From positions 2,666,001 to 2,730,000 of the forward strand of contig NZ_LR215979.1 in NCBI RefSeq assembly GCF_900683735.1: a stretch of 64,000 nucleotides of DNA, given 5' to 3'. Positions 1 to 64,000 of the stretch are shown here, piece after piece (positions within the stretch are counted from its first letter, which is position 1; each line of letters starts with the position of its first letter). Made by a program: the position numbers and the translations under genes. The notes beneath the pieces are model-generated. The model made no database searches. It was not told where the DNA came from and saw only the letters and a program-made list of their open reading frames with translations. The DNA is from Fusobacterium ulcerans ATCC 49185. GTDB lineage: Bacteria > Fusobacteriota > Fusobacteriia > Fusobacteriales > Fusobacteriaceae.

Positions 1-102
1 AGATATCTGGTTGCGACAGATATCTCTCTACTTGGTGTCAACATTGATGCTATATTTTATTGTGGTGACTTGAATTATATACTGAGCTATTCAAAAAAAT
101 GA
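1..102 (+). CDS. possible 3' end of an unidentified CDS (partial)
   Basis: Frame 1 is open from the window edge to a TGA and encodes 33 residues that would be the C-terminus of a gene starting outside the window. I do not recognise the protein. The first 25 bases also contain a perfect 9-bp inverted repeat (AGATATCTG / CAGATATCT), so part of the segment could be structured non-coding DNA instead. A hairpin with TATTCAAAAA / TTTTTGAATA arms follows directly, as expected at a gene end. Confidence 0.3.
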   Translation, partial: RYLVATDISLLGVNIDAIFYCGDLNYILSYSKK

Positions 103-121
103 ACAATACATTTTTGAATAA
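89..121. terminator. hairpin after the left-edge partial ORF
   Basis: Ten-base inverted repeat TATTCAAAAA / TTTTTGAATA. A clean U-tract is missing on the plus side, so its terminator function is uncertain. It separates the left-edge frame from the converging adenine deaminase gene. Confidence 0.35.
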
Positions 122-149
122 TATCAATTTTTTCACTAGTTCATTTCCT

Positions 150-1862
150 CTATACTATAAGGCTTACTACTTTTGATTCTGCTACATCAATAAGTCCTTT
201 ATCTGTTATCTTTAATGCAGGTGATACAGGAAGAGATAAAGTACATAAAGACATTATAGGATTATAGTGCTTATATCCAAGAGCTTTCATAGAACTCCTC
301 AATCTTTCTACTTCTTTTCCTAATTCCTCCACACTTTTTTCTGATAGTATTCCAGCTACTGGCAATTCTACCTCAGCAAGGATATTTTCATTTTCTACAA
401 CACATATTCCACCTTGAATTTCAATTATTCTATTGGCAGCTTTAACTATATCTTCAGAAGTTTTTCCTAGTACCATTAAATTATGGTGATCATGAGCATA
501 TGTTGTTGCTATTGCCCCCTTTTTTATAGAATCTCCTGTTACAAGTCCGAATCCTATATTTCCATTCTTTCCATGTCTTTCAAACACTGCTATTAAACAA
601 TATTCACTGCTTTCCCAATCTAAAAATCCATCTTTTACTGGAACTGCCCTAATAAGTTCTTTAGTTCTTGTACTTCCATCACTTACTTCTATCACTCTGC
701 ACATAACTTCTTTTTCAGCAGTTTGTACTGGTATTTTTATGTCTTCAGCTTTTATATTTTTTACATGTACACTTTTATAAAAATCCTCTGGAAATCTATA
801 TGTTGTAGGAATATATTTTTTCTCCTCTAAAGAATCATACACTTCTTTTCCATCAATAAAAGTATTTTTTATTTCAAATTTCTCTAAATCCTCTATAAAC
901 AAGAAATCTGCTTTTTTTCCAGGTGCTAACACACCTCTATCCAAAAGGCGCATTCTTCTGGCTGGAGTATATGTTGCTGAATATATAGCATCTTCTATTT
1001 TCAATCCTTCTTTGACAGCTTTTTTCATAACAATATTTAGGTGTCCTTCATTAAGAAAAGTATCAGCCATTACATCATCAGTTACAAAAGAGAAATGCTC
1101 ATAAAGATTATTCTCTTTTATATAGTCTATAAGCTCTTTTTCAATAGATTTTCCTTGTATTTCCACAAACATACCATTTTCAAATCTTTGTTTGAATTCT
1201 TCCATTGTATGCTCTGTATGATCTCCATTTATTCCAAGATATAGGAACTTTGAAAGTTCAAGATCAATAAGTTTTGGACAATGTCCTTCAATAGCATATG
1301 TTGGCTTTTCTTTTTTTACATATTCTATGAATTTACATATTTCTAAAGTATCATCTACTATAACTTTTCTGTAATTCATTACTTCTCCAACACAGATAAC
1401 ATTTGGATTTTCAGCAATTTTTTTCATTCCTTCACAATCAATGACTGCTCCTGTTGTTTCCAATTCTTCAGAAGTAGATGGAACACTGCTTGGTATTCCA
1501 TAAAATATACTTGTATCAATACTATCTTCTGCCTTTATCATAGCATATATACCTCTGCCCCCAAATACATTAGCTATCTCGTGAGGTTCTGCTACTATAG
1601 TAGTGACTCCATTTTTTGCAAGCTGATGGCAAAATGGTGCTGGAGTCATCATAGAACTCTCTATATGCATATGGATATCTATTAATCCTGGTATCATATA
1701 CTGATTTTTTCCATCTATTACTTTTTCAGCATCAAATTCTATCTCTTTTTTAGTATCTATATGAAGTATTTTTTTATCTAATATAGCTACATTAGCTTCT
1801 CTAAATTTTTTTAAATATGAATTGTAGATTTTTACATTTTTGATTAATAAATCTATTTTCAT
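150..1862 (-). CDS. ade: adenine deaminase
   Basis: Amidohydrolase-fold enzyme that converts adenine to hypoxanthine plus ammonia in purine salvage; cytoplasmic. The 570-aa length is normal for Ade. The metal-binding IDIHMHIESSMMTP segment lies near residue 62, followed by EPHEIANVFG near residue 93, GEVMNYR near residue 158 and EGHCPKL near residue 193, all typical of the family. The C-terminal domain carries the TYAHDHHN segment. The ATG is preceded by an AGGAG site. It lies 22 bases downstream of the purine permease on the same strand, so import and deamination are probably one transcript. Confidence 0.95.
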   Translation of the reverse strand: MKIDLLIKNVKIYNSYLKKFREANVAILDKKILHIDTKKEIEFDAEKVIDGKNQYMIPGLIDIHMHIESSMMTPAPFCHQLAKNGVTTIVAEPHEIANVFGGRGIYAMIKAEDSIDTSIFYGIPSSVPSTSEELETTGAVIDCEGMKKIAENPNVICVGEVMNYRKVIVDDTLEICKFIEYVKKEKPTYAIEGHCPKLIDLELSKFLYLGINGDHTEHTMEEFKQRFENGMFVEIQGKSIEKELIDYIKENNLYEHFSFVTDDVMADTFLNEGHLNIVMKKAVKEGLKIEDAIYSATYTPARRMRLLDRGVLAPGKKADFLFIEDLEKFEIKNTFIDGKEVYDSLEEKKYIPTTYRFPEDFYKSVHVKNIKAEDIKIPVQTAEKEVMCRVIEVSDGSTRTKELIRAVPVKDGFLDWESSEYCLIAVFERHGKNGNIGFGLVTGDSIKKGAIATTYAHDHHNLMVLGKTSEDIVKAANRIIEIQGGICVVENENILAEVELPVAGILSEKSVEELGKEVERLRSSMKALGYKHYNPIMSLCTLSLPVSPALKITDKGLIDVAESKVVSLIV

Positions 1863-1884
1863 TCTTTTCTCCTGTTTTTATTTT

Positions 1885-3192
1885 CTATATTGTCAATGTA
1901 TAGAAATAATAGCAAAGAATTGCTGCAAAAGGATACATAGCTGCTGGTACTTCTTTGCTTCTTCCACTTGCTAATTTTAATATTACATAAACTATTATTG
2001 CTGCAGATATACCATTTGCAACATTGAATGTAAATATAGTTAAAGCTACTGATAAAAATGCTGGTATACATTCTGTAGCATCATCATAATTTATATTTCT
2101 CATTCCACTAAGCATTTTTACTCCAATAAGCATCAATGTAGGAGCAGTTGCTGCTGCTGGTATCATTAAAGCCAATGGCGTTATAAGGAACATAAACAAA
2201 AATACTACTGATGTAGATATAGAAGTAAGTCCTGTTTTTCCTCCTGCTTCTACTCCGCTTGCTGATTCTAGATATGTAGTCATACAAGGCATACAGAAGA
2301 AACTTCCCAACACAGTAGAAATAGAATCCACATAGAAACATTTTTCTATTCCAGGGAGATTTCCGTTTTTATCAAGCAATCCTGCTTTTGCTCCTACTCC
2401 TATAACAGTTCCAAAAGTTGAGAAAAAGTCAGGTATGAAAAGGGCAAATAAGAATGGAATATATTTTATATTTAATGCTCCTATTATATCTATATTAAAT
2501 GCCATTTCTGAAATGCTTCCAGGAGCTGCAAAGATAGTAGTAGGTATTTTAGTAACCCCTAAAGGTATCCCTATTATTGTTGTAAGAATTATTGCAAGAA
2601 TAACTCCACCATTTATTTTTCTAATTTCAAACACTAAAAGTATAACAAGTCCCATAACTGCAAGAATTGCTGCTGGACTTGTAAGATCACCAAATCCAAG
2701 TACATTTTTCTTTGCATTTGCAACTATTATTCCAGCATTTTTAAATCCAAGTAAAGATATAAATAATCCTATACCTGCACTGATAGATATTTTTATACTC
2801 AATGGAATAAGTTTTACAATAATATCTCTCAGTCCTACAAATGAAATAATAACAAAAACTATTCCTTCCCAGAAAATAACCCCTGAAGCTACTGCTGGTG
2901 ACATTTCTTCTCCAACTATCATTGTTATAGCATATACTCCTACACTTCCAAGTCCTGGTCCAAGTACAAATGGTCTGTTAGTTGCAAGTCCCATTGCAGT
3001 AGATGTCACAGCACATAAAATGATAACCATAGTAAGAACTGCTGCCTTACTGAATCCTGCTGCTCCCATCATAGATGGTACAGTTGCCAGCACATATGCC
3101 ATTGTTGCAAAAGTAGTTATTCCAGCTAATATTTCAGTCTTTACATCTGTTCCATGCTCTTTCAGCTTAAATTGCTTCTCTAAAAAATCCAT
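1885..3192 (-). CDS. NCS2-family purine (adenine/guanine/hypoxanthine) permease
   Basis: Integral membrane nucleobase:cation symporter of the AzgA-like branch of NCS2, 435 aa with 12-14 hydrophobic segments. The N-terminus (EHGTDVKTEILAGITTFATM) and the NRPFVLGPGLG loop are family signatures, as is SASGVEAGGKTGLTS in the second half. As the promoter-proximal gene upstream of adenine deaminase it most likely imports adenine; the exact base cannot be read from sequence. The start codon has a GGGGG ribosome site. I looked for a purine riboswitch in the leader and did not see one. Confidence 0.92.
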   Translation of the reverse strand: MDFLEKQFKLKEHGTDVKTEILAGITTFATMAYVLATVPSMMGAAGFSKAAVLTMVIILCAVTSTAMGLATNRPFVLGPGLGSVGVYAITMIVGEEMSPAVASGVIFWEGIVFVIISFVGLRDIIVKLIPLSIKISISAGIGLFISLLGFKNAGIIVANAKKNVLGFGDLTSPAAILAVMGLVILLVFEIRKINGGVILAIILTTIIGIPLGVTKIPTTIFAAPGSISEMAFNIDIIGALNIKYIPFLFALFIPDFFSTFGTVIGVGAKAGLLDKNGNLPGIEKCFYVDSISTVLGSFFCMPCMTTYLESASGVEAGGKTGLTSISTSVVFLFMFLITPLALMIPAAATAPTLMLIGVKMLSGMRNINYDDATECIPAFLSVALTIFTFNVANGISAAIIVYVILKLASGRSKEVPAAMYPFAAILCYYFYTLTI

Positions 3193-3233
3193 TCTAAAAG
3201 TTTCCCCCTTAAAAATTATAAATTAATAGAAGT

Positions 3234-3261
3234 AGTATAACATAAATTCAGGTTTTTTCAA
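3234..3261 (-). promoter_or_regulatory. sigma-70 promoter of the purine permease/ade operon
   Basis: On the minus strand, TTGAAA and TATACT are separated by 16 bases and lie about 42-70 bases before the permease start. The rest of the gap up to the pilus promoter shows no gene. Confidence 0.55.
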
Positions 3262-3342
3262 ACTATTTTATATATGAACTCTATATTATCCATATGCCAA
3301 TTTTATAGAACTTTTTTATTCGCTTTTCCCTTTCAAAAAATA

Positions 3343-3371
3343 TTGACTTTTTTAATGAAGTATAGTATTCT
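3343..3371 (+). promoter_or_regulatory. sigma-70 promoter of pilus operon 1
   Basis: TTGACT-N17-TATTCT, with the -10 box about 47 bases before the first GEMM-I aptamer. It matches the placement of the three consensus promoters of the downstream cassettes. Confidence 0.7.
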
Positions 3372-3417
3372 CTAATTAGAAACACCTGCTCAGAAAAACG
3401 ATTCAAAGAGTTTTTAT

Positions 3418-3480
3418 AGCAAAATAATGGAAACATTATGACGCAAAGCTATAGGGCCTATTAAAATGGCAGCCAGTTGC
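3418..3480 (+). ncRNA. c-di-GMP-I riboswitch (GEMM-I), copy 1
   Basis: The conserved GEMM-I core is present: a stem capped by a GAAA tetraloop (ATAATG / CATTAT), then GACGCAAAGC, GGGCCT and GGCAGCCAG, closed by P1 (GCAA at 3419-3422 with TTGC at 3477-3480). The stem sequence differs from copies 3 and 4 by paired changes that keep base pairing. The nucleotide before CAAA is G, which I take to correspond to the ligand-contacting G20 of c-di-GMP-selective members; this alignment should be checked. Controls the operon of subunit, phosphodiesterase, tip protein, usher and chaperone. Confidence 0.93.
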
Positions 3481-3531
3481 AATTCTAAAAAATACAGAAG
3501 CTCTCTGTCTTTTTGTGATTGCACTTTTTTT
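3478..3531 (+). terminator. riboswitch-coupled intrinsic terminator, copy 1
   Basis: TGCAAT and ATTGCA form the base of a hairpin with inner AAAAA/TTTTT and ACAGA/TCTGT pairs, followed by a run of seven T. The TGC of the 5' arm is also the 3' strand of aptamer P1, so aptamer closure and full terminator formation compete; ligand should favour read-through. Confidence 0.85.
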
Positions 3532-3577
3532 ATCTAGATTAAAAATTAAGTTATTTAGAAATTTTGGAGGAAAATTT

Positions 3578-4084
3578 ATGAAAAAAATATTAATTCTTTT
3601 AGGAATATTCATTTCCTCAGTTATTCTCTTTGGAAGTGATAATGAGGCTGCAGTAACTGTTACTGCTGAATTTTTAGCACCTTTAAAAATTGAAGTAGTA
3701 CAAAATGCTGATTTTGGAACTGTTATAGCTCAAGACAATAATACAGTAAAAACAAAAACTGATGGTAAATTAGAAGTTACTGGTAATGGATATGTTACAT
3801 TAAAATGGGCTGATTCAAGTATTGGAACCCCAACTCAGGTTGATTCTTCTCCCCTTAAAGTTATCCTTAGAAATGAAAAAAATTCCAGCAATGAGCTTAT
3901 AGCCTATTTCAAAGTTGGAACTCAACCTAGTGTAAAGAATGATGCAAACTTCATTTTAAAAGAAGGAATTCCTTACACTCTTTTTGTTCCAGGAGAACTT
4001 AGTGTTACATCAAAGACTGCTTCTGGAATTTACAAAGGTTCGATCACTTTCAGAGTTGAATATACTGATGACCCTATGATATAA
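3578..4084 (+). CDS. secreted pilin-like subunit A (DUF4402-like)
   Basis: A 168-aa exported beta-rich protein. I start it at the ATG after GGAGG at 3566-3570; an upstream GTG in frame lies inside the riboswitch terminator. The signal peptide is MKKILILLGIFISSVILFGS. The mature part begins with an alternating hydrophobic strand (EAAVTVTAEFLAPLKIEV), has an N(A)DFG motif, and ends in SGIYKGSITFRVEYTD, the GxYxG...VxY terminal strand shared with the other subunits here. This architecture resembles chaperone-usher subunits and DUF4402 proteins. The role as fibre subunit is inferred from the neighbouring usher and chaperones. First gene of the c-di-GMP-switched operon. Confidence 0.75.
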   Translation: MKKILILLGIFISSVILFGSDNEAAVTVTAEFLAPLKIEVVQNADFGTVIAQDNNTVKTKTDGKLEVTGNGYVTLKWADSSIGTPTQVDSSPLKVILRNEKNSSNELIAYFKVGTQPSVKNDANFILKEGIPYTLFVPGELSVTSKTASGIYKGSITFRVEYTDDPMI

Positions 4085-4187
4085 GCAATACACCTTAAAA
4101 TCATAATTCCAAATTTTTAGTTATAACTTCACTTCACAATATCTTTATAAATAAAAAAATAAAAATAATATAAAAATGGTGGTGCTA

Positions 4188-6302
4188 ATGAAAAAACTAA
4201 TTACAATCTTCTTTATACTTTTTAGTTCTTTTGTCTTTGCAAAAGATTCTTTAACTATAAAGATACCTCTCAACCTTACAGATATGTATCTGTATAAAAA
4301 TTTAGAAACTGGAAAGTATGAAGGTGTTTATGCTGAAGTATTTGAAAAAATTAACACTGAAAAATTAAATTCTAAATATAATTTGGATTATAAATTAGAA
4401 AGTGAAAATCCTGAAGTAATGATAAGGGTTGTTGATTCTTATCAAGATGAACACTATGATTATATTCCTACATCTATTACATACAGGGTAGCTGTTCTAG
4501 TAAAAAACAACAGTAGTATTAGAAAAGTAAGTGATTTAAATGGATTAAAAATTGCTTATATTCCTAATTCTCGTGGTTTGGCAGAATTTGAAGAAAGGTT
4601 TTCAAATATAGTATTTGAAAAAGTTAGTGCTCCAAATGAAGATAAAGGACTGGAATATCTGGAAACTGGAGAAGCTGATGCTTTTATTGCTGTAGATTGG
4701 GCTGAAAGCAACTCTGTTGAAAGTCATATCAGAGTGATAGAATCTCTTCAATATAGAGAACAAATAGCTGTAAGAGAAGATAAAACTGAAATATATAATG
4801 CCATAAAAACTTACATAACTTCCCTACCTTCTTCTAACTTTACAGATATTATAAAAAGAAATAGAATAGATTATTATACTTATCTTTTAAAAGATACTCC
4901 TAATCAAGATATCATAAAAAATAAATTCAAAGAAATAAAGGTACAGCTCCCTAATTCAAAATATATTCTTCCGCTTTTTTATGAAAAAGATGGAAGATAC
5001 AAAGGACTTCTTCCTGAAATATTAAATGACTTGCAAACTATTATTGGAGTTCCTTTTAAAATAACTAAAGATAATGGAGATATAAATGCTTACATTATAA
5101 AAAATCAGAAAAAAACGGAAAAGTATATATTCAGTACTCCATATTATTCAAGTGATATAGGTATAGCAAATAAAAAACTTGATTCATATAGAGCTAGTAT
5201 AAGTGATTTAGACAATAAAAAAGTTCTTGTAGTTGAAAATAGTTATTTTTCTGAATATCTTCCTCAAGTAACTAAAGATATTACTATAATTCCTGTTAAG
5301 TCTGTTCAAGAAGGTCTTAAAAAATTAGCTGCAGGACATGGAGATTACTTTGTAGGATTTTCAAGTGTTATCAGAGGAGCTATAACTAATGAATTCCTTG
5401 ATGATGAGGTTAAAATAGCTGGAACTATAAATGAAAATATGGCTATCAGTCTTGGTGTAAAGAAAAACGAAGAAGAATTAAGTCAACTTGTCAATACAAT
5501 AATGAGAAGTTTCGCAGTTGATAAAACTCTCTCTGACCCTGAAGCTAATAAAAATATTCTTGTAGAAAAGAATTATAAACTTATGATGAAAGTAGCTGTT
5601 CCAACTGTAATTTTTATTATTATATTGATAATAGTTCTTATAAAATCTGAGAAAAATAGAAAAAAAGCTGAAGTCTTAGGTAATGCTTTAGTAGAAACAT
5701 TGGAAATGATAAATCAATTAGACCAGGAAGAAGCTGGAGATCATGCAAAAAGGTTATCTATGTATTCTGAATTACTTGCTGAAAAATCAGGTTTAGACAA
5801 AAAAATAGTATCTGAAATTAGAAAATTTGCTATTCTACATGATTTAGGTAAAGTTATTGTTCCTAATGAAATTTTAAATAAACCTGGAAAATTAACTGCT
5901 GAAGAGTTTAATAAAGTAAAAGAACATGCAATTGTAGGACATAGACTTGCTGAAAAATTAGGATTAGGAAGCGTTGCTGAAAATCTTGTTAAATTCCACC
6001 ATGAAAAATGGAATGGTTTAGGATATCCATTAGGATTAAAAGGAACTGAAATTCCAATCGAAGGAAGAATTGTAGCTTTAGCAGATACTTATGATACATT
6101 AAGACAAGATAAGGCATACAGACCTGGATTTTCACACGAAAAAGCTGTACAGATTATAACTGAGGAAAGTAATATTAGCTTTGATCCTGAATTGGTTAAT
6201 CTTTTCCTAAAAAATAGTGAATTGTTTAAAAAAATCTATGAAGAAAATACAAAATCTATATATCTTGCTGATGAAATCTACTCAGCTATAAAAAATAAAT
6301 AA
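4188..6302 (+). CDS. membrane HD-GYP c-di-GMP phosphodiesterase with two periplasmic SBP_bac_3 sensor domains
   Basis: Predicted sensor enzyme that hydrolyses c-di-GMP. A signal/anchor (MKKLITIFFILFSSFVFA) is followed by two tandem periplasmic solute-binding (SBP_bac_3) domains at about 18-235 and 240-465. A transmembrane helix lies at about 469-488, then a short linker and the HD-GYP domain. Catalytic signatures are intact: LHDLGK with H551/D552, HHEKWNGLGYP at 604-614 (Asn replaces the usual Asp of HHExxDGxGYP) and VALADTYD. I chose the ATG behind GGTGGTG rather than one 12 bases upstream. About 104 bases separate it from subunit A, with no terminator seen. Its ligand is unknown. Being inside a c-di-GMP-activated operon suggests negative feedback (inference). 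Confidence 0.9.
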   Translation: MKKLITIFFILFSSFVFAKDSLTIKIPLNLTDMYLYKNLETGKYEGVYAEVFEKINTEKLNSKYNLDYKLESENPEVMIRVVDSYQDEHYDYIPTSITYRVAVLVKNNSSIRKVSDLNGLKIAYIPNSRGLAEFEERFSNIVFEKVSAPNEDKGLEYLETGEADAFIAVDWAESNSVESHIRVIESLQYREQIAVREDKTEIYNAIKTYITSLPSSNFTDIIKRNRIDYYTYLLKDTPNQDIIKNKFKEIKVQLPNSKYILPLFYEKDGRYKGLLPEILNDLQTIIGVPFKITKDNGDINAYIIKNQKKTEKYIFSTPYYSSDIGIANKKLDSYRASISDLDNKKVLVVENSYFSEYLPQVTKDITIIPVKSVQEGLKKLAAGHGDYFVGFSSVIRGAITNEFLDDEVKIAGTINENMAISLGVKKNEEELSQLVNTIMRSFAVDKTLSDPEANKNILVEKNYKLMMKVAVPTVIFIIILIIVLIKSEKNRKKAEVLGNALVETLEMINQLDQEEAGDHAKRLSMYSELLAEKSGLDKKIVSEIRKFAILHDLGKVIVPNEILNKPGKLTAEEFNKVKEHAIVGHRLAEKLGLGSVAENLVKFHHEKWNGLGYPLGLKGTEIPIEGRIVALADTYDTLRQDKAYRPGFSHEKAVQIITEESNISFDPELVNLFLKNSELFKKIYEENTKSIYLADEIYSAIKNK

Positions 6303-6322
6303 ATACTGCAGAGGTGAATTTT

Positions 6323-7753
6323 TTGAGAAAATATTTATTATTATTGATATTTAATTTTTCTTTGATCTTTAGCTTTAGCAGTACTACTAACGACGTAGAA
6401 AATATTTTTGCTGATGAATTTGGATATCAAAATGAAAAAACTAGTGAGATTCCTGAAACTTTGAATATTCTGCAGGGAATGAGAGTTTCAACCATTGATC
6501 CTGCCATGATAAAAGATAATTATTCTAAAAGGACTATTCCATTGATGTATGATACTCTTTTTACTTTTAATAAGAATGGAGATATAAAACCTTGCCTTGT
6601 TAAAAATTATAAATGGCTGAATGACAGAGAACTCTCTATAGAATTAAAAACTGATATAAAATTTCATGACAAAAGTATTCTTACTGCCAAAGATGTTAAA
6701 GATTCATTAGAATATCTGAAAAAAAATGGAACATTGAAAACTTTTTATTCTGAAATAACAGACATAAAAGTTTTAAACACAAAAGAACTAATAATAAAAA
6801 TTGCTGAAAAAGACAGTCTTTTTTTAACTGCATTGACTTATGAAATTAGTTCTATAGCTAAAAGAAATGAAAAAGGAATAATTGGTACTGGTCCTTTTTC
6901 TATTAAAAGTTTTAATGGAAAAACTTTAAAGTTGGAAAGATTTCCCAATTATTTCAATGGAATTTCCAGTATAAAAAAAGTAAATATTGGAGAAGAAGTT
7001 AATGAAAGTCAAAGACTTATAGCTTTGTTTAATGACAAAGCTAATATTGCTTTAGATGTAACAGAAAAATCTCTAAATAATGCAAAAGAATATGGAATAA
7101 TTGATGATGATGTTGCTGTTGAAAAAAGTGAAGAAACAGAAAGTACTGTTCTTATGTTTGGGAATCAAAAAAATTACTCTATTGAAAGTAGAAAGGCTAT
7201 AGAAAGTGCTGTTCAAAGAACAGCTGACTCTTTTTTTCCTAGTACAATGTTTACTCCCAGACTTTCTAAAGTAAATATTGATTACAACACTTCAAAAGCT
7301 AAAGAAAATATAAATAAAGCAGGATTAAAAAATAAAGAAGTTAATATTATGGTTCTTAATACAAATAATAGTATGGAACAGGCTGAGAAAATAAAAGCCT
7401 CTCTTGAAAAGGCTGGAATGAAAGTAAACCTTCTGCCTCATCAAATAGATTCATACTATATTAAATTTCAGAACAAAGACTTTGATCTTGCTATTTTCAA
7501 TGTTGCATTTAATAGCAATTATACTGTATTTAATCTAGGTAAAGTTCTTCTTTATGATATTGGAGATATGGAAATGTACAATGCTTTACAACCATTTCTC
7601 AAAATAATAAAAGAAGAAAAAGATAAAGAAAAAAGAGATCAAGTATTTGATAAAATAGTTCAACTTATTTATAAAGATCTTCCATATATTCCAATTTCTC
7701 ATGGCAAGACTCTCATAGTAGGAGCTGAAAAATATAAATATATAAAAAGATAA
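6323..7753 (+). CDS. orphan periplasmic solute-binding protein (SBP_bac_5, oligopeptide/nickel type)
   Basis: A 476-aa family-5 extracellular solute-binding protein: N-terminal hydrophobic signal (RKYLLLLIFNFSLIFSF), the STIDPAMIKDNYS opening, then GTGPFSIKSFNGKTLKLERF, a classic SBP_bac_5 stretch. The TTG start fits the AGAGGTG site 6 bases upstream; a GTG nine bases earlier is part of that site. No lipobox is visible and no ABC permease or ATPase gene is nearby, so ordinary uptake is doubtful. It follows the SBP-domain phosphodiesterase by 20 bases and precedes the tip-like protein, so a role as periplasmic co-receptor or ligand scavenger is possible (inference). Confidence 0.8.
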   Translation: MRKYLLLLIFNFSLIFSFSSTTNDVENIFADEFGYQNEKTSEIPETLNILQGMRVSTIDPAMIKDNYSKRTIPLMYDTLFTFNKNGDIKPCLVKNYKWLNDRELSIELKTDIKFHDKSILTAKDVKDSLEYLKKNGTLKTFYSEITDIKVLNTKELIIKIAEKDSLFLTALTYEISSIAKRNEKGIIGTGPFSIKSFNGKTLKLERFPNYFNGISSIKKVNIGEEVNESQRLIALFNDKANIALDVTEKSLNNAKEYGIIDDDVAVEKSEETESTVLMFGNQKNYSIESRKAIESAVQRTADSFFPSTMFTPRLSKVNIDYNTSKAKENINKAGLKNKEVNIMVLNTNNSMEQAEKIKASLEKAGMKVNLLPHQIDSYYIKFQNKDFDLAIFNVAFNSNYTVFNLGKVLLYDIGDMEMYNALQPFLKIIKEEKDKEKRDQVFDKIVQLIYKDLPYIPISHGKTLIVGAEKYKYIKR

Positions 7754-7771
7754 GGGGAGGGGATTAAAATA
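7754..7771 (+). promoter_or_regulatory. strong ribosome site pointing to a non-ATG start
   Basis: GGGGAGGGG at 7754-7762 directly follows the previous stop. The first in-frame ATG lies 39 bases further on, too far for this site. An in-frame ATA at 7769 (6 bases away) or ATT at 7763 would use it. Confidence 0.5.
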
Positions 7772-8641
7772 TATAAGAGGCTAAAGTTAATAATAGGACT
7801 TATGTTTGTAATATTTTCTTTTTCTTATTCAGGTAATACTGCATTTGATGTTTCAGTAAGAGGAATATACACAAAAGAAGATGTTATAAAAAATCAAACT
7901 CAAATTGTCAATTTTGAAATTAGTGAAGTTACAATAAGAGCTAAAAATAATACTAAAGATACTTTTTTTCAAGTTACAAATATAGAAACTACAAATGAAA
8001 ATTTTATTAATGGGCAAAATTTAAAAATAACAAATATAAATAAAGGTATAGGAAATGAAAATCGCGTTTATTTTAAAGATAATGAAAACAATTCAATTGA
8101 TACCATTAAATTTTCTTTAAAAGGTACTCTTATTTTTAATTGGAAGGAAACTAATAAAAAACCTGACTTAGCAATTGGTTATAGAGGAGAAGAACATCAA
8201 TATAAAAACACTAGTAATTATATAACTGTTGATCTTAGTGATGTAAAGCCAATAACTTTACTGAAAATAAGTGTCAAGGAAGATCTGAATCTTGGAAAAG
8301 GAATAGCTGGTTCTGTTCTTGATACTTCTAATGGCAGTGGTTCTCCTGCAACAGTTGAAGCTACTGGAGAATATGGTAAAAATGTAAAATTTAAAATTCT
8401 AAATCCTGAAAATATAAAAATTACCAGCATTAAAAATTCTCAAGATTCATTAAAAGTTGATGTCTGGTTTGAAAACTCTAATATGAGCAAAACAATTATA
8501 AAAAAATTAAATGAAAATACTAATGAAACTTACACTGGAAAAACATCTGACATTAAAATTCATGGTAGATGTCAATCAAACTCAAATAGTCGTGGAATCT
8601 ATAAAGGAAGTTTTATAGTAAGAGTGGAGTATGATGATTAA
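7769..8641 (+). CDS. two-domain tip-adhesin-like pilus protein
   Basis: About 290 aa if translation starts at the non-canonical ATA, which gives a proper signal peptide (YKRLKLIIGLMFVIFSFSYS); from the first ATG (7802) the N-terminus lacks the basic region. The N-terminal domain (to about 160) has no recognised family. The C-terminal domain (about 160-290) has the subunit pattern: PITLLKISVKEDLNLGKG early and RGIYKGSFIVRVEYDD at the end. An adhesin-like domain joined to a pilin domain, single copy and next to the usher, is the layout of tip adhesins such as CooD/CfaE or FimH. The function is inferred. It overlaps the usher start by 11 bases, suggesting translational coupling. Confidence 0.6.
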   Translation: MYKRLKLIIGLMFVIFSFSYSGNTAFDVSVRGIYTKEDVIKNQTQIVNFEISEVTIRAKNNTKDTFFQVTNIETTNENFINGQNLKITNINKGIGNENRVYFKDNENNSIDTIKFSLKGTLIFNWKETNKKPDLAIGYRGEEHQYKNTSNYITVDLSDVKPITLLKISVKEDLNLGKGIAGSVLDTSNGSGSPATVEATGEYGKNVKFKILNPENIKITSIKNSQDSLKVDVWFENSNMSKTIIKKLNENTNETYTGKTSDIKIHGRCQSNSNSRGIYKGSFIVRVEYDD

Positions 8642-11255
8642 AAAAAGGAAGCTTCTGCTTTCTTTAGTATTTCTTATGCTTGTATCTAAATCTCTTTATT
8701 CAATAGAAAATTATGAAAATTTTGAAGATTCATATATACAAATAAGTGCAAAAAAGATCAAAGATGACTTTTTCATGGTAAAATATGACTATAATAATGA
8801 AGAAGTTTACATAGGAATGAATGCTTTATTTTATTTTATGGAACTTTATGGACTTGAAGTAAATATCAATCAAAAATCCATATCAGGAAAACTTGATGGA
8901 AAAGATTTTAATGTTTCTTTTTCAGATGATGAAGCTTATGTCTTAGATGGAGAACTGTTTGTTAATTCAAAAGCTTTAGAAAAAAAGATGGATTTTACTT
9001 CAATAAAATATGATTTTTCATCTTTGAGATTAACTTTAGAACCAAATTTTATTCTTCCATATGAAGAAAGAGAAAAAGGAAAAGTAGAAAGATTAAGATT
9101 AGACAGCAGAAAAGAAGAGGAAGAAAAAAAAATTGATATTGAAGTTCCCAGAAAACTTATAACTCCTGGATTATTAAAATTAGATTATTCTCAATCTGAT
9201 ATAAAAGGACCTGAGAATCAGCTTTCATATGAATATGCTTCACAATTTCTTTATGGAGAATTATATCTCTCAGGTAGTATAAGACCTGAATCAGAACTTA
9301 CCTATGGTAACCTTACTTATTCTGATATCGTTGGAGATAATGACCTTGTATTAGGTAATTTTTCTCTTATAACACCTAGTTTTTTAAGCATAGACAGTAA
9401 TATTCTAGGAGTAAGTTTTAATAATGAAGAAACATATGTAACAAAAGATGGAGCTATTACAGTTATCAAAGGGGAGGCATTTGATGCTGATATAATTGAA
9501 CTATATAGAAATGGAATGCTATTAAGTTACATAACCCCTCAAACAAAAGATTTTGAATTTAGAATAGATGATGGAATACTTAGTTCTGACTATACATTAA
9601 AAATTTATTATAAAAATGGTGGAATAGAAGAAAGAACTGTCTATTCTCTATCAGATTCTGAATTATTAAAAAAGGGAAGATACAGATTTTCAGCTCAAAG
9701 TGGTAAAAATGCTGATAATGGTGATCCTCAAAGTATTGTAAAAGCTTTTTATGGACTAGCAGATAACCTTACTATAGGAATAAGTGGAAGCGACCTTATA
9801 AGTACTTCTGGAAGAAAGTACAGATTTTTAGAAAATACTTTTTTATGGAGTACAGGTCTTCATAATTTTCCTACTTTAATTAATTATAAAAATTTTTATG
9901 AAATAGAAAAGCAAGAAAATAGCTATAATCTTTCAATAGAACAAAAATTATTTTCATATAATTTAAGATTTACTGAAAATAAATATTCACCATATGTCTA
10001 TGAAGACACAAATTTAAAAAAATATAATTCAATATCTATTGGTAAAAGTTTTGATAGAAACTCTCTTGAATTTGGGCTTAATAGATATATTTATTATGAT
10101 ACTGATATTGAAAGTAAAAATGTATATGGAACATGGTACTCATCAATGCTTAATCCTGTTTCTTTCTCTTTGAGAGCAGAAAAGGAATTAACAAAAGGAA
10201 GTGAAGGGGTTGCATTCTATCCATCTTTTGCTTATTCTGGATTCCAAAGTTTAAATATGATGTTAGATGGGGAAATAAGCAAAAAGAAAAGTGATGATGA
10301 ATATAAACAGGAATACTCATTAAAAATAAATAAAAGAAATATGGAACTAATAAAAGATACTTTATTTGTTGATTTTGGTGTAGAAGCAAAATATTCCAGT
10401 GAAACAGAAAAATTTAGATATGGTATTACTTTCACTGTAGAATTAGACGATTTTATCTACCTTGAAGTTCCAACTGATGTTACAATAGATGAAAACAATA
10501 ATCGTGAAACAACTACAAGTCTTCATGCAAGTAAGATTATCGATCTTAGCAATCCCCTTAGAAAAATTAAAAGCAATGTTTCCATTACTGGAGCTTGGAT
10601 ACATGGTAAAGTATTCCTTGATAAAAATGGAAACGGTATATTTGATGAAGGGGATATTCCTATTCCAGAAGCTGGTGTTATGGTAAATAATAAAACTTTC
10701 ATAGCTGATGAAGATGGAAATTATGTAGCTGAAGGAGTTGTTACTAACGAAGTTATAGATCTTACAATAAACAGAAAAACTATTGACCCTATGATGAAAA
10801 ATTCTAAGGGTGCTTTAAAAATAAAAACAAGAAAATCTTCTGGGCTTAAAGTTGATATCCCTATTGAAGTTGTTTCAATGGTTACAGGAAATATCTGGAA
10901 TACATCTGAATTTACAGAAAGGCAATTTATACAAGCTGTATCTATGACCACTATAGTCCTTGAAAAAGATGGGCAAGTTCAATATGAAGTCGATCCTGAA
11001 TTTGATGGAATGTTCTTCTTTGAAGATATACCACCAGGACAATATAAAATGAAATTCATATATCTTGGTCAGGAAAATTTTGATTTTACTGCTCCTGAAC
11101 TAGATGTTGATGTTACTCTTACAGATACAGAAACTGGAGAGTATTTCGAAGGTTATGACACTCAACTGATGAGAAAAGTTGATGAAGAAGCAACTCAAGA
11201 AACAACAACTGATATGAATGAAGATGAAATAGATGACATCTTAAATAATTACTAA
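8631..11255 (+). CDS. outer-membrane fimbrial usher-like protein (alpha/TcfC-CooC-like)
   Basis: Predicted outer-membrane pore that assembles and secretes the pilus; 874 aa, normal for ushers. Signal peptide ends near SKSLYS. An N-terminal periplasmic domain (about 25-165) with an acidic/basic linker is followed by a long region of alternating beta strands. The usher-type segment ADIIELYRNGMLL...FEFRIDDG...YTLKIYYKNG...LLKKGRYRF begins near residue 285. A carboxypeptidase-regulatory-like fold (GKVFLDKNGNGIFDEGD) starts near 658, and a second beta domain (FFFEDIPPGQYKMKF) near 790; the tail is very acidic. The D-N-G-x-D-G-D element recalls alpha-clade ushers. Remote homology judged by eye; another outer-membrane secretion barrel is the main alternative. 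Confidence 0.75.
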   Translation: MMIKKRKLLLSLVFLMLVSKSLYSIENYENFEDSYIQISAKKIKDDFFMVKYDYNNEEVYIGMNALFYFMELYGLEVNINQKSISGKLDGKDFNVSFSDDEAYVLDGELFVNSKALEKKMDFTSIKYDFSSLRLTLEPNFILPYEEREKGKVERLRLDSRKEEEEKKIDIEVPRKLITPGLLKLDYSQSDIKGPENQLSYEYASQFLYGELYLSGSIRPESELTYGNLTYSDIVGDNDLVLGNFSLITPSFLSIDSNILGVSFNNEETYVTKDGAITVIKGEAFDADIIELYRNGMLLSYITPQTKDFEFRIDDGILSSDYTLKIYYKNGGIEERTVYSLSDSELLKKGRYRFSAQSGKNADNGDPQSIVKAFYGLADNLTIGISGSDLISTSGRKYRFLENTFLWSTGLHNFPTLINYKNFYEIEKQENSYNLSIEQKLFSYNLRFTENKYSPYVYEDTNLKKYNSISIGKSFDRNSLEFGLNRYIYYDTDIESKNVYGTWYSSMLNPVSFSLRAEKELTKGSEGVAFYPSFAYSGFQSLNMMLDGEISKKKSDDEYKQEYSLKINKRNMELIKDTLFVDFGVEAKYSSETEKFRYGITFTVELDDFIYLEVPTDVTIDENNNRETTTSLHASKIIDLSNPLRKIKSNVSITGAWIHGKVFLDKNGNGIFDEGDIPIPEAGVMVNNKTFIADEDGNYVAEGVVTNEVIDLTINRKTIDPMMKNSKGALKIKTRKSSGLKVDIPIEVVSMVTGNIWNTSEFTERQFIQAVSMTTIVLEKDGQVQYEVDPEFDGMFFFEDIPPGQYKMKFIYLGQENFDFTAPELDVDVTLTDTETGEYFEGYDTQLMRKVDEEATQETTTDMNEDEIDDILNNY

Positions 11256-11278
11256 AAAATCAAAGGAGAAGGGTTATT

Positions 11279-12190
11279 TTGAAAAAATCAAAACTATTAA
11301 TGATAATTATGATTTTATGTTTTAGTATATTCGAACTCTCATACTCTGATAACAAAAGGATAGAGAAAATCGAAAATAAACAGATAAAAAATAATATCGT
11401 CTATTTCAAAAATGAATCTGTCCCTTTTACTGGTGAATTCAGAGGTCCTGGCATCAATGAAGAGTATAAATCAGGGATAAGAGATGGATTTTTCAAAGGC
11501 GTTATTTCAGATGAAGGCAAAAGCTTCATCTATGAAGGTAGATATGTGGAGGGAATAAAACATGGTCAATGGGTTATTAAATATCTTACAGGAAGCAATA
11601 GAGCTATTCTTAGATATAACTATGATAAGCCACATGGTCAATGGGCATATTTCTATGAAACTAATAAAATAGAAAGTTATGAAAATTTTGAAGATGGCAT
11701 TCTTTCTGGAAAAGTAGTAAGTTATGATCCAAAAGGAAATGTAAAAACACAAGTAACATACAAAAGTGGACTATTGGATGGAGAAGCTGTCTTCTTCCAT
11801 AGTCCAAGTGTACTAGATACCACAGCTATTTTTTCATATGGAAAACTCAATGGTCCTCTAAAAATGTTTTCTACAGATAATGTCCCACTTATAGAGGGAG
11901 CTTATAAAAATAATAAAAGAGAGAATACTTGGAAATTTTTCTATAAAACAGGGGATATAAAAACTACTGTTACATATAAAAATGGATTAAAAGATGGAAA
12001 AGTCATCATTTATGATAAAGGGGGAGGAATAGTCCTTGTATCTTTATTTAAAAATGGAGATGAAATTGATGATAAGGGAAATGTAATTGAAAAAAATCAA
12101 CCATTTAAAGATGGAATTGTAGAAAGATTTAAAAAATTCAACAGAAATCTAAAATTTGAAAAATATGATAAATTATTATCAGAACTTTAA
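11279..12190 (+). CDS. exported MORN-variant repeat protein (YwqK-like)
   Basis: A 303-aa protein with a signal peptide (KKSKLLMIIMILCFSIFELSYS) and about seven MORN-variant repeats of the pattern Y-x-x-G-x-x-x-G-x-W/x-x-x-Y, such as YVEGIKHGQWVIKY, YDKPHGQWAYFYE, YKSGLLDGEAVFFH and YKNGLKDGKVIIYD. TTG start with an AAGGAGAAG site. It sits 23 bases after the usher and 15 bases before the chaperone, so it is co-expressed with the secretion machinery. No pilus role is known for such repeats; an envelope accessory or stabiliser of the usher is a guess. YwqK antitoxin labels of this family say little about function. Confidence 0.8.
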   Translation: MKKSKLLMIIMILCFSIFELSYSDNKRIEKIENKQIKNNIVYFKNESVPFTGEFRGPGINEEYKSGIRDGFFKGVISDEGKSFIYEGRYVEGIKHGQWVIKYLTGSNRAILRYNYDKPHGQWAYFYETNKIESYENFEDGILSGKVVSYDPKGNVKTQVTYKSGLLDGEAVFFHSPSVLDTTAIFSYGKLNGPLKMFSTDNVPLIEGAYKNNKRENTWKFFYKTGDIKTTVTYKNGLKDGKVIIYDKGGGIVLVSLFKNGDEIDDKGNVIEKNQPFKDGIVERFKKFNRNLKFEKYDKLLSEL

Positions 12191-12205
12191 TGTAGAGGTG
12201 ACTTC

Positions 12206-12946
12206 GTGAAAAAAATATTTGTATTTTTTATGACTTTTATCATTGGAATCAATTTATATGCCCTTAATTTTTCTGTAGCTCCTACAAGTTTTAAAGTTGA
12301 ACTTAAAAAACCTGTAACTCAGGAAGTGTATATAATCAATAATACTCCTGCTCCTTTAAGAATAGAAACACATTTGGAAGCTGCTGATTCTTTTGAAAAT
12401 TTTAATTTAAATAATGATATCACTGTTTTTCCTAAAATGATATCTATCAAACCTGGTGCTAAACAAACTATAAGATTCAGAATAAAACCCAACCCAGAAA
12501 TGAAAGATGGTGAATACAGAAGTTTATTAATATTTAAAGAAGTTCCCAAAGAAATAAAAACTGTAATCACTGATAATCAAAATAATAAGGGATTATCTAC
12601 AGAACTTACTTTTATTACAGAAGTAGCAATAGGTGTGTCAGGTATTAAGGGAAAACCTGTAATTGATGGTACAGTACAAGATGTAAAAGCAACTTATGCT
12701 GGAAAAGTTCTTTCTCTTCAATGTAATACTATTTCAAAAGGTAATACTGCTATGAGAATAAACTATATATTAGAAAATGAAAATGGTAATATTATTTCTG
12801 AAGGAAGATTTGGAACAAGTGCAAGATCTGGTGAAAAAAAACTTTTCACTAATATAGAAATTCCTGAATTAAAAGCAAAAAAAATAAAGCTTATATTAAA
12901 AAATCAAGATAATAAAATTATTTATGCTGGAACAAATTCTTTATAA
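12206..12946 (+). CDS. periplasmic pilus chaperone 1 (PapD-like)
   Basis: Predicted periplasmic chaperone that caps pilus subunits before delivery to the usher; 246 aa. Signal peptide to LYA, then the mature start LNFSVAPTSFKVEL shared with three paralogues downstream. The PapD N-domain pattern is clear: VYIINNTPAPLRIE, then FPKMISIKPGAKQTIRFRIK near residues 90-110 and GEYRSLLIFKE. GTG start behind AGAGGTG. It is the most diverged of the four copies at its C-terminus, fitting service to the operon-1 subunits. Last gene of operon 1. Confidence 0.87.
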   Translation: MKKIFVFFMTFIIGINLYALNFSVAPTSFKVELKKPVTQEVYIINNTPAPLRIETHLEAADSFENFNLNNDITVFPKMISIKPGAKQTIRFRIKPNPEMKDGEYRSLLIFKEVPKEIKTVITDNQNNKGLSTELTFITEVAIGVSGIKGKPVIDGTVQDVKATYAGKVLSLQCNTISKGNTAMRINYILENENGNIISEGRFGTSARSGEKKLFTNIEIPELKAKKIKLILKNQDNKIIYAGTNSL

Positions 12947-12961
12947 GATTAAACATAGAGG

Positions 12962-12988
12962 GAAGGGGAAAATAATCTCCTTCTTTTT
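12962..12988 (+). terminator. intrinsic terminator of pilus operon 1
   Basis: GAAGGGGA / TCTCCTTC hairpin followed by TTTTTATTTTT, 15 bases after the chaperone stop. Confidence 0.75.
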
Positions 12989-13099
12989 ATTTTTATGTTC
13001 AGTTTTATATCTCTGACTTTTTTAATTCACTTTCCAGTCCTGCTATCATAAAACTTCTTTTATTCGTATTTTTATAAGGTTTTTATTAAAAATATTTTG

Positions 13100-13128
13100 T
13101 TGACATACATTAATTATTAATGTATAAT
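13100..13128 (+). promoter_or_regulatory. consensus sigma-70 promoter, cassette B
   Basis: Exact TTGACA-N17-TATAAT, with the -10 box 35 bases before the aptamer. Such a strong promoter implies that control lies in the riboswitch rather than at initiation. Confidence 0.9.
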
Positions 13129-13162
13129 TATATTACATAAAACAAGTATATTTTAATTTCTT

Positions 13163-13224
13163 GGCAAAGTAATGGAAACATTATGACGCAAAGCTATAGG
13201 GCCTGTTAAATGGCAGCCAGTTGC
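13163..13224 (+). ncRNA. c-di-GMP-I riboswitch (GEMM-I), copy 2
   Basis: Same core as copy 1: GAAA-capped stem (TAATG / CATTA), GACGCAAAGC, GGGCCT, GGCAGCCAG, closed by GCAA (13164-13167) and TTGC (13221-13224). Precedes subunit B. Confidence 0.94.
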
Positions 13225-13281
13225 AATTATTATAAAAAATATGATTTCATAATCGTGTTTTTATATAATAATTGCATTTTT
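13222..13281 (+). terminator. riboswitch-coupled terminator, copy 2
   Basis: TGCAATTATTATA pairs with TATAATAATTGCA (one bulged base pair allowed) and is followed by TTTTT. Its first bases are the P1 3' strand of the aptamer, the arrangement of a ligand-ON switch. Confidence 0.88.
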
Positions 13282-13329
13282 AGTATACAGGAGATAAATA
13301 AAAATATAAAATATTTAGGAGGGATAGAT

Positions 13330-13923
13330 ATGAAAAAATTATTATTATTAGCAGGACTATTGGTTGTAGCTAGTTCGGTTTTTGCTGTTGACAGTACACC
13401 TAAAACTGAAGCTGAAGCAGAAATAGGTGTTCGTGCAGAAGTTTTAGATGATCTAATTATAGCTAAACAAAAAGATGTTAATTTTGGTGTTTTAAGAAAA
13501 GGTGCTACTAAAGATACTCCAGAAGAAGTGGGAGAATTTACTATAACTGGTTCAAAGGGTACAAAAGTACTTCTTTCTGTTAAAGATGCTAATGGTGCTA
13601 CTGATTATCAAGCAGTAAGTGATAGTGGTATTCCAGTAATATTAAGCTTAACAGATGTAACTCCCAATGATAGAAATAAGAAATTTAAACAAATGACTTC
13701 TCTATTAGAAATTTATGATAGTAATGATAATAAAGTTACAAAGGAAAGTGTTATTCTTGATTCTGGTGATTATCAATATGGAACTTCAAAAGGTTTTACA
13801 TCTACCTTTAAAGTTAAAGGTTCTGTAACTACTGATCCAAGCCAATTTGGTGGAAAATATAATGGTACTTTAATGGTAAAAGTTAAACATAATGGATGGC
13901 TTGATGGAAGTTTGAAAAAATAA
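13330..13923 (+). CDS. secreted pilin-like subunit B (DUF4402-like)
   Basis: A 197-aa exported subunit. The start is the ATG after AGGAGGG; the longer upstream frame runs through the terminator and is not translated. Signal peptide MKKLLLLAGLLVVASSVFA. The mature N-terminus AEAEIGVRAEVLDDLIIA is an alternating strand of the kind used for donor-strand exchange, followed by VNFGVLRKG. It ends GGKYNGTLMVKVKHNG, the conserved terminal strand. No cysteines are needed for folding, unlike type 1 pilins. Role inferred from the paired chaperone. Confidence 0.77.
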   Translation: MKKLLLLAGLLVVASSVFAVDSTPKTEAEAEIGVRAEVLDDLIIAKQKDVNFGVLRKGATKDTPEEVGEFTITGSKGTKVLLSVKDANGATDYQAVSDSGIPVILSLTDVTPNDRNKKFKQMTSLLEIYDSNDNKVTKESVILDSGDYQYGTSKGFTSTFKVKGSVTTDPSQFGGKYNGTLMVKVKHNGWLDGSLKK

Positions 13924-13950
13924 GATTAATTAATAAGTTATACTTATAAT

Positions 13951-13979
13951 AAAAACGGCAGCTATGCTGCTGTTTTTTT
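13951..13979 (+). terminator. internal terminator between subunit B and chaperone 2
   Basis: ACGGCAGC-TAT-GCTGCTGT hairpin followed by TTTTTTT, 28 bases after the subunit stop and 21 bases before the chaperone start. Partial read-through would make subunit message exceed chaperone message. Confidence 0.85.
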
Positions 13980-13999
13980 AAATATTCAGGAGGATTTTT

Positions 14000-14749
14000 A
14001 TGAAAAAACTCTTATTATTTTTATTTCTAATTAGTATTTCTATTATTTCATATTCTTTTAATTTTTCAGTAATGCCTACAATTTTCGCAGTAGATTTAAC
14101 TAAAGTATCTACTAATGAAGTTTATCTTACTAATAATACAGCTGATCCTCTAAGAATTGAAATATATCCTGAAAGTGATTCTGATTTTAGTGAAAAATAT
14201 ACTTTAAATTCTAATATTGTAATATTTCCAAAAGTTGTAGCTATAAAGCCTGGAGCTACTCAAACTGTTAGATTTAGAATAAAAGCTTCTCCCAATATGG
14301 AAAAAGGCGAATATAAAAGTCTTCTTACTTTTAGAGAACTTGAACAAAATATAAAAACTGCTCAAACTGGAGAGGACAACAGAGTTAATGAAACAATTGG
14401 AACAAATATAACTATGTTGACTGAAGTTAGTATAAGTGTATTTGGACAAAATGGAGAAGGTCGCATTAAAGGAAGCCTTTCTGACATAAAAATCAATTAT
14501 AATAATAATTATATAAATATTTCTTCCATGAGCAATTCTGAAGGAGACACTTCTTTAAAATTTTTTTATAAAATAAATATATTAAATTCTAATTTAGAAA
14601 CAAATGGATTGTTTGGCCTTACTTTAAGGAATGGAAAAGCACCTATTAGTGTTTCTATTCCAGGGAAAAATTTGAAAGGTAAAAAGGCTGAAATTACTAT
14701 TGTAGATCAGGATGGAAAAATATATTATAAAAAAATTCATACTCTTTAA
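14000..14749 (+). CDS. periplasmic pilus chaperone 2 (PapD-like)
   Basis: 249-aa paralogue of the operon-1 chaperone. Signal peptide, then FNFSVMPTIFAVDL; VYLTNNTADPLRIE; FPKVVAIKPGATQTVRFRIK; GEYKSLLTFRE. The C-terminus LKGKKAEITIVDQDGKIYYK groups it with chaperones 3 and 4. AGGAGG site before the ATG. It should chaperone subunit B (inference from pairing). No clear terminator follows; the next promoter starts about 50 bases downstream. Confidence 0.86.
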   Translation: MKKLLLFLFLISISIISYSFNFSVMPTIFAVDLTKVSTNEVYLTNNTADPLRIEIYPESDSDFSEKYTLNSNIVIFPKVVAIKPGATQTVRFRIKASPNMEKGEYKSLLTFRELEQNIKTAQTGEDNRVNETIGTNITMLTEVSISVFGQNGEGRIKGSLSDIKINYNNNYINISSMSNSEGDTSLKFFYKINILNSNLETNGLFGLTLRNGKAPISVSIPGKNLKGKKAEITIVDQDGKIYYKKIHTL

Positions 14750-14797
14750 CTTTTTCAAATATTTCCTTTAATTCTAATTTATTTCTCGATTTTTTCA

Positions 14798-14826
14798 TTG
14801 ACAGTTAATGAAGAATAGAGTATAAT
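14798..14826 (+). promoter_or_regulatory. consensus sigma-70 promoter, cassette C
   Basis: Exact TTGACA-N17-TATAAT ahead of riboswitch copy 3. Confidence 0.9.
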
Positions 14827-14854
14827 ACAGTAAAGAAGTATATATTAAATATTT

Positions 14855-14916
14855 GGCAAAATAACAGAAATGTTATGACGCAAAGCTATAGGGCCTGTTA
14901 AATGGCAGCCAGTTGC
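14855..14916 (+). ncRNA. c-di-GMP-I riboswitch (GEMM-I), copy 3
   Basis: The core is identical to copy 2 from GACGCAAAGC through GGCAGCCAGTTGC, but the tetraloop stem is TAACA / TGTTA instead of TAATG / CATTA: two positions changed on both strands with pairing kept. P1 is GCAA (14856-14859) with TTGC (14913-14916). Confidence 0.94.
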
Positions 14917-14975
14917 AATTATTTTTAAAGATGCAAGTAATTCTATCCTTACACTTTAATAATAATTGCTTTTTT
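14914..14975 (+). terminator. riboswitch-coupled terminator, copy 3
   Basis: GCAATTATTTTTAAAG pairs with CTTTAATAATAATTGC (minor mismatches) and is followed by TTTTTT; the 5' arm begins in the P1 3' strand. Confidence 0.87.
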
Positions 14976-15028
14976 ATTATATAAGTTGTTGTTATTATTA
15001 AATATTTTATATTCTGGGAGGGATAGAT

Positions 15029-15607
15029 ATGAAAAAATTATTATTATTAGTTAGTATATTAGCAGTATCTGGAATTACTTTTGCTGCTACAACAAGTTCT
15101 GACACAACAGGAACTGTTGATGTTAGAGCAGAAGTGGTAACTCAATTAGAAATTGTTGATACTACTCCTGTAGATTTTGGACGTATTGCTGCTGGTCAAG
15201 AAAATAAACCTGAAGAAAAATCTGGTTCTTTTACTATTGTAGGGTCTTCTGGTAAAAATATAAAAATTACTGTTCGTGATGAAAATAAAAGTGGAAGTCA
15301 ATATATAGATCCTTCTAATGGTATTGATGTAGTTTTATATCAAGATGGAAGTCTAACAACTATAACTAATAAACAAATGATATCTAAATTATTTTTATAT
15401 AATAATTCAGCTAAAGTAGGCAATTCACCTCTTACATTTGGAAGTAAAGCTAATTATTATCCTAATAGTAATAATGCTCAACCAAAAACTAAACTTCCTT
15501 TAGATGTTAAAGGAACTCTTACTGCTGGAATAAATCAAGACATTGGAAATTATCAAGGTATATTAGGAATTAAAGCTGTTTATACTGACCCAGTTATAAA
15601 AAAATAG
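15029..15607 (+). CDS. secreted pilin-like subunit C (DUF4402-like)
   Basis: 192-aa exported subunit. Signal peptide MKKLLLLVSILAVSGITFA; alternating strand GTVDVRAEVVTQLEIV; PVDFGRIAAGQEN; terminal strand IGNYQGILGIKAVYTD. GGGAGG site seven bases before the ATG. Paralogous to B and D but clearly diverged in the middle, so the cassettes may make antigenically or functionally different fibres or successive segments of one fibre. Confidence 0.77.
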   Translation: MKKLLLLVSILAVSGITFAATTSSDTTGTVDVRAEVVTQLEIVDTTPVDFGRIAAGQENKPEEKSGSFTIVGSSGKNIKITVRDENKSGSQYIDPSNGIDVVLYQDGSLTTITNKQMISKLFLYNNSAKVGNSPLTFGSKANYYPNSNNAQPKTKLPLDVKGTLTAGINQDIGNYQGILGIKAVYTDPVIKK

Positions 15608-15622
15608 TATCTTAATTAATAG

Positions 15623-15655
15623 AAAGAACTGTAACTAAAAAGTTGCAGTTCTTTT
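15623..15655 (+). terminator. internal terminator between subunit C and chaperone 3
   Basis: AAAGAACTGTAACT / AGTTGCAGTTCTTT hairpin ending in TTTT. Same position in the cassette as the other internal terminators, but with unrelated sequence; the U-tract is weaker. Confidence 0.72.
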
Positions 15656-15686
15656 ACAATATAACTTTTATTTTTGGAGGATTTTA

Positions 15687-16424
15687 ATGAAAAAAATTAT
15701 TTATTTCGCAACACTTCTAATTCTTTCACTTAATATCTATGCTTTAAATTTTTCTGTTTTTCCTACTGGATTTCGATTTAGCTTAGATAAAGTAATTACA
15801 GAAGAAGTCACTATTACCAATAGTACTTCATCTCCTTTAAGATTAGAGGCTTTTACTGAATCAGATCTTGAATTTAGTGAAAAATATAATATAAATTCTA
15901 ACATAACAGTTTTTCCAAAAACTATATCTATAAAACCAGGTGAAAGGCAAATAGTAAGATTCAGAGTAAAACCTACTTCTGATATAGGAGATGGAGAATA
16001 TAAAAGTTATCTCACATTTAAAGAAATTCCTGGAAAAATAAAAACAACAGTGCCAGAAAAAAATGTTAATGGAACAAACATTGCAATACAAACTGAAATA
16101 AGTATTGGAATATTTGGAGAAAAAGGAACTCCTAATGTTAAAGGTTCTCTTTCAGCTGTAAGTTTAACATATAATGGAACCCATTTAAATCTTCATTTTT
16201 TATCTTTATCAGAAGGAAACACTTCTATTAAGTTCTTTTATTCTTTAGAAATTTTAAATTCCAATTTAAAATCAGAAGGTTTTTTAGGAATCTCTGCTAG
16301 AAATGGAGAAAAAGAAATTTCTTTAATGATGGAAGCTCCAGAAAAATTAAAAGGTAAAAAAGCCAAGTTAGTAATTACTGACCAAGATGGAAAAGTATAT
16401 TATGATAAAGTTCATAATTTATAA
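15687..16424 (+). CDS. periplasmic pilus chaperone 3 (PapD-like)
   Basis: 245-aa chaperone: signal peptide to IYA, LNFSVFPTGFRFSL, VTITNSTSSPLRLE, FPKTISIKPGERQIVRFRVK, GEYKSYLTFKE, and the C-terminal KGKKAKLVITDQDGKVYYD shared almost exactly with chaperone 4. TGGAGG site. Paired with subunit C. Confidence 0.86.
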   Translation: MKKIIYFATLLILSLNIYALNFSVFPTGFRFSLDKVITEEVTITNSTSSPLRLEAFTESDLEFSEKYNINSNITVFPKTISIKPGERQIVRFRVKPTSDIGDGEYKSYLTFKEIPGKIKTTVPEKNVNGTNIAIQTEISIGIFGEKGTPNVKGSLSAVSLTYNGTHLNLHFLSLSEGNTSIKFFYSLEILNSNLKSEGFLGISARNGEKEISLMMEAPEKLKGKKAKLVITDQDGKVYYDKVHNL

Positions 16425-16460
16425 TTACAATTAAAAATTTATAAATCCATATTTTATGAG

Positions 16461-16489
16461 GAGTTCTATAAAGTAGAACTCTTTTTTTA
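16461..16489 (+). terminator. intrinsic terminator of cassette C
   Basis: GAGTTCTA-TAAAG-TAGAACTC hairpin followed by TTTTTTT. Confidence 0.87.
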
Positions 16490-16538
16490 TTTAAATTCAA
16501 ATTATATCTTTGAATCGTAAATTTAAGCTTTTTTTATA

Positions 16539-16567
16539 TTGACATACATTATTTGCTGGAGTATAAT
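16539..16567 (+). promoter_or_regulatory. consensus sigma-70 promoter, cassette D
   Basis: Exact TTGACA-N17-TATAAT ahead of riboswitch copy 4. Confidence 0.9.
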
Positions 16568-16594
16568 ATATTAAAGAAGTATATATTATAATTT

Positions 16595-16656
16595 AGCAAA
16601 ATAACAGAAATGTTATGACGCAAAGCTATAGGGCCTGTTAAATGGCAGCCAGTTGC
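16595..16656 (+). ncRNA. c-di-GMP-I riboswitch (GEMM-I), copy 4
   Basis: Nearly identical to copy 3, including the TAACA / TGTTA tetraloop stem, and therefore probably the most recent duplicate. P1 is GCAA (16596-16599) with TTGC (16653-16656). Confidence 0.94.
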
Positions 16657-16708
16657 AATTATTTTTAAAAGTGTTATTTTTTGCACTTTAATAATAGTTG
16701 CTTTTTTT
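16654..16708 (+). terminator. riboswitch-coupled terminator, copy 4
   Basis: GCAATTATTTTTAAAAGTG pairs with CACTTTAATAATAGTTGC (one G-U pair and minor bulge), followed by TTTTTT; overlaps the P1 3' strand like the other copies. Confidence 0.87.
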
Positions 16709-16761
16709 ATTATATAAGTTATTGTTATTATAAAATATTTTATATTCTGGGAGGGATAGAA

Positions 16762-17307
16762 ATGAAAAAATTATTATTGTTAGCTGGTATATTAGCAATA
16801 TCAGGAGTTACTTTTAGTGCTGGAATGTCTGATAGTGCTGATTTAAATGTTAAAGCTCAAATTATTAAACCATTAAAAGTTACTACTGCACCTGTAGATT
16901 TTGGCATATTAACTCAAGGCCAAGAAAATGCCACTGAAGAAAAAGCAGGTGAAATAAGGATTGAAGGCGAAAAAGGAAAAGTAGTTTCTATTGAATTGGA
17001 AAACCTTGTAGCACCAAATGTTTTAGGACATAATAGTGGTGTGACATTAGTTAATACAAATAATAAAGATTCTACTTTAAATGCAATTCTTTATTCAATA
17101 GATAAATATAGAAATGGTGAAGCAAGAATAGCTATTGGAACTGTTTTTAAAGATAACTTTGCTATAGAAGAGAATAATTCATTAGTTTTTCCTGTTACAG
17201 GAATTATTAAAACTGTTCCTGAAAAGGCAGCTCCTGGTACTTATAATGGAACAATCACAGTTAATGTTAGATATAACTTTGATGGTTCACTTGAACCACA
17301 AAAATAA
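16762..17307 (+). CDS. secreted pilin-like subunit D (DUF4402-like)
   Basis: 181-aa exported subunit, started at the ATG behind GGGAGGG. Signal peptide MKKLLLLAGILAISGVTFS; alternating strand ADLNVKAQIIKPLKV; PVDFGILTQGQEN; terminal strand PGTYNGTITVNVRYNFDG. The motif TQGQENxxEEKAG resembles AAGQENxPEEKSG of subunit C, supporting cassette duplication followed by divergence. Confidence 0.77.
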   Translation: MKKLLLLAGILAISGVTFSAGMSDSADLNVKAQIIKPLKVTTAPVDFGILTQGQENATEEKAGEIRIEGEKGKVVSIELENLVAPNVLGHNSGVTLVNTNNKDSTLNAILYSIDKYRNGEARIAIGTVFKDNFAIEENNSLVFPVTGIIKTVPEKAAPGTYNGTITVNVRYNFDGSLEPQK

Positions 17308-17320
17308 AATATAAATTATA

Positions 17321-17348
17321 AAAACAGTAGCAATATGCTGCTGTTTTT
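17321..17348 (+). terminator. internal terminator between subunit D and chaperone 4
   Basis: AAAACAGTAGCA-ATA-TGCTGCTGTTTTT hairpin (one mismatch) with a T-run, 13 bases after the subunit stop and 25 before the chaperone. Confidence 0.82.
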
Positions 17349-17373
17349 CAACTTAAATTAATGGAGGATTTTT

Positions 17374-18114
17374 ATGAAAAAATTACTTTTTATTGTATTA
17401 TTATTAAATCTTTCTATTTTATCATATTCGCTTAATTTCTCTGTAGCTCCCACAGGATTTTCAGTAGAATTAAATAAACCTTCTACTCAAGAAATTACTA
17501 TTTTAAACAATACAACTGAACCACTAAGATTAGATGCAGTTTTTCAAACTGATTCTGATTTTGGAGAGAAATACAATCTTAATTCTACTCTTACTATTTT
17601 TCCTAAAACAATATCTTTAAAACCTGCTGGGAAGCAAACAGTAAGATTTAGAGTAAAACCTGATTCATCTATTCAAGATGGGGAATATACAAGTTTACTT
17701 ACTTTTACTGAAATTCCTGGAGAAATAAAAACTGTTTCCTCTAACAATAAAAATAATGTTTCTTCAAACCTAAATTTTATTACGAAAATTAGTATTAGTG
17801 TTTATGGATATAAAGGAAATCTTATACACAAAGGAACTTTATCAAATCTAAATTTAGATTATAATGGGAACTCTGCAATTATTTCAGCTTCTTCATTTTC
17901 AGAAGGAAATACCTCTTTAAAATTTTCATATAATTTAAAAGTGCAGGGTTCTGATACTGAAATATCTGGATTGTTTGGAATTTCAGCTAGAGAAGGTAAA
18001 AAAGATATAAGTTTATCAACGCAGTTAGGTCCTAATTTAAAAGGAAAAAAGGCAAAATTGGTAATCACTGATCAAAATGGAAAAGTATATTATGATAAAG
18101 TACATACTTTATAA
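17374..18114 (+). CDS. periplasmic pilus chaperone 4 (PapD-like)
   Basis: 246-aa chaperone: signal peptide, LNFSVAPTGFSVEL, ITILNNTTEPLRLD, FPKTISLKPAGKQTVRFRVK, GEYTSLLTFTE, C-terminal KGKKAKLVITDQNGKVYYD. TGGAGG site before ATG. Paired with subunit D and closest to chaperone 3. Confidence 0.86.
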   Translation: MKKLLFIVLLLNLSILSYSLNFSVAPTGFSVELNKPSTQEITILNNTTEPLRLDAVFQTDSDFGEKYNLNSTLTIFPKTISLKPAGKQTVRFRVKPDSSIQDGEYTSLLTFTEIPGEIKTVSSNNKNNVSSNLNFITKISISVYGYKGNLIHKGTLSNLNLDYNGNSAIISASSFSEGNTSLKFSYNLKVQGSDTEISGLFGISAREGKKDISLSTQLGPNLKGKKAKLVITDQNGKVYYDKVHTL

Positions 18115-18136
18115 TAACAACTAAATATAAATTTAC

Positions 18137-18169
18137 AAGACTGTTCTTGAAGAGCAGTCTTTCTTTTTT
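18137..18169 (+). terminator. intrinsic terminator of cassette D
   Basis: AAGACTG / CAGTCTT hairpin followed by TCTTTTTT. Confidence 0.82.
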
Positions 18170-18200
18170 AAAATAAACTCTTCAAATCGTATTTTTCAGT

Positions 18201-18229
18201 TTGACAATATCTGATTTTGGGGATATACT
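18201..18229 (+). promoter_or_regulatory. sigma-70 promoter of the GGDEF gene
   Basis: TTGACA-N17-TATACT. The 85-base leader to the start codon holds no GEMM aptamer and no terminator, so cyclase synthesis is not under the same switch. Confidence 0.85.
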
Positions 18230-18313
18230 TATATTAATATATAAACAGTTAAGTATAAAAACTTTAATTCCAATAATAGAATAAAATTTAACTTAAAAAT
18301 ACAAGGAGCAGTT

Positions 18314-19891
18314 ATGTACAATGCAGCTTTAAAAATTTTGTACCCTGACAACTCTCATATTGATACAGCAATGAATAACTTAAAAACGAGAGAAAATTTT
18401 AGTTATGATTTAATCAAATATCATGATTTAAAAGATGAAGATATTGAAAAAGCTGGTATTCTTTTAGTTCTTCATTCTGATGGCTATGAAGCAGAAAAAT
18501 TAAAAAAACTTATGAAAACTAATACAATATTAATCTATATCCTAGAGCATAGTATTCTCACTTCTAATGATGCTCTTTTTAATTTTGCAGATGATATCTG
18601 GTTTTCTTCACTATCTGAAAATGAAATACTATTTAGAATGGAAAAAATAGTTGATGGAGTAAAGCTGAAAAAAGATAAAAATCTAGCTGAAAATTATCTT
18701 AACACACTAATAAATAGTATTCCTGATATGGTATGGTTTAAAGATAACAGAGGTATTCATCTAAAAGTTAATGACGCTTTTTGTAATATCATAGGAAAAT
18801 CAAGGGAAAAAATAGAGGGACAGGATCACTTCACTATCTGGGATATTCCAAGGCCTGAGTATGAAAAAGGTGGATATATCTGTATGGAAAGTGAGGAAGA
18901 TGTTCGTAAAGCTGGAAAGACTATTTTATTATATGAAAAAGTAAAAAATAGAAATGGATTCCGTCGTCTGAATACATATAAATCTCCTTTATATGATGAA
19001 GATGGAGAGATGATGGGAACTGTAGGAATAGCCCATGACATCACTGATTTAGAAAATATTGATATAGAGCTGCAGCTTATTATCAATACTATGCAGTTTG
19101 CAATATTGATTTGCAATAATAATGGTGAAATAATCAATGTTAATAATAAGTTTGTTGAATATTTTAATATTGAAAAAGATGTTATTGTTAAACATAACTA
19201 CAGAAATTGGTTAAAAGAAAGTTTAACTTTAGTTACTACAACAGATAAAAATGGATGTTTTGAATGTAATAATCAAAAAAATTCAAAGCTTCAGATATTA
19301 AGTTGTCATGAAAAAATAATTTTAGATACATTCCAGAAAGAAATAGGAAAATTGTGTATTTTCCGTGATATAACTAAAGAAAGAGAATTAGAAAGCAAAC
19401 TCATTCATACTTCTAATACTGATTATCTCACTGGATTATACAATCGTCGTTACTTATATGAATATATAAAGCACTTTAAAAAAGTCAATCAAATCACTAT
19501 TTTATATATGGATCTTGATAATTTTAAATCTATAAATGATATATATGGACATCAAGTGGGAGATGAAATATTAGTACTTACCTCATCTATTCTTAAAAAA
19601 ATTTTTCCAGAAGATTTAATAGCTCGTATTGGAGGAGATGAATTTCTCATAGTTTCATTGGGAGAATGGGATATAGAAAAAATAATGGATAAAGCTTCTC
19701 TTGTAATCAAAGACTTGAAAGAAGCTTACATAAATAAAACTAACTTCATTCATTTGAGTTCAAGTATAGGTATAACTACAGCTTATAACAAAGTTATTGA
19801 CTTAGACAAACTTATCAAACAAAGTGATGTAGCTCTCTATGAAGCAAAAAGAAGAGGAAAATCACAAATTTATTTCTTACCATTTGAATAA
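18314..19891 (+). CDS. PAS-GGDEF diguanylate cyclase
   Basis: Predicted cytoplasmic enzyme making c-di-GMP from two GTP; 525 aa. Residues 1-115 look like a degenerate receiver-type domain. A PAS domain with PAC follows at about 130-250 (SIPDMVWFKDNRG...GTVGIAHDITD), a second PAS-like domain at about 255-365, and GGDEF at about 375-525. The catalytic GGDEF at 440-444 is intact, with the TDYLTGLYNRRYL and YMDLDNFKSINDIYGHQVGD signatures. The RxxD inhibitory site is replaced by FPED (431-434), so product inhibition through the I-site is unlikely. No membrane segment. Its place at the end of the riboswitch-controlled pilus locus suggests that it supplies the ligand (inference). Confidence 0.92.
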   Translation: MYNAALKILYPDNSHIDTAMNNLKTRENFSYDLIKYHDLKDEDIEKAGILLVLHSDGYEAEKLKKLMKTNTILIYILEHSILTSNDALFNFADDIWFSSLSENEILFRMEKIVDGVKLKKDKNLAENYLNTLINSIPDMVWFKDNRGIHLKVNDAFCNIIGKSREKIEGQDHFTIWDIPRPEYEKGGYICMESEEDVRKAGKTILLYEKVKNRNGFRRLNTYKSPLYDEDGEMMGTVGIAHDITDLENIDIELQLIINTMQFAILICNNNGEIINVNNKFVEYFNIEKDVIVKHNYRNWLKESLTLVTTTDKNGCFECNNQKNSKLQILSCHEKIILDTFQKEIGKLCIFRDITKERELESKLIHTSNTDYLTGLYNRRYLYEYIKHFKKVNQITILYMDLDNFKSINDIYGHQVGDEILVLTSSILKKIFPEDLIARIGGDEFLIVSLGEWDIEKIMDKASLVIKDLKEAYINKTNFIHLSSSIGITTAYNKVIDLDKLIKQSDVALYEAKRRGKSQIYFLPFE

Positions 19892-19917
19892 TAGGTATAG
19901 CAGAAACTCCTTCTGCT

Positions 19918-19953
19918 AAAAAAAGAAGCCATTATATTTTGACTTCTTTTTTC
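19918..19953. terminator. bidirectional terminator between GGDEF gene and mpg
   Basis: AAAAGAAG / CTTCTTTT hairpin with T-runs on both strands, overlapping the last codons of the converging glycosylase gene. An AGCAGAA / TTCTGCT hairpin lies just before it. Confidence 0.6.
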
Positions 19954-20549
19954 TTTACTTCTATTTTTTTAGATACATAAATGCTGTTTGTTATATAGAA
20001 TCTCCAAGGTTTCAGAGCATCTTCTTCAGCGTAATCTATTCCTATTCTGGTAGTTTCAGTTATTTTCTCTGGAACATATCCATCATCTTCTATCCAAAGA
20101 GTTTTTTTACCTGTTAAATCAATTCCATTATCTTCTTTTGTTATTCCTAATGCCTTTGTTAATTTCCCTGGTCCATTAGATATATCCTTTTCTTTTTTTA
20201 CTTTTCTTTCAGCCATCATCAGTTCTTTATTTTCAATAGGCTCTACTCCTCTGATAAGAACAGCTTGAGGATTATCTTTTACAGAAGCAGTTACATTAAA
20301 GCAATCATACATACCATAGATTAAAAACACATAGGAATATCCTCCCTCTTTGTACATAACTTCTGTTCTGCTTGTTCTTCTGTTATTATATGAATGACTT
20401 GCTTTATCCTCTGCTCCCATGTATGCTTCTACCTCTGTTATTCTCCCCTTAAAGAGTTTTCTTCCCCTCTTCTTAACCAATACCTTACCTAAAAGTTCCT
20501 TTGCCACAGTCACAGCATCTCTTATATAAAACTCTCTATTTAATATCAT
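19932..20549 (-). CDS. 3-methyladenine DNA glycosylase, MPG/AAG family
   Basis: 205-aa single-domain base-excision-repair enzyme that removes alkylated and deaminated purines (Pur_DNA_glyco fold). Family motifs are clear: A(K)ELLGKVLVKK, the catalytic-region ITEVEAYMGAEDKASHSY, NRRTSRTEVMYKEGGYSYVFLIYGMYDCFNV, and ISNGPGKLTKALGI. Normal length. ATG after AGGAG. Stands alone, convergent with the GGDEF gene. Confidence 0.93.
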   Translation of the reverse strand: MILNREFYIRDAVTVAKELLGKVLVKKRGRKLFKGRITEVEAYMGAEDKASHSYNNRRTSRTEVMYKEGGYSYVFLIYGMYDCFNVTASVKDNPQAVLIRGVEPIENKELMMAERKVKKEKDISNGPGKLTKALGITKEDNGIDLTGKKTLWIEDDGYVPEKITETTRIGIDYAEEDALKPWRFYITNSIYVSKKIEVKKKEVKI

Positions 20550-20793
20550 ATATTTCTCCTATTATTCTTTTTCTTAATTATACCAAAATTTTCCATTTGA
20601 AAATATTTATTTTTTCAATAATGGATATAATTTTATACTTATTACAATATATATATATTTTATTTATACTTGTACATACACTCTATCACCTTAAAAGTAT
20701 TTATATTTCTAATTTTTAAAGCTATTTTTATAGTTTAATCTTTCTAATAGGATTTTAATAATTATATAAATTTTGTATTTTATATAACTTTCA

Positions 20794-20822
20794 TTGATTT
20801 ACTATAGTTTTTTCTATATAAT
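20794..20822 (+). promoter_or_regulatory. sigma-70 promoter of the exported flavoprotein-like gene
   Basis: TTGATT-N17-TATAAT, 40 bases before the start codon. The rest of the roughly 310-base intergenic stretch is extremely AT-rich and shows no gene or structured RNA that I can recognise. Confidence 0.75.
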
Positions 20823-20861
20823 TTAAGTATATTTTATTCTAATTTCAATCAAGGAGGATAT

Positions 20862-21596
20862 ATGTTAAAAAAATCAATTTATACCCTTTTAGCTGGAAGT
20901 CTATTTTTAGGAATGAGTTTTAATCTTTCTGCTGAAGCAAAAGTTTATCAAGGTCTTGGAAAAGCAGCTAATTTTCGTGTAGGTCCTGGTAAAGACAGTA
21001 AAGGAGTAGAAGTATACAGTCTTAACTATGTTACTGCTTCTGGACTATTTGATGAAAATGGAAGAATAATCAATATTGTAGTAGATGCTCTTGAATTAAG
21101 TACTCCAAACTATGATGGATCATCAATGCCACATTTTTCTGGATGGCCTGGAACAGCTGGATACAATGTAACTGATCACGAGTCTGGAAATGTTACTGGA
21201 GTATCTGAAAATACAGTAGAAAATATAACTGCTGAAGTAAATGGTTGGAAAACTAAACGTGAACGTGGAAAAGACTATGGAATGAATCCTAGAAATGAAT
21301 GGGATAAACAAATGGATTTCTATCAAGAATTCTTTAAAGGTAAAACTGTAGCTGAAATAGAAGCTTGGTTTGCTAAATCAGCTTCTGATGTAAATGGAAG
21401 ACCTTTAAGAGAAAAAAGCAAAAATGAAAAAGATAAAGAAAAATTCAGCAAATTATCTGAATCTGAGAAAAAAGAACTTGTTGACTTAGTAGCTGGAGCT
21501 ACTATGAGTATAAGAGATGCTCATGGAGATATTCTTGGAGCTATCAAAAATGCTTATGGCAATCGTGTAGAAGTAACTCTTCCAGCTTCAAAATAA
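20862..21596 (+). CDS. exported protein with FMN-transfer (flavinylation) motif
   Basis: 244 aa with a signal peptide (LKKSIYTLLAGSLFLGMSFNLSAEA). Near the C-terminus DLVAGATMS fits the DxxSGATxS/T motif in which ApbE attaches FMN to the Thr (here T214). In FMN_bind proteins such as RnfG/NqrC and extracellular reductase carriers this motif marks covalent flavin. The rest (SLNYVTASGLFDENGRI, HFSGWPGTAGYNV) does not match a family I can name, though similar proteins occur in fermenting anaerobes. Likely an envelope electron carrier or sensor (inference). Monocistronic, with its own promoter and terminator. Confidence 0.65.
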   Translation: MLKKSIYTLLAGSLFLGMSFNLSAEAKVYQGLGKAANFRVGPGKDSKGVEVYSLNYVTASGLFDENGRIINIVVDALELSTPNYDGSSMPHFSGWPGTAGYNVTDHESGNVTGVSENTVENITAEVNGWKTKRERGKDYGMNPRNEWDKQMDFYQEFFKGKTVAEIEAWFAKSASDVNGRPLREKSKNEKDKEKFSKLSESEKKELVDLVAGATMSIRDAHGDILGAIKNAYGNRVEVTLPASK

Positions 21597-21630
21597 TTCT
21601 GTGAAATAATTTCTACAAATTAAAATTAAT

Positions 21631-21674
21631 AACAGCTTTCTATGACAAATAAATATATCATAGGAAGCTGTTTT
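21631..21674 (+). terminator. intrinsic terminator
   Basis: AACAGCTTTCTATGA pairs with TCATAGGAAGCTGTT, followed by TTAAT. Confidence 0.65.
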
Positions 21675-21739
21675 AATATGGAAAAATATAGCTTTAGAAA
21701 ATTAAAAAACAGTAGCAGAAACTTAGAAATAATTTCAAA

Positions 21740-22393
21740 TTAAACTCTTTCTATAATATCTTTTTTAGAAAGTCTTGATTTAGGCAATTTTTTGTTAAAA
21801 TCGTCTTCACTATGATAACCAACTGATACAATAATTGTTGAAGTATAACCTTTTTTACGAAGTCCAAATTCTTCATCAATAACTTTAGAATCAAACCCTT
21901 CCATTGGAACTGCATCTAACCCAAGAGCAGCCACACCTAATAAAAAGTTTCCTAAGTTAAGATACACTTGTTTATCTGTCCAGTGCTGAAAATCTTTATA
22001 ATCAAATTTATGCATATTAGCAAAAAACCTTCTTCCATTGTGATTTTGTTCTTTAAATTCCTTTTGTAAAAATCTTCCATCAGCATCTTCTTTTTCAAGT
22101 ACTTTATTAAGAAGCTCATCTGTTAAATCAACCTGTGAAGCAAAAATAATAACTGCACTTGCATCTAGAATTTTCTTCTCATTGAAAAAATAAGAACCTT
22201 GTGTACTATTAGTAATTCTTTTTTTACCTTCATCAGTTGTAGTGAGAATAAAATACCAAGGTTGAATATTTGTTGAAGATGGAGAAAACTGAAGTAAGTC
22301 TTCAAGTTGAGAAATTTGTTCTTCAGTTAGTTTTTTAGTTTTATCAAATATCTTTGTTGAGTAACGTGTTTTTAATACATTTAAAATATTCAT
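21740..22393 (-). CDS. NAD(P)H nitroreductase family protein (NfsB-like)
   Basis: 217-aa FMN-dependent oxidoreductase of the nitroreductase fold. N-terminal RYSTKIFD, then LQFSPSSTNIQPWYFILT (FMN site) and, in the second half, NFLLGVAALGLDAVPMEGFD and KGYTSTIIVSVGYHS, typical of NfsB/dihydropteridine-reductase members. The ATG at 22393 is used because GGAGG lies 8 bases upstream; an in-frame TTG overlaps that site. Physiological substrate unknown (nitroaromatics or quinones in the family). Confidence 0.9.
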   Translation of the reverse strand: MNILNVLKTRYSTKIFDKTKKLTEEQISQLEDLLQFSPSSTNIQPWYFILTTTDEGKKRITNSTQGSYFFNEKKILDASAVIIFASQVDLTDELLNKVLEKEDADGRFLQKEFKEQNHNGRRFFANMHKFDYKDFQHWTDKQVYLNLGNFLLGVAALGLDAVPMEGFDSKVIDEEFGLRKKGYTSTIIVSVGYHSEDDFNKKLPKSRLSKKDIIERV

Positions 22394-22570
22394 AATTAGT
22401 GCCTCCAAAATTTAGTCTAATCTATTATCTTTAGTTAATATTTATATATAGTTGTTCTTATATTAATTCAATCAATTATGGAGATATCCTTTTTTCTTCT
22501 TAATTAAAATTTACACTAAAAAAATCTAAATAGAAAGTTATTATTTACAAAATATTTCATACTTTTTAAT

Positions 22571-22601
22571 AAAAAAAGATGGTTTTTACACCATCTTTTT
22601 T
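22571..22601 (-). terminator. intrinsic terminator of the acetyltransferase pair
   Basis: AAAAAAGATGG / CCATCTTTTTT hairpin that includes the stop codon of the upstream gene. Confidence 0.8.
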
Positions 22602-23023
22602 GCTTTCATATGCAGTATTGGAAAAGGATTACCCATACTGTCAAGTTCATCTCTTGATATCACTTCAAATCCCATATGCAGATAAAATTTAAAAGCTTTA
22701 TCATTCTGTTCATTGACATCTACTTCATCTATATCCCCATTTTCCATAGCATATTTTATAAGAGTTTTCCCTAAAGACTTTCCAAAATATTCTGGGTCTA
22801 CAAAAAGCATTTCTATTTTTCTGTCTGCTGTTCCTATAAATCCAGTTATCCTTCCTTCAGTATTTTTAGTACAGTGCATTTCCACTGCATCAAAATACAT
22901 AGGAATTTCTCTTTTTATATCTTCTATATCTTTTTCACTAAGAAAATCATGAGTAGCTCTCACAGATTTTTCCCATACTTCTATAAGCTCTCCATAGCAT
23001 TTCTTATCTACTCCAAAAATCAT
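22586..23023 (-). CDS. GNAT-family N-acetyltransferase
   Basis: 145-aa acetyltransferase. The acetyl-CoA loop region is visible in IEMLFVDPEYFGKSLGKTLI (motif A, with a non-ideal Q/RxxGxG-like turn GKSLGK), followed by NEQNDKAFKFYLHMGFEVISR (motif B). Substrate unknown. One base separates it from the next GNAT gene upstream, so they are co-transcribed. Confidence 0.85.
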   Translation of the reverse strand: MIFGVDKKCYGELIEVWEKSVRATHDFLSEKDIEDIKREIPMYFDAVEMHCTKNTEGRITGFIGTADRKIEMLFVDPEYFGKSLGKTLIKYAMENGDIDEVDVNEQNDKAFKFYLHMGFEVISRDELDSMGNPFPILHMKAKKMV

Positions 23024-23024
23024 C

Positions 23025-23552
23025 TTAAACCTCCCTTCCCATTATATAATTGTCATAGTATACTCCATCTATGAGAAGACATTTTTTTATAGTCCCCTCT
23101 TTTTCAAATCCGAATTTTTCATATAGCTGGATAGCTTTTTCATTATCTACTCTTACATCAAGATTTACTTTTGTAAGACCTCCTTCTTTAGCTTTTTCCA
23201 GAGCATACTCCATCAAATAATTTCCTACACCAAGTCCCCAAGCCTTCTTTTGAACACATATTCCTAGATTTCCCATATGTTTTAATCTTATTCTCTCTTC
23301 CCTTGCTCCAATACTGCAGCTTGCTATTATTTCGTCATCTATTACAGCTACAAGCATAAAATTCTTTGAAGTAAATGATTTTATAACTGCCTTTTCCTGT
23401 TCAATATTCTTATCATACCCTTCTTTTCCAAATCCAAGAAAATCAGTTTCTCTTCCAGCTTGATTTATATGCACTAAAAGACCTTCTGCATCTTTTTCTT
23501 CAGCCAGTCTTACTACAAGTTTTTTTCCATTTTTCAGTATGTATTCTTTCAT
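23025..23552 (-). CDS. GNAT-family N-acetyltransferase
   Basis: 175 aa; resembles the RimI/PhnO-like or spermidine-type GNAT group. Motif A is NLGICVQKKAWGLGVGNYLM (acetyl-CoA pyrophosphate loop GLGVGN), motif B is NEKAIQLYEKFGFEKEGT. Ends YYDNYIMGREV, as in many ribosomal-protein-like acetyltransferases. GGAGG site. First gene of the pair. Confidence 0.88.
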   Translation of the reverse strand: MKEYILKNGKKLVVRLAEEKDAEGLLVHINQAGRETDFLGFGKEGYDKNIEQEKAVIKSFTSKNFMLVAVIDDEIIASCSIGAREERIRLKHMGNLGICVQKKAWGLGVGNYLMEYALEKAKEGGLTKVNLDVRVDNEKAIQLYEKFGFEKEGTIKKCLLIDGVYYDNYIMGREV

Positions 23553-23607
23553 AGTTATTCCTCCAATAATAGTATAAAATCCATACTAAAACAGCATGGA
23601 CTTAACT

Positions 23608-24018
23608 TTAAATTTCCTCAGACAACTTCCAAATAAGTTCGTCCTTCATTTCCTGAAAACCTTTCAAAATTGATATTTTCCAATTATCTCCATAAAGCTT
23701 CACTTCAAAGTTTCTTATTTCTCTTTCAAGATTGCTTTTGGTCACTGTTTTTTTATCAAATAAAAGAGCTCTTTTTTCCTCTTTTCCCTCTATATTAATA
23801 AGAAGCATTCCTTTATTGTACCCTAATATAGCTACTTCTGCTATCTTATCTACAGATTCTTTTTCTATAGCTCTCTCTTTTCTGCTTTCAGCATTTTTTC
23901 TTTTATTTTCAGTCAGTCTTTTGAATTTTTTCTCTTCTTCAAGTCTTTTTGCTTTTTTTAATTTTTTATGTTTTGAATAGGCTAATCCTTTTGGTTTATC
24001 CTTACTTATTATTTCCAT
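23608..24018 (-). CDS. lysine-rich hypothetical protein
   Basis: 136 aa, not recognised. Residues 1-55 are very rich in Lys/Arg/Glu with a helical, coiled-coil-like pattern (KHKKLKKAKRLEEEKKFKRL); residues 56-136 look like a small alpha/beta domain (VAILGYNKGMLLINIEGKEE). GAGG site before the ATG. No membrane segment. The charge pattern would suit an RNA- or ribosome-binding protein, but this is a guess. It is 55 bases upstream of the acetyltransferase pair. Confidence 0.7.
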   Translation of the reverse strand: MEIISKDKPKGLAYSKHKKLKKAKRLEEEKKFKRLTENKRKNAESRKERAIEKESVDKIAEVAILGYNKGMLLINIEGKEEKRALLFDKKTVTKSNLEREIRNFEVKLYGDNWKISILKGFQEMKDELIWKLSEEI

Positions 24019-24241
24019 TTTCTTTTCCTCACTTTATCTTTATATTAATGAATATTATAGCATATCTATTAAAAAATAGAAATAAAAACTATTATATCCC
24101 TTTCAGATACAAAAAGTCAAAATTTTAGAGCTTTCACTGGTATTTAAAGGGAAATTAAAAATTTTATAGCTTATTTTTCAGAAATGCTATAAAATACTGT
24201 CATAATAATATTATGAATAAAAACAATGGGGAGATTTTTAA

Positions 24242-25573
24242 ATGGAAAAAATTAAAATCAAATCACTTATGTCCTTGACTATACCAATTTTTTTAGAGCT
24301 TCTTCTGGTAAATGTTGTAGGAAATATTGATACTATCATGCTTGGAAAATATAGTGATAAAGCTGTTGGAGCTGTTGGAGGTATCAGCCAGGTATTAAAT
24401 ATTCAAAATGTAATATTTGGTTTTATCTCTCTTGCTACAAGTATTCTTATAGCCCAATATATTGGTGCTAGAAACAGAAAAAAAATTAAAGAAGTTATCA
24501 GTGTGTCTGTTCTTTTTAATATTGCTTTAGGCATAGTTATGGGCCTTATCTATTTCATATTCTGGAACAGCATTTTAATAAAAATAAAACTCCCTGCAGA
24601 GCTTATTGGTATAGGAAAAACTTATTTTAAACTGGTTGGAGGTCTTTGCGTATTTCAAGCTATAACACTTACTTGTGGAGCTATTATGAAAAGTCATGGA
24701 AATCCAAAACCTATGCTTTATGTAAATATAGGAGTCAATCTATTAAATATTCTCGGAAATGGTATGTTTATCTTTGGATGGTTTGGAATGCCTATACTAG
24801 GGGCTACAGGAGTTGGTATATCTACTGTTGTTTCAAGAGGATTGGGTTGTGTTGTTGGGCTTATAGTTATGATGAGATACTGCAAATTTAGATTCAAGAA
24901 AAAATATATATCTCCATTTCCTTTTAATGTTATAAAAAATCTTCTTTCTATTGGTATACCAACAGCTGGTGAAAACCTTGCATGGAATATAGGACAGCTT
25001 ATGATTCTTTCAATGGTAAATGCTCTAGGTACAAGCTATATAGCTTCTCGTACTTATCTTATGCTAGTTGCTACCTTTGTAATGACTTTCTCTATCTCAC
25101 TGGGACAGGGAACTGCAATACAGGTAGGTCAGCTGGTAGGAGCTCATGAACCTGAAGAAGCTTATAAAAAATGCTTCAAAAGTTTAAAACTATCAATAGT
25201 CTTAGCTTTTGTTGTTACCTCAATAGTTGTAATTTTTAAAAGAAATATAATGGGTATTTTTACAACTGACCCTGCAATACTGGAAATATCTTTAAAAGTA
25301 TTTCCTTTGATGATAATATTAGAAGTAGGGAGAGTATTCAATATTGTTATAATCAACTCACTCCATGCTGCTGGGGATATAAAGTTCCCTATGTTCATGG
25401 GAATAATATTTATTTTTATTGTTGCTGTTCTTTTCTCATATATATTGGGAATAAAATTAGGATGGGGACTTGTTGGAATATGGATAGCCAATGCTGCTGA
25501 TGAGTGGTGTCGGGCTATAGCAATGCTCCTTAGATGGAAAAGTCGAAAATGGGAGAGCAAGCGTTTTGTATAA
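24242..25573 (+). CDS. MATE-family efflux transporter
   Basis: 443-aa, 12-TM Na+- or H+-coupled multidrug/metabolite exporter. Typical features: PIFLELLLVNVVGNIDTIMLGKYSDKAVGAVG at the start, an internal repeat (NLAWNIGQLMILSMVNALG), and AAGDIKFPMFMGI in the last third. GGGGAG site. A Cof-type phosphatase follows after 9 bases, probably in one transcript. Substrate unknown. Confidence 0.92.
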   Translation: MEKIKIKSLMSLTIPIFLELLLVNVVGNIDTIMLGKYSDKAVGAVGGISQVLNIQNVIFGFISLATSILIAQYIGARNRKKIKEVISVSVLFNIALGIVMGLIYFIFWNSILIKIKLPAELIGIGKTYFKLVGGLCVFQAITLTCGAIMKSHGNPKPMLYVNIGVNLLNILGNGMFIFGWFGMPILGATGVGISTVVSRGLGCVVGLIVMMRYCKFRFKKKYISPFPFNVIKNLLSIGIPTAGENLAWNIGQLMILSMVNALGTSYIASRTYLMLVATFVMTFSISLGQGTAIQVGQLVGAHEPEEAYKKCFKSLKLSIVLAFVVTSIVVIFKRNIMGIFTTDPAILEISLKVFPLMIILEVGRVFNIVIINSLHAAGDIKFPMFMGIIFIFIVAVLFSYILGIKLGWGLVGIWIANAADEWCRAIAMLLRWKSRKWESKRFV

Positions 25574-25582
25574 GGGGGAAAT

Positions 25583-26335
25583 ATGAAACTACTTTTTAGT
25601 GATTTTGACAGGACACTTTATGTGGACAGAAATATCACAAAGGAAAATCTTGATGCTGTGAACAAATGGCAGGTTGAAGGAAACCTTTTTATTATCACTA
25701 CTGGAAGACATAAGAAGTCTATAATTGAGCAGATGGAAAATTTTTCTTTAAAGCCCGATTATTATATATGTAATAATGGAGCTGTAATTCTTGATAAAGA
25801 AAAAAATATAATTTTTTCTAAATGTATCTCAAATCAAATGATAGAAGAAATTATAGAATATATCTGTGAAAACTATGAAAATTCTTTTGAAATAATAGAA
25901 AAAGAAAGAACAATAAAAATCATGAATAATAGAGGAATTGACAATCATAATCCAACTGATATCATTCTGGATAGAGTACATATTTCATCTATAAAAGATG
26001 TGGTTCAACTTCATAAAAAATTTGATAAAGAAGAGAGAGTTGCTGAGCTTGTAATTGATCTTAATACTAAATTCCGCAGTTCACTTGCAGCTTATGCAAA
26101 TGTTCTCAATGTAGATATTGTTGCCAATGGTATGAATAAATCTACTGGAATAGACTTTATATGTAGGGAAATAAGCAATGTAGATGATATTCTTGTCATT
26201 GGAGATTCATACAATGATATAGAAATGGTTCAGAAATACAACGGATTTACTGTGGAACATGGAAATGAAGATATAAAGAAAATAGCTAGAGAGATATTTT
26301 TTGATGTTGCTTCTCTTTTAAAAAAATATAGCTGA
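25583..26335 (+). CDS. Cof-type HAD phosphatase
   Basis: 250-aa HAD-IIB hydrolase: motif I FSDFDRTLYVD with the nucleophile Asp, motif II ITTGRH, Lys in motif III (NKSTGIDFICREI), motif IV VIGDSYNDIEMV. Members dephosphorylate sugar phosphates, FMN or PLP; the substrate cannot be read here. Co-directional with the MATE gene. Confidence 0.9.
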   Translation: MKLLFSDFDRTLYVDRNITKENLDAVNKWQVEGNLFIITTGRHKKSIIEQMENFSLKPDYYICNNGAVILDKEKNIIFSKCISNQMIEEIIEYICENYENSFEIIEKERTIKIMNNRGIDNHNPTDIILDRVHISSIKDVVQLHKKFDKEERVAELVIDLNTKFRSSLAAYANVLNVDIVANGMNKSTGIDFICREISNVDDILVIGDSYNDIEMVQKYNGFTVEHGNEDIKKIAREIFFDVASLLKKYS

Positions 26336-26389
26336 TTTAACAGTAGTTAGAATGTACTCTCAATACATTTTTTATAATTTTACCTTTAA

Positions 26390-26424
26390 AAAGGAGCGGG
26401 GTGGTCTAAGACCACCCCTTTATA
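26390..26424. terminator. bidirectional terminator between HAD gene and por operon
   Basis: Perfect GGGGTGGTC-TAA-GACCACCCC hairpin, unusually GC-rich for this DNA, flanked by A/T runs, between two converging genes. Confidence 0.85.
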
Positions 26425-26442
26425 TTATTTTGGTTGTGCAGA

Positions 26443-27387
26443 CTATTTATCTAATTCTTCTCCACATCTTTTAAGAAGTCTTTCCCATTTCAAATCCACA
26501 TCTTTTTGAATTCTATCTATGATATGTCTGTTTTGTGGTTTAAATAGATGCTTGAATCTTCCTTGTTTTTTCAAAAATTCTTCTACAGGCAGTTTTACTT
26601 TTGGTCTGTAGCTTAATTTCCATTCTCCATCTATTACTTCAAATAGTGGCCAGTAGCAAGTTTCTACTGCCAGTTTACACATTTCCATCAGGTCTTCACC
26701 TTCATATCTCCATCCTCTTGGGCATGGTGCTAATATATTTAGGAATGCTGCTCCCTCTGTATAGATTGCTTTTTCTGCTTTCTCATGAAGGTCTTTGAAG
26801 TTTCCTATAAATGTTGTTTGAGCAACATATGCCACATTGTGGGCTGATATTACATCTGTAAGATCTTTTCTTCCCTGTGGTTTTCCTGCGCTTTCTTTTC
26901 CTATTGGAGTTGTAGTTGTATCTGCTCCTATAGGTGTTGCTGATGATCTTTGGATACCTGTATTCATATATGCTTCATTGTCATAACATACATAAACCAT
27001 ATCATGTCCTCTTTCCATTGCTCCTGAAAGTGATTGGAATCCTATATCATAAGTTCCTCCATCTCCTCCAAAAGCTATGAATTTATATGATTCATCTATT
27101 TTTCCTTTTTTCTTTAATACTTTGTATGCTGTCTGGGCTCCACTTATTGTTGCTGCTGCATTTTCAAATGCTGAGTGAATAAATGAATCTTTCCATGCTG
27201 TATATGGATAAAGGAAAGTTGATACTTCAAGACAGCTTGTTGCACTGCATATTACTGCCTCATCTTCCTCTTTTAATGCTCTTAATACTCCTCTTACTGC
27301 TACTGGTGCTCCACACCCTGCACACATTCTGTGTCCTCCAGTAAGTCTTTCAGGTTTTTCCATTTCTTTTTTGAAATTATATGCCAT
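26443..27387 (-). CDS. porB: 2-oxoacid:ferredoxin oxidoreductase, beta (TPP) subunit
   Basis: 314-aa thiamine-diphosphate-binding subunit. The TPP motif runs from GGDGGTYDIG to CYDNEAYMNTG, and cluster-ligand cysteines occur in RMCAGCGAP near the N-terminus, SATSCLEV and further on. Together with the alpha, gamma and delta subunits it decarboxylates pyruvate (or a related 2-oxoacid) to acetyl-CoA and reduced ferredoxin. Pyruvate is favoured because of the close match to four-subunit PORs; a branched-chain oxoacid enzyme is the alternative. Last gene of the operon. Confidence 0.9.
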   Translation of the reverse strand: MAYNFKKEMEKPERLTGGHRMCAGCGAPVAVRGVLRALKEEDEAVICSATSCLEVSTFLYPYTAWKDSFIHSAFENAAATISGAQTAYKVLKKKGKIDESYKFIAFGGDGGTYDIGFQSLSGAMERGHDMVYVCYDNEAYMNTGIQRSSATPIGADTTTTPIGKESAGKPQGRKDLTDVISAHNVAYVAQTTFIGNFKDLHEKAEKAIYTEGAAFLNILAPCPRGWRYEGEDLMEMCKLAVETCYWPLFEVIDGEWKLSYRPKVKLPVEEFLKKQGRFKHLFKPQNRHIIDRIQKDVDLKWERLLKRCGEELDK

Positions 27388-27399
27388 ATTCCTTTCCTC

Positions 27400-28578
27400 C
27401 TACCCTCTTACACCAAAATGTCTATATGTATCTTTTACTTCTTGATCTTTCTCTGCCAATAGAGTATTAAAGATCTCTTTTATATGATTTACAGTTATAT
27501 CTCTTCCTCCAAGTCCATATACATAGTTGATCATTTTTGGTCTTGGGCTGCAGTCATAAAGAGCTGATCTTACCTCTGCAAATACTGGTCCTCCAGCTGC
27601 TGAGAATCCTTCGCATTTATCCATTACTGCTACCATTTTTACATTTTTAAGCGCTTGTGCTATTTCTTCCATTGGGAATGGTCTGAATACTCTGATTTTT
27701 AGAAGTCCAACTTTTTTACCTTCTTTTCTCATTTCTTCTATAGCTGCTTTAGCTGTTCCAGCAGTTGAGTTGATAACCACTATTGCAACTTCTGCATCAT
27801 CTAATTTATATTCTTCAAACAGTCCATATTTTCTTCCAGTAAGTTTTTCATATTCTGCTGCTACTTCAAGAATTACTTTTTTAGCATTCATCATAGCATG
27901 AGCTTGGCTTACTTTATGTTCCATATAGTAAGAAACAATATCATATGGTCCTACTGCTGTAGGTCTTTTAGCATTTAGAAGATAATCTTCTGGGTTGTAT
28001 TCTCCAACAAAAGCTTTAGCTTTGTCGTCTTCTAATAATTCTATATTTTCAACAGCATGGCTTGTGATGAATCCATCTTGACATACCATAACAGGAAGTT
28101 GAACATCTGGATGTTCTCCTATTCTGTTAGCTTGAAGCATATTGTCATAAGCTTCTTGATTTGTTTCACTGTATAGCTGAATCCATCCAGCATCTCTTGC
28201 ACCCATAGAATCACTATGGTCTGCATTGATATTGATAGGTCCTGTAAGAGCTCTGTTAACACATGCTAAAGTTACAGGAAGTCTTGCAGAAGCTACAACA
28301 TAAAGCATTTCCCACATCAATGCAAGTCCGCATGATGAAGTAGCAGTCATAGTTCTAGCTCCTGCTGCTTGTGATCCCATTGCAGCCGACATAGCGCTGT
28401 GCTCTGATTCTACTGGAATAAATTCACTGTCTACTGATCCATCAGCAACATATTGAGAGAAATATTGTGGTATCTCTGTTGATGGAGTGATTGGAAAAGC
28501 AGGTACTACATCTGGATTTATTTGTCTCATTGCTATTGCAATAGCTTCGTTTCCTGACATTCTTTCTCTTATACTCAT
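27400..28578 (-). CDS. porA: 2-oxoacid:ferredoxin oxidoreductase, alpha subunit
   Basis: 392-aa alpha subunit (PFOR domains I and II). The AFPITPSTEIPQ loop near residue 30, VESEHSAMSAAMGSQAAGART, and TSSCGLALMWEMLY are family signatures; INADHSDSMGARDAGWIQLY is typical of pyruvate enzymes. Lies 12 bases upstream of the beta gene. Confidence 0.92.
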   Translation of the reverse strand: MSIRERMSGNEAIAIAMRQINPDVVPAFPITPSTEIPQYFSQYVADGSVDSEFIPVESEHSAMSAAMGSQAAGARTMTATSSCGLALMWEMLYVVASARLPVTLACVNRALTGPININADHSDSMGARDAGWIQLYSETNQEAYDNMLQANRIGEHPDVQLPVMVCQDGFITSHAVENIELLEDDKAKAFVGEYNPEDYLLNAKRPTAVGPYDIVSYYMEHKVSQAHAMMNAKKVILEVAAEYEKLTGRKYGLFEEYKLDDAEVAIVVINSTAGTAKAAIEEMRKEGKKVGLLKIRVFRPFPMEEIAQALKNVKMVAVMDKCEGFSAAGGPVFAEVRSALYDCSPRPKMINYVYGLGGRDITVNHIKEIFNTLLAEKDQEVKDTYRHFGVRG

Positions 28579-28594
28579 TAATTCTACCTCCGAA

Positions 28595-28897
28595 CTACTC
28601 TTTTATCAATTCTATTGCTTTGAATGGACATGCTTTAACACAAATTCCACATCCTTTGCAATGATCCATATCAAACTCTAATCTTTTTCCATCTTTTACA
28701 GGTATTGCTGAATCTGGGCAGCAAGGAACACATAGAAGACAGTCAATACATTTATCTCTCAAAAGAACTGGTTTCATTGATCTCCAGTCCCCTGTTCTGA
28801 AGTGCTGAGCACTTCCAGCTTCATAAACTACTCCACCAGGAGTTATATCTCTCCAGCTAATATCTTCAGTAATTGGTACACCAGCTTTATTTTTCAT
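28595..28897 (-). CDS. porD: 2-oxoacid:ferredoxin oxidoreductase, delta (ferredoxin-like) subunit
   Basis: 100-aa subunit with two complete 4Fe-4S motifs, CIDCLLCVPCCP and CKGCGICVKACP, which pass electrons to ferredoxin. N-terminus SWRDITPGGVVYEAGSAQHFRTGDWRS matches PorD. Its start overlaps the gamma-gene stop (TAATG), indicating coupled translation. Confidence 0.94.
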   Translation of the reverse strand: MKNKAGVPITEDISWRDITPGGVVYEAGSAQHFRTGDWRSMKPVLLRDKCIDCLLCVPCCPDSAIPVKDGKRLEFDMDHCKGCGICVKACPFKAIELIKE

Positions 28898-29472
28898 TAT
28901 TCTTTCACCTCATTCATAGAACGTACTAATGCAGCCATATTTCCTTTTAGTACTTCTGGTTTACTTGCAAATTTGTGCGCAAAAGAGTTTTCCATTGCTT
29001 CTAGGAAAGCTTTTTCTTCCATAACTCCACTTACTTTTACAACTGCTCCAAGCATAGGAGTGTTAGGGAAGTTTTTCCCAAGAGTTTCCTCAGAAATAGT
29101 TCTTGCATCACAAGTACATACTCTTCCTTTGTATCCTTTTAAAAGAGCTTTAAATTCAGAAGCAGGCTTAGAACTATTGATAATGATAGCTCCATCCTCT
29201 TTAAGACCTTTAGTAACATCTACACTTTCAATAAGAGTTTCATCAACAACAACTACAAAATCAGGTTCATAGATATTAGAGTGAACAGTAACTCTATCTT
29301 TAGAGATACGATTGTAAGCGGTAATAGGAGCTCCCATTCTTTCAGGTCCATACTCTGGGAACCCTTGAACGAACATTCCACCACTGAATGCTGCATCTGC
29401 CAATAGTAAAGAAGCTGTTTTGGCTCCTTGTCCACCTCTTCCATGCCATCTTATTTCACAAATTTCTTTCAT
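28897..29472 (-). CDS. porC: 2-oxoacid:ferredoxin oxidoreductase, gamma subunit
   Basis: 191-aa gamma subunit: EIRWHGRGGQGAKTAS at the N-terminus, QGFPEYGPERMGAPI and NTPMLGAVVKVSGVM are characteristic. First gene of the porCDAB operon, with an AAGGAG site before ATG. Confidence 0.93.
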   Translation of the reverse strand: MKEICEIRWHGRGGQGAKTASLLLADAAFSGGMFVQGFPEYGPERMGAPITAYNRISKDRVTVHSNIYEPDFVVVVDETLIESVDVTKGLKEDGAIIINSSKPASEFKALLKGYKGRVCTCDARTISEETLGKNFPNTPMLGAVVKVSGVMEEKAFLEAMENSFAHKFASKPEVLKGNMAALVRSMNEVKE

Positions 29473-29534
29473 AAATCTCCTTCCTTTGCAAATTTATTTA
29501 TTAAGAACGGATTCCATTCTTGATATCTTAAAAT

Positions 29535-30251
29535 TTAACCATTTATAAATTTTCTGACAAAATCATTTTTAGGATTTTTAATGATATTTTTAGGTGTATC
29601 ATATTGCATTATCTCTCCATTATTTAAAAGACATATTTTATCAGCTATTTTTACAGCTTCCTGAATATCATGAGTTACAAAAACAATTGTCTTTTCAAAT
29701 TTTTTCTGAATAGCTATGAGTTCATCCTGAAGCTGTCTTCTGCTTATTGGATCAACTGCACTAAAGGGTTCATCCATAAGTATTATTCCTGGATCAAGAG
29801 CAAAAGCTCTGGCTACTCCCACTCTCTGCTGTTGCCCCCCGCTAAGTTCCAGAGGATATCTCTCAGAAAATGTCTCATAGTCAAGATTTATTATTTTCAT
29901 AAGTTCTTTTGTTCTTGCATTTATTTTATTTTTATCTATATTTTCTATTTTAGCAATAAGTTCTATATTCTCTTTTACATTCATGTGTGGAAAAAGTCCT
30001 GTCTGCTGTATTACATATCCTATATTTCTTCTCAATTTGATGGTGTCTTTTTGAGAAATATTTTCCCCATCTATATATATTTTTCCTGAAGTAGGAAGAA
30101 TAAGCTTATTTATCATTTTCAAAGTTGTAGTCTTTCCACAACCACTAGAACCTATTAACACTGTAATTTTCCCTTTTTCTATTGTTAAAGAAAGGTTTTT
30201 TATTATATGATATTCTCCAAATTTTTTATTTACATCAACGAATTCTATCAT
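29535..30251 (-). CDS. osmoprotectant ABC transporter ATP-binding protein
   Basis: 238-aa ATPase of the OpuCA/ProV type: Walker A IGSSGCGKTT, Q-loop QQTGLFPHM, signature LSGGQQQRVGVARA, Walker B GIILMDEPFSAVD, switch FVTHD. The C-terminal CBS pair of OpuCA is absent, so ionic-strength gating through CBS domains is not expected. 13 bases downstream of the fused permease/binding protein. Confidence 0.9.
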   Translation of the reverse strand: MIEFVDVNKKFGEYHIIKNLSLTIEKGKITVLIGSSGCGKTTTLKMINKLILPTSGKIYIDGENISQKDTIKLRRNIGYVIQQTGLFPHMNVKENIELIAKIENIDKNKINARTKELMKIINLDYETFSERYPLELSGGQQQRVGVARAFALDPGIILMDEPFSAVDPISRRQLQDELIAIQKKFEKTIVFVTHDIQEAVKIADKICLLNNGEIMQYDTPKNIIKNPKNDFVRKFING

Positions 30252-30264
30252 TTTATATCCCTTC

Positions 30265-31836
30265 CTATTTCAAAAGTTTATATTCTTCTATAAATTCCAG
30301 TGCTGCTTCATTTGGTTTCTTTCCAAGATTTTCTACTTTATAATTAAGAGAAGATATGACTTTATCATTTAATACATTTTGTAATTCCTCTATTATTGGA
30401 ACTATTTCTGGATATTTTTCTATTGTTTCATCTCTTACAAGAGGAACAGCATAGTATGGTGGAAAGAAATATCTGTCATCTTCCAATACTACTAAATCAA
30501 GTTTTTGAAGAAGAGCATCTGTTGTATATACATCTATTACATCACTCTCTTTATTTGTCAAAGCAAGATATTTAGAACTTCCATCTATACCTATTACTTT
30601 TCTAAAACCTAATTTATATTTTTTACTTAATCCTATATAACAATCTTTTCGATTAAGAAATTCAAGACTTGCTGATAAAGTAAGATTTTTTGCTATTTTT
30701 TCTAAATCACTTATTGTTTTCAAATTATACTTTTCAGCAGTATCCCTTCTCACAGCTAGAGCATAAGTATTATTAAATCCCAACTGCTGTAAAACCTCTA
30801 TATTATATTTTTCCTTCATATCTTTTTTCACTGTATCATATACTTTTTCCATATCTTGAATAGGTGGATATTTTAAAGTATCTCCATATACAGTTCCTGT
30901 ATAATCAACATACATATCTATTTCATTACTCTTTAGAGCATTGAAACATATTTGTGTTCCTCCAAGAGCAAATCTTCTATCTATAGATATATCTGTTTTT
31001 TCCTCTATCATTACAGCCATTATATTTGCCAGTATTTCCCCTTCAGTGAACTCTTTACTCCCCATAACAATAACTTTTTCACTAGAAGGTTTGTACATAG
31101 TCACCATTCCTGAAAAAATTACTGTAAAAAATATTCCAACAAACATTGTCAATGCCAGTATTCTTTTCCTTTTCCTATTATTAAAAATAGATCTTTTCTT
31201 ATTCAGCTGTATTCCAATGGGAATAACTGCTTTTTCCAAAACTCCAGTAAAATAATCTATCAGCAGTGCTAATATACAAGCAGGTATAGCTCCTGCTAAA
31301 ATCTGATAATTATTTATTGTCCTTATTCCTGAAAATACCAAATAACCTAGTCCCCCTGCTCCTACAAAAGCAGCAATAGTCATAAGCCCTACAGATGTTA
31401 CTACTGCTATTCTCACTCCTCCCATTATTACTGGCAGAGCCAAAGGAAGCTGAACTTTCTGTAAAATCTGATACTTTGTCATTCCTATCCCCTCAGCTGC
31501 TTCAATAGTAAGAGGATTTATTCCTTCTAAACCTATATATGTATTTTTTACTATTGGAAGGAGTGAATAGAGGACAACAATTATTATTGCAGGGAGTTTT
31601 CCTATCCCTATGATTGGAATCAGAAAGCCGAAAAGTGCCATACTTGGTACTGCCTGTATGATATTTATTGCTCCAAGTATTGTCTTTCTTGCTTTTTGAT
31701 AGTAAGTTATAATTATTCCCATAGGAATTCCTATGACCACTGCCATTATAATAGCCACGAAAGACAGAAATATATGTTCACAGGAGAAAAAGAATATCTC
31801 TTTATGTATTTTTAAAATATATTCTAAAAATTCCAT
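30265..31836 (-). CDS. osmoprotectant ABC permease fused to its substrate-binding domain
   Basis: 523 aa. Residues 1-210 are a BPD-type permease (EAA-like loop TIEAAEGIGMTKYQILQKVQLPLALPVIMGGVR); after a further TM (about 225-245), residues 250-523 are an OpuAC-type binding domain (KVIVMGSKEFTEGEILANI, LGGTQICFNALKSNEIDMYVDYTGT). Fused OpuB/OpuC proteins are known from Firmicutes and Fusobacteria. Glycine betaine, choline or carnitine are likely ligands. Forms a complete importer with the ATPase downstream. Confidence 0.9.
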   Translation of the reverse strand: MEFLEYILKIHKEIFFFSCEHIFLSFVAIIMAVVIGIPMGIIITYYQKARKTILGAINIIQAVPSMALFGFLIPIIGIGKLPAIIIVVLYSLLPIVKNTYIGLEGINPLTIEAAEGIGMTKYQILQKVQLPLALPVIMGGVRIAVVTSVGLMTIAAFVGAGGLGYLVFSGIRTINNYQILAGAIPACILALLIDYFTGVLEKAVIPIGIQLNKKRSIFNNRKRKRILALTMFVGIFFTVIFSGMVTMYKPSSEKVIVMGSKEFTEGEILANIMAVMIEEKTDISIDRRFALGGTQICFNALKSNEIDMYVDYTGTVYGDTLKYPPIQDMEKVYDTVKKDMKEKYNIEVLQQLGFNNTYALAVRRDTAEKYNLKTISDLEKIAKNLTLSASLEFLNRKDCYIGLSKKYKLGFRKVIGIDGSSKYLALTNKESDVIDVYTTDALLQKLDLVVLEDDRYFFPPYYAVPLVRDETIEKYPEIVPIIEELQNVLNDKVISSLNYKVENLGKKPNEAALEFIEEYKLLK

Positions 31837-31882
31837 AATATTTTTCTCCCCCTTCCCCTGTTAAACATAAATATAATATTTA

Positions 31883-33121
31883 TTATTGATTTATAATCTC
31901 TTCTTTTTTCTCTCTGCTCACTATTCTCAATAGTGCATAAGATGCTATTATTCCTAAAATACTGCATGCCAATGAAAGTGAAAAAACATATTTATATGCT
32001 GTATTCCCATATTTATCCAGCCAGCTTCCAACTAATGTATAGTAGAAAGCATCTGGAAGGAATCCAATCACTGATACAAATCCTACTACTATTCCTGTTA
32101 CATTAAGAGGAATATTTGATTCATCTACAGTTGCAAAGTAGATTCCTCTAAAAGCAAACATCAATATTGTAAGAACAAGCATATTCACAAGAGCTACATA
32201 CACTAATGATGGATTTCCTGGTGTGATTAAAAATACTGCTTGTGTTACTGTTACTAGAATAAATCCTCCAAAAAGACATTTTGTTGAAGAACCAATTTTA
32301 TCTGCTATTACTCCAGCTAATGGAGAAGCTATGAATTTTATAACATATGTTCTACCAATAGCAACGAACGAAACTAGAGCCATAGACATTTTAAATACCT
32401 CTGTCATGTATGGATTGAGGTAAGTCAAACTTGAGAATACCATATATGCTGAGAAAATTATTGCACTTATAAGCCATGCTTTTGGCATTCTTACAGCTTT
32501 TATCAAGCTTGTAAATTTTACCTGTTCTTTCTTTTCTACTTCTCTTTCTTTTATTGCTATGAAAAGTATAACTCCGCAAATCATTGAACAAACTGAATAC
32601 ATTATAGTAGCTGCTTTAAATCCCTCTACAATATTTGCAAATTTTGAGAAGAAATATAGTCCTCCAAATGAAAGTACAGTTCCAGCTACTCCTCCAAATC
32701 CTTCATAAAGTCCAAATAATCTTCCTTGCTCTGAACTATCTCCAAGCATTCTTATTACTTTAATTATTGCAGCAAAGTATGTAAGAATAGTAGTTATTCC
32801 AAATAGAAAGAATATTATACACAGAATAGGATAACTTGGTGCCATTGCCATCCACATACCTAAAATTCCTGTTGATACCAAAGAAAAAGAAACAAGTTTT
32901 TTAGCTGAATATTTATCAGCAAGCCAACCACCTGGAAAATACGAAACTGTTGCCACTATTCCATATATACTCAATAAATTTCCCAATTGCTTATGATTTA
33001 AGCTTAGAGCTTCTCTCATTGGATCATAAAATACTGATTTCATATAAGGCAGGCTATACATAGCTGTTGTTGCAAATCCTATCATAAACACGATTATAAT
33101 TTTTTTAAATCTATCATTCAT
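31883..33121 (-). CDS. MFS transporter
   Basis: 412-aa, 12-TM major facilitator. Motif A appears as GGWLADKYSAKKL after TM2 and the related LAGVIADKIGSSTK between the halves. It begins two bases after the PLP lyase stop, so the two are co-transcribed; it may move the lyase substrate or product (inference). No specific subfamily assigned. Confidence 0.87.
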   Translation of the reverse strand: MNDRFKKIIIVFMIGFATTAMYSLPYMKSVFYDPMREALSLNHKQLGNLLSIYGIVATVSYFPGGWLADKYSAKKLVSFSLVSTGILGMWMAMAPSYPILCIIFFLFGITTILTYFAAIIKVIRMLGDSSEQGRLFGLYEGFGGVAGTVLSFGGLYFFSKFANIVEGFKAATIMYSVCSMICGVILFIAIKEREVEKKEQVKFTSLIKAVRMPKAWLISAIIFSAYMVFSSLTYLNPYMTEVFKMSMALVSFVAIGRTYVIKFIASPLAGVIADKIGSSTKCLFGGFILVTVTQAVFLITPGNPSLVYVALVNMLVLTILMFAFRGIYFATVDESNIPLNVTGIVVGFVSVIGFLPDAFYYTLVGSWLDKYGNTAYKYVFSLSLACSILGIIASYALLRIVSREKKEEIINQ

Positions 33122-33123
33122 AA

Positions 33124-34287
33124 TTATCTTTCCCCCTCATTTACTGCATCTAAGGCATCTCTTAAATCCCCTATAAGATCACTGTCTTTTTCCAGCCCTA
33201 CTGCTATCCTTACAAGTCCTCCATCATAAAGAGATATAAGAGTATGTCCTTCTCCAAGACTTGTAGCAATAGTTATTAATTTTACTTTATTTATAAATTT
33301 CTTTGTCATAGCCACTGTTTCTTCATCTGTTCCAGTTTTTTTCAATGTAAATGAAAGCATTCCTCCTCCCATTCCATTCATTTGTTTTTGACATAATTCA
33401 TAGTCTGGACTAGATTTCAATCCTGGATAATTTACTTTTTCAACAAGTGGATGATTTTCTAAGAATTCAGCTATTGCCAGAGCATTTTTGCAATGTCTTT
33501 CTACCCTCATGTCTAGTGTTCTTACTCCTCTGAGAATAAGCCATGCTGTCATTGGTGCAAGACATGCTCCTGTAAAACAAGGCATAGAAGGCCATTTTAT
33601 TTTATGAATAAGTTCTCTTTTCCCAAGAACTGCTCCTCCTATTGCATCTCCATGTCCATTAAGAAATTTTGTAAGGCTGTGAACAACAAGATCTGCTCCT
33701 AATTTTGTTGGATATTGTATAGGATTTGGTGCAAATGTAGAGTCTACTACAAATATAAAATCCTGCTTTTCTTTTAATTTTGCAATTTTTTCTATATCTA
33801 CCAATCTCAATGAAGGGTTCAATGGTGATTCTATATATACTATCTTTGTATTTGGTTTCAAGCATTTTTCTACATTTTTATAATCTGTAGCATCTACAAA
33901 ATCTGCTTCTACTCCAAAATTCATAAGACATTCTTTTACAAAAAGTGTTGTATGAGAAAACATTCCATTTGCACAGATTATGTGATCTCCACTTTTTACC
34001 TGACTGAAAAACATAGAAGTTACTGCTCCCATTCCAGAAGATGTGACTACCCCAGTTTCACATCCTTCCAGCAGAGCAAGGGTTCTCGCAAGTTCATCAG
34101 TTGTAGGATTTGATTCTCTGGCATAAACATGCCCCCAGTTGTAACATAGATCTTCAAAATTTTCCTGACTGACAGCCCCATATGTTGCTGTCTGATATAT
34201 AGGTGAAGTAAGTGATCTTGTTTCACTATCTGGAGTATGACATCCATGAGCTAGTTTTGTTTCTAATTCCATTTCTTTTATAGACAT
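33124..34287 (-). CDS. Cys/Met-metabolism PLP enzyme (methionine gamma-lyase-like)
   Basis: 387-aa fold-type I PLP enzyme. The internal aldimine lysine is in HSLTKFLNGHGD, with SSGMGAVTSMF (phosphate site) and the YARESNPTTDELA N-terminal element of the cystathionine gamma-lyase/methionine gamma-lyase group. Fusobacteria are known for methanethiol and H2S production with this family, but the exact reaction cannot be fixed by eye: homocysteine/cystathionine lyases share these motifs. Start chosen at the ATG 8 bases after GGGAG. Heads an operon with the MFS gene. Confidence 0.85.
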   Translation of the reverse strand: MSIKEMELETKLAHGCHTPDSETRSLTSPIYQTATYGAVSQENFEDLCYNWGHVYARESNPTTDELARTLALLEGCETGVVTSSGMGAVTSMFFSQVKSGDHIICANGMFSHTTLFVKECLMNFGVEADFVDATDYKNVEKCLKPNTKIVYIESPLNPSLRLVDIEKIAKLKEKQDFIFVVDSTFAPNPIQYPTKLGADLVVHSLTKFLNGHGDAIGGAVLGKRELIHKIKWPSMPCFTGACLAPMTAWLILRGVRTLDMRVERHCKNALAIAEFLENHPLVEKVNYPGLKSSPDYELCQKQMNGMGGGMLSFTLKKTGTDEETVAMTKKFINKVKLITIATSLGEGHTLISLYDGGLVRIAVGLEKDSDLIGDLRDALDAVNEGER

Positions 34288-34424
34288 ATAACCATCTCCC
34301 ATGATACTTTTATTTATCTTTGAAATAATTATATATCAATTTAAGTCCAATAATATCAAAAAAGAACAAAAACAACTATTTATTTCCCGAAAACTTTATT
34401 TTTTTCCTCGAAATTTATTTTTTA

Positions 34425-35084
34425 TTACAATCTATAAAAATCTTCAAAATAATTTTCACTTATTTTTTTTAATATACTTCTTCCTAAATATATTTTCTGT
34501 CCACTATTTGTCATTACATACTCTTCTTTGTAATCTATCTCCTTTATCTTCTTTATATTGAGAATTATCCCTCTTTCAATTCTTATAAAATCTGAATCTT
34601 CCATAAATTTTTCAATTTCTGTAAGTGATTTTTTTAGAAAATATGAATTCCCATCAACAATAGCAAAAGATTTTTTCTGATTCCTGTCATATGAAAAATA
34701 CTCAATGTCTTCCATAGGAATTATTACATCTTTAAAACTATCAGACAATATAACCTTATTTCGCTTATTTAATTTTACTTTATCTAATTTTTCTGTAAAA
34801 AATTTCTCAAAGAATATATATTCATCTCTTCCATGAAAAGACATTTTATTTATAAAATCGCTATATCTCTTCAAGAATTTTGTTTCTACTCTGTCAGAAT
34901 AAATATATATTTTCTCTAGATTATCAAAAGATATATTTTCAATATTAAAAATATTATTATCAGTTATAAGGATGCTTTTTTCTATAAAGCATATCTCAAA
35001 ATTTTCTACTCTTTCAATATCAAAAGTAAAAGTTTCTTTTAAAAGGTAAAAAAACAAATCATCTCCATAAAATAGAAATTTCAT
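34425..35084 (-). CDS. LytTR-domain transcriptional regulator without receiver
   Basis: 219 aa. Residues 105-215 are a LytTR DNA-binding domain (VILSDSFKDVIIPMEDIEYFS ... FIRIERGIILNIKKIKEID ... GQKIYLGRSILKKI). Residues 1-100 do not show the Asp-containing receiver pattern and are unlike a usual response regulator. Its ATG overlaps the stop of the membrane protein upstream (TAATG) with GGAGGTG inside that gene, so the pair is translationally coupled and probably works as sensor plus regulator. Confidence 0.82.
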   Translation of the reverse strand: MKFLFYGDDLFFYLLKETFTFDIERVENFEICFIEKSILITDNNIFNIENISFDNLEKIYIYSDRVETKFLKRYSDFINKMSFHGRDEYIFFEKFFTEKLDKVKLNKRNKVILSDSFKDVIIPMEDIEYFSYDRNQKKSFAIVDGNSYFLKKSLTEIEKFMEDSDFIRIERGIILNIKKIKEIDYKEEYVMTNSGQKIYLGRSILKKISENYFEDFYRL

Positions 35085-36664
35085 TATTTTTCACCTCCGC
35101 TGTTTCCAGCCAGTTTTGCTCTTATTATCCCTAGTATTTCAATTTTTTTCTTATCATCAACTTTTTCTATAAGGCCAGCTAATTCTTTTATATAGAACAA
35201 ATCTTTTTCCAAAACTTCTATTTTTCTATTAAGTTCTTTTTCTATTTTTTTATAATGATGTATTTGAAGATTTTTAAGCAGAAGATTTTCAATTACAGGA
35301 GCTACTTCCAATGTAAGTTTTTTCAAATTTTTAAGTTTTCTCCTGTATAACAGCATACGAGGATCTTTTATATAAATAAATCCTAAAAGTTTATTTCTGT
35401 TCTGTATCTTTATTCTTATATCATATTTCTTTCCTTCAAAAATGGGAGAAAAGGTTATCAATGGCTCATCTTCATATTCACTGGAATCAAAATCCAGATC
35501 AAATACTATCATTTTAAATTCTATCAGCCTGAACATTTTCATATATCCATCTTCAAGAAAAATATAAAATTCATTTAAGGATTCAATTCCTTTCAATTTA
35601 TTTAAAAAATTATCAAAGTTCACTTCTTCCTGTTCTGAAAAGAACAAAAAAACAAAAGAAATAATTTCTACAGATATTATTATTGCAAGCATTCCAGTAA
35701 CATATCCTGTAAGTATATTTTTCTTTATAAAGTAACTTATAGTTATAAAGGTTATTAATATCCTTGTTACATTAAAATTTATAGTTCTAAAAAACTGATT
35801 ATCTGTTGTAAGTTTGATATCTTCAAGCTGCACATGAACAAAAAGTATATTAAGCATAAAATGAGCCATAAATTCAAAATTTCCATATAAATTCAGTTCA
35901 TTGTAAATATATATACTGCATAAAAGCTGTATTGAGAAAAGTATAAAATAGTAAAGAGATTCTTTTTTCTTATTTTTATTTTTATTGTAAAAAATTGAAA
36001 TAAAACTGAATATCATTATTATAACAATGAATCCATTTTTAAAATAATCAAAAAATATCTGAAGTCCCAGAGTTGGACTCATAAAATCTTCAGTAAAATA
36101 TATAGCATGAAATTCTTTAATAGCAAGAGAAAGTGGAAAAACTGTCGCAAGTATAAGAATAAGATTTATTACATTTATTATCTTTGATTGTTTATTAAAT
36201 AATAATTCCCAGAAATATTTTATAAATCTTATATAGCCGCAAAATACAAATATCCAGCTTAGAATAGTAAGAAACACTTTAGTATTATCAAAAGGCAGAA
36301 CATAACTTAAAATTTCTGTCCCTATGGCAAATGAAAAATAAAGAGAGCCTATATACAATATGCTTTCTTTGCAAGTCTTATGAAAAAGTATAGTAAGAAG
36401 AATAAGATATGTCAGATATCCACTTCCTAAGAATAGTATAATATATCTTTTATAGGCATAGATAAGAGACATATTTACATTTTCAGTCACTACATCTATT
36501 TTTAAAAGCTGTATTAAATCTGATATTCTTGAATAATCTGTAAATTCTTCTTTAAAAGGTATATCTCCTATAAAATTTAAACATATAAATGATAAAAAAA
36601 GAAAAAATATTATCAATACAATCTCAGACACATGATTTTTTCTCGCAATTTCTATTAGTTTCAT
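35084..36664 (-). CDS. polytopic membrane sensor-like protein paired with LytTR regulator
   Basis: About 526 aa (a longer in-frame start 39 bases upstream lacks a ribosome site). One TM at about 17-35, an extracytoplasmic segment of some 50 residues, seven or eight further TM helices to about 355, then a soluble GAF-like region (about 365-470) and a C-terminal coiled coil (about 470-515). No histidine kinase, GGDEF or phosphatase motif is seen. The 7TM-plus-cytoplasmic-domain plan recalls 7TMR-DISM receptors but I cannot confirm it. Function inferred only from the overlapping LytTR gene. Confidence 0.65.
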   Translation of the reverse strand: MKLIEIARKNHVSEIVLIIFFLFLSFICLNFIGDIPFKEEFTDYSRISDLIQLLKIDVVTENVNMSLIYAYKRYIILFLGSGYLTYLILLTILFHKTCKESILYIGSLYFSFAIGTEILSYVLPFDNTKVFLTILSWIFVFCGYIRFIKYFWELLFNKQSKIINVINLILILATVFPLSLAIKEFHAIYFTEDFMSPTLGLQIFFDYFKNGFIVIIMIFSFISIFYNKNKNKKKESLYYFILFSIQLLCSIYIYNELNLYGNFEFMAHFMLNILFVHVQLEDIKLTTDNQFFRTINFNVTRILITFITISYFIKKNILTGYVTGMLAIIISVEIISFVFLFFSEQEEVNFDNFLNKLKGIESLNEFYIFLEDGYMKMFRLIEFKMIVFDLDFDSSEYEDEPLITFSPIFEGKKYDIRIKIQNRNKLLGFIYIKDPRMLLYRRKLKNLKKLTLEVAPVIENLLLKNLQIHHYKKIEKELNRKIEVLEKDLFYIKELAGLIEKVDDKKKIEILGIIRAKLAGNSGGEK

Positions 36665-36926
36665 CTTCCACCAACCCTTATAAACCTTATTTTCTTTTTT
36701 CATTATAGCATTTTTTATTAAAAAGTATTTTAAATTTTAAGAGTTTTTATCTTCATATACATCAGCTCATTATTTTTCACTGCACAATATATTCTACAAT
36801 CCTCTTAAAAAATTTTTTCAGCTCATTATTTAAAATTTTATTTATTCTAAAAATCGCTTTTTAACATTAATTTTCTTTTAAACAACAAAATATTTTCTTT
36901 TTAAAATTATTTTGTTTAAAAATATA

Positions 36927-36955
36927 TTGATTTTCAAAATAAAATGTTTTATAAT
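36927..36955 (+). promoter_or_regulatory. sigma-70 promoter of flavodoxin
   Basis: TTGATT-N17-TATAAT, 45 bases before the flavodoxin ATG. The rest of the roughly 300-base gap is AT-rich; it holds two copies of TCAGCTCATTATTT (about 36768 and 36819) of unknown meaning. Confidence 0.75.
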
Positions 36956-36999
36956 TCTATTATCAGAAAAAATAAAATGAAAAAAGGAGAGTTATAATT

Positions 37000-37476
37000 A
37001 TGAAAACTGGAATTTTTTATGGAAGTACAACTGGAGTTACACAAGATATCTCTGAAAGAGTGGGAAAACTATTAAATGCAGATGTTATGCCAGCATCTGA
37101 TATCGATAAAATAAAAGATTATGATCTAGCTATCCTTGCTACATCTACATGGGGTATGGGAGATCTTCAAGATGACTGGTTTGATCCTCTTGATAAATTA
37201 AAAACAATGGATCTTGCTGGAAAGAAAATAGCTTTCATAGGAGTAGGAGATCAAGAAGGATTTGGAGATACTTTTGTTGACGGAATAGGAATAATCTATG
37301 ATGAAATAAAAGGTAAGGGAATCACTCTTCTAGGAAAAACTTCTACTGATGGATATTCATTCTCAGATTCAAAAGGTGCAGATGATGGTGAGTTCTTAGG
37401 ACTTGTTATTGATGAAAATAATCAAAGCAACCTTACTGATGAAAGAATAGCTGCATGGGTTGAAAAATTAAAATAA
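37000..37476 (+). CDS. fldA: flavodoxin
   Basis: 158-aa long-chain-type flavodoxin. FMN phosphate loop GIFYGSTTGVTQDI at residues 4-17, ATSTWGMGDLQDDW (Trp stacking loop), and GVGDQEGFGDTFVDGIG. Low-potential electron carrier able to replace ferredoxin, for instance with the Por complex. Single gene with its own promoter and terminator. Confidence 0.95.
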   Translation: MKTGIFYGSTTGVTQDISERVGKLLNADVMPASDIDKIKDYDLAILATSTWGMGDLQDDWFDPLDKLKTMDLAGKKIAFIGVGDQEGFGDTFVDGIGIIYDEIKGKGITLLGKTSTDGYSFSDSKGADDGEFLGLVIDENNQSNLTDERIAAWVEKLK

Positions 37477-37486
37477 TTATATAAAT

Positions 37487-37521
37487 AAAAAGAGAATGGC
37501 TAATTTGTCATTCTCTTTTTT
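37487..37521. terminator. bidirectional terminator after flavodoxin
   Basis: AAAAAGAGAATG / CATTCTCTTTTT hairpin between converging genes. Confidence 0.88.
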
Positions 37522-37526
37522 ATTAT

Positions 37527-37931
37527 TTATATTCTATTTTGTATGCCAAAATCTCCAACTGCTATTCCTTCAGCTATCATAAAATTTCCAGCAATATCTA
37601 AATTATATACTCTATCTCCATATTCAATGCAGCTTATTGAAGATATTTTATATTTTTCTCCATAAACCATGACTATTTCATCATTTTCATCTATTGCATC
37701 TGCTCTTTTTATTCCTGCTGTAGTTTTTATAGGGTGATTATCTGTAAGTATAATTTTTGAGCCATTTTTTAATTCTATACACATCATGTGTTCTTCTCTT
37801 CCCTGCCATACATTTCTTACTATTTTAGGTTCTCCTAAATCACACATTACCATATCTCCTATTCTTATCTCTCTAATAGGTTTTTGTGATCCATCAGCCA
37901 TAAGTATTCTAGTATTTTCTTCTAAGCACAT
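37527..37931 (-). CDS. free-standing Hint (intein/hedgehog-type) domain protein
   Basis: 134 aa consisting only of a Hint domain. Block A CLEENTRILMADGSQKPIRE is followed by IGDMVMCD, block B KIILTDNHPIKT carries the TxxH motif, and the C-terminal part (DRVYNLDIAGNFMIAEG...FGIQN) resembles blocks F/G with a terminal Asn. The best-spaced start (ATG 9 bases after GGAGG) makes the catalytic Cys residue 2, directly after Met, so there is no N-extein. Only two residues (Arg-Ile) follow the last Asn. Function unknown: an autoprocessing remnant or a regulatory stand-alone domain. Confidence 0.82.
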   Translation of the reverse strand: MCLEENTRILMADGSQKPIREIRIGDMVMCDLGEPKIVRNVWQGREEHMMCIELKNGSKIILTDNHPIKTTAGIKRADAIDENDEIVMVYGEKYKISSISCIEYGDRVYNLDIAGNFMIAEGIAVGDFGIQNRI

Positions 37932-38019
37932 CTGCATCATCCTCCATAAATAATAAATATAACCCCATTTCCCTTAATACAATTATAACTTATTTTTTAT
38001 TATTTTCAAAAGAATAATA

Positions 38020-38826
38020 CTATTTTTTTACAGGTATCTGAATTTCAGTGACATATTCATTTACATTATCTGTAATATGTATCTCTATATGGTATATTTC
38101 AATTATATCTCCTATTACAGTAAGATTATTTTCCTCTATATATTTTTTTAAAAAAGTATAATGATCTCTTACTTTTTCATAGCTTCCCTTAAATACAAAA
38201 GTGAGATACCATCCCTTTTCTATCACATTTTCTGTCCTGTCAGCAGTTATTACAAATGTACTGCTGTAATCAAGATATTTTCCATTTTCCCAATTCTCTT
38301 TAAGAATAGTAGTTCCAACTTCACTTTCAGTAAAAATAAAATCATTATCATCTGGCAGTTTCTTTTTGAGTTTTTTAAGTTCAAAATCTATCTCCCATTC
38401 CTCATGAAAGTTTCCTTTTTTATATAAGATATATCTTTTATTTATTTCTCGCAACACAGGTTTTTCATATTCTTCAAAATCTTCAAAATACTCTATATTC
38501 TTCTTTTTATCTTCAAGTTCTTTTTTTAATTCAGAAAGTTTTTTTAGATTTTCCTCTATTTTTACAAGCTGAAAATCTATGACTTCTTTTGTTTTTATTA
38601 AACTTCTGTCTTCCATAAAATTTATTATCTCTTTCAGCCCAATTCCTAAATTTCTTAAGTTTCTTATATTATTCAGCTTCCAAATCTGTTTTTGAGAATA
38701 GTATCTATATCCATTCTCATCTCTTATATCTGGGATAATTAAGCCTATTTTCTCATAATGCCTTAATATATCGCTGCTTATATTATAAAGTTTGCTTATC
38801 TCTCCAATTTTATACAATTTTTTCAT
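38020..38826 (-). CDS. MerR-family regulator with effector-binding domain
   Basis: 268 aa. N-terminal MerR winged helix (YKIGEISKLYNISSDILRHYEKIGLI ... YRYYSQKQIWKLNNIRNLRNLGI), a dimerising coiled coil at about 75-115, then a GyrI-like effector domain with the ligand-pocket pattern of BmrR/BltR multidrug activators. Divergent from the MATE gene, whose promoter carries a classic MerR operator, so it is the likely activator of that exporter. Confidence 0.9.
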   Translation of the reverse strand: MKKLYKIGEISKLYNISSDILRHYEKIGLIIPDIRDENGYRYYSQKQIWKLNNIRNLRNLGIGLKEIINFMEDRSLIKTKEVIDFQLVKIEENLKKLSELKKELEDKKKNIEYFEDFEEYEKPVLREINKRYILYKKGNFHEEWEIDFELKKLKKKLPDDNDFIFTESEVGTTILKENWENGKYLDYSSTFVITADRTENVIEKGWYLTFVFKGSYEKVRDHYTFLKKYIEENNLTVIGDIIEIYHIEIHITDNVNEYVTEIQIPVKK

Positions 38827-38886
38827 AATGTCCCCTCATTAAACTCTGTAAATTAAATTTTTTCCTTTAATTATATCATATTTTTC

Positions 38887-38917
38887 TTGACCTTAGAATC
38901 GTTCTAAGGTTTAAAAT
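38887..38917 (+). promoter_or_regulatory. MerR-type promoter/operator of the MATE gene
   Basis: TTGACC and TAAAAT are separated by 19 bases, the overlong spacer typical of MerR-activated promoters. Inside and overlapping it is a perfect dyad, CCTTAGAA-TCG-TTCTAAGG (38891-38909). Confidence 0.88.
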
Positions 38918-38946
38918 ATAATCAAATATTAAAAGGAGTGATTTAT

Positions 38947-40269
38947 ATGAAAGAAAAAAATTCATTAATAAGGACCATACTGAGGTATAGTATACCTTCT
39001 GTAATCTCTATGTGGATGTTCACTATTTATACTATGGTAGATGGTATCTTCATTGGAAAATATGTTGGTCCTTTAGGTCTTGCAGGAGTAAATATTACTA
39101 TGCCTCTTATCAATTTCACATTTGCTGTTGGAATAATGATAGCTGTTGGAAGTTCAACAATGATAGCTATACATTTTGGTGAAGGTGACTGAACAGCTGG
39201 GAATAAAATATTTACTACAGCAACTTTAGCTTTAGCTGTTTTTGGAATAATTCTCTCAATTCTTATAACAATATTTATAGAACCTGTTATCCACTTTTTA
39301 GGTGGCAGTGGAGTATTATTCCCATATGTAAAAGATTATATGAGTGTTGTTATTTTATTCTGTACTTGTTATATGGTTGGTTATGCCCTTGAAATATATA
39401 TAAAAGTAGATGGTAATCCAGTGTACCCAGCTATCTGTGTTATGACTGGAGGTATTATCAATGTAGGTTTAGATTATCTTTTTGTTGTAGTATTTCCCTA
39501 TGGAATAAAGGGAGCTGCTTTTGCTACCGGAATGTCTCAGCTTACATCTACTTCTATGCTTCTTTTCTATATACTTTTTAAAACTAAAAAAATAAGATTT
39601 GTAAAATTAAAATTCTCATTTAAAGAATTATTAAAAATTTCTAAGATTGGTTTTGCTGAATTTCTGGCAGAAGTTTCTACTGGTATTGCTATTTTTGTTT
39701 TTAATATTATTATCTTGAGAGAATTAGGAGAAAAAGGAGTATCTGCTTTTGGTATAATTGGATATATCTCATCCTTTGTTGTTATGACTATGATAGGATT
39801 CAGTCAAGGAATACAGCCTATTGTCAGTTTTAATCTGGGAGCAAAGAAATATGCCAATGTAATAAAAACATTAAAAATAAGTCTTTTGCTGATAATTGCC
39901 ACTGGAGTTATTTTTTATGGAAGTATAAATTTCTTCTCTAATAAAATAATCTCTACTTTTTTAAATGATACTGAAACATTTAAAATGACTAAATATGCTC
40001 TTGCAGCTTATAGTTTTGCCTATATAATCACTGGACTGAATATAGTTACAGCTGGATATTTTACTGCTGTAAAAAAAGTTAAAATATCTACTATAATAAC
40101 TATTTTAAGGGGAGTTGTTCTTATAATTATTTTCCTTGAAATTCTTCCTAGAATATTTGGTACAGCAGGTATATGGTGGTCTGTTCCTGCTGCTGAATTA
40201 GTTACTCTTGTTTCATCTTTTTATTTTATCAGAAAATATATGCATAAATATGAGGCTATTAGAGTTTAA
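38947..40269 (+). pseudogene. MATE efflux transporter interrupted by an in-frame TGA
   Basis: The reading frame encodes a complete MATE protein of about 440 codons (12 TM), but codon 39190-39192 is TGA, giving an 81-residue product and a long remainder in the same frame. The protein reads HFGEGD-stop-TAGNKIFTTA; family members have a charged residue at this point, so a single base change (for example from AGA or CGA) explains it. Everything else looks conserved: promoter, AGGAG site and reading frame. It may be a recent nonsense mutation, a sequencing error or read-through. Normally a multidrug exporter under MerR control. Confidence 0.85.
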
Positions 40270-40420
40270 TTATTTTCTATACACATTCCACTCAAAATAT
40301 AAACCTTTAGTTCTCAAAACATTCATGAAAAAATAAATTTTTCCTATATATCAAAATTTTTCCAACTTTTATCTTTAATATGATAAAATAGAGAAAAATT
40401 ATATGGAAAGGTTGATATAA

Positions 40421-41203
40421 ATGGTAAAACTGATTATTACAGATATGGACGGTACTCTCCTTGATGATAACAACAATATAAATGAAGAGTTCTGGAATAT
40501 TGAAAAAGAACTTAATAAGAAAGGGATCATCTTTGCTGCTGCAAGTGGAAGACAGTACTACAATCTTCTTCACAGATTTTCCTCAATTAAAGATGATATG
40601 CTTTTTATAGCTGAAAATGGTACTTATGTTATGTATAAAAATAAAGAATTGTATGTTAATACAATTCCAAAAGAAGAAGCTGTGAAACTTATAGAAGCTT
40701 CTAGAGGAATAGAGAGAACTCATGTGGTGCTTTGTGGAAAAAAGTCTGCATATATAGAACCTTGCAATGAAAAATTTATGGAAGAATTTAAAAAATATTA
40801 TACTGAACTGCAAATAGTTGATGATATTACAAAAGTGGAAGATGATATTTTAAAATTAGCTGTGTGTGATTTTATGGGTTCTGAAAAAAACTGCTATACT
40901 CATTTTAAAAAATTTGAAAATAAATACAAAGTAGTTGTTTCAGGAAAAATATGGTTGGACATTATGATGTCTGATGCTAACAAAGGAAAAGCTGTTGAGA
41001 TGATTCAGAAAAAACTTGATATATCATATGATGAAACAATGATATTTGGAGATTATTTAAATGATCTTGAAATGATGTCTACAGGAAAGTACAGTTTTGC
41101 GATGGAAAATGCTCATCCTCTTTTAAAAGCACATTCTAACTTTACAGCTGAAAGCAACAATAATAATGGTGTAATAAAAGCTATAAAAAAATATGTTTTA
41201 TAA
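40421..41203 (+). CDS. Cof-type HAD phosphatase
   Basis: 260-aa HAD-IIB hydrolase: motif I ITDMDGTLLDDNN, motif II AAASGRQYYNLL, Lys of motif III in DANKGKAVEMIQKKL, motif IV IFGDYLNDLEMM. Substrate likely a phosphorylated sugar or cofactor. Follows the broken MATE gene by about 150 bases, probably with its own promoter. Confidence 0.92.
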   Translation: MVKLIITDMDGTLLDDNNNINEEFWNIEKELNKKGIIFAAASGRQYYNLLHRFSSIKDDMLFIAENGTYVMYKNKELYVNTIPKEEAVKLIEASRGIERTHVVLCGKKSAYIEPCNEKFMEEFKKYYTELQIVDDITKVEDDILKLAVCDFMGSEKNCYTHFKKFENKYKVVVSGKIWLDIMMSDANKGKAVEMIQKKLDISYDETMIFGDYLNDLEMMSTGKYSFAMENAHPLLKAHSNFTAESNNNNGVIKAIKKYVL

Positions 41204-41307
41204 ATATTATTATTTCTTTTATCTGTAACAGAATTGCCATAAAACAATGGTATATTTTAAACATAAATAAATCTTTCCCCAAGATGTTTTATATATAAAT
41301 TTATAAA

Positions 41308-41342
41308 TAAAGAAAGCAGTCCAACTGGACTGCTTTCTTTAT
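41308..41342. terminator. bidirectional terminator
   Basis: AAAGAAAGCAGTCC-AACT-GGACTGCTTTCTTT hairpin between the HAD gene and the converging PTS operon. Confidence 0.9.
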
Positions 41343-41351
41343 TTTTGGATA

Positions 41352-42380
41352 TTAATAGTCAAATTGTCTGTAATATCTTCTGATATCAAGACTATGCTTA
41401 GTATTGTCTTCAAAATGAAATGCCATACGATCTACCAGTACAGTAGAAGCTATAGTAGGAGCTATTATCCAACGATATTTTTCATCTATTCCATTAAGTT
41501 CAAAGTCTTGTGTATCTATTACTGTAAGTTTATCTGTATAGTCCTTTAAAAATCTTTCTGCTCTTTCATCTAAAGTACGAGTTTTTCCAGCTCCTTTTAC
41601 AAGGAATACACATACATCTTTTTCTACTATTTCCAGAGTTCCATGAAAAAATTCAGCACTTGTCACTGATTTAGTTCTTATCCACTGCATCTCTTCCAAT
41701 AAACACATAGAGAATAAATAAGTTTCTCCCCATACCTCTCCTCCACCTACCCATATTATATATGGTTCTTTATAGTATTTTTTTCCAGCTTCTCTTGCTA
41801 TTGGATCAAATTTATATTTTGCTTCCAATAAATTTTCAGGAAGATTCAACAACTGATCTGCAAACTTATCATAATCATTAAAATCTCCATTATTTTTCAT
41901 TAATCTGAAAAACAGCCAAAATAGTAGCATATATTCATATTCTACCCCATTCTCATGTCTCATAGGAATAATATAATCTGAATTTTGGGCTAAAGGTGAT
42001 TCTTGATTTTTAGTACAACTGATGACAGTTATCTTATTTTTTTTACACCAGTTAGCTATTGCCACTGTTTCTTTTGTATCTCCAGATTTTGATAAAGTAA
42101 TAACTATTGAATCTTTTGATAGTGATTTATGTCCTCTTACAAGAAGCTCTGCTGCCTGCTCTACAAAGACAGGTTTCTCTGTTATCTGTTTTGCTATTTC
42201 CCCCATAGCCATCATAGGAGCTAAACTTCCCCCTACTGCTGTAAAAAATATATTCTTATATCCTCTTGCTGACAATTCATCTGCTGCTTTCTCTGCATAA
42301 GGACGAGCTTCTTTTATCAACTCTGCACTTTTTCTATATTCTACCTCATTAAATTTTAACATTTCACCATACTTTGACAT
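41352..42380 (-). CDS. SIS-domain sugar-phosphate deglycase-like protein (FrlB/GfrF-like)
   Basis: 342 aa with two SIS domains: FTAVGGSLAPMMAM and ITLSKSGDTKETVAIA in the first, SAEFFHGTLEIVEKDVCVF in the second. Similar enzymes (FrlB, GfrF) split 6-phosphorylated Amadori compounds such as fructoselysine or glucoselysine into a sugar phosphate and the amine. It is the last gene of a PTS operon whose order equals gfrABCDEF of Salmonella, which supports this reading over a GlmS-type isomerase. Substrate not certain. Confidence 0.8.
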   Translation of the reverse strand: MSKYGEMLKFNEVEYRKSAELIKEARPYAEKAADELSARGYKNIFFTAVGGSLAPMMAMGEIAKQITEKPVFVEQAAELLVRGHKSLSKDSIVITLSKSGDTKETVAIANWCKKNKITVISCTKNQESPLAQNSDYIIPMRHENGVEYEYMLLFWLFFRLMKNNGDFNDYDKFADQLLNLPENLLEAKYKFDPIAREAGKKYYKEPYIIWVGGGEVWGETYLFSMCLLEEMQWIRTKSVTSAEFFHGTLEIVEKDVCVFLVKGAGKTRTLDERAERFLKDYTDKLTVIDTQDFELNGIDEKYRWIIAPTIASTVLVDRMAFHFEDNTKHSLDIRRYYRQFDY

Positions 42381-42404
42381 TATTTATTCCTCCCATTTTA
42401 TTAA

Positions 42405-43490
42405 TTAAATTTTACTTTTCAGTACTGCATCAAAATCTTTAAATATTTTTATTCCCAGATTTATTCCTTTAAATCCTGCTATTGTACAGCTCATAAGTTG
42501 TATTGGTACAACCAAAAGCAGAGCTGCCAGATGTTCATTAAGTTTTTTGCCTACTTTGATATTTATCTCCCCATGATTAAGTCCTATAGTTATACTTTTT
42601 CCTACATATGGACTCATATAATTTTTCAACATTTTAAGTCTTTCACTTAACTTTCCTCCATTATCCAGATAAAATACCACATGACTCTTGTCAGCTTCAA
42701 GATAAGGTCCATGCATATATGCTTCCAGTTCAAATCCCTGTGAAGGACATCTCACTGTTTCTGTAAACTTGGTTTCAAATTCTTTGGCAACTCCATAGCA
42801 TGATCCATATCCAATAGCATTGAATCTCACTGCTTTTTTCAGTTCATCTTTATTTTCTAACAGATATATCTCTGTGACTTTTACTGCCTGAGGCACTACT
42901 TTTATTACATCTTCTATCTCTGATAAATACTTTTTCTCTTCATTTTTGGAAATTAAATTCTTTTCCACTCCTACTAATACAGCCAGTAAAAAAAGATTTA
43001 ATACTGTAGCAGAGAATCCTTTAGTTACAAATCCTACCTGTTCTATTCCAAAGTTGAGATTCAGCACCATGTCTGCATATTTTCCTATTAAACTTTCTGA
43101 ATTTGAAGTTACTGCAAGAGTCTTTACATTAGAGCTATTTTTTACATACTCAAGAGCATGTATAGTTGAAGCACTTTTTCCACTTTGAGATACAGCTATT
43201 ACCAAATCTAAATTTTTGTTTACTTTTTCATAATTATAATAATTAAAAGGTTCTTTTATATCTATATTTATATCCAATAAACTTTCCATAAAATATCTAG
43301 CTAACTGTGCTGCATTCATTGATGAACCAGTAGCTAAAATCAATACATTTTTTATCTCCTGTTTTTTCAGTTTCTCAATAATCATATAATTTTTATCTTT
43401 AAATTCTATAAATATTTTTTTTAATACTTTTTCCTCCTCAAGAATATTGCCCAACATTGTTTCTTTTTCTATTTCTGTTTCAACTTTCAT
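42405..43490 (-). CDS. SIS-domain protein (GfrE/GlmS-C-terminal-like)
   Basis: 361 aa: two SIS domains with ILATGSSMNAAQLARYFMES, IAVSQSGKSASTIHAL and, in the second, FELEAYMHGPYLEADKSHVV. It lacks the glutaminase domain of GlmS. Position between the EIID gene and the other SIS gene matches GfrE, a fructoselysine-6-phosphate deglycase. A tagatose/galactosamine isomerase (AgaS-like) is the alternative. Confidence 0.78.
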   Translation of the reverse strand: MKVETEIEKETMLGNILEEEKVLKKIFIEFKDKNYMIIEKLKKQEIKNVLILATGSSMNAAQLARYFMESLLDINIDIKEPFNYYNYEKVNKNLDLVIAVSQSGKSASTIHALEYVKNSSNVKTLAVTSNSESLIGKYADMVLNLNFGIEQVGFVTKGFSATVLNLFLLAVLVGVEKNLISKNEEKKYLSEIEDVIKVVPQAVKVTEIYLLENKDELKKAVRFNAIGYGSCYGVAKEFETKFTETVRCPSQGFELEAYMHGPYLEADKSHVVFYLDNGGKLSERLKMLKNYMSPYVGKSITIGLNHGEINIKVGKKLNEHLAALLLVVPIQLMSCTIAGFKGINLGIKIFKDFDAVLKSKI

Positions 43491-43519
43491 GAACTCACCT
43501 GCCTCTTGGGATAATCTAA

Positions 43520-44338
43520 TTAAAATAAGCCAATGAATGAACCTATTATTCCTACTACTGCCATTCCTAATAAAATAGCTAAAGGCTTTACTTTCTTTCC
43601 AAGAAGATAGTATACTGCTCCAAAAGTTCCAAGTTGTAACAATCCTGGCATTATATCATTCAATATTCCCTGAACTCCTATTGCATTATCTCCACTTCCA
43701 AGGCTCAATGGAATTGTTATTTCTATCATTCTGGCTGCCATAGCTCCTATTACTATCAATCCCAATATGGATGCTCCAAAAGTAAGTTTTTCCATAGCTC
43801 CTGTTTTTTCCAACTTGGTAAGAAATTCTATCCCCAGTTTATATCCTAGTTTTACTAAAAGATATCTGATAATGATATGAGGTATATTAAATATTAAGAG
43901 AAACATAATAGGTCCCAGTATATTCCCTTTTAATGAAAGTGCAGTTCCTATTCCTGTAGCTATGAGTCTTAGAGTTCCCCAGAAAAATGAATCTCCTATT
44001 CCAGATAGAGGTCCCATTAAAGCAGTTTTAATATTATTTATAGAATTATCATCAAAATCTTCTGATTCAGAATTTTCTTGTTCCATAGCAGTAGAGATTC
44101 CCAGCATAAGGGTTACTATATGAGGTGTCATATTAAAAAATTCAAGATGTCTTTTCAAAGCTTTTTTTAGTCCTTCTTTATTATTAGCATATAATTTCTG
44201 CAAAACAGGTATCATAGCATATATGTATCCAAGATTCATTTGTCTTTCATAATTCCATGAAAATTCCATCTGAAATGATCTCCAAAATACTCTATTCAGC
44301 TCTTTTTCTGTTATCTTATTTTCATTAGAAGTCTTCAT
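43520..44338 (-). CDS. PTS mannose-family IID component
   Basis: 272-aa membrane component: ELNRVFWRSFQMEFSWNYERQMNLGY at the N-terminus, GPLSGIGDSFFWGTLR and a C-terminal TM bundle ending in GIIGSFIGLF. The ATG lies after GAGGTGG and overlaps the IIC stop by 14 bases. Works with IIC as the sugar channel. Confidence 0.93.
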   Translation of the reverse strand: MKTSNENKITEKELNRVFWRSFQMEFSWNYERQMNLGYIYAMIPVLQKLYANNKEGLKKALKRHLEFFNMTPHIVTLMLGISTAMEQENSESEDFDDNSINNIKTALMGPLSGIGDSFFWGTLRLIATGIGTALSLKGNILGPIMFLLIFNIPHIIIRYLLVKLGYKLGIEFLTKLEKTGAMEKLTFGASILGLIVIGAMAARMIEITIPLSLGSGDNAIGVQGILNDIMPGLLQLGTFGAVYYLLGKKVKPLAILLGMAVVGIIGSFIGLF

Positions 44339-45107
44339 CTTCTTCCACCTCACTCTCATTATTTTTATCTGTATTACGCAGCTTTATTCCACTTGTCATG
44401 TTTACTGTAATTACTGCTAATATTGCCCCAAGTATTGCTATCCCTGTCAATGGAATCTCAGTATACACTGCTACAGCGAATCCAAGAAAAAGATATGGTA
44501 CTACTGTCTTATTCAGAAGAAGTCTAGCAAGCATTGCAAACCCTAAAGCAGGAATTATTCCAGTGGCTACTGCTAATCCTTGCTGTACAAAATTAGGTAT
44601 AGTTTTTAATACAGCTGATATAGCATTACTTCCCAGCAAATAAGAAAGAAACACTATCATTGCCAACATGAAAGATAATCCAAATCCAGATAACAGCTGC
44701 ATTCTTTCTATCCCTTTACAGTTTCCCTCTTCAGCATAGGTATCAGCTTTATGACACAGAACAGGAATTAGAATTCCCAAATATATATTTTTTAATACTA
44801 ATGCAAATGTAGCAATTGGTAGAGCTAAAAGTAACACTGCCTCTACTCCTGAGTTTGAAGCTATAGCGAAAGCAACTCCAAGTATTCCTCCTGTCACTAC
44901 ATCTGGTGGAATTGCCCCTCCTACTGAAAATGAGCCTATAAAAGCAAGTTCCAATGTAGCTCCCATAATAAGTCCTGTTTTTACATCTCCCATAACAAGT
45001 CCTGTAAACAGTCCTGTAACTATCGGTCTAGATATCAGACTGGTTCCCAGAGCAAATTCACTTTGTGCTATGAAAGCAATTACTCCTAATAATAATGCTT
45101 GTAACAT
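44325..45107 (-). CDS. PTS mannose-family IIC component
   Basis: 260-aa membrane protein: QALLLGVIAFIAQSEFALGTSL, GLVMGDVKTGLIMGATLELAFIG and GGAIPPDVVTGGILG are the family hallmarks. Ends in a charged, acidic tail. GGAGGAGG site. Confidence 0.93.
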   Translation of the reverse strand: MLQALLLGVIAFIAQSEFALGTSLISRPIVTGLFTGLVMGDVKTGLIMGATLELAFIGSFSVGGAIPPDVVTGGILGVAFAIASNSGVEAVLLLALPIATFALVLKNIYLGILIPVLCHKADTYAEEGNCKGIERMQLLSGFGLSFMLAMIVFLSYLLGSNAISAVLKTIPNFVQQGLAVATGIIPALGFAMLARLLLNKTVVPYLFLGFAVAVYTEIPLTGIAILGAILAVITVNMTSGIKLRNTDKNNESEVEEDEDF

Positions 45108-45126
45108 AATTCAACCTCCTCCAATA

Positions 45127-45588
45127 TTATTTATATATAATTTTACTGTCTGCTGGCAATTGTCTGATTTCTATTTCTATTCCTTTTTCAATCAGCTTCT
45201 TCAACATTTCTTCTTCTTCTTCTGTCAAATTTATTGTTTTAGAAATATTTCTGCTTCCCTCTCTGCTCTTTATTCCTCCTAAATTTATTTCTTGTACAGT
45301 TTTTACTTTTGAAGCAATTTTATAAGCATCTTCTACAGATTCTACTACTATAAAGAGTTTATATTTATCAGTTACTCCTGAATTTAAAGCTATTATTCCA
45401 TCTTCTACATTTTTTATTACTAATTTTACCCCCTGTGGTTTTGCCAGTTTCATTGTAGTTTTTCTTAATTCATCTGAAGCTACAGCATCATTTGCTATAA
45501 GTATACAATCAGCTCCTAAATTCTGTGTCCATGAAAATGCTACCTGACCATGCATCATTCTATGATCTACTCTTAATAAAAGTATCAT
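45127..45588 (-). CDS. PTS mannose-family IIB component
   Basis: 153-aa cytoplasmic phosphotransfer protein. The phosphorylated His is in LLLRVDHRMMHGQVAFSW (H13). Transfers phosphate from IIA to the incoming substrate. Confidence 0.93.
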   Translation of the reverse strand: MILLLRVDHRMMHGQVAFSWTQNLGADCILIANDAVASDELRKTTMKLAKPQGVKLVIKNVEDGIIALNSGVTDKYKLFIVVESVEDAYKIASKVKTVQEINLGGIKSREGSRNISKTINLTEEEEEMLKKLIEKGIEIEIRQLPADSKIIYK

Positions 45589-45620
45589 AATTTTCTCCTC
45601 CTAATTTCTTTCTCTCTTTT

Positions 45621-46046
45621 TTAAAAGTCCTCATCTTCTATTTTTTCATTTTTTTCTAATTCAAAATTACAATATTTTACAGCATCTGACGAATTAGCTA
45701 TAGCATCTTTTATTAGCTCATCCACTGCTTCATATTCTTCATATTCCCCTAAAAGTGCCAGCATCAATGAAAGATTTAACCCACACACCACATACAGATT
45801 ATGATTAAATACTGTTTTCTCCATAAAAGCATTATTTACACTTCCACCAAAAATATCTGTTACAGCTATTATCTCTTTATCTTTATATTTTGTTAATATT
45901 TCATCTATCTCTCTATCCAGATTAAAATTTTCCTCTGTATAGCACGATAAACACTCCAAATTTTTAAATTTCCCCAATACTATTTCTATTGAATTCTTTA
46001 TTCCTTCTGCAAATTTCCCATGTGTAGCCATTACGAACTGAATCAT
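45621..46046 (-). CDS. PTS mannose-family IIA component
   Basis: 141-aa IIA; phospho-His in FVMATHGKFAEGI (H9), then AVTDIFGGSVNNAF. The ATG behind GGAGGTG is used; an in-frame TTG overlaps that site. First gene of the six-gene operon. No sigma-54 activator of the LevR/GfrR type, which controls the Salmonella gfr operon, is present next to it. Confidence 0.92.
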   Translation of the reverse strand: MIQFVMATHGKFAEGIKNSIEIVLGKFKNLECLSCYTEENFNLDREIDEILTKYKDKEIIAVTDIFGGSVNNAFMEKTVFNHNLYVVCGLNLSLMLALLGEYEEYEAVDELIKDAIANSSDAVKYCNFELEKNEKIEDEDF

Positions 46047-46188
46047 TTTGTTCACCTCCAATATCTTTTCTCATAAATTAGCACACATAAAAATAGGTGT
46101 CAAATTTTTCAATTTTATCGTCAAAATATTGTTACCCCTTTGAATAATATATGTTATACTATTCTTAAATTAAGTTTTTTTATAGAAA

Positions 46189-46221
46189 TTAACGATTTAT
46201 AAATCTCGTTTTTTTCGTTAA
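46189..46221. promoter_or_regulatory. nested palindromes upstream of the Rep_3 gene
   Basis: The 12-base perfect palindrome GATTTATAAATC (46194-46205) lies inside a larger inverted repeat TTAACGA (46189-46195) / TCGTTAA (46215-46221), 36 bases before the initiator-like gene. Rep_3 proteins commonly bind inverted half-iterons to repress themselves, so this is a candidate operator. No direct iteron array is visible. Confidence 0.5.
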
Positions 46222-46256
46222 CTATAGTATATTTTTTAAATAAAAAGGGGACAAAA

Positions 46257-47510
46257 ATGAAAGAAAGAAATAAAATTTACAATAAAAATTTTAATTTTTC
46301 ACCTTTCAGAAACACTGAAATACAATTTACAAAAAAATTTTCTAAAAATGATACTCTCTTCAAGCAATATCTCATAAAAAAAATAATTCTTACTGATGAA
46401 AAAGTCTTCCAAATTACACAAAAAGATATTGAAAAAGTTATGACTTTTCCATATAAAGAAAATTTAGATTCTTTCTTAATAAAATTCTGTTCCAAAAGAA
46501 TAATTATAAATTATACAAAATCTAAATTGGATTCTTACGAGCTTTCTTTAAATATAATAGCTTCTTATCTAAAACATAATGATAATTATACAATAAAATT
46601 AAGTGATGATTTTTATAAAATTTTTAACTCTGAAAAGAATGATTTTAAACTTTTTAATTTAAATACTCTTTTAAGTTTTTCCAATACAATCAGCAGAGAT
46701 TTATTTTCTCTTATAAAAGATACATATAATGAGTCCTCTATTGAAATAGCTCTAGACGATTTAAAATCCTATCTGAATATAGATGATAGTTATGACAGAT
46801 TTTTTGATTTTGAAAGAAAGATTCTTATTCCTTCTCTAAAAGAAATAGAAGAGTTCGTCTCATATAAAATTGAATATTCAAAAATTAAAGATTCTCTAAG
46901 TAGAAATGGAAGGGTTAAAGGAGTGCGTTTTGATATAATACAAACACCTGACAATAAAAGAGAAAAAAATCTTTCTCTTTTGTATGAACTTATTACTCCT
47001 TTTGCTAAAAATAGTGAAATATTAAAAGAATTTATAAAAAATCAATCTGTATTTTATAGTTTTAATTATCTAAAAAATAATATTGAGTACTCCCTTCTTC
47101 ACAGCGGACAGAACTTTGATAGTTTTTTAATAGAAGCAATTAAGAATGACTATGTAAATACTAGATTTAAAAATAAGATTAAGAACTATACTGAAAAATA
47201 TACTCTTATCTCTAATATTACTCAAAGCTTTACTGCTCTGGATGATTTTAAAACCAGAGTTTTAAAAGAAATAAATGATAAAAAAATACATGAACTTTCC
47301 CTAATTTTAAAATTTTTCAAGCATTCTCTGGATAAAATAGAAAATAATTTTTATCAAAATGAAGTTTTAATGAAAAGTGAAATTTATTCTATTTTTTATA
47401 AAGAATTAAAAGAGGTAAATGAATGTACTTTTGAAAATAAAAAAATTATAATTATAGCTGAATTTAATGATACTTGTAGCAATAGCAATCTGGCTATTTT
47501 TAAAAAATAA
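46257..47510 (+). CDS. Rep_3-type (RepB-like) plasmid replication initiator homologue
   Basis: 417 aa. The strongest region is about residues 160-240, a winged-helix half typical of Rep_3: IALDDLKSYLNIDDSYDRFFDF, then ERKILIPSLKEIEEF, and GRVKGVRFDI. The N-terminal part (about 20-150) would be WH1. The C-terminal 170 residues are helical and not recognised. GGGG site before ATG. No partition or mobilisation genes are nearby, so it may be a chromosomal relic of a plasmid or a domesticated initiator. Very high Lys/Asn content, even for this window. Confidence 0.75.
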   Translation: MKERNKIYNKNFNFSPFRNTEIQFTKKFSKNDTLFKQYLIKKIILTDEKVFQITQKDIEKVMTFPYKENLDSFLIKFCSKRIIINYTKSKLDSYELSLNIIASYLKHNDNYTIKLSDDFYKIFNSEKNDFKLFNLNTLLSFSNTISRDLFSLIKDTYNESSIEIALDDLKSYLNIDDSYDRFFDFERKILIPSLKEIEEFVSYKIEYSKIKDSLSRNGRVKGVRFDIIQTPDNKREKNLSLLYELITPFAKNSEILKEFIKNQSVFYSFNYLKNNIEYSLLHSGQNFDSFLIEAIKNDYVNTRFKNKIKNYTEKYTLISNITQSFTALDDFKTRVLKEINDKKIHELSLILKFFKHSLDKIENNFYQNEVLMKSEIYSIFYKELKEVNECTFENKKIIIIAEFNDTCSNSNLAIFKK

Positions 47511-47516
47511 AAAAAG

Positions 47517-47555
47517 AAAGCTCTGACAATATTGTTTTAATTTTCAGAGCTTTTT
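47517..47555. terminator. terminator after the Rep_3 gene
   Basis: AAAGCTCTGA / TCAGAGCTTT hairpin with flanking A and T runs; convergent genes share it. Confidence 0.88.
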
Positions 47556-47574
47556 CATTTATGAAACACTATTC

Positions 47575-48747
47575 TTATTTCAATAACTTCTTATAACTAT
47601 AGTCTATTGCAAATGCTCCCAATGGAGCAGTTACCAATATAGATAAAACTGCAACTGTCAAAATAAGCTCCCCACAGGCAAGTCCCATAGCCAAAGGTAT
47701 GCCTCCAATAGCTGCCTGTACTGTAGCCTTGGGAGTATATGCCATCATTGTAAAAGCTCTTTCCTTTGTATCAAGTCTGCTTCCTAACAGACAGCAAAAA
47801 ACTCCTGCCATTCTGAAAATTAATGCTCCCAGTATCAATATCACTGCTAATACTCCTGCTGCAACAGCATATTTTATATCTACAGTTGCTCCTACTAATA
47901 CAAAAAGAAGTATCTCAGCAGCTACCCATAATTTTGAAAACTTTGCTGAAAGTCTTTTAGCAAGTACATCATAATTTTTTAAAATCCCTACTCCTATACT
48001 CATAACTGCTATCAAGGCAGAGAAAGGAACCTTTTCTCCTATTTTTTTTTCAAGTTCGAGGAGTAAAAATGACACACTCAATAAAATAACTACCTTTACA
48101 GAATCTCTCATATGAAACTTTTTAAATAATCTCACTAAAATATATCCTGCAATCAAACCAACTATTATTCCAACTATTATCGAAACAGGAACATATACAA
48201 GTTTTATTGCTGATAATCCTCCACCTTTTTCAAATCCCAAAAATGAAGTGAATAGTACAATAACAAATATATCATCTACAGAAGCTCCTGCCATTATAAG
48301 CTGAGGGATACTTTTTCCTGTTCCCCTTTTTTCCTCTATTAATTTCAGCATTCTAGGAACTACAACTGCTGGAGATACTGCCGCTATTACACTTCCTATT
48401 ATAGCAGCTTCCAAAACTGTTATTCCTAAAAGTTTTGGAGCTATAAGAACAGTTCCTGTTATTTCAAATAATGCTGGTAAAAAACACATAAGAAAAGCTG
48501 GTCTTCCTACTTTTTTTAAATCCTCTATATCCATTGCCAATCCTGCTCTTGTAAGAATTATAACTAAAGCCAGCTGTCTAAGACTTGAAGATATTGAAAG
48601 TATTGAACTATCCAAAAGATTTAAAACATATGGTCCTAATATTATTCCAGTTATTATCATGCCCAAAAGAGCTGGAAGCTTCAATTTAGTAAATAAAGAA
48701 CCTAATATCAATCCTAATAAAAATATAAATGCCAGACTTGTTAACAT
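47575..48747 (-). CDS. cation/proton antiporter (CPA2-like) under fluoride-riboswitch control
   Basis: 390 aa, 11-13 TM. The ATG follows AGGAGG; a longer upstream frame passes through the riboswitch and terminator and is not used. Typical CPA features: LARAG-like ILTRAGLAMDIEDLKKVGRPA, GSVIAAVSPAVVVPRML and GASVDDIFVIVLFTSFLG (Asp-Asp ion site). No TrkA domains. The fluoride riboswitch in its leader suggests a role in fluoride tolerance or in restoring ion/pH balance during fluoride stress (established association: fluoride switches control CrcB/Fluc, CLC-F and some antiporters). Confidence 0.88.
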   Translation of the reverse strand: MLTSLAFIFLLGLILGSLFTKLKLPALLGMIITGIILGPYVLNLLDSSILSISSSLRQLALVIILTRAGLAMDIEDLKKVGRPAFLMCFLPALFEITGTVLIAPKLLGITVLEAAIIGSVIAAVSPAVVVPRMLKLIEEKRGTGKSIPQLIMAGASVDDIFVIVLFTSFLGFEKGGGLSAIKLVYVPVSIIVGIIVGLIAGYILVRLFKKFHMRDSVKVVILLSVSFLLLELEKKIGEKVPFSALIAVMSIGVGILKNYDVLAKRLSAKFSKLWVAAEILLFVLVGATVDIKYAVAAGVLAVILILGALIFRMAGVFCCLLGSRLDTKERAFTMMAYTPKATVQAAIGGIPLAMGLACGELILTVAVLSILVTAPLGAFAIDYSYKKLLK

Positions 48748-48762
48748 TTTTCCTCCTTTAAT

Positions 48763-48813
48763 AAAAAAAGCTGATGAATCTGCATAACAAAAAAATGCAG
48801 AAGTCATCAGCTT
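48763..48813 (-). terminator. riboswitch-coupled terminator of the antiporter
   Basis: On the minus strand AAGCTGATGA pairs with TCATCAGCTT and TCTGCAT with ATGCAGA, followed by seven T. The 5' arm is the 3' part of the fluoride aptamer (GCTGATGA), so ligand binding should block terminator formation. Confidence 0.88.
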
Positions 48814-48858
48814 ATAAGCGGTTTTTGTGTTGTCACAAAGGGAGAACCTCATTCCCAA
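48797..48858 (-). ncRNA. fluoride riboswitch (crcB motif)
   Basis: On the minus strand the crcB pattern is complete: GGGAATGAGGTTCTCCC, a variable hairpin (TTTGTGACAACACAAA), AACCGC, a short loop, then GCTGATGACTTCTGC. These match the family consensus GAUGxxGUUCNCC ... AACCGC ... CUGAUGACUCCUxC closely. It lies between a promoter and the antiporter gene and overlaps a terminator: an ON switch. Confidence 0.92.
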
Positions 48859-48877
48859 AGTATTAAATTTTCAATTT

Positions 48878-48906
48878 ATATTATCATTTTTATTTATTTT
48901 TGTCAA
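48878..48906 (-). promoter_or_regulatory. sigma-70 promoter of the fluoride-switched antiporter
   Basis: TTGACA-N17-TAATAT on the minus strand, with a TGA extension just before the -10 box, located about 20 bases before the aptamer and directly after the MarC gene. Confidence 0.8.
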
Positions 48907-48915
48907 CTATTCTCA

Positions 48916-49539
48916 TTAAAGAACCATATGAGCCTGTAATATTCCCATAAGTCCACTAAAAAATATTCTTATACCTATAGACATAATAAATATCTGCATT
49001 ACTCTGGATAAAATATATAGTACTAGTGTTCCTACTATTTTTTCCAAATAATTTCCAATAATAAAAGTTAAATATATGAGTATAAAAGCTATCAAAATAG
49101 AAAAGCTTGTCATCATAGTTCCTTTTTCTGCTTTTAGTATTAACACAGTAGTCAAACTTCCAGGTCCTACCATCATAGGAAAAGCCATTGGTATTACAGC
49201 TCTTTTTATCTGATCTTCTGGTGAAATTTCTTCAAGCTGTGCATTTTGCTTGCCTACTGAAAATATCAGATTTTTAAAAGCCATCACAACAAGAATCATT
49301 CCCCCAGCCATTTTCAATTCCTTCATATCTATTTTATAGAAATTTGTCATCAAAAATTCTCCTACCAGGCTGAACAACCACATTATAAAAAAACCTGTTA
49401 TAGCAATGGTTTTAAAAAGTTTATCTCTTGTTTCTTTTTCCATATTTGCTGTCATTCCTACAAAAAGAGGTACATTTCCAAATGGATTGAGCACTGCTAT
49501 AAGCATTAAGGTTTCAGTAAATATTCCATAAATATTCAT
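48916..49539 (-). CDS. MarC-family integral membrane protein
   Basis: 207 aa, six TM helices, UPF0056/MarC: LIAVLNPFGNVPLFVGMT at the N-terminus, AGGMILVVMAFKNL, and AIPMAFPMMVGPGSLTTVLIL in the centre. The family's physiological role is not settled; some members move small amino acids. GGAGGAAAA site. Confidence 0.92.
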   Translation of the reverse strand: MNIYGIFTETLMLIAVLNPFGNVPLFVGMTANMEKETRDKLFKTIAITGFFIMWLFSLVGEFLMTNFYKIDMKELKMAGGMILVVMAFKNLIFSVGKQNAQLEEISPEDQIKRAVIPMAFPMMVGPGSLTTVLILKAEKGTMMTSFSILIAFILIYLTFIIGNYLEKIVGTLVLYILSRVMQIFIMSIGIRIFFSGLMGILQAHMVL

Positions 49540-49672
49540 TTTTCCTCCTTCATTAAAATTGGTTTATATATAATATCTTATATATTTTTTAATAATTTTC
49601 CTTTTTTAATTTACACTTCAAATACTCTTATATTTAAGTTATAATTATAATAATTATAAGCTGGAGGTAATT

Positions 49673-50710
49673 ATGGGAATAGAAAATTTTAATATAAAAA
49701 TAGGAGAATTTCCTTCTGGAAAAAATAATCTGATAACTGATGTAGAAGGAATAAAAGTTGGACACACTACTTTAGATGAAGGAAAAATAAAAACAGGAGT
49801 TACTGCTCTAATTCCTCATAGTGGAAATATATTTATGGAAAAACTCATATGCTCTTCTTATGTAATAAATGGTTTTGGAAAAAGCTGCGGACTGCTGCAG
49901 ATCGAGGAACTAGGAACTCTTGAAGCTCCTATTATTCTTACAAATACTTTAAGTGTGGGAACTGCTTCCACTGCTCTTGTCAAATATATGCTTGAAAATA
50001 ATGAAGATATAGGAAAAAGATTTGGAACAGTAAATCCTGTAGTTTGTGAATGTAATGATGGCTTCTTAAATGATATAAGAGGACTCCATGTAAAGGAGGA
50101 GCATGTTTTTCAGGCTATTGAAAATGCTGATATAAAATTTCAAGAAGGAAATGTAGGTGCTGGTACAGGGATGAGCTGTTACCAGCTAAAGGGAGGAATC
50201 GGTTCAGCTTCAAGAATAATAAAATTAGATGATGAGGAATATACTATTGGTGCTTTGGTTCTTTCTAACTGCGGTTTAAAAAAAGATCTAATGATAAATG
50301 GAAAGAAAATAGGAGAAAAGATTATCTCATCAGAAAAGGAAGATGAGTTGGAAAAGGGGTCTATTATAATCATAATTGCTACTGATATTCCTCTAAGTGA
50401 AAGACAATTAAAAAGAATTTCTAAAAGAGTTCCTGTTTCTCTTGCCAGAACTGGTTCACACATTGGAAATGGAAGTGGTGATATTGTTATTTCTTTTACT
50501 ACTGCAAATAAAGTTAATCATCATGAAAAAAAAGATATTGTAAATATGAAAATGATCAATGAAAATAAAATAGATACAGTCTTCAGAGCTGCTATTGAAA
50601 CTGCAGAGGAATCCATTATAAGTTCTCTTCTCCACAGCACTTCAACAACAGGCAGAGATGGGAATACAAGAGAATCATTAAATAAATATATTGATTTTAT
50701 ACTGAAATAA
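49673..50710 (+). CDS. P1-family (DmpA/BapA-type) aminopeptidase
   Basis: 345-aa Ntn-hydrolase-like peptidase. NLITDVEGIKVGHTTLDEGKIKTGVTALIPH opens the protein; the self-cleavage site is Gly229-Ser230 in EKGSIIIIIATDIPLSERQLKRI, with Ser230 becoming the nucleophile; ARTGSHIGNGSGDIVISF is also conserved. Family members release N-terminal D- or beta-amino acids or act on small peptides. GGAGG site; single gene. Confidence 0.92.
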   Translation: MGIENFNIKIGEFPSGKNNLITDVEGIKVGHTTLDEGKIKTGVTALIPHSGNIFMEKLICSSYVINGFGKSCGLLQIEELGTLEAPIILTNTLSVGTASTALVKYMLENNEDIGKRFGTVNPVVCECNDGFLNDIRGLHVKEEHVFQAIENADIKFQEGNVGAGTGMSCYQLKGGIGSASRIIKLDDEEYTIGALVLSNCGLKKDLMINGKKIGEKIISSEKEDELEKGSIIIIIATDIPLSERQLKRISKRVPVSLARTGSHIGNGSGDIVISFTTANKVNHHEKKDIVNMKMINENKIDTVFRAAIETAEESIISSLLHSTSTTGRDGNTRESLNKYIDFILK

Positions 50711-50804
50711 TCCCTAGTAATTCTTTAATAAATATGTTAAAATATAAAGTCGTTTAAATTAGAATAATTAATTTTTTATTTTTATAATTTTAAAGGAGAG
50801 ATGA

Positions 50805-52316
50805 ATGAAGATAGGATTTGATCATAACAAATATCTTGAAGAACAGTCAAAATATATTCTTGAAAGAGTAAATAATTTCGATAAATTATACCTTGAGTTT
50901 GGAGGAAAACTTTTGTTTGACCTTCATGCTAAAAGAGTTCTTCCTGGTTTTGATGAAAATGCCAAAATAAAACTATTGCACAGATTAAAAGAGAAAGTAG
51001 AGATTGTTATCTGTGTATACTCTGGAGATATAGAAAGAAATAAAATCAGAGGAGACTTTGGAATTACTTATGATATGGATGTCTTCAGATTGATAGATGA
51101 TCTTAGAGAGTATCAATTAGCAGTAAACAGTGTAGTTATCACAAGATATGATGATCAGCCTGCTACAAATCTATTTATCAACAAATTAGAGCGTAGAGGT
51201 ATCAAAGTATATAAACACAGATCAACTAAAGGATATCCTACAGATATAGATACTATTGTAAGTGATGAAGGTTATGGAAAAAATCCTTATATAGAAACAA
51301 CTAAACCTATAGTTGTTGTTACTGCTCCTGGGCCTGGAAGTGGAAAACTTGCTACTTGTCTGAGCCAGTTGTATCATGAATACAGAAGAGGAACTTTTGC
51401 AGGGTATTCAAAATTTGAAACTTTCCCTGTGTGGAATGTACCTCTTAAACATCCTTTAAACATCGCATATGAAGCAGCTACTGTAGATCTTAAAGATGTA
51501 AATATGATTGACCCTTTCCATTTGGAAGCTTATGGAGAAACAGCTATAAATTATAATCGTGATATTGAAGCTTTCCCATTATTAAAAAGGATAATAGAGA
51601 AAATAACTGGAAAAGAATCTATGTATAAATCTCCTACAGATATGGGAGTAAATAGAGTAGGTTATGGAATCGTTGATGATGAAGTTGTAAAAGAAGCTTC
51701 TAGACAGGAAATAATAAGAAGATATTTTAAAACTGGATGTGAATATAAAAAAGGTTATGTAGATAAAGAAACTTTCCAAAGAACACAGATGATAATGGAA
51801 TCTTTGAACTTAAAAGAAGAAGATAGAAAAGTAGTATCTGTAGCCAGAGAAAGATTAGCTAAATTAAAAATTGATCATAATGATAAAAATGGTATCTGTT
51901 CTGCTATTGCTTTAGAACTTTCTGATGGTACTATTGTTACTGGAAAAAAATCTGCTTTAATGGATGCTGCCTCTGCTGCTATCCTTAATGCTATTAAACA
52001 TTTTGCAAATATAAATGATGAGATACTTCTTATCTCTCCAGTTATACTTGAACCAATTATTAATCTAAAATCTAAAACATTCAAAAGTAAAAATATAGCT
52101 CTTGACTGTGAAGAAATATTAATAGCTCTAAGCATTTCTGCTGCAACTAATCCTATGGCTCAGGTAGCTATGGACAAAATACATATGTTAAAAGGAACTC
52201 AAGCTCACAGCACTAATATTCTTGGAAGAAATGATGAACAAACTCTAAGAAAATTGGGTATTGATCTTACTTGTGACCAAGTATTCCCAACTGAAAATCT
52301 TTATTATAACATCTAG
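50805..52316 (+). CDS. DUF1846 family protein
   Basis: 503 aa, matching DUF1846 over its length: [63 protein letters not shown] (a P-loop-like GPGSGK turn), [37 protein letters not shown]. Biochemical function unknown. AAAGGAG site, terminator follows. Confidence 0.93.
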
Positions 52317-52326
52317 ATAAATTTGA

Positions 52327-52376
52327 AGGATAACCAAAAGATAGATCAATTTCTTCTTAGAGGTTATCCTCTTTTT
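52327..52376 (+). terminator. intrinsic terminator of the DUF1846 gene
   Basis: AGGATAACC / GGTTATCCT with a long loop, followed by CTTTTT. Confidence 0.82.
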
Positions 52377-52524
52377 ATTTTTATCAAGATTTCAACTTTT
52401 AAGCTCTATAACGCAACTATCCTGTGACAAAATGCAAAGAAAGATTACTTGTATTCAAATTAAGTATATGCTAATATTTATCAATACAGATATTTAATTA
52501 TTTCAGCATCAGGGGGAAAGAAAA

Positions 52525-53118
52525 ATGGAAAAAGAAAAAGCATATTTTTTTGTAGCTGTTTTGGGCATTATTACATTAATAATTATTGTCTTTGTTTCAA
52601 AACTTATGTCTAAAGTTTTAGAAAATAAAAAATATCCTAAGGATAACTTGATAGAAATCCTATTCACAACTTCACAGAATAAGGAAAGAGATAAGGGAAT
52701 TTTAAAAAAATCCTATGTAGGAAAAAATAATTCTCTGTTGGAGATATATGAAAATGCCTTAATTATTTCGAGGAAAGATAAAGAAAAAACTTATTTTTTT
52801 TCCGAAATAGCTCTTATTAGTTCTTTTATAATTATGAATAGTTGGGGAAAAATATATGGTTATGGCTACCATATCTACAATGACAAAGGTATCCTTATAG
52901 AAACGATAACTAACAGTGAGAAAAATATTGGAACTGACACTTCTTCTCATACAAGTTTTGAAAATTTGAATGATTTTGAAATTGAGTTATTAAGAAACAA
53001 TAGCTGGGTACTTGATATACAATGTCTAAAACCTCATGATGGGAAGTTTAAACTGCCATATGCTGCTGTTGATAGAGCTTTTAAACGTCGTGATGAAATG
53101 CTGAAAACAGCAGTTTAG
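52525..53118 (+). CDS. membrane-anchored hypothetical protein
   Basis: 197 aa, not recognised. One N-terminal TM (YFFVAVLGIITLIIIVFVSKL) anchors a soluble domain that is probably cytoplasmic or extracytoplasmic (topology unclear) with beta strands resembling a PH-like or YcxB-like fold: LLEIYENALIISRKDKEKTYFF, YGYHIYNDKGILIETI. A strong GGGGGAAAG site supports translation. The next gene on the opposite strand has a comparable two-TM plus beta-domain design. Confidence 0.7.
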   Translation: MEKEKAYFFVAVLGIITLIIIVFVSKLMSKVLENKKYPKDNLIEILFTTSQNKERDKGILKKSYVGKNNSLLEIYENALIISRKDKEKTYFFSEIALISSFIIMNSWGKIYGYGYHIYNDKGILIETITNSEKNIGTDTSSHTSFENLNDFEIELLRNNSWVLDIQCLKPHDGKFKLPYAAVDRAFKRRDEMLKTAV

Positions 53119-53133
53119 GATTTAAAAGAACTC

Positions 53134-53172
53134 AAAGCTGGCTTGAAATTTTCTTTCTTGTCAGCTTTTTTT
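53134..53172 (+). terminator. intrinsic terminator
   Basis: AAAGCTG / CAGCTTT hairpin with a 21-base loop and a run of T. Confidence 0.65.
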
Positions 53173-53178
53173 AATAAA

Positions 53179-53232
53179 AAAAGAAGCTATATAAATTAGT
53201 TCATTAACAACTAATTTATAACAGCCTCTTTT
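53179..53232. terminator. long hairpin between converging genes
   Basis: TATAAATTAGTT / AACTAATTTATA are perfect 12-base arms around a 7-base loop, extended by AGAAGCT / AGCCTCT-like outer pairs and A/T runs on both sides. Confidence 0.65.
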
Positions 53233-53240
53233 AATATTTT

Positions 53241-53750
53241 TTATAAGATTGTTCCTAATTTTTTCACTTCACTGCATTTCATTTTAATAAAGTGTAAAAA
53301 ATCTACATAATCACCTGAATAAAATCCATTTTTCTTTAATATAATTCCATTTGTTTTTCCTATCATTAAAATACAAGTACCCTTAAGATTGTATAAAGAA
53401 GTTATATCTTCATAGTCAAAGTATTCTTTACTCTCACCAATTTTTACTATTATTCTATCTGTAAAATCTACCTCTGTTTCTAAAAGTCCTTTTTCTTCTA
53501 ATGAATTTCTATATATTATCTCACTCTCTAAAGTATAGAGAAAATTTATCAAAACAAGAAGTATAATCATGCCAATCATACAGATAACAAATTTTATATC
53601 TGCCACTCCAAATTTATTAGCTATAGCCAGACAAAATACAGTCATTATAGTAAGAAATATAATGCCACTATGCAAATATCTGTATTTACAATATTTTACA
53701 AACTCTCTAAACATCTGCTGGGTATAAATATATTTATTTTTAAATTCCAT
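53241..53750 (-). CDS. YcxB-like membrane protein
   Basis: 169 aa with two adjacent TM helices (HSGIIFLTIMTVFCLAIA and FVICMIGMIILLVLINFLY) and a C-terminal beta domain with the YcxB pattern: VDFTDRIIVKIGESKEYFDYEDITSLYNLKGTCILM. The family has no assigned function. GAGG site before ATG. Confidence 0.72.
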   Translation of the reverse strand: MEFKNKYIYTQQMFREFVKYCKYRYLHSGIIFLTIMTVFCLAIANKFGVADIKFVICMIGMIILLVLINFLYTLESEIIYRNSLEEKGLLETEVDFTDRIIVKIGESKEYFDYEDITSLYNLKGTCILMIGKTNGIILKKNGFYSGDYVDFLHFIKMKCSEVKKLGTIL

Positions 53751-53850
53751 TTTTACCCCTCCTTTTTCCCTTTATAGAAAATGCTTATTTATATAATTAT
53801 TCTGGAAATCGTCAACATTTCTTCTTTTTTGCTGAATTTATCTCATAAAA

Positions 53851-53875
53851 AAATACCAGATCATCCCTGGTATTT
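53851..53875 (-). terminator. terminator of the K+/H+ antiporter gene
   Basis: AAATACCAG / CTGGTATTT hairpin followed on the minus strand by a run of T. Confidence 0.82.
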
Positions 53876-53882
53876 CAATTTC

Positions 53883-55277
53883 TTATTTAGTTGAAAACAG
53901 TATCTTATCTCCAGCTTTCAATATTACATCTCCTCTTGGAGTTATATCTTCATCTCCACGTCTGATAGATATAATATGCATACTTTTTGGCAGCTGAAGA
54001 TCCTTTATTCTTTTATCCACATACTCTGAATGCTTGTCCAGATAAAGCTTCTTAATAGAGAGCTCTTCTAATTCTTCTAAATCTATTTCATTTGCTTTAT
54101 CATCTACTACATCTTCTACTAATCCAAGATATTTTGCAAGGGGCTTCAACGTCATTCCCTGTATCAATACTGAGAAAACAACCAGATAGAATACCATATT
54201 AAATATCCCCTGAGAATTATCTATTCCCGCTGTGATTGCTGTTGTAGAAAATATAATTGGCACAGCACCTTTCAGTCCTGCCCATGACATAAAGAATTTC
54301 TCCTTTTTACTGTAATTGAATGGTGCCATAAGGGAAAATACAACTGCTGTTCTGGCAACAATAGTTATCATTATTGCTAGAATACTTCCAGTTATCATAA
54401 CCATTTTTAACTGGCTTGGAAAAACAAGAAGTCCAAGGATAATAAACATTGTTATCTGCATCAGCCATGAAGCTACTCTCATATTTCTGATAGTATTCAT
54501 CCTGAAATCAAATCTTTCATTTCCTACTATTATTCCCATAAGATATATTGCAAGGAATCCATTTCCTCCAATAAGGTTAGTTGCAGAAAAACATATAAAT
54601 AACACTGCAATCATATGAATAGTAAGAAATTCTTCTCTCTCTATCCGAAGAAGTCTTCCCATTGGAAGTGTTATTTTACCAAATAATACTCCCATAAGAG
54701 CTCCTACTATTATTTGCTGAATAAGGAACAGTATACTCATGAAGATATTTGAATCTCCAGCTTGAAACATAGATAGGACAAAGAGGATTAGTGCATATGC
54801 CATAGGGTCATTACTTCCTGATTCTATCTCTATTACTGTTCTTATTCTTTTCTTTAAATTGGAACCTCCCAGCATAGATATAACTGCTGCTGCATCTGTC
54901 GAAGAAACTATTGCCCCAAAAAGAAAAGCTTCTTTCAGAGTAAAGTCTGTTATCATATATGCTGCAAAGGCTGCCAGTACTGCTGTAAGAAAAACTCCTG
55001 CTGTTGCTAATATACCACTGGGGTAAAGTGCCATCATGGCATCTGATTTTTTAGTTTCCAAAGCTCCTGCAAAAAGAATAAATAATAATGCAAAGTTCCC
55101 TATATTCTGAGTTAATCTTGCATCATCAAATTCAATTTTTCCAATTCCTTCTGAACCTGCTGCCATTCCTATAAAAAGGAACATTATCAGCAAAGGTACC
55201 TGTACTTTTTTCGTTACTCTTATTGAGAGTAAACTTATTAATAACAAAATTCCACATACTAAAATTTTATAATCCAT
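53883..55277 (-). CDS. potassium/proton antiporter (CPA1, NhaP2/CvrA-type)
   Basis: 464 aa: about 12 TM helices (LFILFAGALETKKSDAM, FGAIVSSTDAAAVISML with the paired acidic/polar ion site, ESGSNDPMAYALILF, SWAGLKGAVPIIF), then a C-terminal TrkA_C domain at about 395-464 (LDKHSEYVDKRIKDLQLPKS ... GDKILF). Probably exports K+ or Na+ in exchange for H+. Distinct from the fluoride-switched antiporter, which lacks the TrkA_C part. Confidence 0.92.
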   Translation of the reverse strand: MDYKILVCGILLLISLLSIRVTKKVQVPLLIMFLFIGMAAGSEGIGKIEFDDARLTQNIGNFALLFILFAGALETKKSDAMMALYPSGILATAGVFLTAVLAAFAAYMITDFTLKEAFLFGAIVSSTDAAAVISMLGGSNLKKRIRTVIEIESGSNDPMAYALILFVLSMFQAGDSNIFMSILFLIQQIIVGALMGVLFGKITLPMGRLLRIEREEFLTIHMIAVLFICFSATNLIGGNGFLAIYLMGIIVGNERFDFRMNTIRNMRVASWLMQITMFIILGLLVFPSQLKMVMITGSILAIMITIVARTAVVFSLMAPFNYSKKEKFFMSWAGLKGAVPIIFSTTAITAGIDNSQGIFNMVFYLVVFSVLIQGMTLKPLAKYLGLVEDVVDDKANEIDLEELEELSIKKLYLDKHSEYVDKRIKDLQLPKSMHIISIRRGDEDITPRGDVILKAGDKILFSTK

Positions 55278-55396
55278 AGCTCAACTCCTTTCGCTTAAAA
55301 GGTTTATACTATATTTTATAATATATTTAAAAAACATACAACTTAATTTCCTTTATAAACAAAATTACTTAAAAACAGTGCGAAAATCGAACCTTA

Positions 55397-56671
55397 TTAC
55401 TTCTTTTTAAAGATAATACTGAACAAAACAGCAAATATTAAACTTGGCATTACCCATGCAAGTCCAAAAGTTTGTAATGGAAGTTTTATATATATTTTAT
55501 TCAAAATTTGAAGGTTAATTCCAAGAGTCTGAGTCATTTCAAAAAAACCTATTATCCCTGCTCCTATTACTGCACCAAGATAAGTTTTATCTGAAGATAT
55601 ATATTTCTTGAAACAATTAAGTACTATCAAGACTATTGCTATTGGGTAAAGAAATGTAAGTATTGGAGCTGAAACCTTTACTATTGCATCCACTCCAAAA
55701 CCAGCAAAAATAAAGCTCAATATAACTGTACCTATAACTATCTTTTCATAAGAAACTTTTAAAAGACCACTGAAATAATCCCCAACTGTAGCTGTAAGTC
55801 CTATTGCTGTAGTAAGACAGGCTCCTGCTACACATATTCCCAATGCTAGATTTCCTTCTTTTCCTAATAGTTTATTTACTATATCTGTAAGAAGCTGAGT
55901 AGTTCCTGTACTATGAAGCACTCCATAAGATGTCGCTCCTATATATAAAAGTCCTCCATATACAATTGACAATCCACATACTGCTATCATACTTGAATTG
56001 CTTAAAAAACTCATCTCTTGTTTTGCAGTGAGAGTTCTTCCATTTCTTATTGCTTTCAATATTATACTTGAAAAGATTATAGCTGCAAGAGTATCCATTG
56101 TCTGATATCCATTATAGAATCCATATCTAAATGTATTGCTTATCTCTTTAGCTGCTGGTTCTCCCATTGGGAAAAATACTCCTTTTACAACAATCACTGC
56201 CAATATTATTAATAATATTGGAGTAAGAATCTTTCCTATTCTCTCTATTACTGCATTTGCTTTTATAGAGAATAAAAATACAATTATAAAGTAACAAGCT
56301 AAAAAACTATATTTATATATTTCATTATTCCCATCTACATGGGGAAGAAGCATTAATTCAAAAGCTGTAGCTCCTGTTCTTGGAATCGCAAGAAAAGGTC
56401 CTATAGCTAAAATCAATACTACATTAAATATTTTACTAAATAGAGGTGATACTTTATCAGCAAAATCATCCAGCTCTTTTCCTGCTAATGCTGAAGACAA
56501 TATAGCAAGAAGAGGGAATCCTATTCCTGTTATGAAAAAACCTGCTGCTGCTGATACCCATTTATCTCCTACTACATATCCTACCATAGGAGGAAATATA
56601 AGGTTTCCTGCTCCAAATAACATTGCAAATAAAGCAAATCCTGTCAATATGACATCTTTCTTCTTATAAAT
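55397..56671 (-). CDS. brnQ: branched-chain amino acid carrier BrnQ (copy 1)
   Basis: 424-aa LIV-II Na+-coupled transporter with 12 TM: KDVILTGFALFAMLFGAGNLIFPPMVG at the start, YQTMDTLAAIIFSSIILKAIRNGR, CVAGACLTTAIGLTATVGDYFSGL. I place the start at ATT (56671), 8 bases after GGAG, because it aligns with the MYKKKDVILTG start of the neighbouring paralogue and gives almost the same length (424 versus 423). The first in-frame ATG (56707) lies in the U-tract of a terminator and has no ribosome site; an in-frame GTG at 56680 is possible. Confidence 0.9.
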   Translation of the reverse strand: MYKKKDVILTGFALFAMLFGAGNLIFPPMVGYVVGDKWVSAAAGFFITGIGFPLLAILSSALAGKELDDFADKVSPLFSKIFNVVLILAIGPFLAIPRTGATAFELMLLPHVDGNNEIYKYSFLACYFIIVFLFSIKANAVIERIGKILTPILLIILAVIVVKGVFFPMGEPAAKEISNTFRYGFYNGYQTMDTLAAIIFSSIILKAIRNGRTLTAKQEMSFLSNSSMIAVCGLSIVYGGLLYIGATSYGVLHSTGTTQLLTDIVNKLLGKEGNLALGICVAGACLTTAIGLTATVGDYFSGLLKVSYEKIVIGTVILSFIFAGFGVDAIVKVSAPILTFLYPIAIVLIVLNCFKKYISSDKTYLGAVIGAGIIGFFEMTQTLGINLQILNKIYIKLPLQTFGLAWVMPSLIFAVLFSIIFKKK

Positions 56672-56708
56672 ATAAACCACTCCAATCTTAAAAATTATCT
56701 TATTCATA

Positions 56709-56765
56709 AAAAATAGTATGCCTTAAAAGGAATATTTATCTTTTCCACCTGCTTTAAGGCATACT
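56709..56765 (-). terminator. terminator between the two brnQ genes
   Basis: On the minus strand AGTATGCCTTAAA pairs with TTTAAGGCATACT, followed by ATTTTTT. It ends the copy-2 transcript or acts as an attenuator in front of copy 1. Confidence 0.87.
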
Positions 56766-56811
56766 TATTTATTTTTAGTTATTAAATTGTAACATTTTTT
56801 ATAAAAAAATA

Positions 56812-58083
56812 TCAATGTTTTTTGAAAAAACTAAATATTACTCCACCTAATATTCCTGGAAGTACCCAAGAAAGACCAAAACTTTCTAAAGGAAGTTTTG
56901 AATAAATAGTATTAAATAATTCAATATTTATTCCCATAGCCTGCATAGCTTCATAAGTACTTACTATTCCAGTTCCCACAACAGTTCCTACATATACATT
57001 ATCATTCTTTATCATATTTTTCATGAAGTTTAAGAATATAAGAGCAATAGATATTGGATAAATAAATACTAGTACAGGTACTGCCAACTTAACTATAACA
57101 TCTACCCCGAAGCTTGCAAAAATAAAACTGATTATTACTGTTATTATTGCTAGCTTTTCATATGCTACCTTCAGAAGTCCACTGAAATAATCTGCCACTG
57201 TTGCAGTAAGTCCAATAGCTGTAGTCAGACAAGCTCCTGCTACACATATTCCAAGTACGACTTTCCCTATTTTTCCTAAAAGAAGAGTTACTACAGTAGA
57301 AAGAAGTTCTGTACTTCCAATTCCCTGTGCCAATACTCCTGTTGCTGTTCCACCAATATATACAAGCCCTCCATATACTATTGTAAGTCCTCCAATAGCT
57401 ATAAAACTTGCTTTTATCAGAAATGAAAATTCAGCTTTAGCTCCAAGATTTCTTCCTTTTCTTATTGATTTTAATATAATTTCTGAAAATACTATTGCTG
57501 CAAGAGTATCCATTGTCTGATATCCATTAAGAAATCCATATTTAAATGGTGTCGCTGTTCCCATTACTTTCGGATCCCCCAATGGAGAAAATACTCCTTT
57601 GAATATTATTATTGCCAATACTACTAAAAGTATTGGTGTAAGAATTGCTCCTACTCTATCTACAACCTTACTTGATTTTAGTGAAAACAGAATAGTTATT
57701 GCAAAAAATACTATTAAAAATCCAAACTTATACATTTGAAAATTTTCTATATTTTGAGGAACCATCATTTCAAAAGCTGTAGCTCCTGTTCTAGGCAGAG
57801 CTAAAAGAGGTCCAATAGATAAAATAAGTGCTATATTGAAAACTTTACTGAACAAAGGAGAAACCCTTGTAGCAAAACTATCAAGATCTTTTCCTGCCAC
57901 TGCTGCTGCTATTATTGCTAAAAGTGGAAATCCAGCCCCTGTCAATATAAATCCTATAGCTGAAACTATCCAATTATCTCCATTAGTAAATCCTACAACT
58001 GGTGGAAATATTAGATTCCCCGCCCCAAACAGCATTGCAAATAAGGCAAATCCTGTCAATATAACATCCTTCTTTTTATACAT
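56812..58083 (-). CDS. brnQ: branched-chain amino acid carrier BrnQ (copy 2)
   Basis: 423-aa LIV-II transporter, clearly paralogous to copy 1 throughout (KDVILTGFALFAMLFGAGNLIFPPVVG, NGYQTMDTLAAIVFSEIILKSIRKGR, CVAGACLTTAIGLTATVADYFSGLLKVAYEKL). AGGAGG site before a normal ATG. Tandem duplicates may differ in affinity or in preference among Leu/Ile/Val; this cannot be read from sequence. Confidence 0.94.
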   Translation of the reverse strand: MYKKKDVILTGFALFAMLFGAGNLIFPPVVGFTNGDNWIVSAIGFILTGAGFPLLAIIAAAVAGKDLDSFATRVSPLFSKVFNIALILSIGPLLALPRTGATAFEMMVPQNIENFQMYKFGFLIVFFAITILFSLKSSKVVDRVGAILTPILLVVLAIIIFKGVFSPLGDPKVMGTATPFKYGFLNGYQTMDTLAAIVFSEIILKSIRKGRNLGAKAEFSFLIKASFIAIGGLTIVYGGLVYIGGTATGVLAQGIGSTELLSTVVTLLLGKIGKVVLGICVAGACLTTAIGLTATVADYFSGLLKVAYEKLAIITVIISFIFASFGVDVIVKLAVPVLVFIYPISIALIFLNFMKNMIKNDNVYVGTVVGTGIVSTYEAMQAMGINIELFNTIYSKLPLESFGLSWVLPGILGGVIFSFFKKH

Positions 58084-58190
58084 TTTTTCCTCCTAAAAAT
58101 TATATATCTTTACTTCGTATATCCAGTCTTTAAATTTTTATCTTCAAGTTTAAATTTTAGACTTAATGGTTAATAAGTGTACTAACAAAA

Positions 58191-58219
58191 ATTATATCAA
58201 TATTTTTATTCTATGTCAA
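58191..58219 (-). promoter_or_regulatory. consensus sigma-70 promoter of brnQ copy 2
   Basis: TTGACA-N17-TATAAT on the minus strand. The roughly 105-base leader contains small inverted repeats (AGTCT / AGACT) but no T-box or leucine/BCAA riboswitch that I can recognise. Confidence 0.85.
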
Positions 58220-58375
58220 TATAATAATATCAACAGACTATTTTTTTAGTATAAAATTCATATATAATTTTTACTACTTTCTCTTCATTTCTTTAGAGAA
58301 TATCTGTATATAAATATTAAAATTTGTTGTATAATAGTCGTAGCAAATAAAAACAAATTTTTAAGGAGGATATTT

Positions 58376-58735
58376 ATGTCAGTACTATTTATTAATTACC
58401 CTAAATGCAGCACTTGTATCAATGCTAGGAAATGGCTTGAAGAAAATAATATTAAATTTACAAGCAGACATATTGTAGAGGATAATCCAAAAGAAGATGA
58501 GTTAAAAAAATATATAAAACTAAGTGGACTTCCTGTAAAAAAATTCTTTAATACAAGTGGTATGCTTTACAGGGAAATGAACCTAAAGGAAAAAACTGCT
58601 TCTGCTACTGATGATGAGATGATAAAAATATTAGCTACTAATGGTATGCTCATAAAAAGACCTTTAGTTGTGACAGAAGATGGAGTTCTGATTGGTTTCA
58701 AATCTGATCAATGGAAGGAGTTTTTTAATAAATAA
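58376..58735 (+). CDS. ArsC/Spx-family thioredoxin-fold protein
   Basis: 119 aa of the ArsC-like family with the CxxC pair in NYPKCSTCINARKWLEEN, and IKRPLVVTEDGVLIGFKSDQW at the end (the RP-loop and cis-Pro). Related to YffB/MgsR; arsenate reduction or thiol-disulfide regulation are both possible, and no ars genes are nearby. AAGGAGG site; TATAAT at 58330-58335 suggests its promoter. Confidence 0.88.
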   Translation: MSVLFINYPKCSTCINARKWLEENNIKFTSRHIVEDNPKEDELKKYIKLSGLPVKKFFNTSGMLYREMNLKEKTASATDDEMIKILATNGMLIKRPLVVTEDGVLIGFKSDQWKEFFNK

Positions 58736-58757
58736 AAATATATTTTGGGGAGTGAAT

Positions 58758-60341
58758 ATGAATATAAAAAAGTTAGCAATTTCCTTTATTGCTGGTACTT
58801 TTCTCTTAGTTGGATGCAGCAGCCTTCAATCTAATCCAGATGGTAAATATGAACTTGTTGTCATTCATCTGAATGATGTACATGGAAGAGCCGAAGAGGA
58901 AAAATATGATGGAATGGGGTATCCTAAGGTTGCCTCTATAGTCAATGAGTACAGAAAAGTTTTAGGACAGGAAAATGTTCTTTATCTTGATGCTGGAGAT
59001 AATACTCATGGAACTACCTTTGCAACACTTGAAAAAGGTGAATCTATGATAAAACTCTCAAATGAGATGAAACTTAATGCCATGACTCTGGGAAATCATG
59101 ATTTTAATTATGGAATGGAACAATTGTATAAATTAGAAAATTTGGCAGATTTTAAATTCCTTACATCTAATGTATTGAATAAAAATGGAAAACCTATTGG
59201 TGAAAAATATATAATAAAGAAAATTCGTGGTATAAAGGTTGGAATATTTGGCTTGACCACTCCTGAAACTGTATATAAAGCTAATCCTCAAATTGTTAAA
59301 GATTTGACTTTCAGCGACCCAATAGATACTGCTAAAAAAATAACTGAAGAACTTAAAGGAAATGGTGTGCAATTTATTATTGCTGTCACTCATCTGGGAG
59401 ATGATCCTGCTACAAAATATGAATGGCAGAGTATAGGTCTGGCGGAAGCTGTCCCTGCTATAAACCTCATTGTTGATGGACACAGTCATACAGCTTTAAA
59501 AGATAAAACTGTAGTCAATGGTGTAACTATAGTACAGACAGGTGAATATGATAAAAATCTTGGCATTGTAAAAATAAATTTTGATGAACTTGCGTATGGA
59601 GAAAATGCTATTTATCCTGTTCTTTTATCTAAAGCTGAAGTAGAGGACGGAAAATATTTATCTGTAAAAATGGAGTTAAACGAAAAATTTGTAGCTAAAG
59701 ATGATGCAAAAATAGCTTCACTAATATATGATATAAAAGAGAGACAGGAGAAAATAATATCAGAAGTAATTGGAAAAACACCTGTACTATTAGAAGCAAG
59801 CAGAGAACTGGTAAGAACAAGTGAAACTAACCTTGGAAATCTTGTTGCTGATGCTATACTTGAAAAAAGCGAAGCTGACATAGCTATAACAAGTGGGGGA
59901 AGTGTAAGAAGCTCTATTGGTGCAGGAGATATAACAGTTGGAAATATCATAAGTGTTCTTCCTTTTGGAAACTATGTTATAGTAAAAGAACTCACTGGAA
60001 AACAGGTATGGGATATGTTTGAGAATGGATTCAGCAAATATCCTGAAACTGATGGAAGATTCCCTCAATTCTCTGGAGCTGTAGTTACTTTCAATCCTAA
60101 AAAACCAGCTGGCGAGAGAGTAGAAAATATAACACTGAAAAATGGAACTCCTCTTGATTTAAATAAGACATACAAAGTAGCTAGTGATGACTATATTGCT
60201 GTAGGTGGAGATGAATATAATATGTTTATCAATGCTAAAACAGTTGCTAATTATCCTGCTCTTACTGAAATAGTTATAGAAAATATAAAGAAAAATGGTG
60301 TAACTAATCTCACAACTGATAATAGATTAATAAGAAAATAG
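58758..60341 (+). CDS. lipoprotein 5'-nucleotidase / metallophosphoesterase (UshA-like)
   Basis: 527 aa. Lipobox LLVGC directs lipid attachment; start taken at the ATG behind GGGGAG, 23 bases after the ArsC-like gene. The N-terminal calcineurin-like domain has VIHLNDVHGRAEE, LDAGDNTHGTTFA, TLGNHDFNYG and VDGHSHTAL (metal ligands); the C-terminal 5'-nucleotidase domain has ETNLGNLVADAIL, TSGGSVRSSIGAGDIT and VASDDYIAVGGDEYNMF. Hydrolyses nucleotides or UDP-sugars outside the cytoplasm for salvage. Confidence 0.93.
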   Translation: MNIKKLAISFIAGTFLLVGCSSLQSNPDGKYELVVIHLNDVHGRAEEEKYDGMGYPKVASIVNEYRKVLGQENVLYLDAGDNTHGTTFATLEKGESMIKLSNEMKLNAMTLGNHDFNYGMEQLYKLENLADFKFLTSNVLNKNGKPIGEKYIIKKIRGIKVGIFGLTTPETVYKANPQIVKDLTFSDPIDTAKKITEELKGNGVQFIIAVTHLGDDPATKYEWQSIGLAEAVPAINLIVDGHSHTALKDKTVVNGVTIVQTGEYDKNLGIVKINFDELAYGENAIYPVLLSKAEVEDGKYLSVKMELNEKFVAKDDAKIASLIYDIKERQEKIISEVIGKTPVLLEASRELVRTSETNLGNLVADAILEKSEADIAITSGGSVRSSIGAGDITVGNIISVLPFGNYVIVKELTGKQVWDMFENGFSKYPETDGRFPQFSGAVVTFNPKKPAGERVENITLKNGTPLDLNKTYKVASDDYIAVGGDEYNMFINAKTVANYPALTEIVIENIKKNGVTNLTTDNRLIRK

Positions 60342-60354
60342 TATTTTCAATTAG

Positions 60355-60392
60355 AAAATCACTCTGTAATAATATACAGAAGGGATTTTTTT
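60355..60392 (+). terminator. probable terminator of the nucleotidase gene
   Basis: TCTGTA / TACAGA stem with partial outer pairs AAATC / GGATTT and a run of seven T. Confidence 0.65.
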
Positions 60393-60672
60393 AGTTTATT
60401 TCCAAAACTTTTGACTGTACAAACTTTATTGTTTTTTTAGGAACTATTTCTCTTACTTCTTTTGAAGTTGGACTTCCTATTCTTCTCTTTTTTCTTTTTA
60501 AAAGTGAAAATGTTCCTCTATTTTTAAATTTTACCTCTTCATCCATAGCTATTACTTCTGCTATAAGATTAAATATTTCTTCTATCTCTTCCCTTGCTTC
60601 TTCATATTCTACTGTCTCATCTTGTTCTTTTCTCAATTTCTTGTAATATGATACAAATTCTCTAGTGTTCAT
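60391..60672 (-). CDS. HU/IHF-like DNA-binding protein (short, divergent) 2
   Basis: 93 aa with the HU-type pattern: an N-terminal helical part (TREFVSYYKKLRKEQDETVEYEEA), EEVKFKNRGTFSLLKRKKRRIGSPTSKEV (beta arm with the RxGxxP-like IGSPTS), then IVPKKTIKFVQSKVL. Overlaps the end of the first HU-like gene by 11 bases with GGAGGAAGA inside it. Likely a nucleoid-type protein, but the DNA-binding arm departs from true HU. Confidence 0.7.
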   Translation of the reverse strand: MNTREFVSYYKKLRKEQDETVEYEEAREEIEEIFNLIAEVIAMDEEVKFKNRGTFSLLKRKKRRIGSPTSKEVREIVPKKTIKFVQSKVLEIN

Positions 60673-60973
60673 ATTCTTCCTCCATTAGAGTATTGAGCTC
60701 ATTTACTTTATCTATCATTTTCATTCTAGGTCTAAATTTAATAACTTTCTTTTCTTCTGTCACCATCATTTCTCTTGTTGCTAAATTTAATATCTTTCTG
60801 GGTTTTACTTCTTTCTTTTCAAATATTCCCCAATCTTTTATTATTACTTTTTCTTCTTCTTCTAAAACATCAAAAAGAGCTTTCCAGAAAGAATCTAATC
60901 TTTCTTTTGCTTCTCTTATGCTTTTTAGATTCCTTCTTTCTTTGTATAAGGTTAAAAACTCTTTTTCTGTCAT
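60662..60973 (-). CDS. HU/IHF-like DNA-binding protein (divergent) 1
   Basis: 103 aa: KEFLTLYKERRNLKSIREAKERLDSFWKAL, then EEKVIIKDWGIFEKKEVKPRKILNLATREMM, the HU signature (G-F/I-F, pRkgxNPxT), and VIKFRPRMKMIDKVN. With its overlapping partner it could form a heterodimer. Located at the end of the polysaccharide operon, 10 bases after the flippase gene. Confidence 0.75.
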   Translation of the reverse strand: MTEKEFLTLYKERRNLKSIREAKERLDSFWKALFDVLEEEEKVIIKDWGIFEKKEVKPRKILNLATREMMVTEEKKVIKFRPRMKMIDKVNELNTLMEEEYEH

Positions 60974-60983
60974 ATTATTTTTT

Positions 60984-62282
60984 TCACTCCATTTTTTTTA
61001 TAATAAAATAAACCTGTATAGGCATTATTATTGTTAAAGGCAATATACATATATTTGTTCCAAGAATTGCTCCACTACTTCCCATATTTAAATCTCTTAT
61101 AAAATATATAGAAAGTGGAATATTAACAGCAGCTCCAATTACAAGCAACCACATTTGTAACTGAATTTTTCCTGTTCCATTTATAAATATTGCATATATA
61201 TCTCCATAAACCCTATTTAATACAAATATTCCCCACAATAGAATAAGATATTTAGGAATAAATATTTCTTGTCCTATCCATATTTTAATGATATATGGCA
61301 CTAAAAATATAAATATTATTATTCCTATTATTAACACTAAAAATAATATATTTAATTTCTTAAACATACCTATTATCCATTTTTTATCATTTTTTATATA
61401 TGAATCAAGAAACAAAGTCCACATAGGAGCTGATATTATTGCTTCTATTACTATAAATGCTTGAAACAATTTAGAAACTACACTATAAGTTGCTACAGCA
61501 TCTGTTCCTACATATTTTATTATCAACATATTATCAACAGTATATATAAAAAGCATTGCTATTTGTATAATAAAAAAACTTATTCCTATACTTCCTATTT
61601 CTTTTATTTTTTTGGAAGTAAAACTTTTGATATTAGGAAATAATTTTTTGTAATTATAGAAAAATTTTTTTGTAAAAAATAATCCTAATACTAAATTTAT
61701 TCCAGGGTAAATTATAGCTATTGTTATTAGCGAAATTTTATTGCACCAATTAAGTACATATAATGAAAAGACAAACAATATCTGAAATAACAAGCTACTT
61801 AAATTAACAATAGAGCTATCATGAATTGAAAAATAAAAAATTTTATATAGGAAAACTACAAAATTTAAAATAGTTATTGAAAATACTATACTAAATATTA
61901 ATTTTATATAGCTCTCACTATAAAAATTTATATTTAAAAATTTTCCAATATCTATTACTTTAATTCCAATTATTCCTAAAATAAAAATAAATAGAGCTAT
62001 TATACCTAAAACAACATATCCAGTAGTTATATATTCTCTAGCTTCATTATAGTTTTTTTTAGTTAAACTTTCTGTAAGTTTATTTTTTAATCCATTCCCT
62101 ATCCCTAAATCAAATGTATATATCCAACTTACAATTGAAAAAATTGCCATCCATAGTCCATAATCTTGTTGCCCTAAATATTTAAAAAATAAAGGAATTG
62201 AAATATAACTTATCCCCATACTTAGTATTTTATATATCATTCCAAATGATACTTGCTTTTTTAAAATATTAATTCTATCCAA
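60984..62282 (-). CDS. polysaccharide repeat-unit flippase (Wzx-like)
   Basis: 432 aa with 12-14 TM helices of the MOP superfamily/polysaccharide-synthesis branch: QVSFGMIYKILSMGISYISIPLFFKYLGQQDYGLWMAIFSIVSW at the start and DLGIGNGLKNKLTES following. Moves lipid-linked sugar units across the inner membrane for O-antigen or capsule. TTG start, 8 bases after GGAG. Downstream of ManC. Confidence 0.88.
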   Translation of the reverse strand: MDRINILKKQVSFGMIYKILSMGISYISIPLFFKYLGQQDYGLWMAIFSIVSWIYTFDLGIGNGLKNKLTESLTKKNYNEAREYITTGYVVLGIIALFIFILGIIGIKVIDIGKFLNINFYSESYIKLIFSIVFSITILNFVVFLYKIFYFSIHDSSIVNLSSLLFQILFVFSLYVLNWCNKISLITIAIIYPGINLVLGLFFTKKFFYNYKKLFPNIKSFTSKKIKEIGSIGISFFIIQIAMLFIYTVDNMLIIKYVGTDAVATYSVVSKLFQAFIVIEAIISAPMWTLFLDSYIKNDKKWIIGMFKKLNILFLVLIIGIIIFIFLVPYIIKIWIGQEIFIPKYLILLWGIFVLNRVYGDIYAIFINGTGKIQLQMWLLVIGAAVNIPLSIYFIRDLNMGSSGAILGTNICILPLTIIMPIQVYFIIKKME

Positions 62283-62341
62283 TATTTATTCTCCTAACTT
62301 TAAAAATATTCATTAATTTTTTTTAGAATACTTTTCCCTTT

Positions 62342-63418
62342 TTAATTCTTATTTAAAATTTTCTTTACTTCTTGTGTCTTATTTTTCTTTGTTATTAAAA
62401 GGTCTTTATCTTTTTTCACTATTACTAAATTCTCTATCCCCAATAATGATATATTCAAGTCATCTGATATTACTATATTGTTTTTTGAATCCAATTCTCT
62501 TATCTCTTTTCCTCTTACTACATTTCCATTTTCATCTTTTTCAAATATTTCATCAAAAGCATTAAAGCTTCCTATATCATTCCAGTCTATATCTACTGGT
62601 ATTACTCTGATATTTTTTGAATATTCCATTATTCCAAAATCTATTGATATCTTTTCAAATTTATCAAAATATTTCTTTACTTTATTGCTAAGTTCTTCAC
62701 CTGTTAAATCTTTTTTTAATTCTTCTTTTATCTCTTTAAATACTGTTGAGTGTTCCTCCATCAATACTTCAAAATTCTTAAATATAGTATCTGTTGTAAA
62801 TATAAACATTCCGCTATTCCAAAGATATTTACCACTTGCCAAATAGCTTTCAGCTAATTCCTGACTTGGCTTTTCTCTAAATCTCTTTACTTTACATATA
62901 GAATTAAGTTCTATTTCATCATCTTTTACTTCTATATACCCATATCCTATTTCTGGTTTATTTGGTTTTATTCCTAAAGTAACTATCATTCCATTTTCTG
63001 ATGCTTCCTTTGCTGCAATTAGTATAACTTTTCTAAATTCTTCCTCTTCTTTAATTAAATGATCCGAAGCCAATACTACTACTTCTAGTTTTTCTCCATC
63101 TTTTAATCTATTTTTAAATCTATTTTCTATTATTAAAGATGAATATCCTATTGCTGCTGCTGTATCTTTAAAAGCTGGCTCTATGATAATATTTTCTTTA
63201 GGAATATCGCTTAATTCTTTTTCTATCTCTTTTGCCTGTATGATATTTGTCGCTATAAATATATTTTCTGCATTTATTATAGGAAGTATCCTGTCAACAG
63301 TTTCTCTTATCATAGTTTTATCTGAAAATATTTTTAGAAGTTGCTTCGGCCTTTCTGGTGTTGATAATGGCCAGAACCTCTCTCCACTTCCTCCTGCCAT
63401 AATAATTGCTGTTAACAT
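62342..63418 (-). CDS. manC: mannose-1-phosphate guanylyltransferase
   Basis: 358-aa GDP-mannose pyrophosphorylase: signature MAGGSGERFWPLSTPERPKQLL, then VLASDHLIKEEEEF, LGIKPNKPEIGYGYIEV, FREKPSQELAESYLASGKYLWNSGMF and DIDWNDIGSFNAFDEIF. It lacks the C-terminal cupin isomerase domain of AlgA/bifunctional ManC, so mannose-6-phosphate isomerase must be elsewhere. Supplies GDP-mannose for the surface polysaccharide. Confidence 0.93.
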   Translation of the reverse strand: MLTAIIMAGGSGERFWPLSTPERPKQLLKIFSDKTMIRETVDRILPIINAENIFIATNIIQAKEIEKELSDIPKENIIIEPAFKDTAAAIGYSSLIIENRFKNRLKDGEKLEVVVLASDHLIKEEEEFRKVILIAAKEASENGMIVTLGIKPNKPEIGYGYIEVKDDEIELNSICKVKRFREKPSQELAESYLASGKYLWNSGMFIFTTDTIFKNFEVLMEEHSTVFKEIKEELKKDLTGEELSNKVKKYFDKFEKISIDFGIMEYSKNIRVIPVDIDWNDIGSFNAFDEIFEKDENGNVVRGKEIRELDSKNNIVISDDLNISLLGIENLVIVKKDKDLLITKKNKTQEVKKILNKN

Positions 63419-63431
63419 TATTCTTTCCCTC

Positions 63432-64000
63432 CTACTTCAAAAGTGATTCCATATACTCTTTTAAATTATTTAATATATTTTCTAATTTTTCATCTGATTC
63501 TTTCTTGTTCTTTCCTCTAGTATAGATGTAATATTTTATCTTTGGTTCTGTTCCTGATGGTCTTACTGTTATGTATGTTTCATCTTCTAAAATATATTGA
63601 ATAACATCTGACTCTGGAAGAAATAACTCTGATTCTGAATCATTTAAATAATTCTTTTCTTTTTTCAACTTATAGTCTCTTACAATATTTATCTTTTTAT
63701 CTAAAAGAACTTTTAAATCTCTTTTTCTAAGCTCTTCCATCATCTTTTTTATTTCTTCTATTCCTTGCATTCCTTCTCTTGTTACAGAATATGTTATTTC
63801 ACTATACCAACCATATTTATCATAAAGTTTTTCTAATTCTTTTATTGGAGATGTCCCTATACTTTCAAAGTATGCTGTCATTTCAGTTAAAAGCATTACT
63901 CCAAGTATTCCATCTTTATCTCTTACATAAGTTCCTTTTAGATATCCAATAGATTCTTCCATTCCAAATACAAAAGAATTCTCATATTTTCCCTCTTCAA
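63432..64000 (-). CDS. phosphomannomutase/phosphoglucomutase, C-terminal part (cut by window edge)
   Basis: The frame is open to the right edge, so the gene begins outside the window; about 189 C-terminal residues are visible. NSFVFGMEESIGYLKGTYVRDKDG is the sugar-binding loop of domain 3 and TVRPSGTEPKIKYYIYTRG the phosphate-binding loop of domain 4. Interconverts hexose 6- and 1-phosphates; next to manC it most likely makes mannose-1-phosphate. The ATG at 63962 is internal, not the start. Confidence 0.93.
   Translation of the reverse strand, partial: EEGKYENSFVFGMEESIGYLKGTYVRDKDGILGVMLLTEMTAYFESIGTSPIKELEKLYDKYGWYSEITYSVTREGMQGIEEIKKMMEELRKRDLKVLLDKKINIVRDYKLKKEKNYLNDSESELFLPESDVIQYILEDETYITVRPSGTEPKIKYYIYTRGKNKKESDEKLENILNNLKEYMESLLK

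What the first reader, a model, noticed from the sequence alone, without database searches (positions are those of the whole stretch)
3343..19891. A self-contained c-di-GMP-controlled chaperone-usher pilus locus in a Fusobacterium-like genome
One stretch carries four c-di-GMP-I riboswitches, four exported pilin-like subunits, a two-domain tip-like protein, an usher-like barrel, four PapD-like chaperones, an HD-GYP phosphodiesterase and a GGDEF cyclase. Synthesis, degradation, sensing and output of the messenger are thus packed together. I know of no described Fusobacterium pilus of this kind; the known fusobacterial adhesins are mostly autotransporters. Seen: aptamers, motifs, signal peptides, gene order. 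Inferred: that the products form a fibre.
Basis: partly seen in the sequence, partly recalled or inferred. Interest (0 to 1): 0.92.

Follow-up and report, generated by a model that had tools for sequence, protein, structure and literature searches.

The report
Riboswitch-gated chaperone-usher pilus in Fusobacterium
A gut-type Fusobacterium carries a complete gene set for an E. coli-style adhesive pilus, a machine reviewed as missing from the best-studied Fusobacterium, and each batch of pilus genes sits behind an RNA switch that the signal molecule cyclic-di-GMP is predicted to turn on.

Summary
Four c-di-GMP-I aptamers (56-60 bits, cut-off 35) lie in 3343-19891, the only four in this 3.84-Mb Fusobacterium genome. 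The genes are four exported pilins, a tip-like protein, an usher, four PapD-type chaperones, an HD-GYP protein with a periplasmic sensor, and a PAS-GGDEF cyclase.

The predicted usher best matches FimD/PapC (Foldseek 2e-22, VIA Z 18.6). Nearly all of the first 50 matches of a predicted subunit are chaperone-usher pilins. Sequence profiles barely see the usher.

The mechanism is most likely an ON switch: in 22 of 24 such switches the terminator's 5' arm starts at the aptamer's ligand-contacting C (1 of 96 shuffles). A perfect sigma-70 promoter precedes switches 2-4. The genome's only HD-GYP is under switch 1, giving negative feedback.

The core recurs across Fusobacteriaceae: 49 of 143 riboswitches lie within 15 kb of an usher, about 4 expected. 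GGDEF-free genomes keep the pilus but lack switches and HD-GYP.

Reviews call chaperone/usher absent from F. nucleatum, and I found no riboswitch-controlled chaperone-usher pilus in open literature. New variant of a known kind; fibre and switching are untested.

The parts
3343..3371 (+). promoter of unit 1 (TTGACT-17-TATTCT, 9 of 12)
   Evidence: same hexamers and spacing in G008, G009 and G010
3408..3484 (+). c-di-GMP-I riboswitch 1 (A at the position equivalent to Vc2 G20)
3478..3531 (+). terminator of switch 1, 5' arm overlapping the aptamer 3' end, then U-run
   Evidence: minimum-free-energy hairpin -14.1 kcal/mol; z only -0.67
3578..4084 (+). sub1, exported pilin-like subunit (DUF4402-like)
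4176..6302 (+). periplasmic SBP_bac_3-like sensor, TM, HD-GYP phosphodiesterase (HD...HHExWNGxGYP intact)
6314..7753 (+). orphan exported SBP family 5 (NikA/OppA-like) protein, conserved neighbour
7802..8641 (+). two-domain tip-like protein, C-terminal DUF4402-like pilin domain; overlaps usher start by 11 bases
8631..11255 (+). outer-membrane usher (N-terminal domain, barrel with plug, C-terminal domains)
11279..12190 (+). exported MORN_2-repeat protein, conserved after the usher
12206..12946 (+). chaperone 1 (PapD_N)
12955..12990 (+). intrinsic terminator closing unit 1
13100..13128 (+). promoter of unit 2 (TTGACA-17-TATAAT, 12 of 12)
13153..13228 (+). c-di-GMP-I riboswitch 2 (G20)
13222..13281 (+). 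terminator of switch 2 (-22.6 kcal/mol), 5' arm starts at ligand C -2
13330..13923 (+). sub2, pilin
14000..14749 (+). chaperone 2 (PapD_N)
14798..14826 (+). promoter of unit 3 (12 of 12)
14845..14920 (+). c-di-GMP-I riboswitch 3 (G20)
14915..14975 (+). terminator of switch 3 (-13.1 kcal/mol)
15029..15607 (+). sub3, pilin (SCPU above cut-off)
15687..16424 (+). chaperone 3 (PapD_N 4e-8)
16458..16484 (+). intrinsic terminator closing unit 3
16539..16567 (+). promoter of unit 4 (12 of 12)
16585..16660 (+). c-di-GMP-I riboswitch 4 (A20)
16655..16708 (+). terminator of switch 4 (-14.7 kcal/mol)
16762..17307 (+). sub4, pilin (SCPU above cut-off; modelled)
17374..18114 (+). chaperone 4 (PapD-like by homology to 1-3)
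18137..18161 (+). intrinsic terminator closing unit 4
18201..18229 (+). promoter of the cyclase (TTGACA-17-TATACT, 11 of 12), no riboswitch
18314..19891 (+). PAS-PAS-GGDEF diguanylate cyclase; guanine-specific D kept, no RxxD inhibition site

Best explanation
The locus encodes a chaperone-usher pilus of a divergent Fusobacteriaceae branch, expressed when c-di-GMP is high. It has five predicted transcription units. A GGDEF cyclase is made from its own promoter, which carries no riboswitch. Constitutive promoters start the pilus units, but transcription stops at an intrinsic terminator just after the aptamer. The terminator's 5' arm contains the aptamer's ligand-contacting C and the P1 3' strand, so bound c-di-GMP prevents the terminator and lets RNA polymerase into the subunit-chaperone pairs (units 2-4) and into the machinery unit (sub1, sensor/PDE, SBP5, tip, usher, MORN_2, chaperone 1). 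The HD-GYP enzyme made by unit 1 degrades c-di-GMP, closing a negative feedback loop whose gain is probably set by what its periplasmic sensor binds. Chaperones pass pilins by donor-strand exchange to the usher, and the two-domain protein caps the fibre as adhesin. Shown by computation: aptamers, terminator overlap, promoter matches, fold of usher and one subunit, conservation. Inferred: ligand binding, ON direction, PDE and cyclase activity, fibre, adhesion, and the roles of the sensor, SBP5 and MORN_2.
For: Aptamers. Terminator 5' arm within -5..+1 of the ligand C in 22 of 24 switches, 1 of 96 shuffles. Perfect promoters before switches 2-4. Usher fold, with PF00577 reached by 1 of 19 homologues. 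Pilin fold. PapD_N in 11 of 16 chaperones. 49 of 143 riboswitches of the phylum near an usher, 47 on the same strand. Conserved core order across genera. The only HD-GYP (PF13487) of the genome is here, and PilZ is absent from all 12 genus genomes. Genomes without GGDEF keep the pilus but lack riboswitch and HD-GYP, one by truncation just after the TM helix.
Against: No experiment. The usher model has pTM 0.59 and Foldseek TM-scores of about 0.25-0.48 to FimD/PapC, with 10-14% identity. No chaperone-subunit or usher-chaperone complex was modelled. The switch 1 terminator is not unusual in energy (z -0.67). Two aptamers carry A20, so their ligand preference is uncertain. The genome has many other cyclases, so local control is not exclusive.
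Confidence: 0.82

Rival explanations
1. The pilus is real but the riboswitches are OFF switches: c-di-GMP binding would promote termination, so the pilus is made when c-di-GMP is low.
For: Known c-di-GMP-I switches include OFF types such as Cd1 and Vc2 (PMC9262584).
Against: In Cd1 the aptamer and terminator can coexist; here the terminator consumes the ligand-contacting C and P1 3' strand in 22 of 24 cases, the mutually exclusive design of the ON switch pilM (PMC9262584). No separate antiterminator was sought.
Confidence: 0.1
2. Part of the locus senses 3',3'-cGAMP rather than c-di-GMP, because switches 1 and 4 carry A at the G20 position, as I recall for GEMM-Ib switches.
For: A20 in switches 1 and 4, in one switch of G008 and in one of G006. 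The position is described as a selectivity factor (PMC9262584).
Against: In the cyclases of this genome that could be aligned, the guanine-specific D is kept or the domain is degenerate; no D-to-S Hypr signature was seen. A20 is not conserved between orthologous switches.
Confidence: 0.08
3. The products do not make a pilus but another chaperone-usher-exported surface layer, or the usher homologue secretes something else.
For: SCPU/DUF4402 families were not named as pilins; the usher is nearly invisible to the Usher profile.
Against: Usher, pilin and chaperone classes co-occur and the structures match pilus assembly components. The pilin-type tail GxYxG...VxVxY is shared by the subunits. A capsule-like fibre (as Caf1) would still be a chaperone-usher fibre.
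Confidence: 0.08

Closest known systems
Archaic (sigma) chaperone-usher pili, Csu of Acinetobacter baumannii and CupE of Pseudomonas aeruginosa
   Same: Subunits hit SCPU/DUF4402; the sub4 model has Csu pilin 7zl4 as first VIA row (Z 8.6) and CupE 8cio at Z 8.0, tied with classical pilins; two-domain tip-like protein; PapD-type chaperones.
   Different: A paper on archaic pili lists Proteobacteria, Cyanobacteria and Deinococcus-Thermus, not Fusobacteria (PMC4654587); here a chaperone gene follows most subunits; riboswitch control; extra SBP5 and MORN_2 genes; the usher is not seen by the Usher profile.
Klebsiella type 3 fimbriae mrkABCDF-mrkHIJ
   Same: A chaperone-usher pilus turned on by c-di-GMP with a phosphodiesterase encoded in a linked cluster (MrkJ) (PMC3161979).
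   Different: Klebsiella senses c-di-GMP with the PilZ activator MrkH; here sensing is by four RNA switches and PilZ is absent. The PDE is HD-GYP, not EAL, and a cyclase lies in the locus.
Geobacter pilM cGAMP riboswitch (GEMM-I)
   Same: GEMM-I aptamer whose terminator and aptamer are mutually exclusive, an ON switch for pilus genes (PMC9262584).
   Different: It controls pilM and binds cGAMP; here the target is a chaperone-usher pilus and the expected ligand is c-di-GMP.

Membership tests
Chaperone-usher pathway | Usher: outer-membrane barrel with plug and C-terminal domains | tested here: met
   Top 18 Foldseek rows (E 2e-22 to 9e-11) and top 15 VIA rows (Z 15.7-18.6) are all FimD/PapC; the next rows drop to E 1.6e-8 and Z 14.8
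Chaperone-usher pathway | 24 barrel strands exactly | tested here: inconclusive
   DSSP of the model gives about 23-24 barrel strands around an insert near residues 257-337; barrel closure not inspected in coordinates
Chaperone-usher pathway | Match to the Usher sequence family PF00577 | tested here: inconclusive
   No hit for the window protein, 1 of 19 homologues at E 5.6e-4
Chaperone-usher pathway | PapD-like periplasmic chaperones | tested here: met
   PapD_N above cut-off in three of four, 11 of 16 homologues; length 245-249 aa; the second domain was not scored by any family
Chaperone-usher pathway | Subunits with pilin Ig-like fold and N-terminal extension | tested here: met
   Sub4 model: pilin fold 36-173, residues 1-39 without structure; 49 of the first 50 Foldseek rows and all 50 VIA rows are chaperone-usher subunits
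Chaperone-usher pathway | Donor-strand complementation between subunit, chaperone and next subunit | not testable with these tools
   Prediction of two-chain complexes was not available
Archaic (sigma) class | CsuA/B-type SCPU subunits | tested here: inconclusive
   Sub3 and sub4 pass the SCPU cut-off, most homologues hit DUF4402 instead; VIA rows of archaic and classical pilins are tied
Archaic (sigma) class | Archaic chaperone carboxylate-anchoring residues | not tested
   Not compared residue by residue
c-di-GMP-I riboswitch (RF01051) | Covariance-model match over gathering score with conserved GCAAA, GAAA loop, ACGCAAAG core | tested here: met
   56.5-60 bits vs 35
c-di-GMP-I riboswitch (RF01051) | G at the Vc2 position 20 | tested here: inconclusive
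   Switches 2 and 3 have G; switches 1 and 4 have A
c-di-GMP-I riboswitch (RF01051) | Binding of c-di-GMP | not testable with these tools
   needs in-line probing or ITC

The most novel reading that the evidence does not exclude
Fusobacteriaceae carry their own deep branch of chaperone-usher pili, in a phylum not listed for the pathway, and it is the first chaperone-usher pilus gated directly by RNA. In some species the c-di-GMP network is close to one cyclase plus phosphodiesterases in this locus plus riboswitches, with the pilus as its main output.
Probability: 0.6. Interest if true: 0.85.

Novelty: new variant of a known kind. Interest (0 to 1): 0.78.

Why it matters
Reviews state that F. 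nucleatum lacks the chaperone/usher pathway (PMC13432900, PMC12940168) and describe its adhesion through autotransporters and FadA. A fibre system hidden by sequence divergence in large-genome, gut-type fusobacteria and in Cetobacterium would open a new set of adhesins to study. It would also give a clean example in which RNA switches, not proteins, connect c-di-GMP to a chaperone-usher pilus. Species with a single cyclase offer a minimal c-di-GMP network in which input, enzymes, sensor and output can be traced one by one.

Tried and rejected
(1) Sequence-profile searches of solved structures with the usher, subunit and chaperone alignments gave no credible match, so membership rests on fold, PapD_N and gene company. 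(2) cGAMP signalling through Hypr GGDEF was considered because of A20 in two aptamers; no Hypr signature was found among alignable cyclases. (3) Chance clustering of riboswitches was rejected: 49 of 143 near ushers against about 4 expected, 47 of 49 co-oriented (a rough estimate that ignores relatedness). (4) The claim that this pilus is the sole c-di-GMP output of this genome was not adopted: 16 GGDEF and 8 EAL matches exist, and degenerate ones may be receptors. PilZ is absent with the control ringing, but the c-di-GMP-II search had no ringing control. (6) Usher relatives outside Fusobacteria: a scan of 84,980 species genomes with one peptide pattern returned only Fusobacterium and Cetobacterium, a narrow test; a plasmid search gave only weak hits, one in Pseudoalteromonas covering 81% at 21.6% identity. 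(7) First coordinates tried for some loci were on the wrong strand, as loci of whole genomes are not re-oriented. (8) No literature was found on riboswitch-controlled chaperone-usher pili or on fusobacterial chaperone-usher pili; only open-access papers were searchable.
Full report
What is there. The window is G000:C1:2666001-2730000 of a closed, complete 3.84-Mb genome. Its genus includes Fusobacterium mortiferum An814: contig lengths of loci L048 and L052 equal those of G004 contigs. Between 3343 and 19891 the genes of the locus all read on the + strand. Four c-di-GMP-I aptamers score 56.5-60 bits against a gathering score of 35, and a whole-genome search finds no others. Pfam and NCBIfam identify the HD-GYP, SBP family 3 and 5, MORN_2, PapD_N and GGDEF domains.

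Usher. With 19 homologues including the window protein (A1), AlphaFold2 gives a model of mean pLDDT 78, pTM 0.59: an N-terminal domain, a barrel interrupted by a plug-like insert near residues 257-337, and C-terminal beta domains. The first 18 Foldseek rows are all FimD or PapC, E 2.3e-22 to 8.8e-11, followed by a drop to 1.6e-8. The first 15 VIA rows are ushers, Z 15.7-18.6, next LptD at 14.8. Identity is about 11%. TM-scores are modest (about 0.25-0.48), which I attribute to a large barrel at this divergence, so the exact strand count is left open. One of 19 homologues also hits Pfam Usher, E 5.6e-4. A profile search of solved structures finds nothing credible.

Subunits and chaperones. Thirty-one subunits align with a signal peptide, a variable core and a tail of the form G-x-Y-x-G...V-x-V-x-Y (A2). 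Twenty of 31 hit DUF4402 and six hit SCPU. The sub4 model (pLDDT 82) is a beta sandwich from about residue 36 to 173 with an unstructured N-terminus. Apart from one archaeal cannula protein at Foldseek rank 36, its 50 best Foldseek rows are subunits or tip pilin domains of chaperone-usher fibres (Caf1, FimG, CfaB, CsuA/B, CupE, PapA and others). VIA rank 1 is the archaic Csu pilin, tied with classical ones. Hence 'pilin of a chaperone-usher fibre' is supported, while 'archaic class' is not decided. Eleven of 16 chaperones hit PapD_N.

Switch mechanism. Downstream of the aptamers lies a hairpin followed by a U-run. In 22 of 24 distinct switches, all but one or two of them from Fusobacteriaceae pilus loci, the 5' arm of the best terminator begins between -5 and +1 of the aptamer C aligned with the ligand-contacting C. 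Only 1 of 96 dinucleotide shuffles (built from 12 of the switches) did so at -9 kcal/mol or better. The two exceptions are switch 1 of this genome and its orthologue in G008. For switch 1 the minimum-free-energy fold still pairs TGCAAT with ATTGCA shortly before U7, but its energy is not unusual (z -0.67). Terminator and ligand-bound aptamer therefore exclude each other, the design described for the ON switch pilM (PMC9262584). Switches 2-4 follow perfect TTGACA-17-TATAAT promoters, and switch 1 follows a weaker one whose hexamers are identical in three sister genomes. In 26 switches the best promoter score upstream is 11-12 of 12 in 16 cases, against 1 of 520 mononucleotide-shuffled controls. 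The cyclase has its own 11-of-12 promoter behind a terminator and no riboswitch. The reading is strong promoters held by RNA gates, with the pilin units on stronger promoters than the machinery unit.

Circuit. The HD-GYP catalytic motif is intact, and this is the only PF13487 match in the genome. The cyclase keeps the guanine-specific D and lacks an RxxD inhibition site (knowledge of these motifs, from PleD and Hypr enzymes, is my own apart from PMC6456294). Because unit 1, under switch 1, makes the phosphodiesterase, rising c-di-GMP should induce its own degradation, modulated by the periplasmic sensor (inference). PilZ is absent from all 12 genus genomes with the control ringing. The four aptamers are therefore the only dedicated c-di-GMP receptors of a known class that I found here, with the caveat that EAL and degenerate GGDEF proteins can be receptors and that the c-di-GMP-II search had no positive control.

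Relatives. Among 98 genomes of the phylum, 40 have usher-family matches and 36 have aptamers over the cut-off, 30 both; all lie in family f1, and none of the genomes of the other families has either. Of 143 aptamers 49 lie within 15 kb of an usher, 47 on its strand; about 4 are expected (relatedness ignored). The order aptamer - (sub) - HD-GYP - SBP5 - tip - usher - MORN_2 - chaperone recurs in genera g1, g3 (Cetobacterium by locus L051, whose contig length and position equal those of G022) and g5. In G003 and G004 the genome's only GGDEF match sits in this locus. Among usher-positive genomes, GGDEF and aptamers go together: 30 have both, 8 neither, 2 incomplete genomes have GGDEF only (Fisher 6e-7, phylogeny ignored). 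Loci of GGDEF-free genomes (L040, L101) keep SBP5-tip-usher-MORN_2-sub-chaperone but have no HD-GYP and no aptamer; in L041 the sensor gene ends just after its TM helix, lacking the HD-GYP domain. So the pilus can outlive its c-di-GMP control, and the sensor and SBP5 may have a further role.

Against the literature. Two 2026 reviews say that F. nucleatum lacks the chaperone/usher pathway (PMC13432900; PMC12940168), and a paper on archaic systems lists Proteobacteria, Cyanobacteria and Deinococcus-Thermus (PMC4654587). c-di-GMP control of a chaperone-usher pilus is known from Klebsiella type 3 fimbriae through the PilZ protein MrkH and the phosphodiesterase MrkJ (PMC3161979). I found no report of riboswitch control of such a pilus. 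The parts are known kinds; the combination, the phylum and the usher branch appear new. Only open-access papers were searched.

Limits. No complex of two proteins and no tip model could be made; the ligand, the ON direction, the fibre and adhesion are inferred.

Noticed in passing
window 3418 and 16595: Aptamers 1 and 4 carry A at the position equivalent to Vc2 G20 (as in cGAMP-type GEMM-Ib switches, from memory), 2 and 3 carry G; orthologous switch 1 in three sister genomes has G.
   Followed up: partly
L046 (G000:C1:3454000-3470000) and L047 (G000:C1:3187000-3204000): Two more, distant chaperone-usher-like loci in the same genome, without riboswitches, HD-GYP or GGDEF nearby.
   Followed up: partly
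L038 (G011:C3:1-15000): A sister genome with no usher match has two c-di-GMP-I switches and its only GGDEF match together; the genes behind are an outer-membrane beta-barrel protein and an alpha/beta hydrolase.
   Followed up: partly
L041:4469-5911: In a genome without GGDEF, HD-GYP or aptamer matches, the sensor gene ends just after its TM helix; the usher there is read as two consecutive ORFs (8228-9715 and 9727-10854).
   Followed up: partly
L039:7278 and 7413-8144: A c-di-GMP-I switch lies beside a gene for a protein with six MORN_2 repeats, away from any usher, suggesting that the MORN_2 partner can be separated from the pilus.
   Followed up: no
window 13957-13974: Terminator-like hairpin with U-run between sub2 and chaperone 2, which could lower chaperone relative to subunit mRNA.
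   Followed up: no
window 48791-48865 (-): Fluoride riboswitch ahead of a cation:proton antiporter-like membrane protein (47575-48858), whose listed TTG start overlaps the aptamer and is likely wrong.
   Followed up: no
L036:11612-12073, L041:11807-12244, L042:7522-7959, L045:7553-7996: In several relatives the first chaperone is only 145-153 aa long, about one PapD domain.
   Followed up: no

Follow-up and report, generated by a model that had tools for sequence, protein, structure and literature searches.

Results

The riboswitch-headed operon and its neighbourhood

All four RF01051 (c-di-GMP-I riboswitch) matches of the genome lie inside the 64-kb window, that is, the whole stretch of DNA analysed, and the first of them heads a row of fimbrial-type genes that includes a gene for a predicted HD-GYP phosphodiesterase:

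3343..3371, + strand: promoter of riboswitch 1, TTGACT-17-TATTCT (consensus scan, 9/12)
3408..3484, + strand: c-di-GMP-I riboswitch aptamer 1 (RF01051, 58.6 bits, gathering score 35, model positions 1-87)
3478-3523 (stem) and 3525-3531 (U-run), + strand: intrinsic terminator (fold dG -13.0; 7 nt common to the aptamer)
3578..4084, + strand: fimbrial-subunit-like protein (DUF4402, Pfam E 8e-5, 23.7 bits, just under the cut-off of 25.2)
4188..6302, + strand: two Venus-flytrap domains, membrane segment and predicted HD-GYP phosphodiesterase (profile and structure-relative matches, orthologue alignment)
6314..7753, + strand: orphan SBP_bac_5 (NikA/Opp-like) substrate-binding protein (Pfam E 1.7e-32)
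7802..8641, + strand: large fimbrial-subunit-like protein (DUF4402, Pfam E 2.8e-4, 22.0 bits, under 25.2)
8631..11255, + strand: putative outer-membrane usher-like protein, 874 aa (position and size only; no family match)
11279..12190, + strand: MORN_2 repeat protein (Pfam E 6.7e-11)
12206..12946, + strand: PapD-like pilus chaperone (PapD_N E 3.8e-6, over cut-off)
12955..12990, + strand: end-of-operon terminator (terminator prediction)
13153..13228, + strand: riboswitch 2 (G20), ahead of a subunit and chaperone pair (RF01051, 57.9 bits)
14845..14920, + strand: riboswitch 3 (G20), ahead of a subunit and chaperone pair (RF01051, 60 bits)
16585..16660, + strand: riboswitch 4 (A20), ahead of a subunit and chaperone pair (RF01051, 56.5 bits)
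18137..18229, + strand: terminator (18137-18161) and near-consensus promoter (18201-18229), between riboswitch 4 and the cyclase
18314..19891, + strand: PAS-GGDEF diguanylate cyclase (GGDEF E 7.5e-34)

The promoter of riboswitch 1, whose -35 box has its first base at 3343, is by itself a weak match to the consensus, and the block is kept in an alignment with the three nearest relatives. From 3531 to 12955 the terminator prediction gave nothing convincing; the hairpins it listed there fall within coding sequence. The orphan SBP_bac_5 protein, a partner that the preliminary description had overlooked, stayed below the cut-off of the NCBIfam nickel/oligopeptide models. As for a chaperone-usher operon, the PapD-like chaperone is there and the usher was not found: neither the 874-aa protein nor any of eight aligned homologues, the window protein included, matched an usher model (PF00577 or related) in Pfam or NCBIfam, and no solved relative was found in the PDB; the 874-aa protein is therefore called usher-like by position alone. 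The cyclase further downstream has its own terminator and its own promoter and is thus insulated from riboswitch 4; in the five relatives inspected it is likewise set off by a hairpin.

The preliminary description, made from the sequence, had proposed that an HD-GYP enzyme with two periplasmic solute-binding domains is the second gene behind riboswitch 1 and that the neighbouring cyclase stands outside riboswitch control, and these parts of it are borne out: the RF01051 match exceeds the gathering score over the full model, the enzyme's open reading frame directly follows the first subunit gene, and both solute-binding domains could be recognized as set out below.

An HD-GYP protein with two flytrap domains

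The HD-GYP reading frame opens at 4176 (4176-6302), and a start at 4188 is probable because most orthologues begin at that Met; with this numbering, H551/D552 of the preliminary description become H555/D556. The protein is the sole HD_5 protein of the genome (E=2.2e-30), and alignment to its best solved relative, 4mcw (the HD-GYP phosphodiesterase PmGH; E 6.5e-39), showed all metal-ligand residues and the HHE-GYP motif to be present. The metal ligands are invariant in 20/20 orthologues, one position being E or D. The protein is thereby a predicted HD-GYP phosphodiesterase with intact catalytic residues. It resembles 4mcw in the catalytic domain and at every metal-ligand position, whereas the sensory part differs, only the HD-GYP part being matched.

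Ahead of a membrane segment, read from the sequence, lie two solute-binding-protein-like domains, as in a tandem Venus-flytrap (BvgS-like) sensor. The second, SBP_bac_3 at residues 271-453, passes the Pfam cut-off and is found in 20/20 orthologues. The first, as it stands in the window protein, matches no family, but hhalign aligns its profile to the second domain along 186 columns (probability 96.6%, E 5e-10). The flytrap domain of BvgS (4q0c) matches that of the window protein. BvgS likewise carries two flytraps in tandem before the membrane, and its output is a histidine kinase instead of an HD-GYP domain.

The genome also has seven full EAL-domain genes, to which the preliminary description did not refer. 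Their products probably degrade c-di-GMP as well, so that the HD-GYP enzyme is not the cell's only c-di-GMP sink, and they could swamp a feedback loop built on it.

Conservation across the family

Among 61 genomes of the same family, full-length orthologues of the HD-GYP protein (at least 41% identity) occur at 21 places in 20 genomes, and 17 of the 21 are the first or second gene behind a c-di-GMP-I riboswitch. The orphan SBP_bac_5 gene comes next in all 17 linked loci, and the chaperone/fimbrial-subunit operon follows downstream in each of the 11 loci that were traced beyond it; in one of these a contig end cuts off the final gene. Four orthologues (G073, G075 twice and G036) had no detected riboswitch, and relaxed thresholds, applied to G073, one G075 copy and G036, brought up none either. 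More widely, an HD-GYP gene stands within the first three genes behind 29 of the 143 family riboswitches, for which a rough estimate of the expectation is below 1. Judged by gene order, the arrangement is thus not a local accident but is conserved across related genera. The conservation of the locus had gone unremarked in the preliminary description.

The fixed place of the protein in a fimbrial operon, beside an orphan binding protein, would also suit a protein that mainly senses a ligand or interacts with the fibre machinery and hardly affects cellular c-di-GMP, and the other probable phosphodiesterases of the genome point the same way. This reading is unlikely, as catalytic residues conserved in 20/20 orthologues are expected only if catalysis matters.

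The gap between the subunit and phosphodiesterase genes measures 91-103 bp in this genome and 69-103 bp in G001-G003; here it is AT-rich with weak promoter-like matches, and it holds a weaker hairpin in G002 and a hairpin with a T-run in G036. An internal promoter or the gap itself might accordingly free the phosphodiesterase level from the switch in this species. Such loose co-regulation appears rather improbable, because the consensus scan found no strong promoter in the gap, the gap shrinks to 15-29 bp in G005, G010, G011 and G074, and in nine loci, all of genus g4, the HD-GYP gene is the very first behind the switch, which makes co-transcription at the level of the group independent of the 4084-4188 gap.

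Ligand contacts and position 20

Of the ligand-contact bases G20, A47 and C92, equivalents of A47 and C92 are present in riboswitch 1, C92 being assigned here to RF01051 column 83. At the specificity position 20 (numbering of PMC9049102), riboswitches 1 and 4 have A whereas riboswitches 2 and 3 have G; the A of riboswitch 1 is not mentioned in the preliminary description. For Vc2, mutation of G20 is cited in a Vibrio paper as causing a 30,000-fold loss (PMC4744006), while in Cd1 the changes G11A/C, at what is described as the similar position, made no great difference (PMC9262584).

The A20 raises the reading that riboswitch 1 senses 3',3'-cGAMP, or both dinucleotides, and that the HD-GYP protein might be a cGAMP phosphodiesterase, since in a Geobacter aptamer the ligand changed from cGAMP to c-di-GMP when A20 was replaced by G20 (PMC6456294) and the second-best solved HD-GYP relative, 5z7c, is a cGAMP-specific enzyme. 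Against this, the best solved relative is 4mcw and not 5z7c, position 20 is G in 14 of the 17 orthologous switches, and cGAMP riboswitches are able to bind c-di-GMP (PMC9262584). In addition, nine of the genome's own 16 GGDEF matches show the deciding-residue motif, with Asp in 9/9 and the Hypr-type Ser in 0/9, the other seven, mostly GGDEF-EAL fusions, being unmatched by the pattern. A circuit answering to cGAMP, alone or together with c-di-GMP, is therefore improbable, and c-di-GMP is kept below as the presumed ligand.

Terminator overlap and the direction of the switch

At riboswitch 1 the terminator takes in the final 7 bases of the aptamer, among them the C that presumably pairs with the ligand. 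Because the same 3' bases are used twice, aptamer and terminator are mutually exclusive, an architecture described for ON switches: in the pilM ON switch the two structures exclude each other and the ligand-pairing C is sequestered in the terminator (PMC9262584). The terminator fold of the full leader scored -29.7, versus -24.6 with the terminator 3' arm blocked. In all four window switches the terminator consumes the aptamer 3' end with the presumed ligand-pairing base, and it overlaps the aptamer in all 17 linked orthologous loci, by at least 6 nt in 16 and by 4 nt in one.

Defining strong overlap as a terminator of dG -7 or better containing at least 6 nt of aptamer, with a C permitted between stem and U-run (as at riboswitch 1), we found it in 98 of 143 family riboswitches, versus 8 of 143 after dinucleotide-shuffling of the downstream 110 nt. 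In 97 of the 101 cases that span column 83, the presumed ligand-pairing C, the terminator pairs this base. In an arm-swapping test, all 98 selected cases showed a better fit of the terminator 3' arm to its own 5' arm than of the median swapped arm (means -12.1 for own and -4.6 for swapped arms), and many pair types occur at columns 85-87 among these terminators. For a competing P1 helix the same procedure gave no support, its own pairing beating the median swap in only 41/98, so that it is the terminator that carries the exclusion. The remaining 45 of 143 family riboswitches lack strong overlap; among them are several switches of the sister genera g13 and g5 that lie ahead of other HD-GYP genes and whose terminator begins 7-9 nt past the aptamer.

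The preliminary description had left its argument conditional on an ON switch, and the overlap in four of four window switches and in most family switches answers that condition in the affirmative at the level of sequence, a transcriptional ON switch being the best-supported reading of riboswitch 1. The converse, an OFF switch through which c-di-GMP would repress the phosphodiesterase and give positive feedback and bistability, has precedents in OFF-type riboswitches such as Cd1 (PMC9262584) and in the g13 and g5 terminators lying beyond the aptamer, but is very improbable here; we reject it both for the window and for the 17 linked orthologues, where the terminator 5' arm consumes the aptamer end, whereas aptamer and terminator co-exist in the published OFF switch (PMC9262584); the g13 and g5 switches fall outside this rejection.

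Discussion

Aptamer, terminator overlap, gene order, catalytic residues, conservation and cyclase insulation were read from the sequence, and negative feedback is the reading that they best support. We propose, as the likely arrangement, that the ON riboswitch and the HD-GYP gene form a one-gene negative feedback loop, with the cyclase as input and the flytraps gating it. Without ligand, the nascent RNA would spend the last bases of the aptamer, including the ligand-pairing C, on closing the terminator before the first gene. Upon binding of c-di-GMP, the shared bases would be locked in the aptamer, no terminator would form, and the polymerase could continue into the fimbrial operon. The product of the second gene, the membrane HD-GYP phosphodiesterase, would then lower the c-di-GMP that had induced the fibre genes, while the insulated cyclase next door would feed the loop. 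Ligand binding, read-through, hydrolysis, gating and dynamics are what we infer from these features.

With the fibre operon and the c-di-GMP-destroying enzyme on one message, the response should limit itself. The preliminary description had expected either pulses or a set point from such a circuit; the set point, or damping, is the likelier outcome, as a single negative loop fed independently by the cyclase would give damping and a set point, and sustained pulses would need more. Gating by an external ligand is plausible from the two flytraps and the adjacent orphan SBP_bac_5 gene, whose product probably joins the flytraps in setting the strength of the brake. Tentatively, and with less confidence than for the loop itself, the locus could be a conserved self-limiting fimbrial module in which the SBP_bac_5 protein signals the presence of an external ligand to the flytraps, the ligand decides shutdown through destruction of the inducer, and the A20 of this genome weakens binding and so tunes the set point. 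The clearest case of such a module would be genus g4, where the brake comes first behind the switch.

Several known systems share parts of this design. The pilM GEMM-I riboswitch of Geobacter metallireducens shares the exclusive aptamer/terminator layout, but senses cGAMP, and the available text of that paper names no phosphodiesterase of the messenger (PMC9262584). In the VpsT-vpvABC loop of Vibrio cholerae a c-di-GMP effector likewise controls a c-di-GMP turnover gene, although the effector is a protein, the gene encodes a diguanylate cyclase and the feedback is positive (PMC8754643). As in the riboswitch regulon of Clostridioides difficile, c-di-GMP riboswitches govern surface and adhesion genes; unlike the present case, they were reviewed, in the parts of these sources available, as rarely controlling genes of c-di-GMP metabolism (PMC6200980, PMC6366702). 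According to a 2025 review (PMC12564702), GEMM occurs ahead of some cyclase and phosphodiesterase genes, and riboswitch control of turnover genes is thus, going by that statement, not new as an idea. No description of this operon was found in the titles and abstract openings of the openly licensed PMC literature.

With a whole family placing HD-GYP genes behind riboswitches, riboswitch-based closed-loop control of a second messenger becomes directly testable, in a compact operon for which there is also a candidate outside signal.

A predicted HD-GYP phosphodiesterase gene in a riboswitch operon

The window spans 2666001-2730000 of C1 in G000, a single-contig genome of 3.84 Mb, and a search of that genome found no RF01051 (c-di-GMP-I) aptamer outside the four in the window.

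c-di-GMP-I aptamers and associated terminators and promoter
3408-3484, + strand, aptamer of riboswitch 1 (RF01051 search)
13153-13228, + strand, aptamer of riboswitch 2 (RF01051 search)
14845-14920, + strand, aptamer of riboswitch 3 (RF01051 search)
16585-16660, + strand, aptamer of riboswitch 4 (RF01051 search)
12955-12990, + strand, operon-end terminator, 3′ of the PapD-like chaperone gene
18137-18161, + strand, terminator upstream of the diguanylate cyclase gene
from 18201, + strand, promoter of the cyclase gene

Riboswitch 1 is preceded by a promoter matching at 9 of 12 positions (TTGACT-17-TATTCT, from 3343) and followed by genes for a DUF4402-like subunit, the HD-GYP enzyme, an SBP_bac_5 protein, a further DUF4402-like subunit, a protein of 874 aa, one with MORN_2 repeats and a PapD-like chaperone. 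Its promoter block, much of its leader and its terminator arms are kept in the three closest relatives. Each of riboswitches 2-4 has a perfect promoter, TTGACA-17-TATAAT (13100, 14798 and 16539), a contrast that may place the subunit/chaperone pairs in excess over the main operon. The 874-aa protein (8631-11255), in the usher position, is 39-91% conserved in seven aligned relatives and matched no usher model or solved structure; it is possibly a divergent usher family. Additionally, a fluoride riboswitch lies at 48791-48865 on the − strand; it scores 47.4 bits, above the gathering threshold of 34.

Among the 61 family genomes, 21 full-length HD-GYP orthologues (41-100% identity) occur in 20 genomes, and 17 have a riboswitch upstream, the HD-GYP gene standing first at nine loci, all from genus g4 (G014, G027, G062-G067, G069), and second, behind a subunit gene, at the other eight (G000-G003, G005, G010, G011, G074). 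An SBP_bac_5 gene directly follows the HD-GYP gene in all 17 linked loci, and the 11 loci read further share the order second subunit, 870-aa protein, MORN protein and chaperone, with the chaperone of G074 past the contig end and the second subunit unlabelled by the search in two loci. The MORN_2 repeat protein (11279-12190 in the window) lies 3′ of the usher-like gene in all 11. G010 and G011 carry another HD-containing protein, of 352 aa, directly upstream of the operon (L084 82-1140, L085 99-1157). The four orthologues without a detected riboswitch are in G073, G075 (two copies) and G036; relaxed thresholds revealed none at the three searched, and in G036 a hairpin and T-run separates the subunit gene from the HD-GYP gene.

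Sign and ligand of the switch

The terminator of riboswitch 1 (stem 3478-3523, then C and seven T) takes its first seven stem bases from the last seven of the aptamer, and the full leader folds into it at -29.7 kcal/mol (-24.6 with the 3′ arm blocked). In the 143 above-cut-off riboswitches from 36 of the 61 genomes (one below-cut-off match left out), a terminator of -7 kcal/mol or lower contains at least six aptamer bases in 98; all 17 HD-GYP-linked loci have an overlapping terminator, by at least six bases in 16 and by four in G005. RF01051 column 83, which we take as C92, the ligand-pairing base, is paired by the terminator in 97 of the 101 cases spanning it, and at columns 85-87 of the 98 terminators the pair types differ widely while pairing is mostly maintained. 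Dinucleotide shuffling of the downstream 110 nt (one shuffle each) left 8/143 overlapping terminators, and for each 3′ arm the own 5′ arm beats the median arm of other loci (98/98); since the 98 were chosen for pairing, it is on these two controls that the case mainly depends. Arm swapping gave no support to a competing P1 helix, whose own pairing exceeds the median swap in 41/98. In a published account of two such switches, aptamer and terminator co-exist in an OFF switch, whereas in an ON switch they exclude each other and the ligand-pairing C is sequestered, the same as here (PMC9262584).

Position 20 is A in riboswitches 1 and 4 and G in riboswitches 2 and 3 (family-wide 125 G, 14 A, 4 C; n=143), and A occurs in 3 of the 17 HD-GYP-linked switches (G000, G005, G065). 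A20 favours cGAMP in Geobacter (PMC6456294), but in Cd1 the comparable change made no great difference (PMC9262584). The Hypr serine is absent from all nine of the genome's GGDEF domains in which the motif was matched. The likely ligand is c-di-GMP, although A20 may affect its affinity.

The enzyme and the insulated cyclase

The HD-GYP protein is the only HD_5 protein in a genome with 16 GGDEF and 8 EAL matches (one a fragment). Its closest solved structure is 4mcw (E 6.5e-39), followed by 5z7c, a cGAMP-specific enzyme. Residues H523, H555, D556, H584, H608, H609 and D637 (numbered from 4176), presumably the metal ligands according to the HD-GYP literature and the 4mcw alignment, are invariant in 20/20 orthologues, and the residue four before H523 is E or D in all of them. 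The N-terminal domain aligns to SBP_bac_3 (96.6% probability), a domain present in 20/20 orthologues, and neither a permease nor an ATPase gene adjoins the SBP_bac_5 gene in the operon; the flytrap domains and this lone protein suggest gating from outside the cell.

The preliminary description had placed the cyclase outside riboswitch control, which is borne out by the terminator at 18137-18161, the promoter at 18201 and a hairpin in the equivalent gap of the five relatives inspected (G002, G003, G005, G010, G011).

Turnover genes behind riboswitches and the proposed loop

An HD-GYP gene lies within the first three co-directional genes behind 29 of the 143 riboswitches (first in 18), against a chance expectation that we estimate at below 1 from about 128 HD-GYP-protein matches (summed per-genome counts) and about 90,000 genes (from genome sizes) in 36 genomes, the 29 being non-independent through shared descent. 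Several belong to other HD-GYP groups (g5, g13, g14), whose terminators mostly begin past the aptamer and whose switches may be of either sign. GGDEF genes come first behind 8/143, and EAL genes lie within the first three behind six. Tandem riboswitches about 166 nt apart precede one very long ORF in G079 (L181; C3:967476/967644), G082 (L191; C1:553405/553571) and G084 (L157; C428), exceeding 1270 aa in G079 and G082, where it reaches the locus end, and cut shorter in G084. In G066 (L148) a GGDEF gene stands behind one riboswitch and an EAL gene behind the next, just downstream (C1:1012958 and 1015100), so both arms of c-di-GMP turnover stand behind their own switches; in G062 (L132, C57), unlike G066, the second precedes a subunit-like gene.

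We propose that rising c-di-GMP would increase terminator read-through, that read-through would yield the fibre genes' products and the HD-GYP phosphodiesterase, and that this enzyme would lower c-di-GMP again, with the insulated cyclase, along with the remaining GGDEF proteins, as inputs and EAL proteins as probable parallel sinks. Of the pulses or set point earlier expected from this feedback, the set level is what a single loop should give; for pulses, either the delay would have to be longer or a further loop would have to exist. A single negative loop of this type would damp and speed the response and set its level.

Follow-up and report, generated by a model that had tools for sequence, protein, structure and literature searches.

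Four c-di-GMP-I riboswitches at a predicted chaperone-usher pilus locus

The window that we analysed, a 64,000-nt stretch of the Fusobacterium ulcerans ATCC 49185 genome (NZ_LR215979.1, positions 2,666,001 to 2,730,000), contains four c-di-GMP-I (RF01051) riboswitches, RS1 to RS4, all on the + strand and scoring 56.5–60 bits with the Rfam covariance model against a gathering score of 35. These are the only RF01051 matches in the 3.84 Mb genome, and they bear out the four aptamer copies claimed by a first-pass annotation of this DNA, which had proposed the alignment to RF01051. The four leaders share one layout, in which a promoter-like site is followed by the aptamer, a hairpin with a U-tract and then a pilin-like gene beginning MKK, with promoters and terminators called as consensus matches (sigma-70-type for promoters). 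The consensus promoters that the annotation had described are present at RS2–RS4 with a 17-bp spacer, but the RS1 site departs from consensus at three of 12 positions. The GNRA-type P2 tetraloop is GAAA in all four copies. Phage records gave no match to the leader, and the idea of a phage origin was dropped as unsupported.

The genes behind RS1 form a putative pilus assembly operon whose order (RS1, pilin, HD-GYP, SBP5, DUF4402, usher, MORN, chaperone) is kept in seven Fusobacterium genomes, six besides that of the window, and RS2–RS4 each precede a pilin-like gene and a chaperone gene. Three of the PapD-like chaperones score above the Pfam cut-off and one is a homologue without a hit, while the subunit domains are SCPU, just above the cut-off for two proteins, and DUF4402, below the cut-off for three. 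The 874-aa protein of the RS1 operon matched neither the Pfam usher families nor, by sequence, solved structures; its AlphaFold model is of low confidence (mean pLDDT 55), but FimD or PapC ushers account for all of the top twelve Foldseek matches, with E down to 1e-14, and we tentatively regard it as a divergent usher. The PapD-like chaperones, the SCPU/DUF4402-type pilins and this putative usher resembling FimD/PapC support a chaperone-usher pilus locus. Among closer relatives the first pilins behind RS1 (3578–4084; L058, L059, L060) share 41–48% identity and the usher and HD-GYP proteins 86–96%, a pattern of pilin divergence beside conserved neighbours that suggests diversifying selection or cassette exchange.

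The HD-GYP gene of the RS1 operon is the only PF13487 match in the genome. Its HD, HHE and GYP residues are invariant in an alignment of seven HD-GYP sequences, and the protein probably destroys c-di-GMP. The stretch between the pilin and HD-GYP genes contains no terminator and no strong promoter. The genome also encodes seven full EAL domains plus one partial hit, which rules out the HD-GYP protein as its only phosphodiesterase, and 16 GGDEF domains. One of the GGDEF genes, a PAS-GGDEF diguanylate cyclase gene, lies adjacent to the pilus locus; riboswitch control of this gene was rejected, as a terminator followed by a separate promoter-like site stands before it and no copy of the gene was detected at the G009 locus. 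By eye, its GGDEF motif is intact and its canonical RxxD inhibitory site lacks the Arg. Elsewhere in the window, a fluoride riboswitch (RF01734, 47.4 bits; 48791–48865, − strand) precedes a Na+/H+-exchanger-family gene (47575–48858).

Table 1. Coordinates of the riboswitch leaders and associated genes in the window
Feature	Position	Strand	Evidence or remark
RS1 promoter-like site, TTGACT-17-TATTCT	3343–3371	+	9/12 consensus match; identical hexamers in RS1 copies of G008, G009, G010
RS1 c-di-GMP-I aptamer	3408–3484	+	RF01051, 58.6 bits; G20 = 3419, C92 = 3480
RS1 terminator (hairpin 3478–3523, U-tract 3525–3531)	3478–3531	+	Shares 3478–3484, including C92, with the aptamer match
Pilin-like protein (DUF4402), first gene behind RS1	3578–4084	+	E 1.3e-4, just below Pfam cut-off
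Predicted HD-GYP phosphodiesterase with SBP_bac_3 sensor domain	4176–6302	+	PF13487, E 2.2e-30; HDLGK and HHEKWNGLGYP motifs
SBP_bac_5 (peptide/nickel-type) binding protein	6314–7753	+	Domain match
Second DUF4402 protein, possible tip subunit	7802–8641	+	Pfam, below cut-off
Divergent outer-membrane usher (tentative), 874 aa	8631–11255	+	AlphaFold model best matches FimD/PapC
MORN_2-repeat protein of pilus operon	11279–12190	+	Domain match
PapD-like chaperone	12206–12946	+	Domain match
Terminator ending RS1 operon	12955–12990	+	Consensus match
RS2 promoter-like site	13100–13128	+	12/12 consensus match, 17-bp spacer
RS2 aptamer	13153–13228	+	RF01051, 57.9 bits; C92 = 13224
RS2 terminator (hairpin 13222–13276, U-tract)	13222–13281	+	Hairpin folding, shuffles
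Pilin-like gene (13330–13923) and PapD-like chaperone (14000–14749) behind RS2	13330–14749	+	Domain match, gene order
RS3 promoter-like site	14798–14826	+	12/12 consensus match, 17-bp spacer
RS3 aptamer	14845–14920	+	RF01051, 60.0 bits; C92 = 14916
RS3 terminator (hairpin 14915–14969, U-tract)	14915–14975	+	Hairpin folding, shuffles
SCPU pilin-like gene (15029–15607) and PapD-like chaperone (15687–16424) behind RS3	15029–16424	+	Domain match
RS4 promoter-like site	16539–16567	+	12/12 consensus match, 17-bp spacer
RS4 aptamer	16585–16660	+	RF01051, 56.5 bits; C92 = 16656
RS4 terminator (hairpin 16655–16701, U-tract)	16655–16708	+	Hairpin folding, shuffles
SCPU/DUF4402 pilin-like gene (16762–17307) and chaperone homologue (17374–18114) behind RS4	16762–18114	+	Domain match for the pilin-like gene, gene order
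PAS-GGDEF diguanylate cyclase (18314–19891) with own promoter-like site (18201–18229, 11/12)	18201–19891	+	Behind terminator 18137–18161

The terminator stem takes the ligand-pairing base of the aptamer

Aptamer bases were mapped onto the Vc2 sequence, the three anchors G20, A47 and C92 being mutually consistent. The numbering is that of Vc2, in which these three are the contact bases (PMC4744006). The first-pass annotation had located a TTGC motif in each copy (3477–3480, 13221–13224, 14913–14916 and 16653–16656) and read it both as the 3′ strand of P1 and as the opening of the terminator 5′ arm. The coordinates are correct, but the assignment to P1 is wrong: with the Vc2 anchoring, the motif comprises U89 and U90 at the 3′ end of P3, the junction base G91 and the ligand-pairing base C92. 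In the four window copies the predicted probability of GCAA/TTGC pairing is 0.01–0.03. Bases 19 and 93 are G·A or A·A, and we found no conserved P1 helix, in that swapping flanks between copies gave pairing as good as that within a copy (permutation p = 0.75); the test would miss a P1 that needs ligand to form. Members of the family are reported to function without a stable P1, as Cd1 shows none and pilM forms P1 only with ligand (PMC9262584).

The second role given to the motif is partly right. The terminator hairpins of RS1, RS2, RS3 and RS4 start 2, 2, 1 and 1 nt upstream of C92, respectively, and lead into the U-tract, so that C92 lies within the stem in all four copies; the stem begins at base 90 in RS1 and RS2, which use only UGC of the motif, and at base 91 in RS3 and RS4, which use only GC. 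Folding z-scores for the four hairpins are −3.3, −7.5, −5.2 and −5.1, with none of 200 shuffles equally stable. The terminator search tolerated a spacer between hairpin and U-tract, a position at which RS1 and the G008a copy have a C. Because C92 is taken into the terminator stem, the ligand-stabilised aptamer and the full terminator would exclude each other, which is an ON layout; the exclusion proposed earlier therefore holds, albeit through C92 and the end of P3 and not through P1.

Static folding of the growing transcript showed that C92 is not in the terminator of RS1, RS2 or RS4 until the distal arm has been made, after which the terminator takes it with probability 1.00 (RS1), 1.00 (RS2) and 0.49–0.95 (RS4); RS3 is less clear-cut. 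When the bases up to 92 were blocked, the window hairpins lost 2–3 pairs, retained −7.8 to −15.7 kcal/mol and ended 2–4 nt from the U-tract, with computed equilibrium differences of 0.9–7.3 kcal/mol. Since the blocked hairpins remain fairly stable near the U-tract, the dynamic range could be small, and this could be most likely in RS3 and RS4, where two pairs are lost.

Base 93 marks two riboswitch classes in the Fusobacteriaceae

RF01051 riboswitches are carried by 37 of 98 Fusobacteriota genomes, all within one family. Our genus sample comprises 21 copies from eight genomes, and 80 further copies bring the set to 101 c-di-GMP-I riboswitches of the Fusobacteriaceae. Within the genus, the terminator hairpin starts −5 to +1 nt from C92 in 21/21 copies and contains C92 in 18; in the other three (G003b, G004b and G006a) the overlap begins only at nt 93. 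Across the family, terminator starts are bimodal relative to C92, falling at −8 to +2 or at +8 to +42, and we define the overlap class by a hairpin start no more than 2 nt after C92. Where nt 93 is not C (69 of the 101 copies), 61 terminators overlap C92, one is separate and in seven copies none was found, whereas the 32 C93 copies include one overlapping terminator, 17 separate ones and 14 leaders without a terminator. The association of base 93 with overlap is strong (Fisher p = 3e-15), although the copies are related by descent and are to be read as two subfamilies and not as independent events. Both classes occur together in single genomes (G054, G055, G059, G041 and G042).

C92 is paired with a G of the distal arm in 58/62 overlap-type members, a count that follows partly from the construction of the class. 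By contrast, the bimodal starts and the covariation of aptamer base 89 with its terminator partner (U-A 15, C-G 8) are not products of how the class was defined. The paired changes in the tetraloop stem that had been taken to prove a conserved RNA structure are a real P2 swap (29–36 U-A/C-G and 30–35 G-C/A-U); four copies with two changed pairs fall short of proof, but the structure is supported across the larger sequence set, where the P2 pairs are kept in 61–62 of 62 overlap-type sequences.

Several of the 14 terminator-less C93 copies have a start codon about 23 nt past C92, which suggests translational control. Six C93 aptamers of this kind (L094, L095, L099, L102, L108 and L114) precede a small protein family (cluster 6) and are likely to act at the level of translation. 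In seven other copies (L159, L160, L161, L163, L166, L168 and L172), six of them with the overlap layout, nt 93 is A and the riboswitch precedes a 96–97 aa protein; the one such protein scanned, that of L168, has a MarR match. L110 (G034 contig 10) contains a second GTTGC-containing stretch, GATAGCCAGTTGCAATTC, within 70 nt past C92, perhaps reflecting a long-insertion aptamer or a mis-set end.

Ligand and sign of the switches

All three contact bases (G20, A47 and C92) are retained in the window copies. Position 20, which the first-pass annotation had singled out for separating c-di-GMP from cGAMP binders, is G in all four, with no instance of the A that marks cGAMP-selective GEMM-Ib members, and G20 and A47 are invariant in 101/101 copies of the family. 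Those GGDEF domains of the genome whose motif is intact have the canonical Asp at the substrate-selecting position, where Hypr GGDEF enzymes have Ser (PMC6456294). Given these contact bases and Asp-type domains, the ligand is likely c-di-GMP and not cGAMP. Sensing of 3′,3′-cGAMP would accord with the placement of GEMM-Ib members in the same Rfam family and with the best-studied pilus ON switch, pilM, which senses cGAMP (PMC9262584), but we consider it extremely improbable, because cGAMP binding has been associated with G20A (PMC7288161) and the genome's intact GGDEF domains lack the Hypr Ser.

As to sign, exclusion of aptamer and terminator is the ON arrangement of pilM and coexistence the OFF arrangement of Cd1 (PMC9262584), and Bc2 of Bacillus thuringiensis is a c-di-GMP-I ON terminator switch that has been tested (PMC4933901). 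From the pilM-like exclusion, the Bc2 precedent, the retained G20 and the canonical Asp of the GGDEF domains, the best reading, and one well supported at the level of sequence, is that the four leaders are c-di-GMP ON switches on the pilus locus. An OFF switch, in which the ligand-bound aptamer would free or favour the terminator as in Cd1, appears quite improbable to us: the C. difficile class I switches that were tested are all OFF (PMC6366702) and the truncated hairpins here are still fairly stable, but in such a switch aptamer and terminator must be able to form side by side (PMC9262584), and in every window copy the ligand base is in the stem, the OFF-like layout being instead that of the C93 class with its separate terminators. 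It is also conceivable, though very improbable, that the leaders have decayed or barely regulate and are carried along with duplicated pilin-chaperone cassettes whose expression is set by the promoters. The near identity of the aptamers between copies, the differing number of cassettes among relatives and the modest thermodynamic cost of 2–3 lost pairs would fit such decay, whereas conservation of the aptamer and terminator stems despite divergence of the terminator loops and pilins, together with compensatory changes in P2, 21–44 and the terminator arm, argues against it.

A proposed mechanism and its relation to known systems

We consider it highly probable that the window encodes four c-di-GMP-I transcriptional ON switches commanding pilus genes, with RS1 also commanding a putative phosphodiesterase, which would close a negative feedback loop. 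The DNA itself shows the aptamers, the overlap and the gene order, and that these are conserved; from it we infer the ligand response, the sign of regulation, the phosphodiesterase activity and the feedback. RNA polymerase would start at the sigma-70-type promoter and make the aptamer first. Without ligand, bases 90/91 to 92 and those following would pair with the distal strand to form a GC-clamped hairpin against the U-tract, and transcription would stop; with c-di-GMP bound, the ligand would occupy C92 and the base of P3 would retain U89/U90, so that the stem could not close beside the U-tract and polymerase would continue into the pilin genes. RS1 would in this way command the pilus assembly operon, with its pilin, HD-GYP phosphodiesterase, binding protein, second DUF4402 protein, usher, MORN protein and chaperone, and RS2–RS4 would command the three further pilin-chaperone pairs. 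High c-di-GMP would thus lead to pili being built and, as RS1 also commands the phosphodiesterase, to its own breakdown.

One close counterpart is the pilM GEMM-I riboswitch of Geobacter metallireducens, which has the same aptamer family and a transcriptional ON layout before pilus genes, and whose terminator likewise takes the 3′ strand of the aptamer and excludes the ligand-bound fold, with P1 not formed without ligand; however, pilM senses cGAMP and precedes another pilus type, whereas in the window the base G20 indicates c-di-GMP and the genes appear to be of the chaperone-usher type (PMC9262584). Bc2, before the B. thuringiensis adhesin gene cap, shares the c-di-GMP-I type and the termination-relief ON layout but is a single copy before a Gram-positive collagen adhesin, and the accessible part of that report mentions no phosphodiesterase in the controlled unit (PMC4933901). 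Cd1, before Clostridioides difficile flgB, belongs to the same aptamer family but is an OFF switch whose terminator coexists with the aptamer (PMC9262584, PMC6366702). The C. difficile pilA1 switch Cdi-2-4 also turns pilin genes on with c-di-GMP through termination control, but it is of the unrelated c-di-GMP-II aptamer class and serves a type IV pilus (PMC6366702). Our literature search turned up no paper on either c-di-GMP riboswitches or chaperone-usher pili in Fusobacterium. The riboswitches of the window belong to the known c-di-GMP-I type, and the new point is the RS1 operon, which links one of them to a predicted phosphodiesterase and a tentative divergent usher. If the proposal is true, Fusobacterium adhesive pili are placed under a second messenger by RNA alone, with a built-in brake.

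Putative feedback through HD-GYP genes

An overlap-type (ON-type) switch lies directly upstream of an HD-GYP gene in seven related genomes, one of them a Cetobacterium MAG in which the same pilus operon follows the switch and the HD-GYP gene. The placement of an ON switch before a phosphodiesterase gene suggests negative feedback and a self-limiting response, since rising c-di-GMP would, if the enzyme is active, induce its own removal through RS1. Switches of the C93 class also precede HD-GYP genes, some of which have an altered GYP motif, and there the sign of the feedback could be opposite. We would give roughly even weight for and against the broader proposal that the Fusobacteriaceae hold two sister c-di-GMP-I classes marked by base 93 and oppositely wired, some of each before HD-GYP genes, together with a self-limiting module, acting as a homeostat or pulse generator, in which pilus genes and the sole HD-GYP gene of the genome come under one ON riboswitch. 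Two architectures in one family, and even in one genome, would offer a natural series on how GEMM-I switches acquire an ON or OFF sign.

Two further arrangements were observed among relatives. In G003 and G004, RS1 is immediately preceded by a second HD-GYP gene (L061 1899–2957 and L062 1882–2940). In G006, a 3531-aa open frame that may encode a giant surface protein has an ON-type riboswitch upstream of it (L064 3748 onward, flipped orientation).
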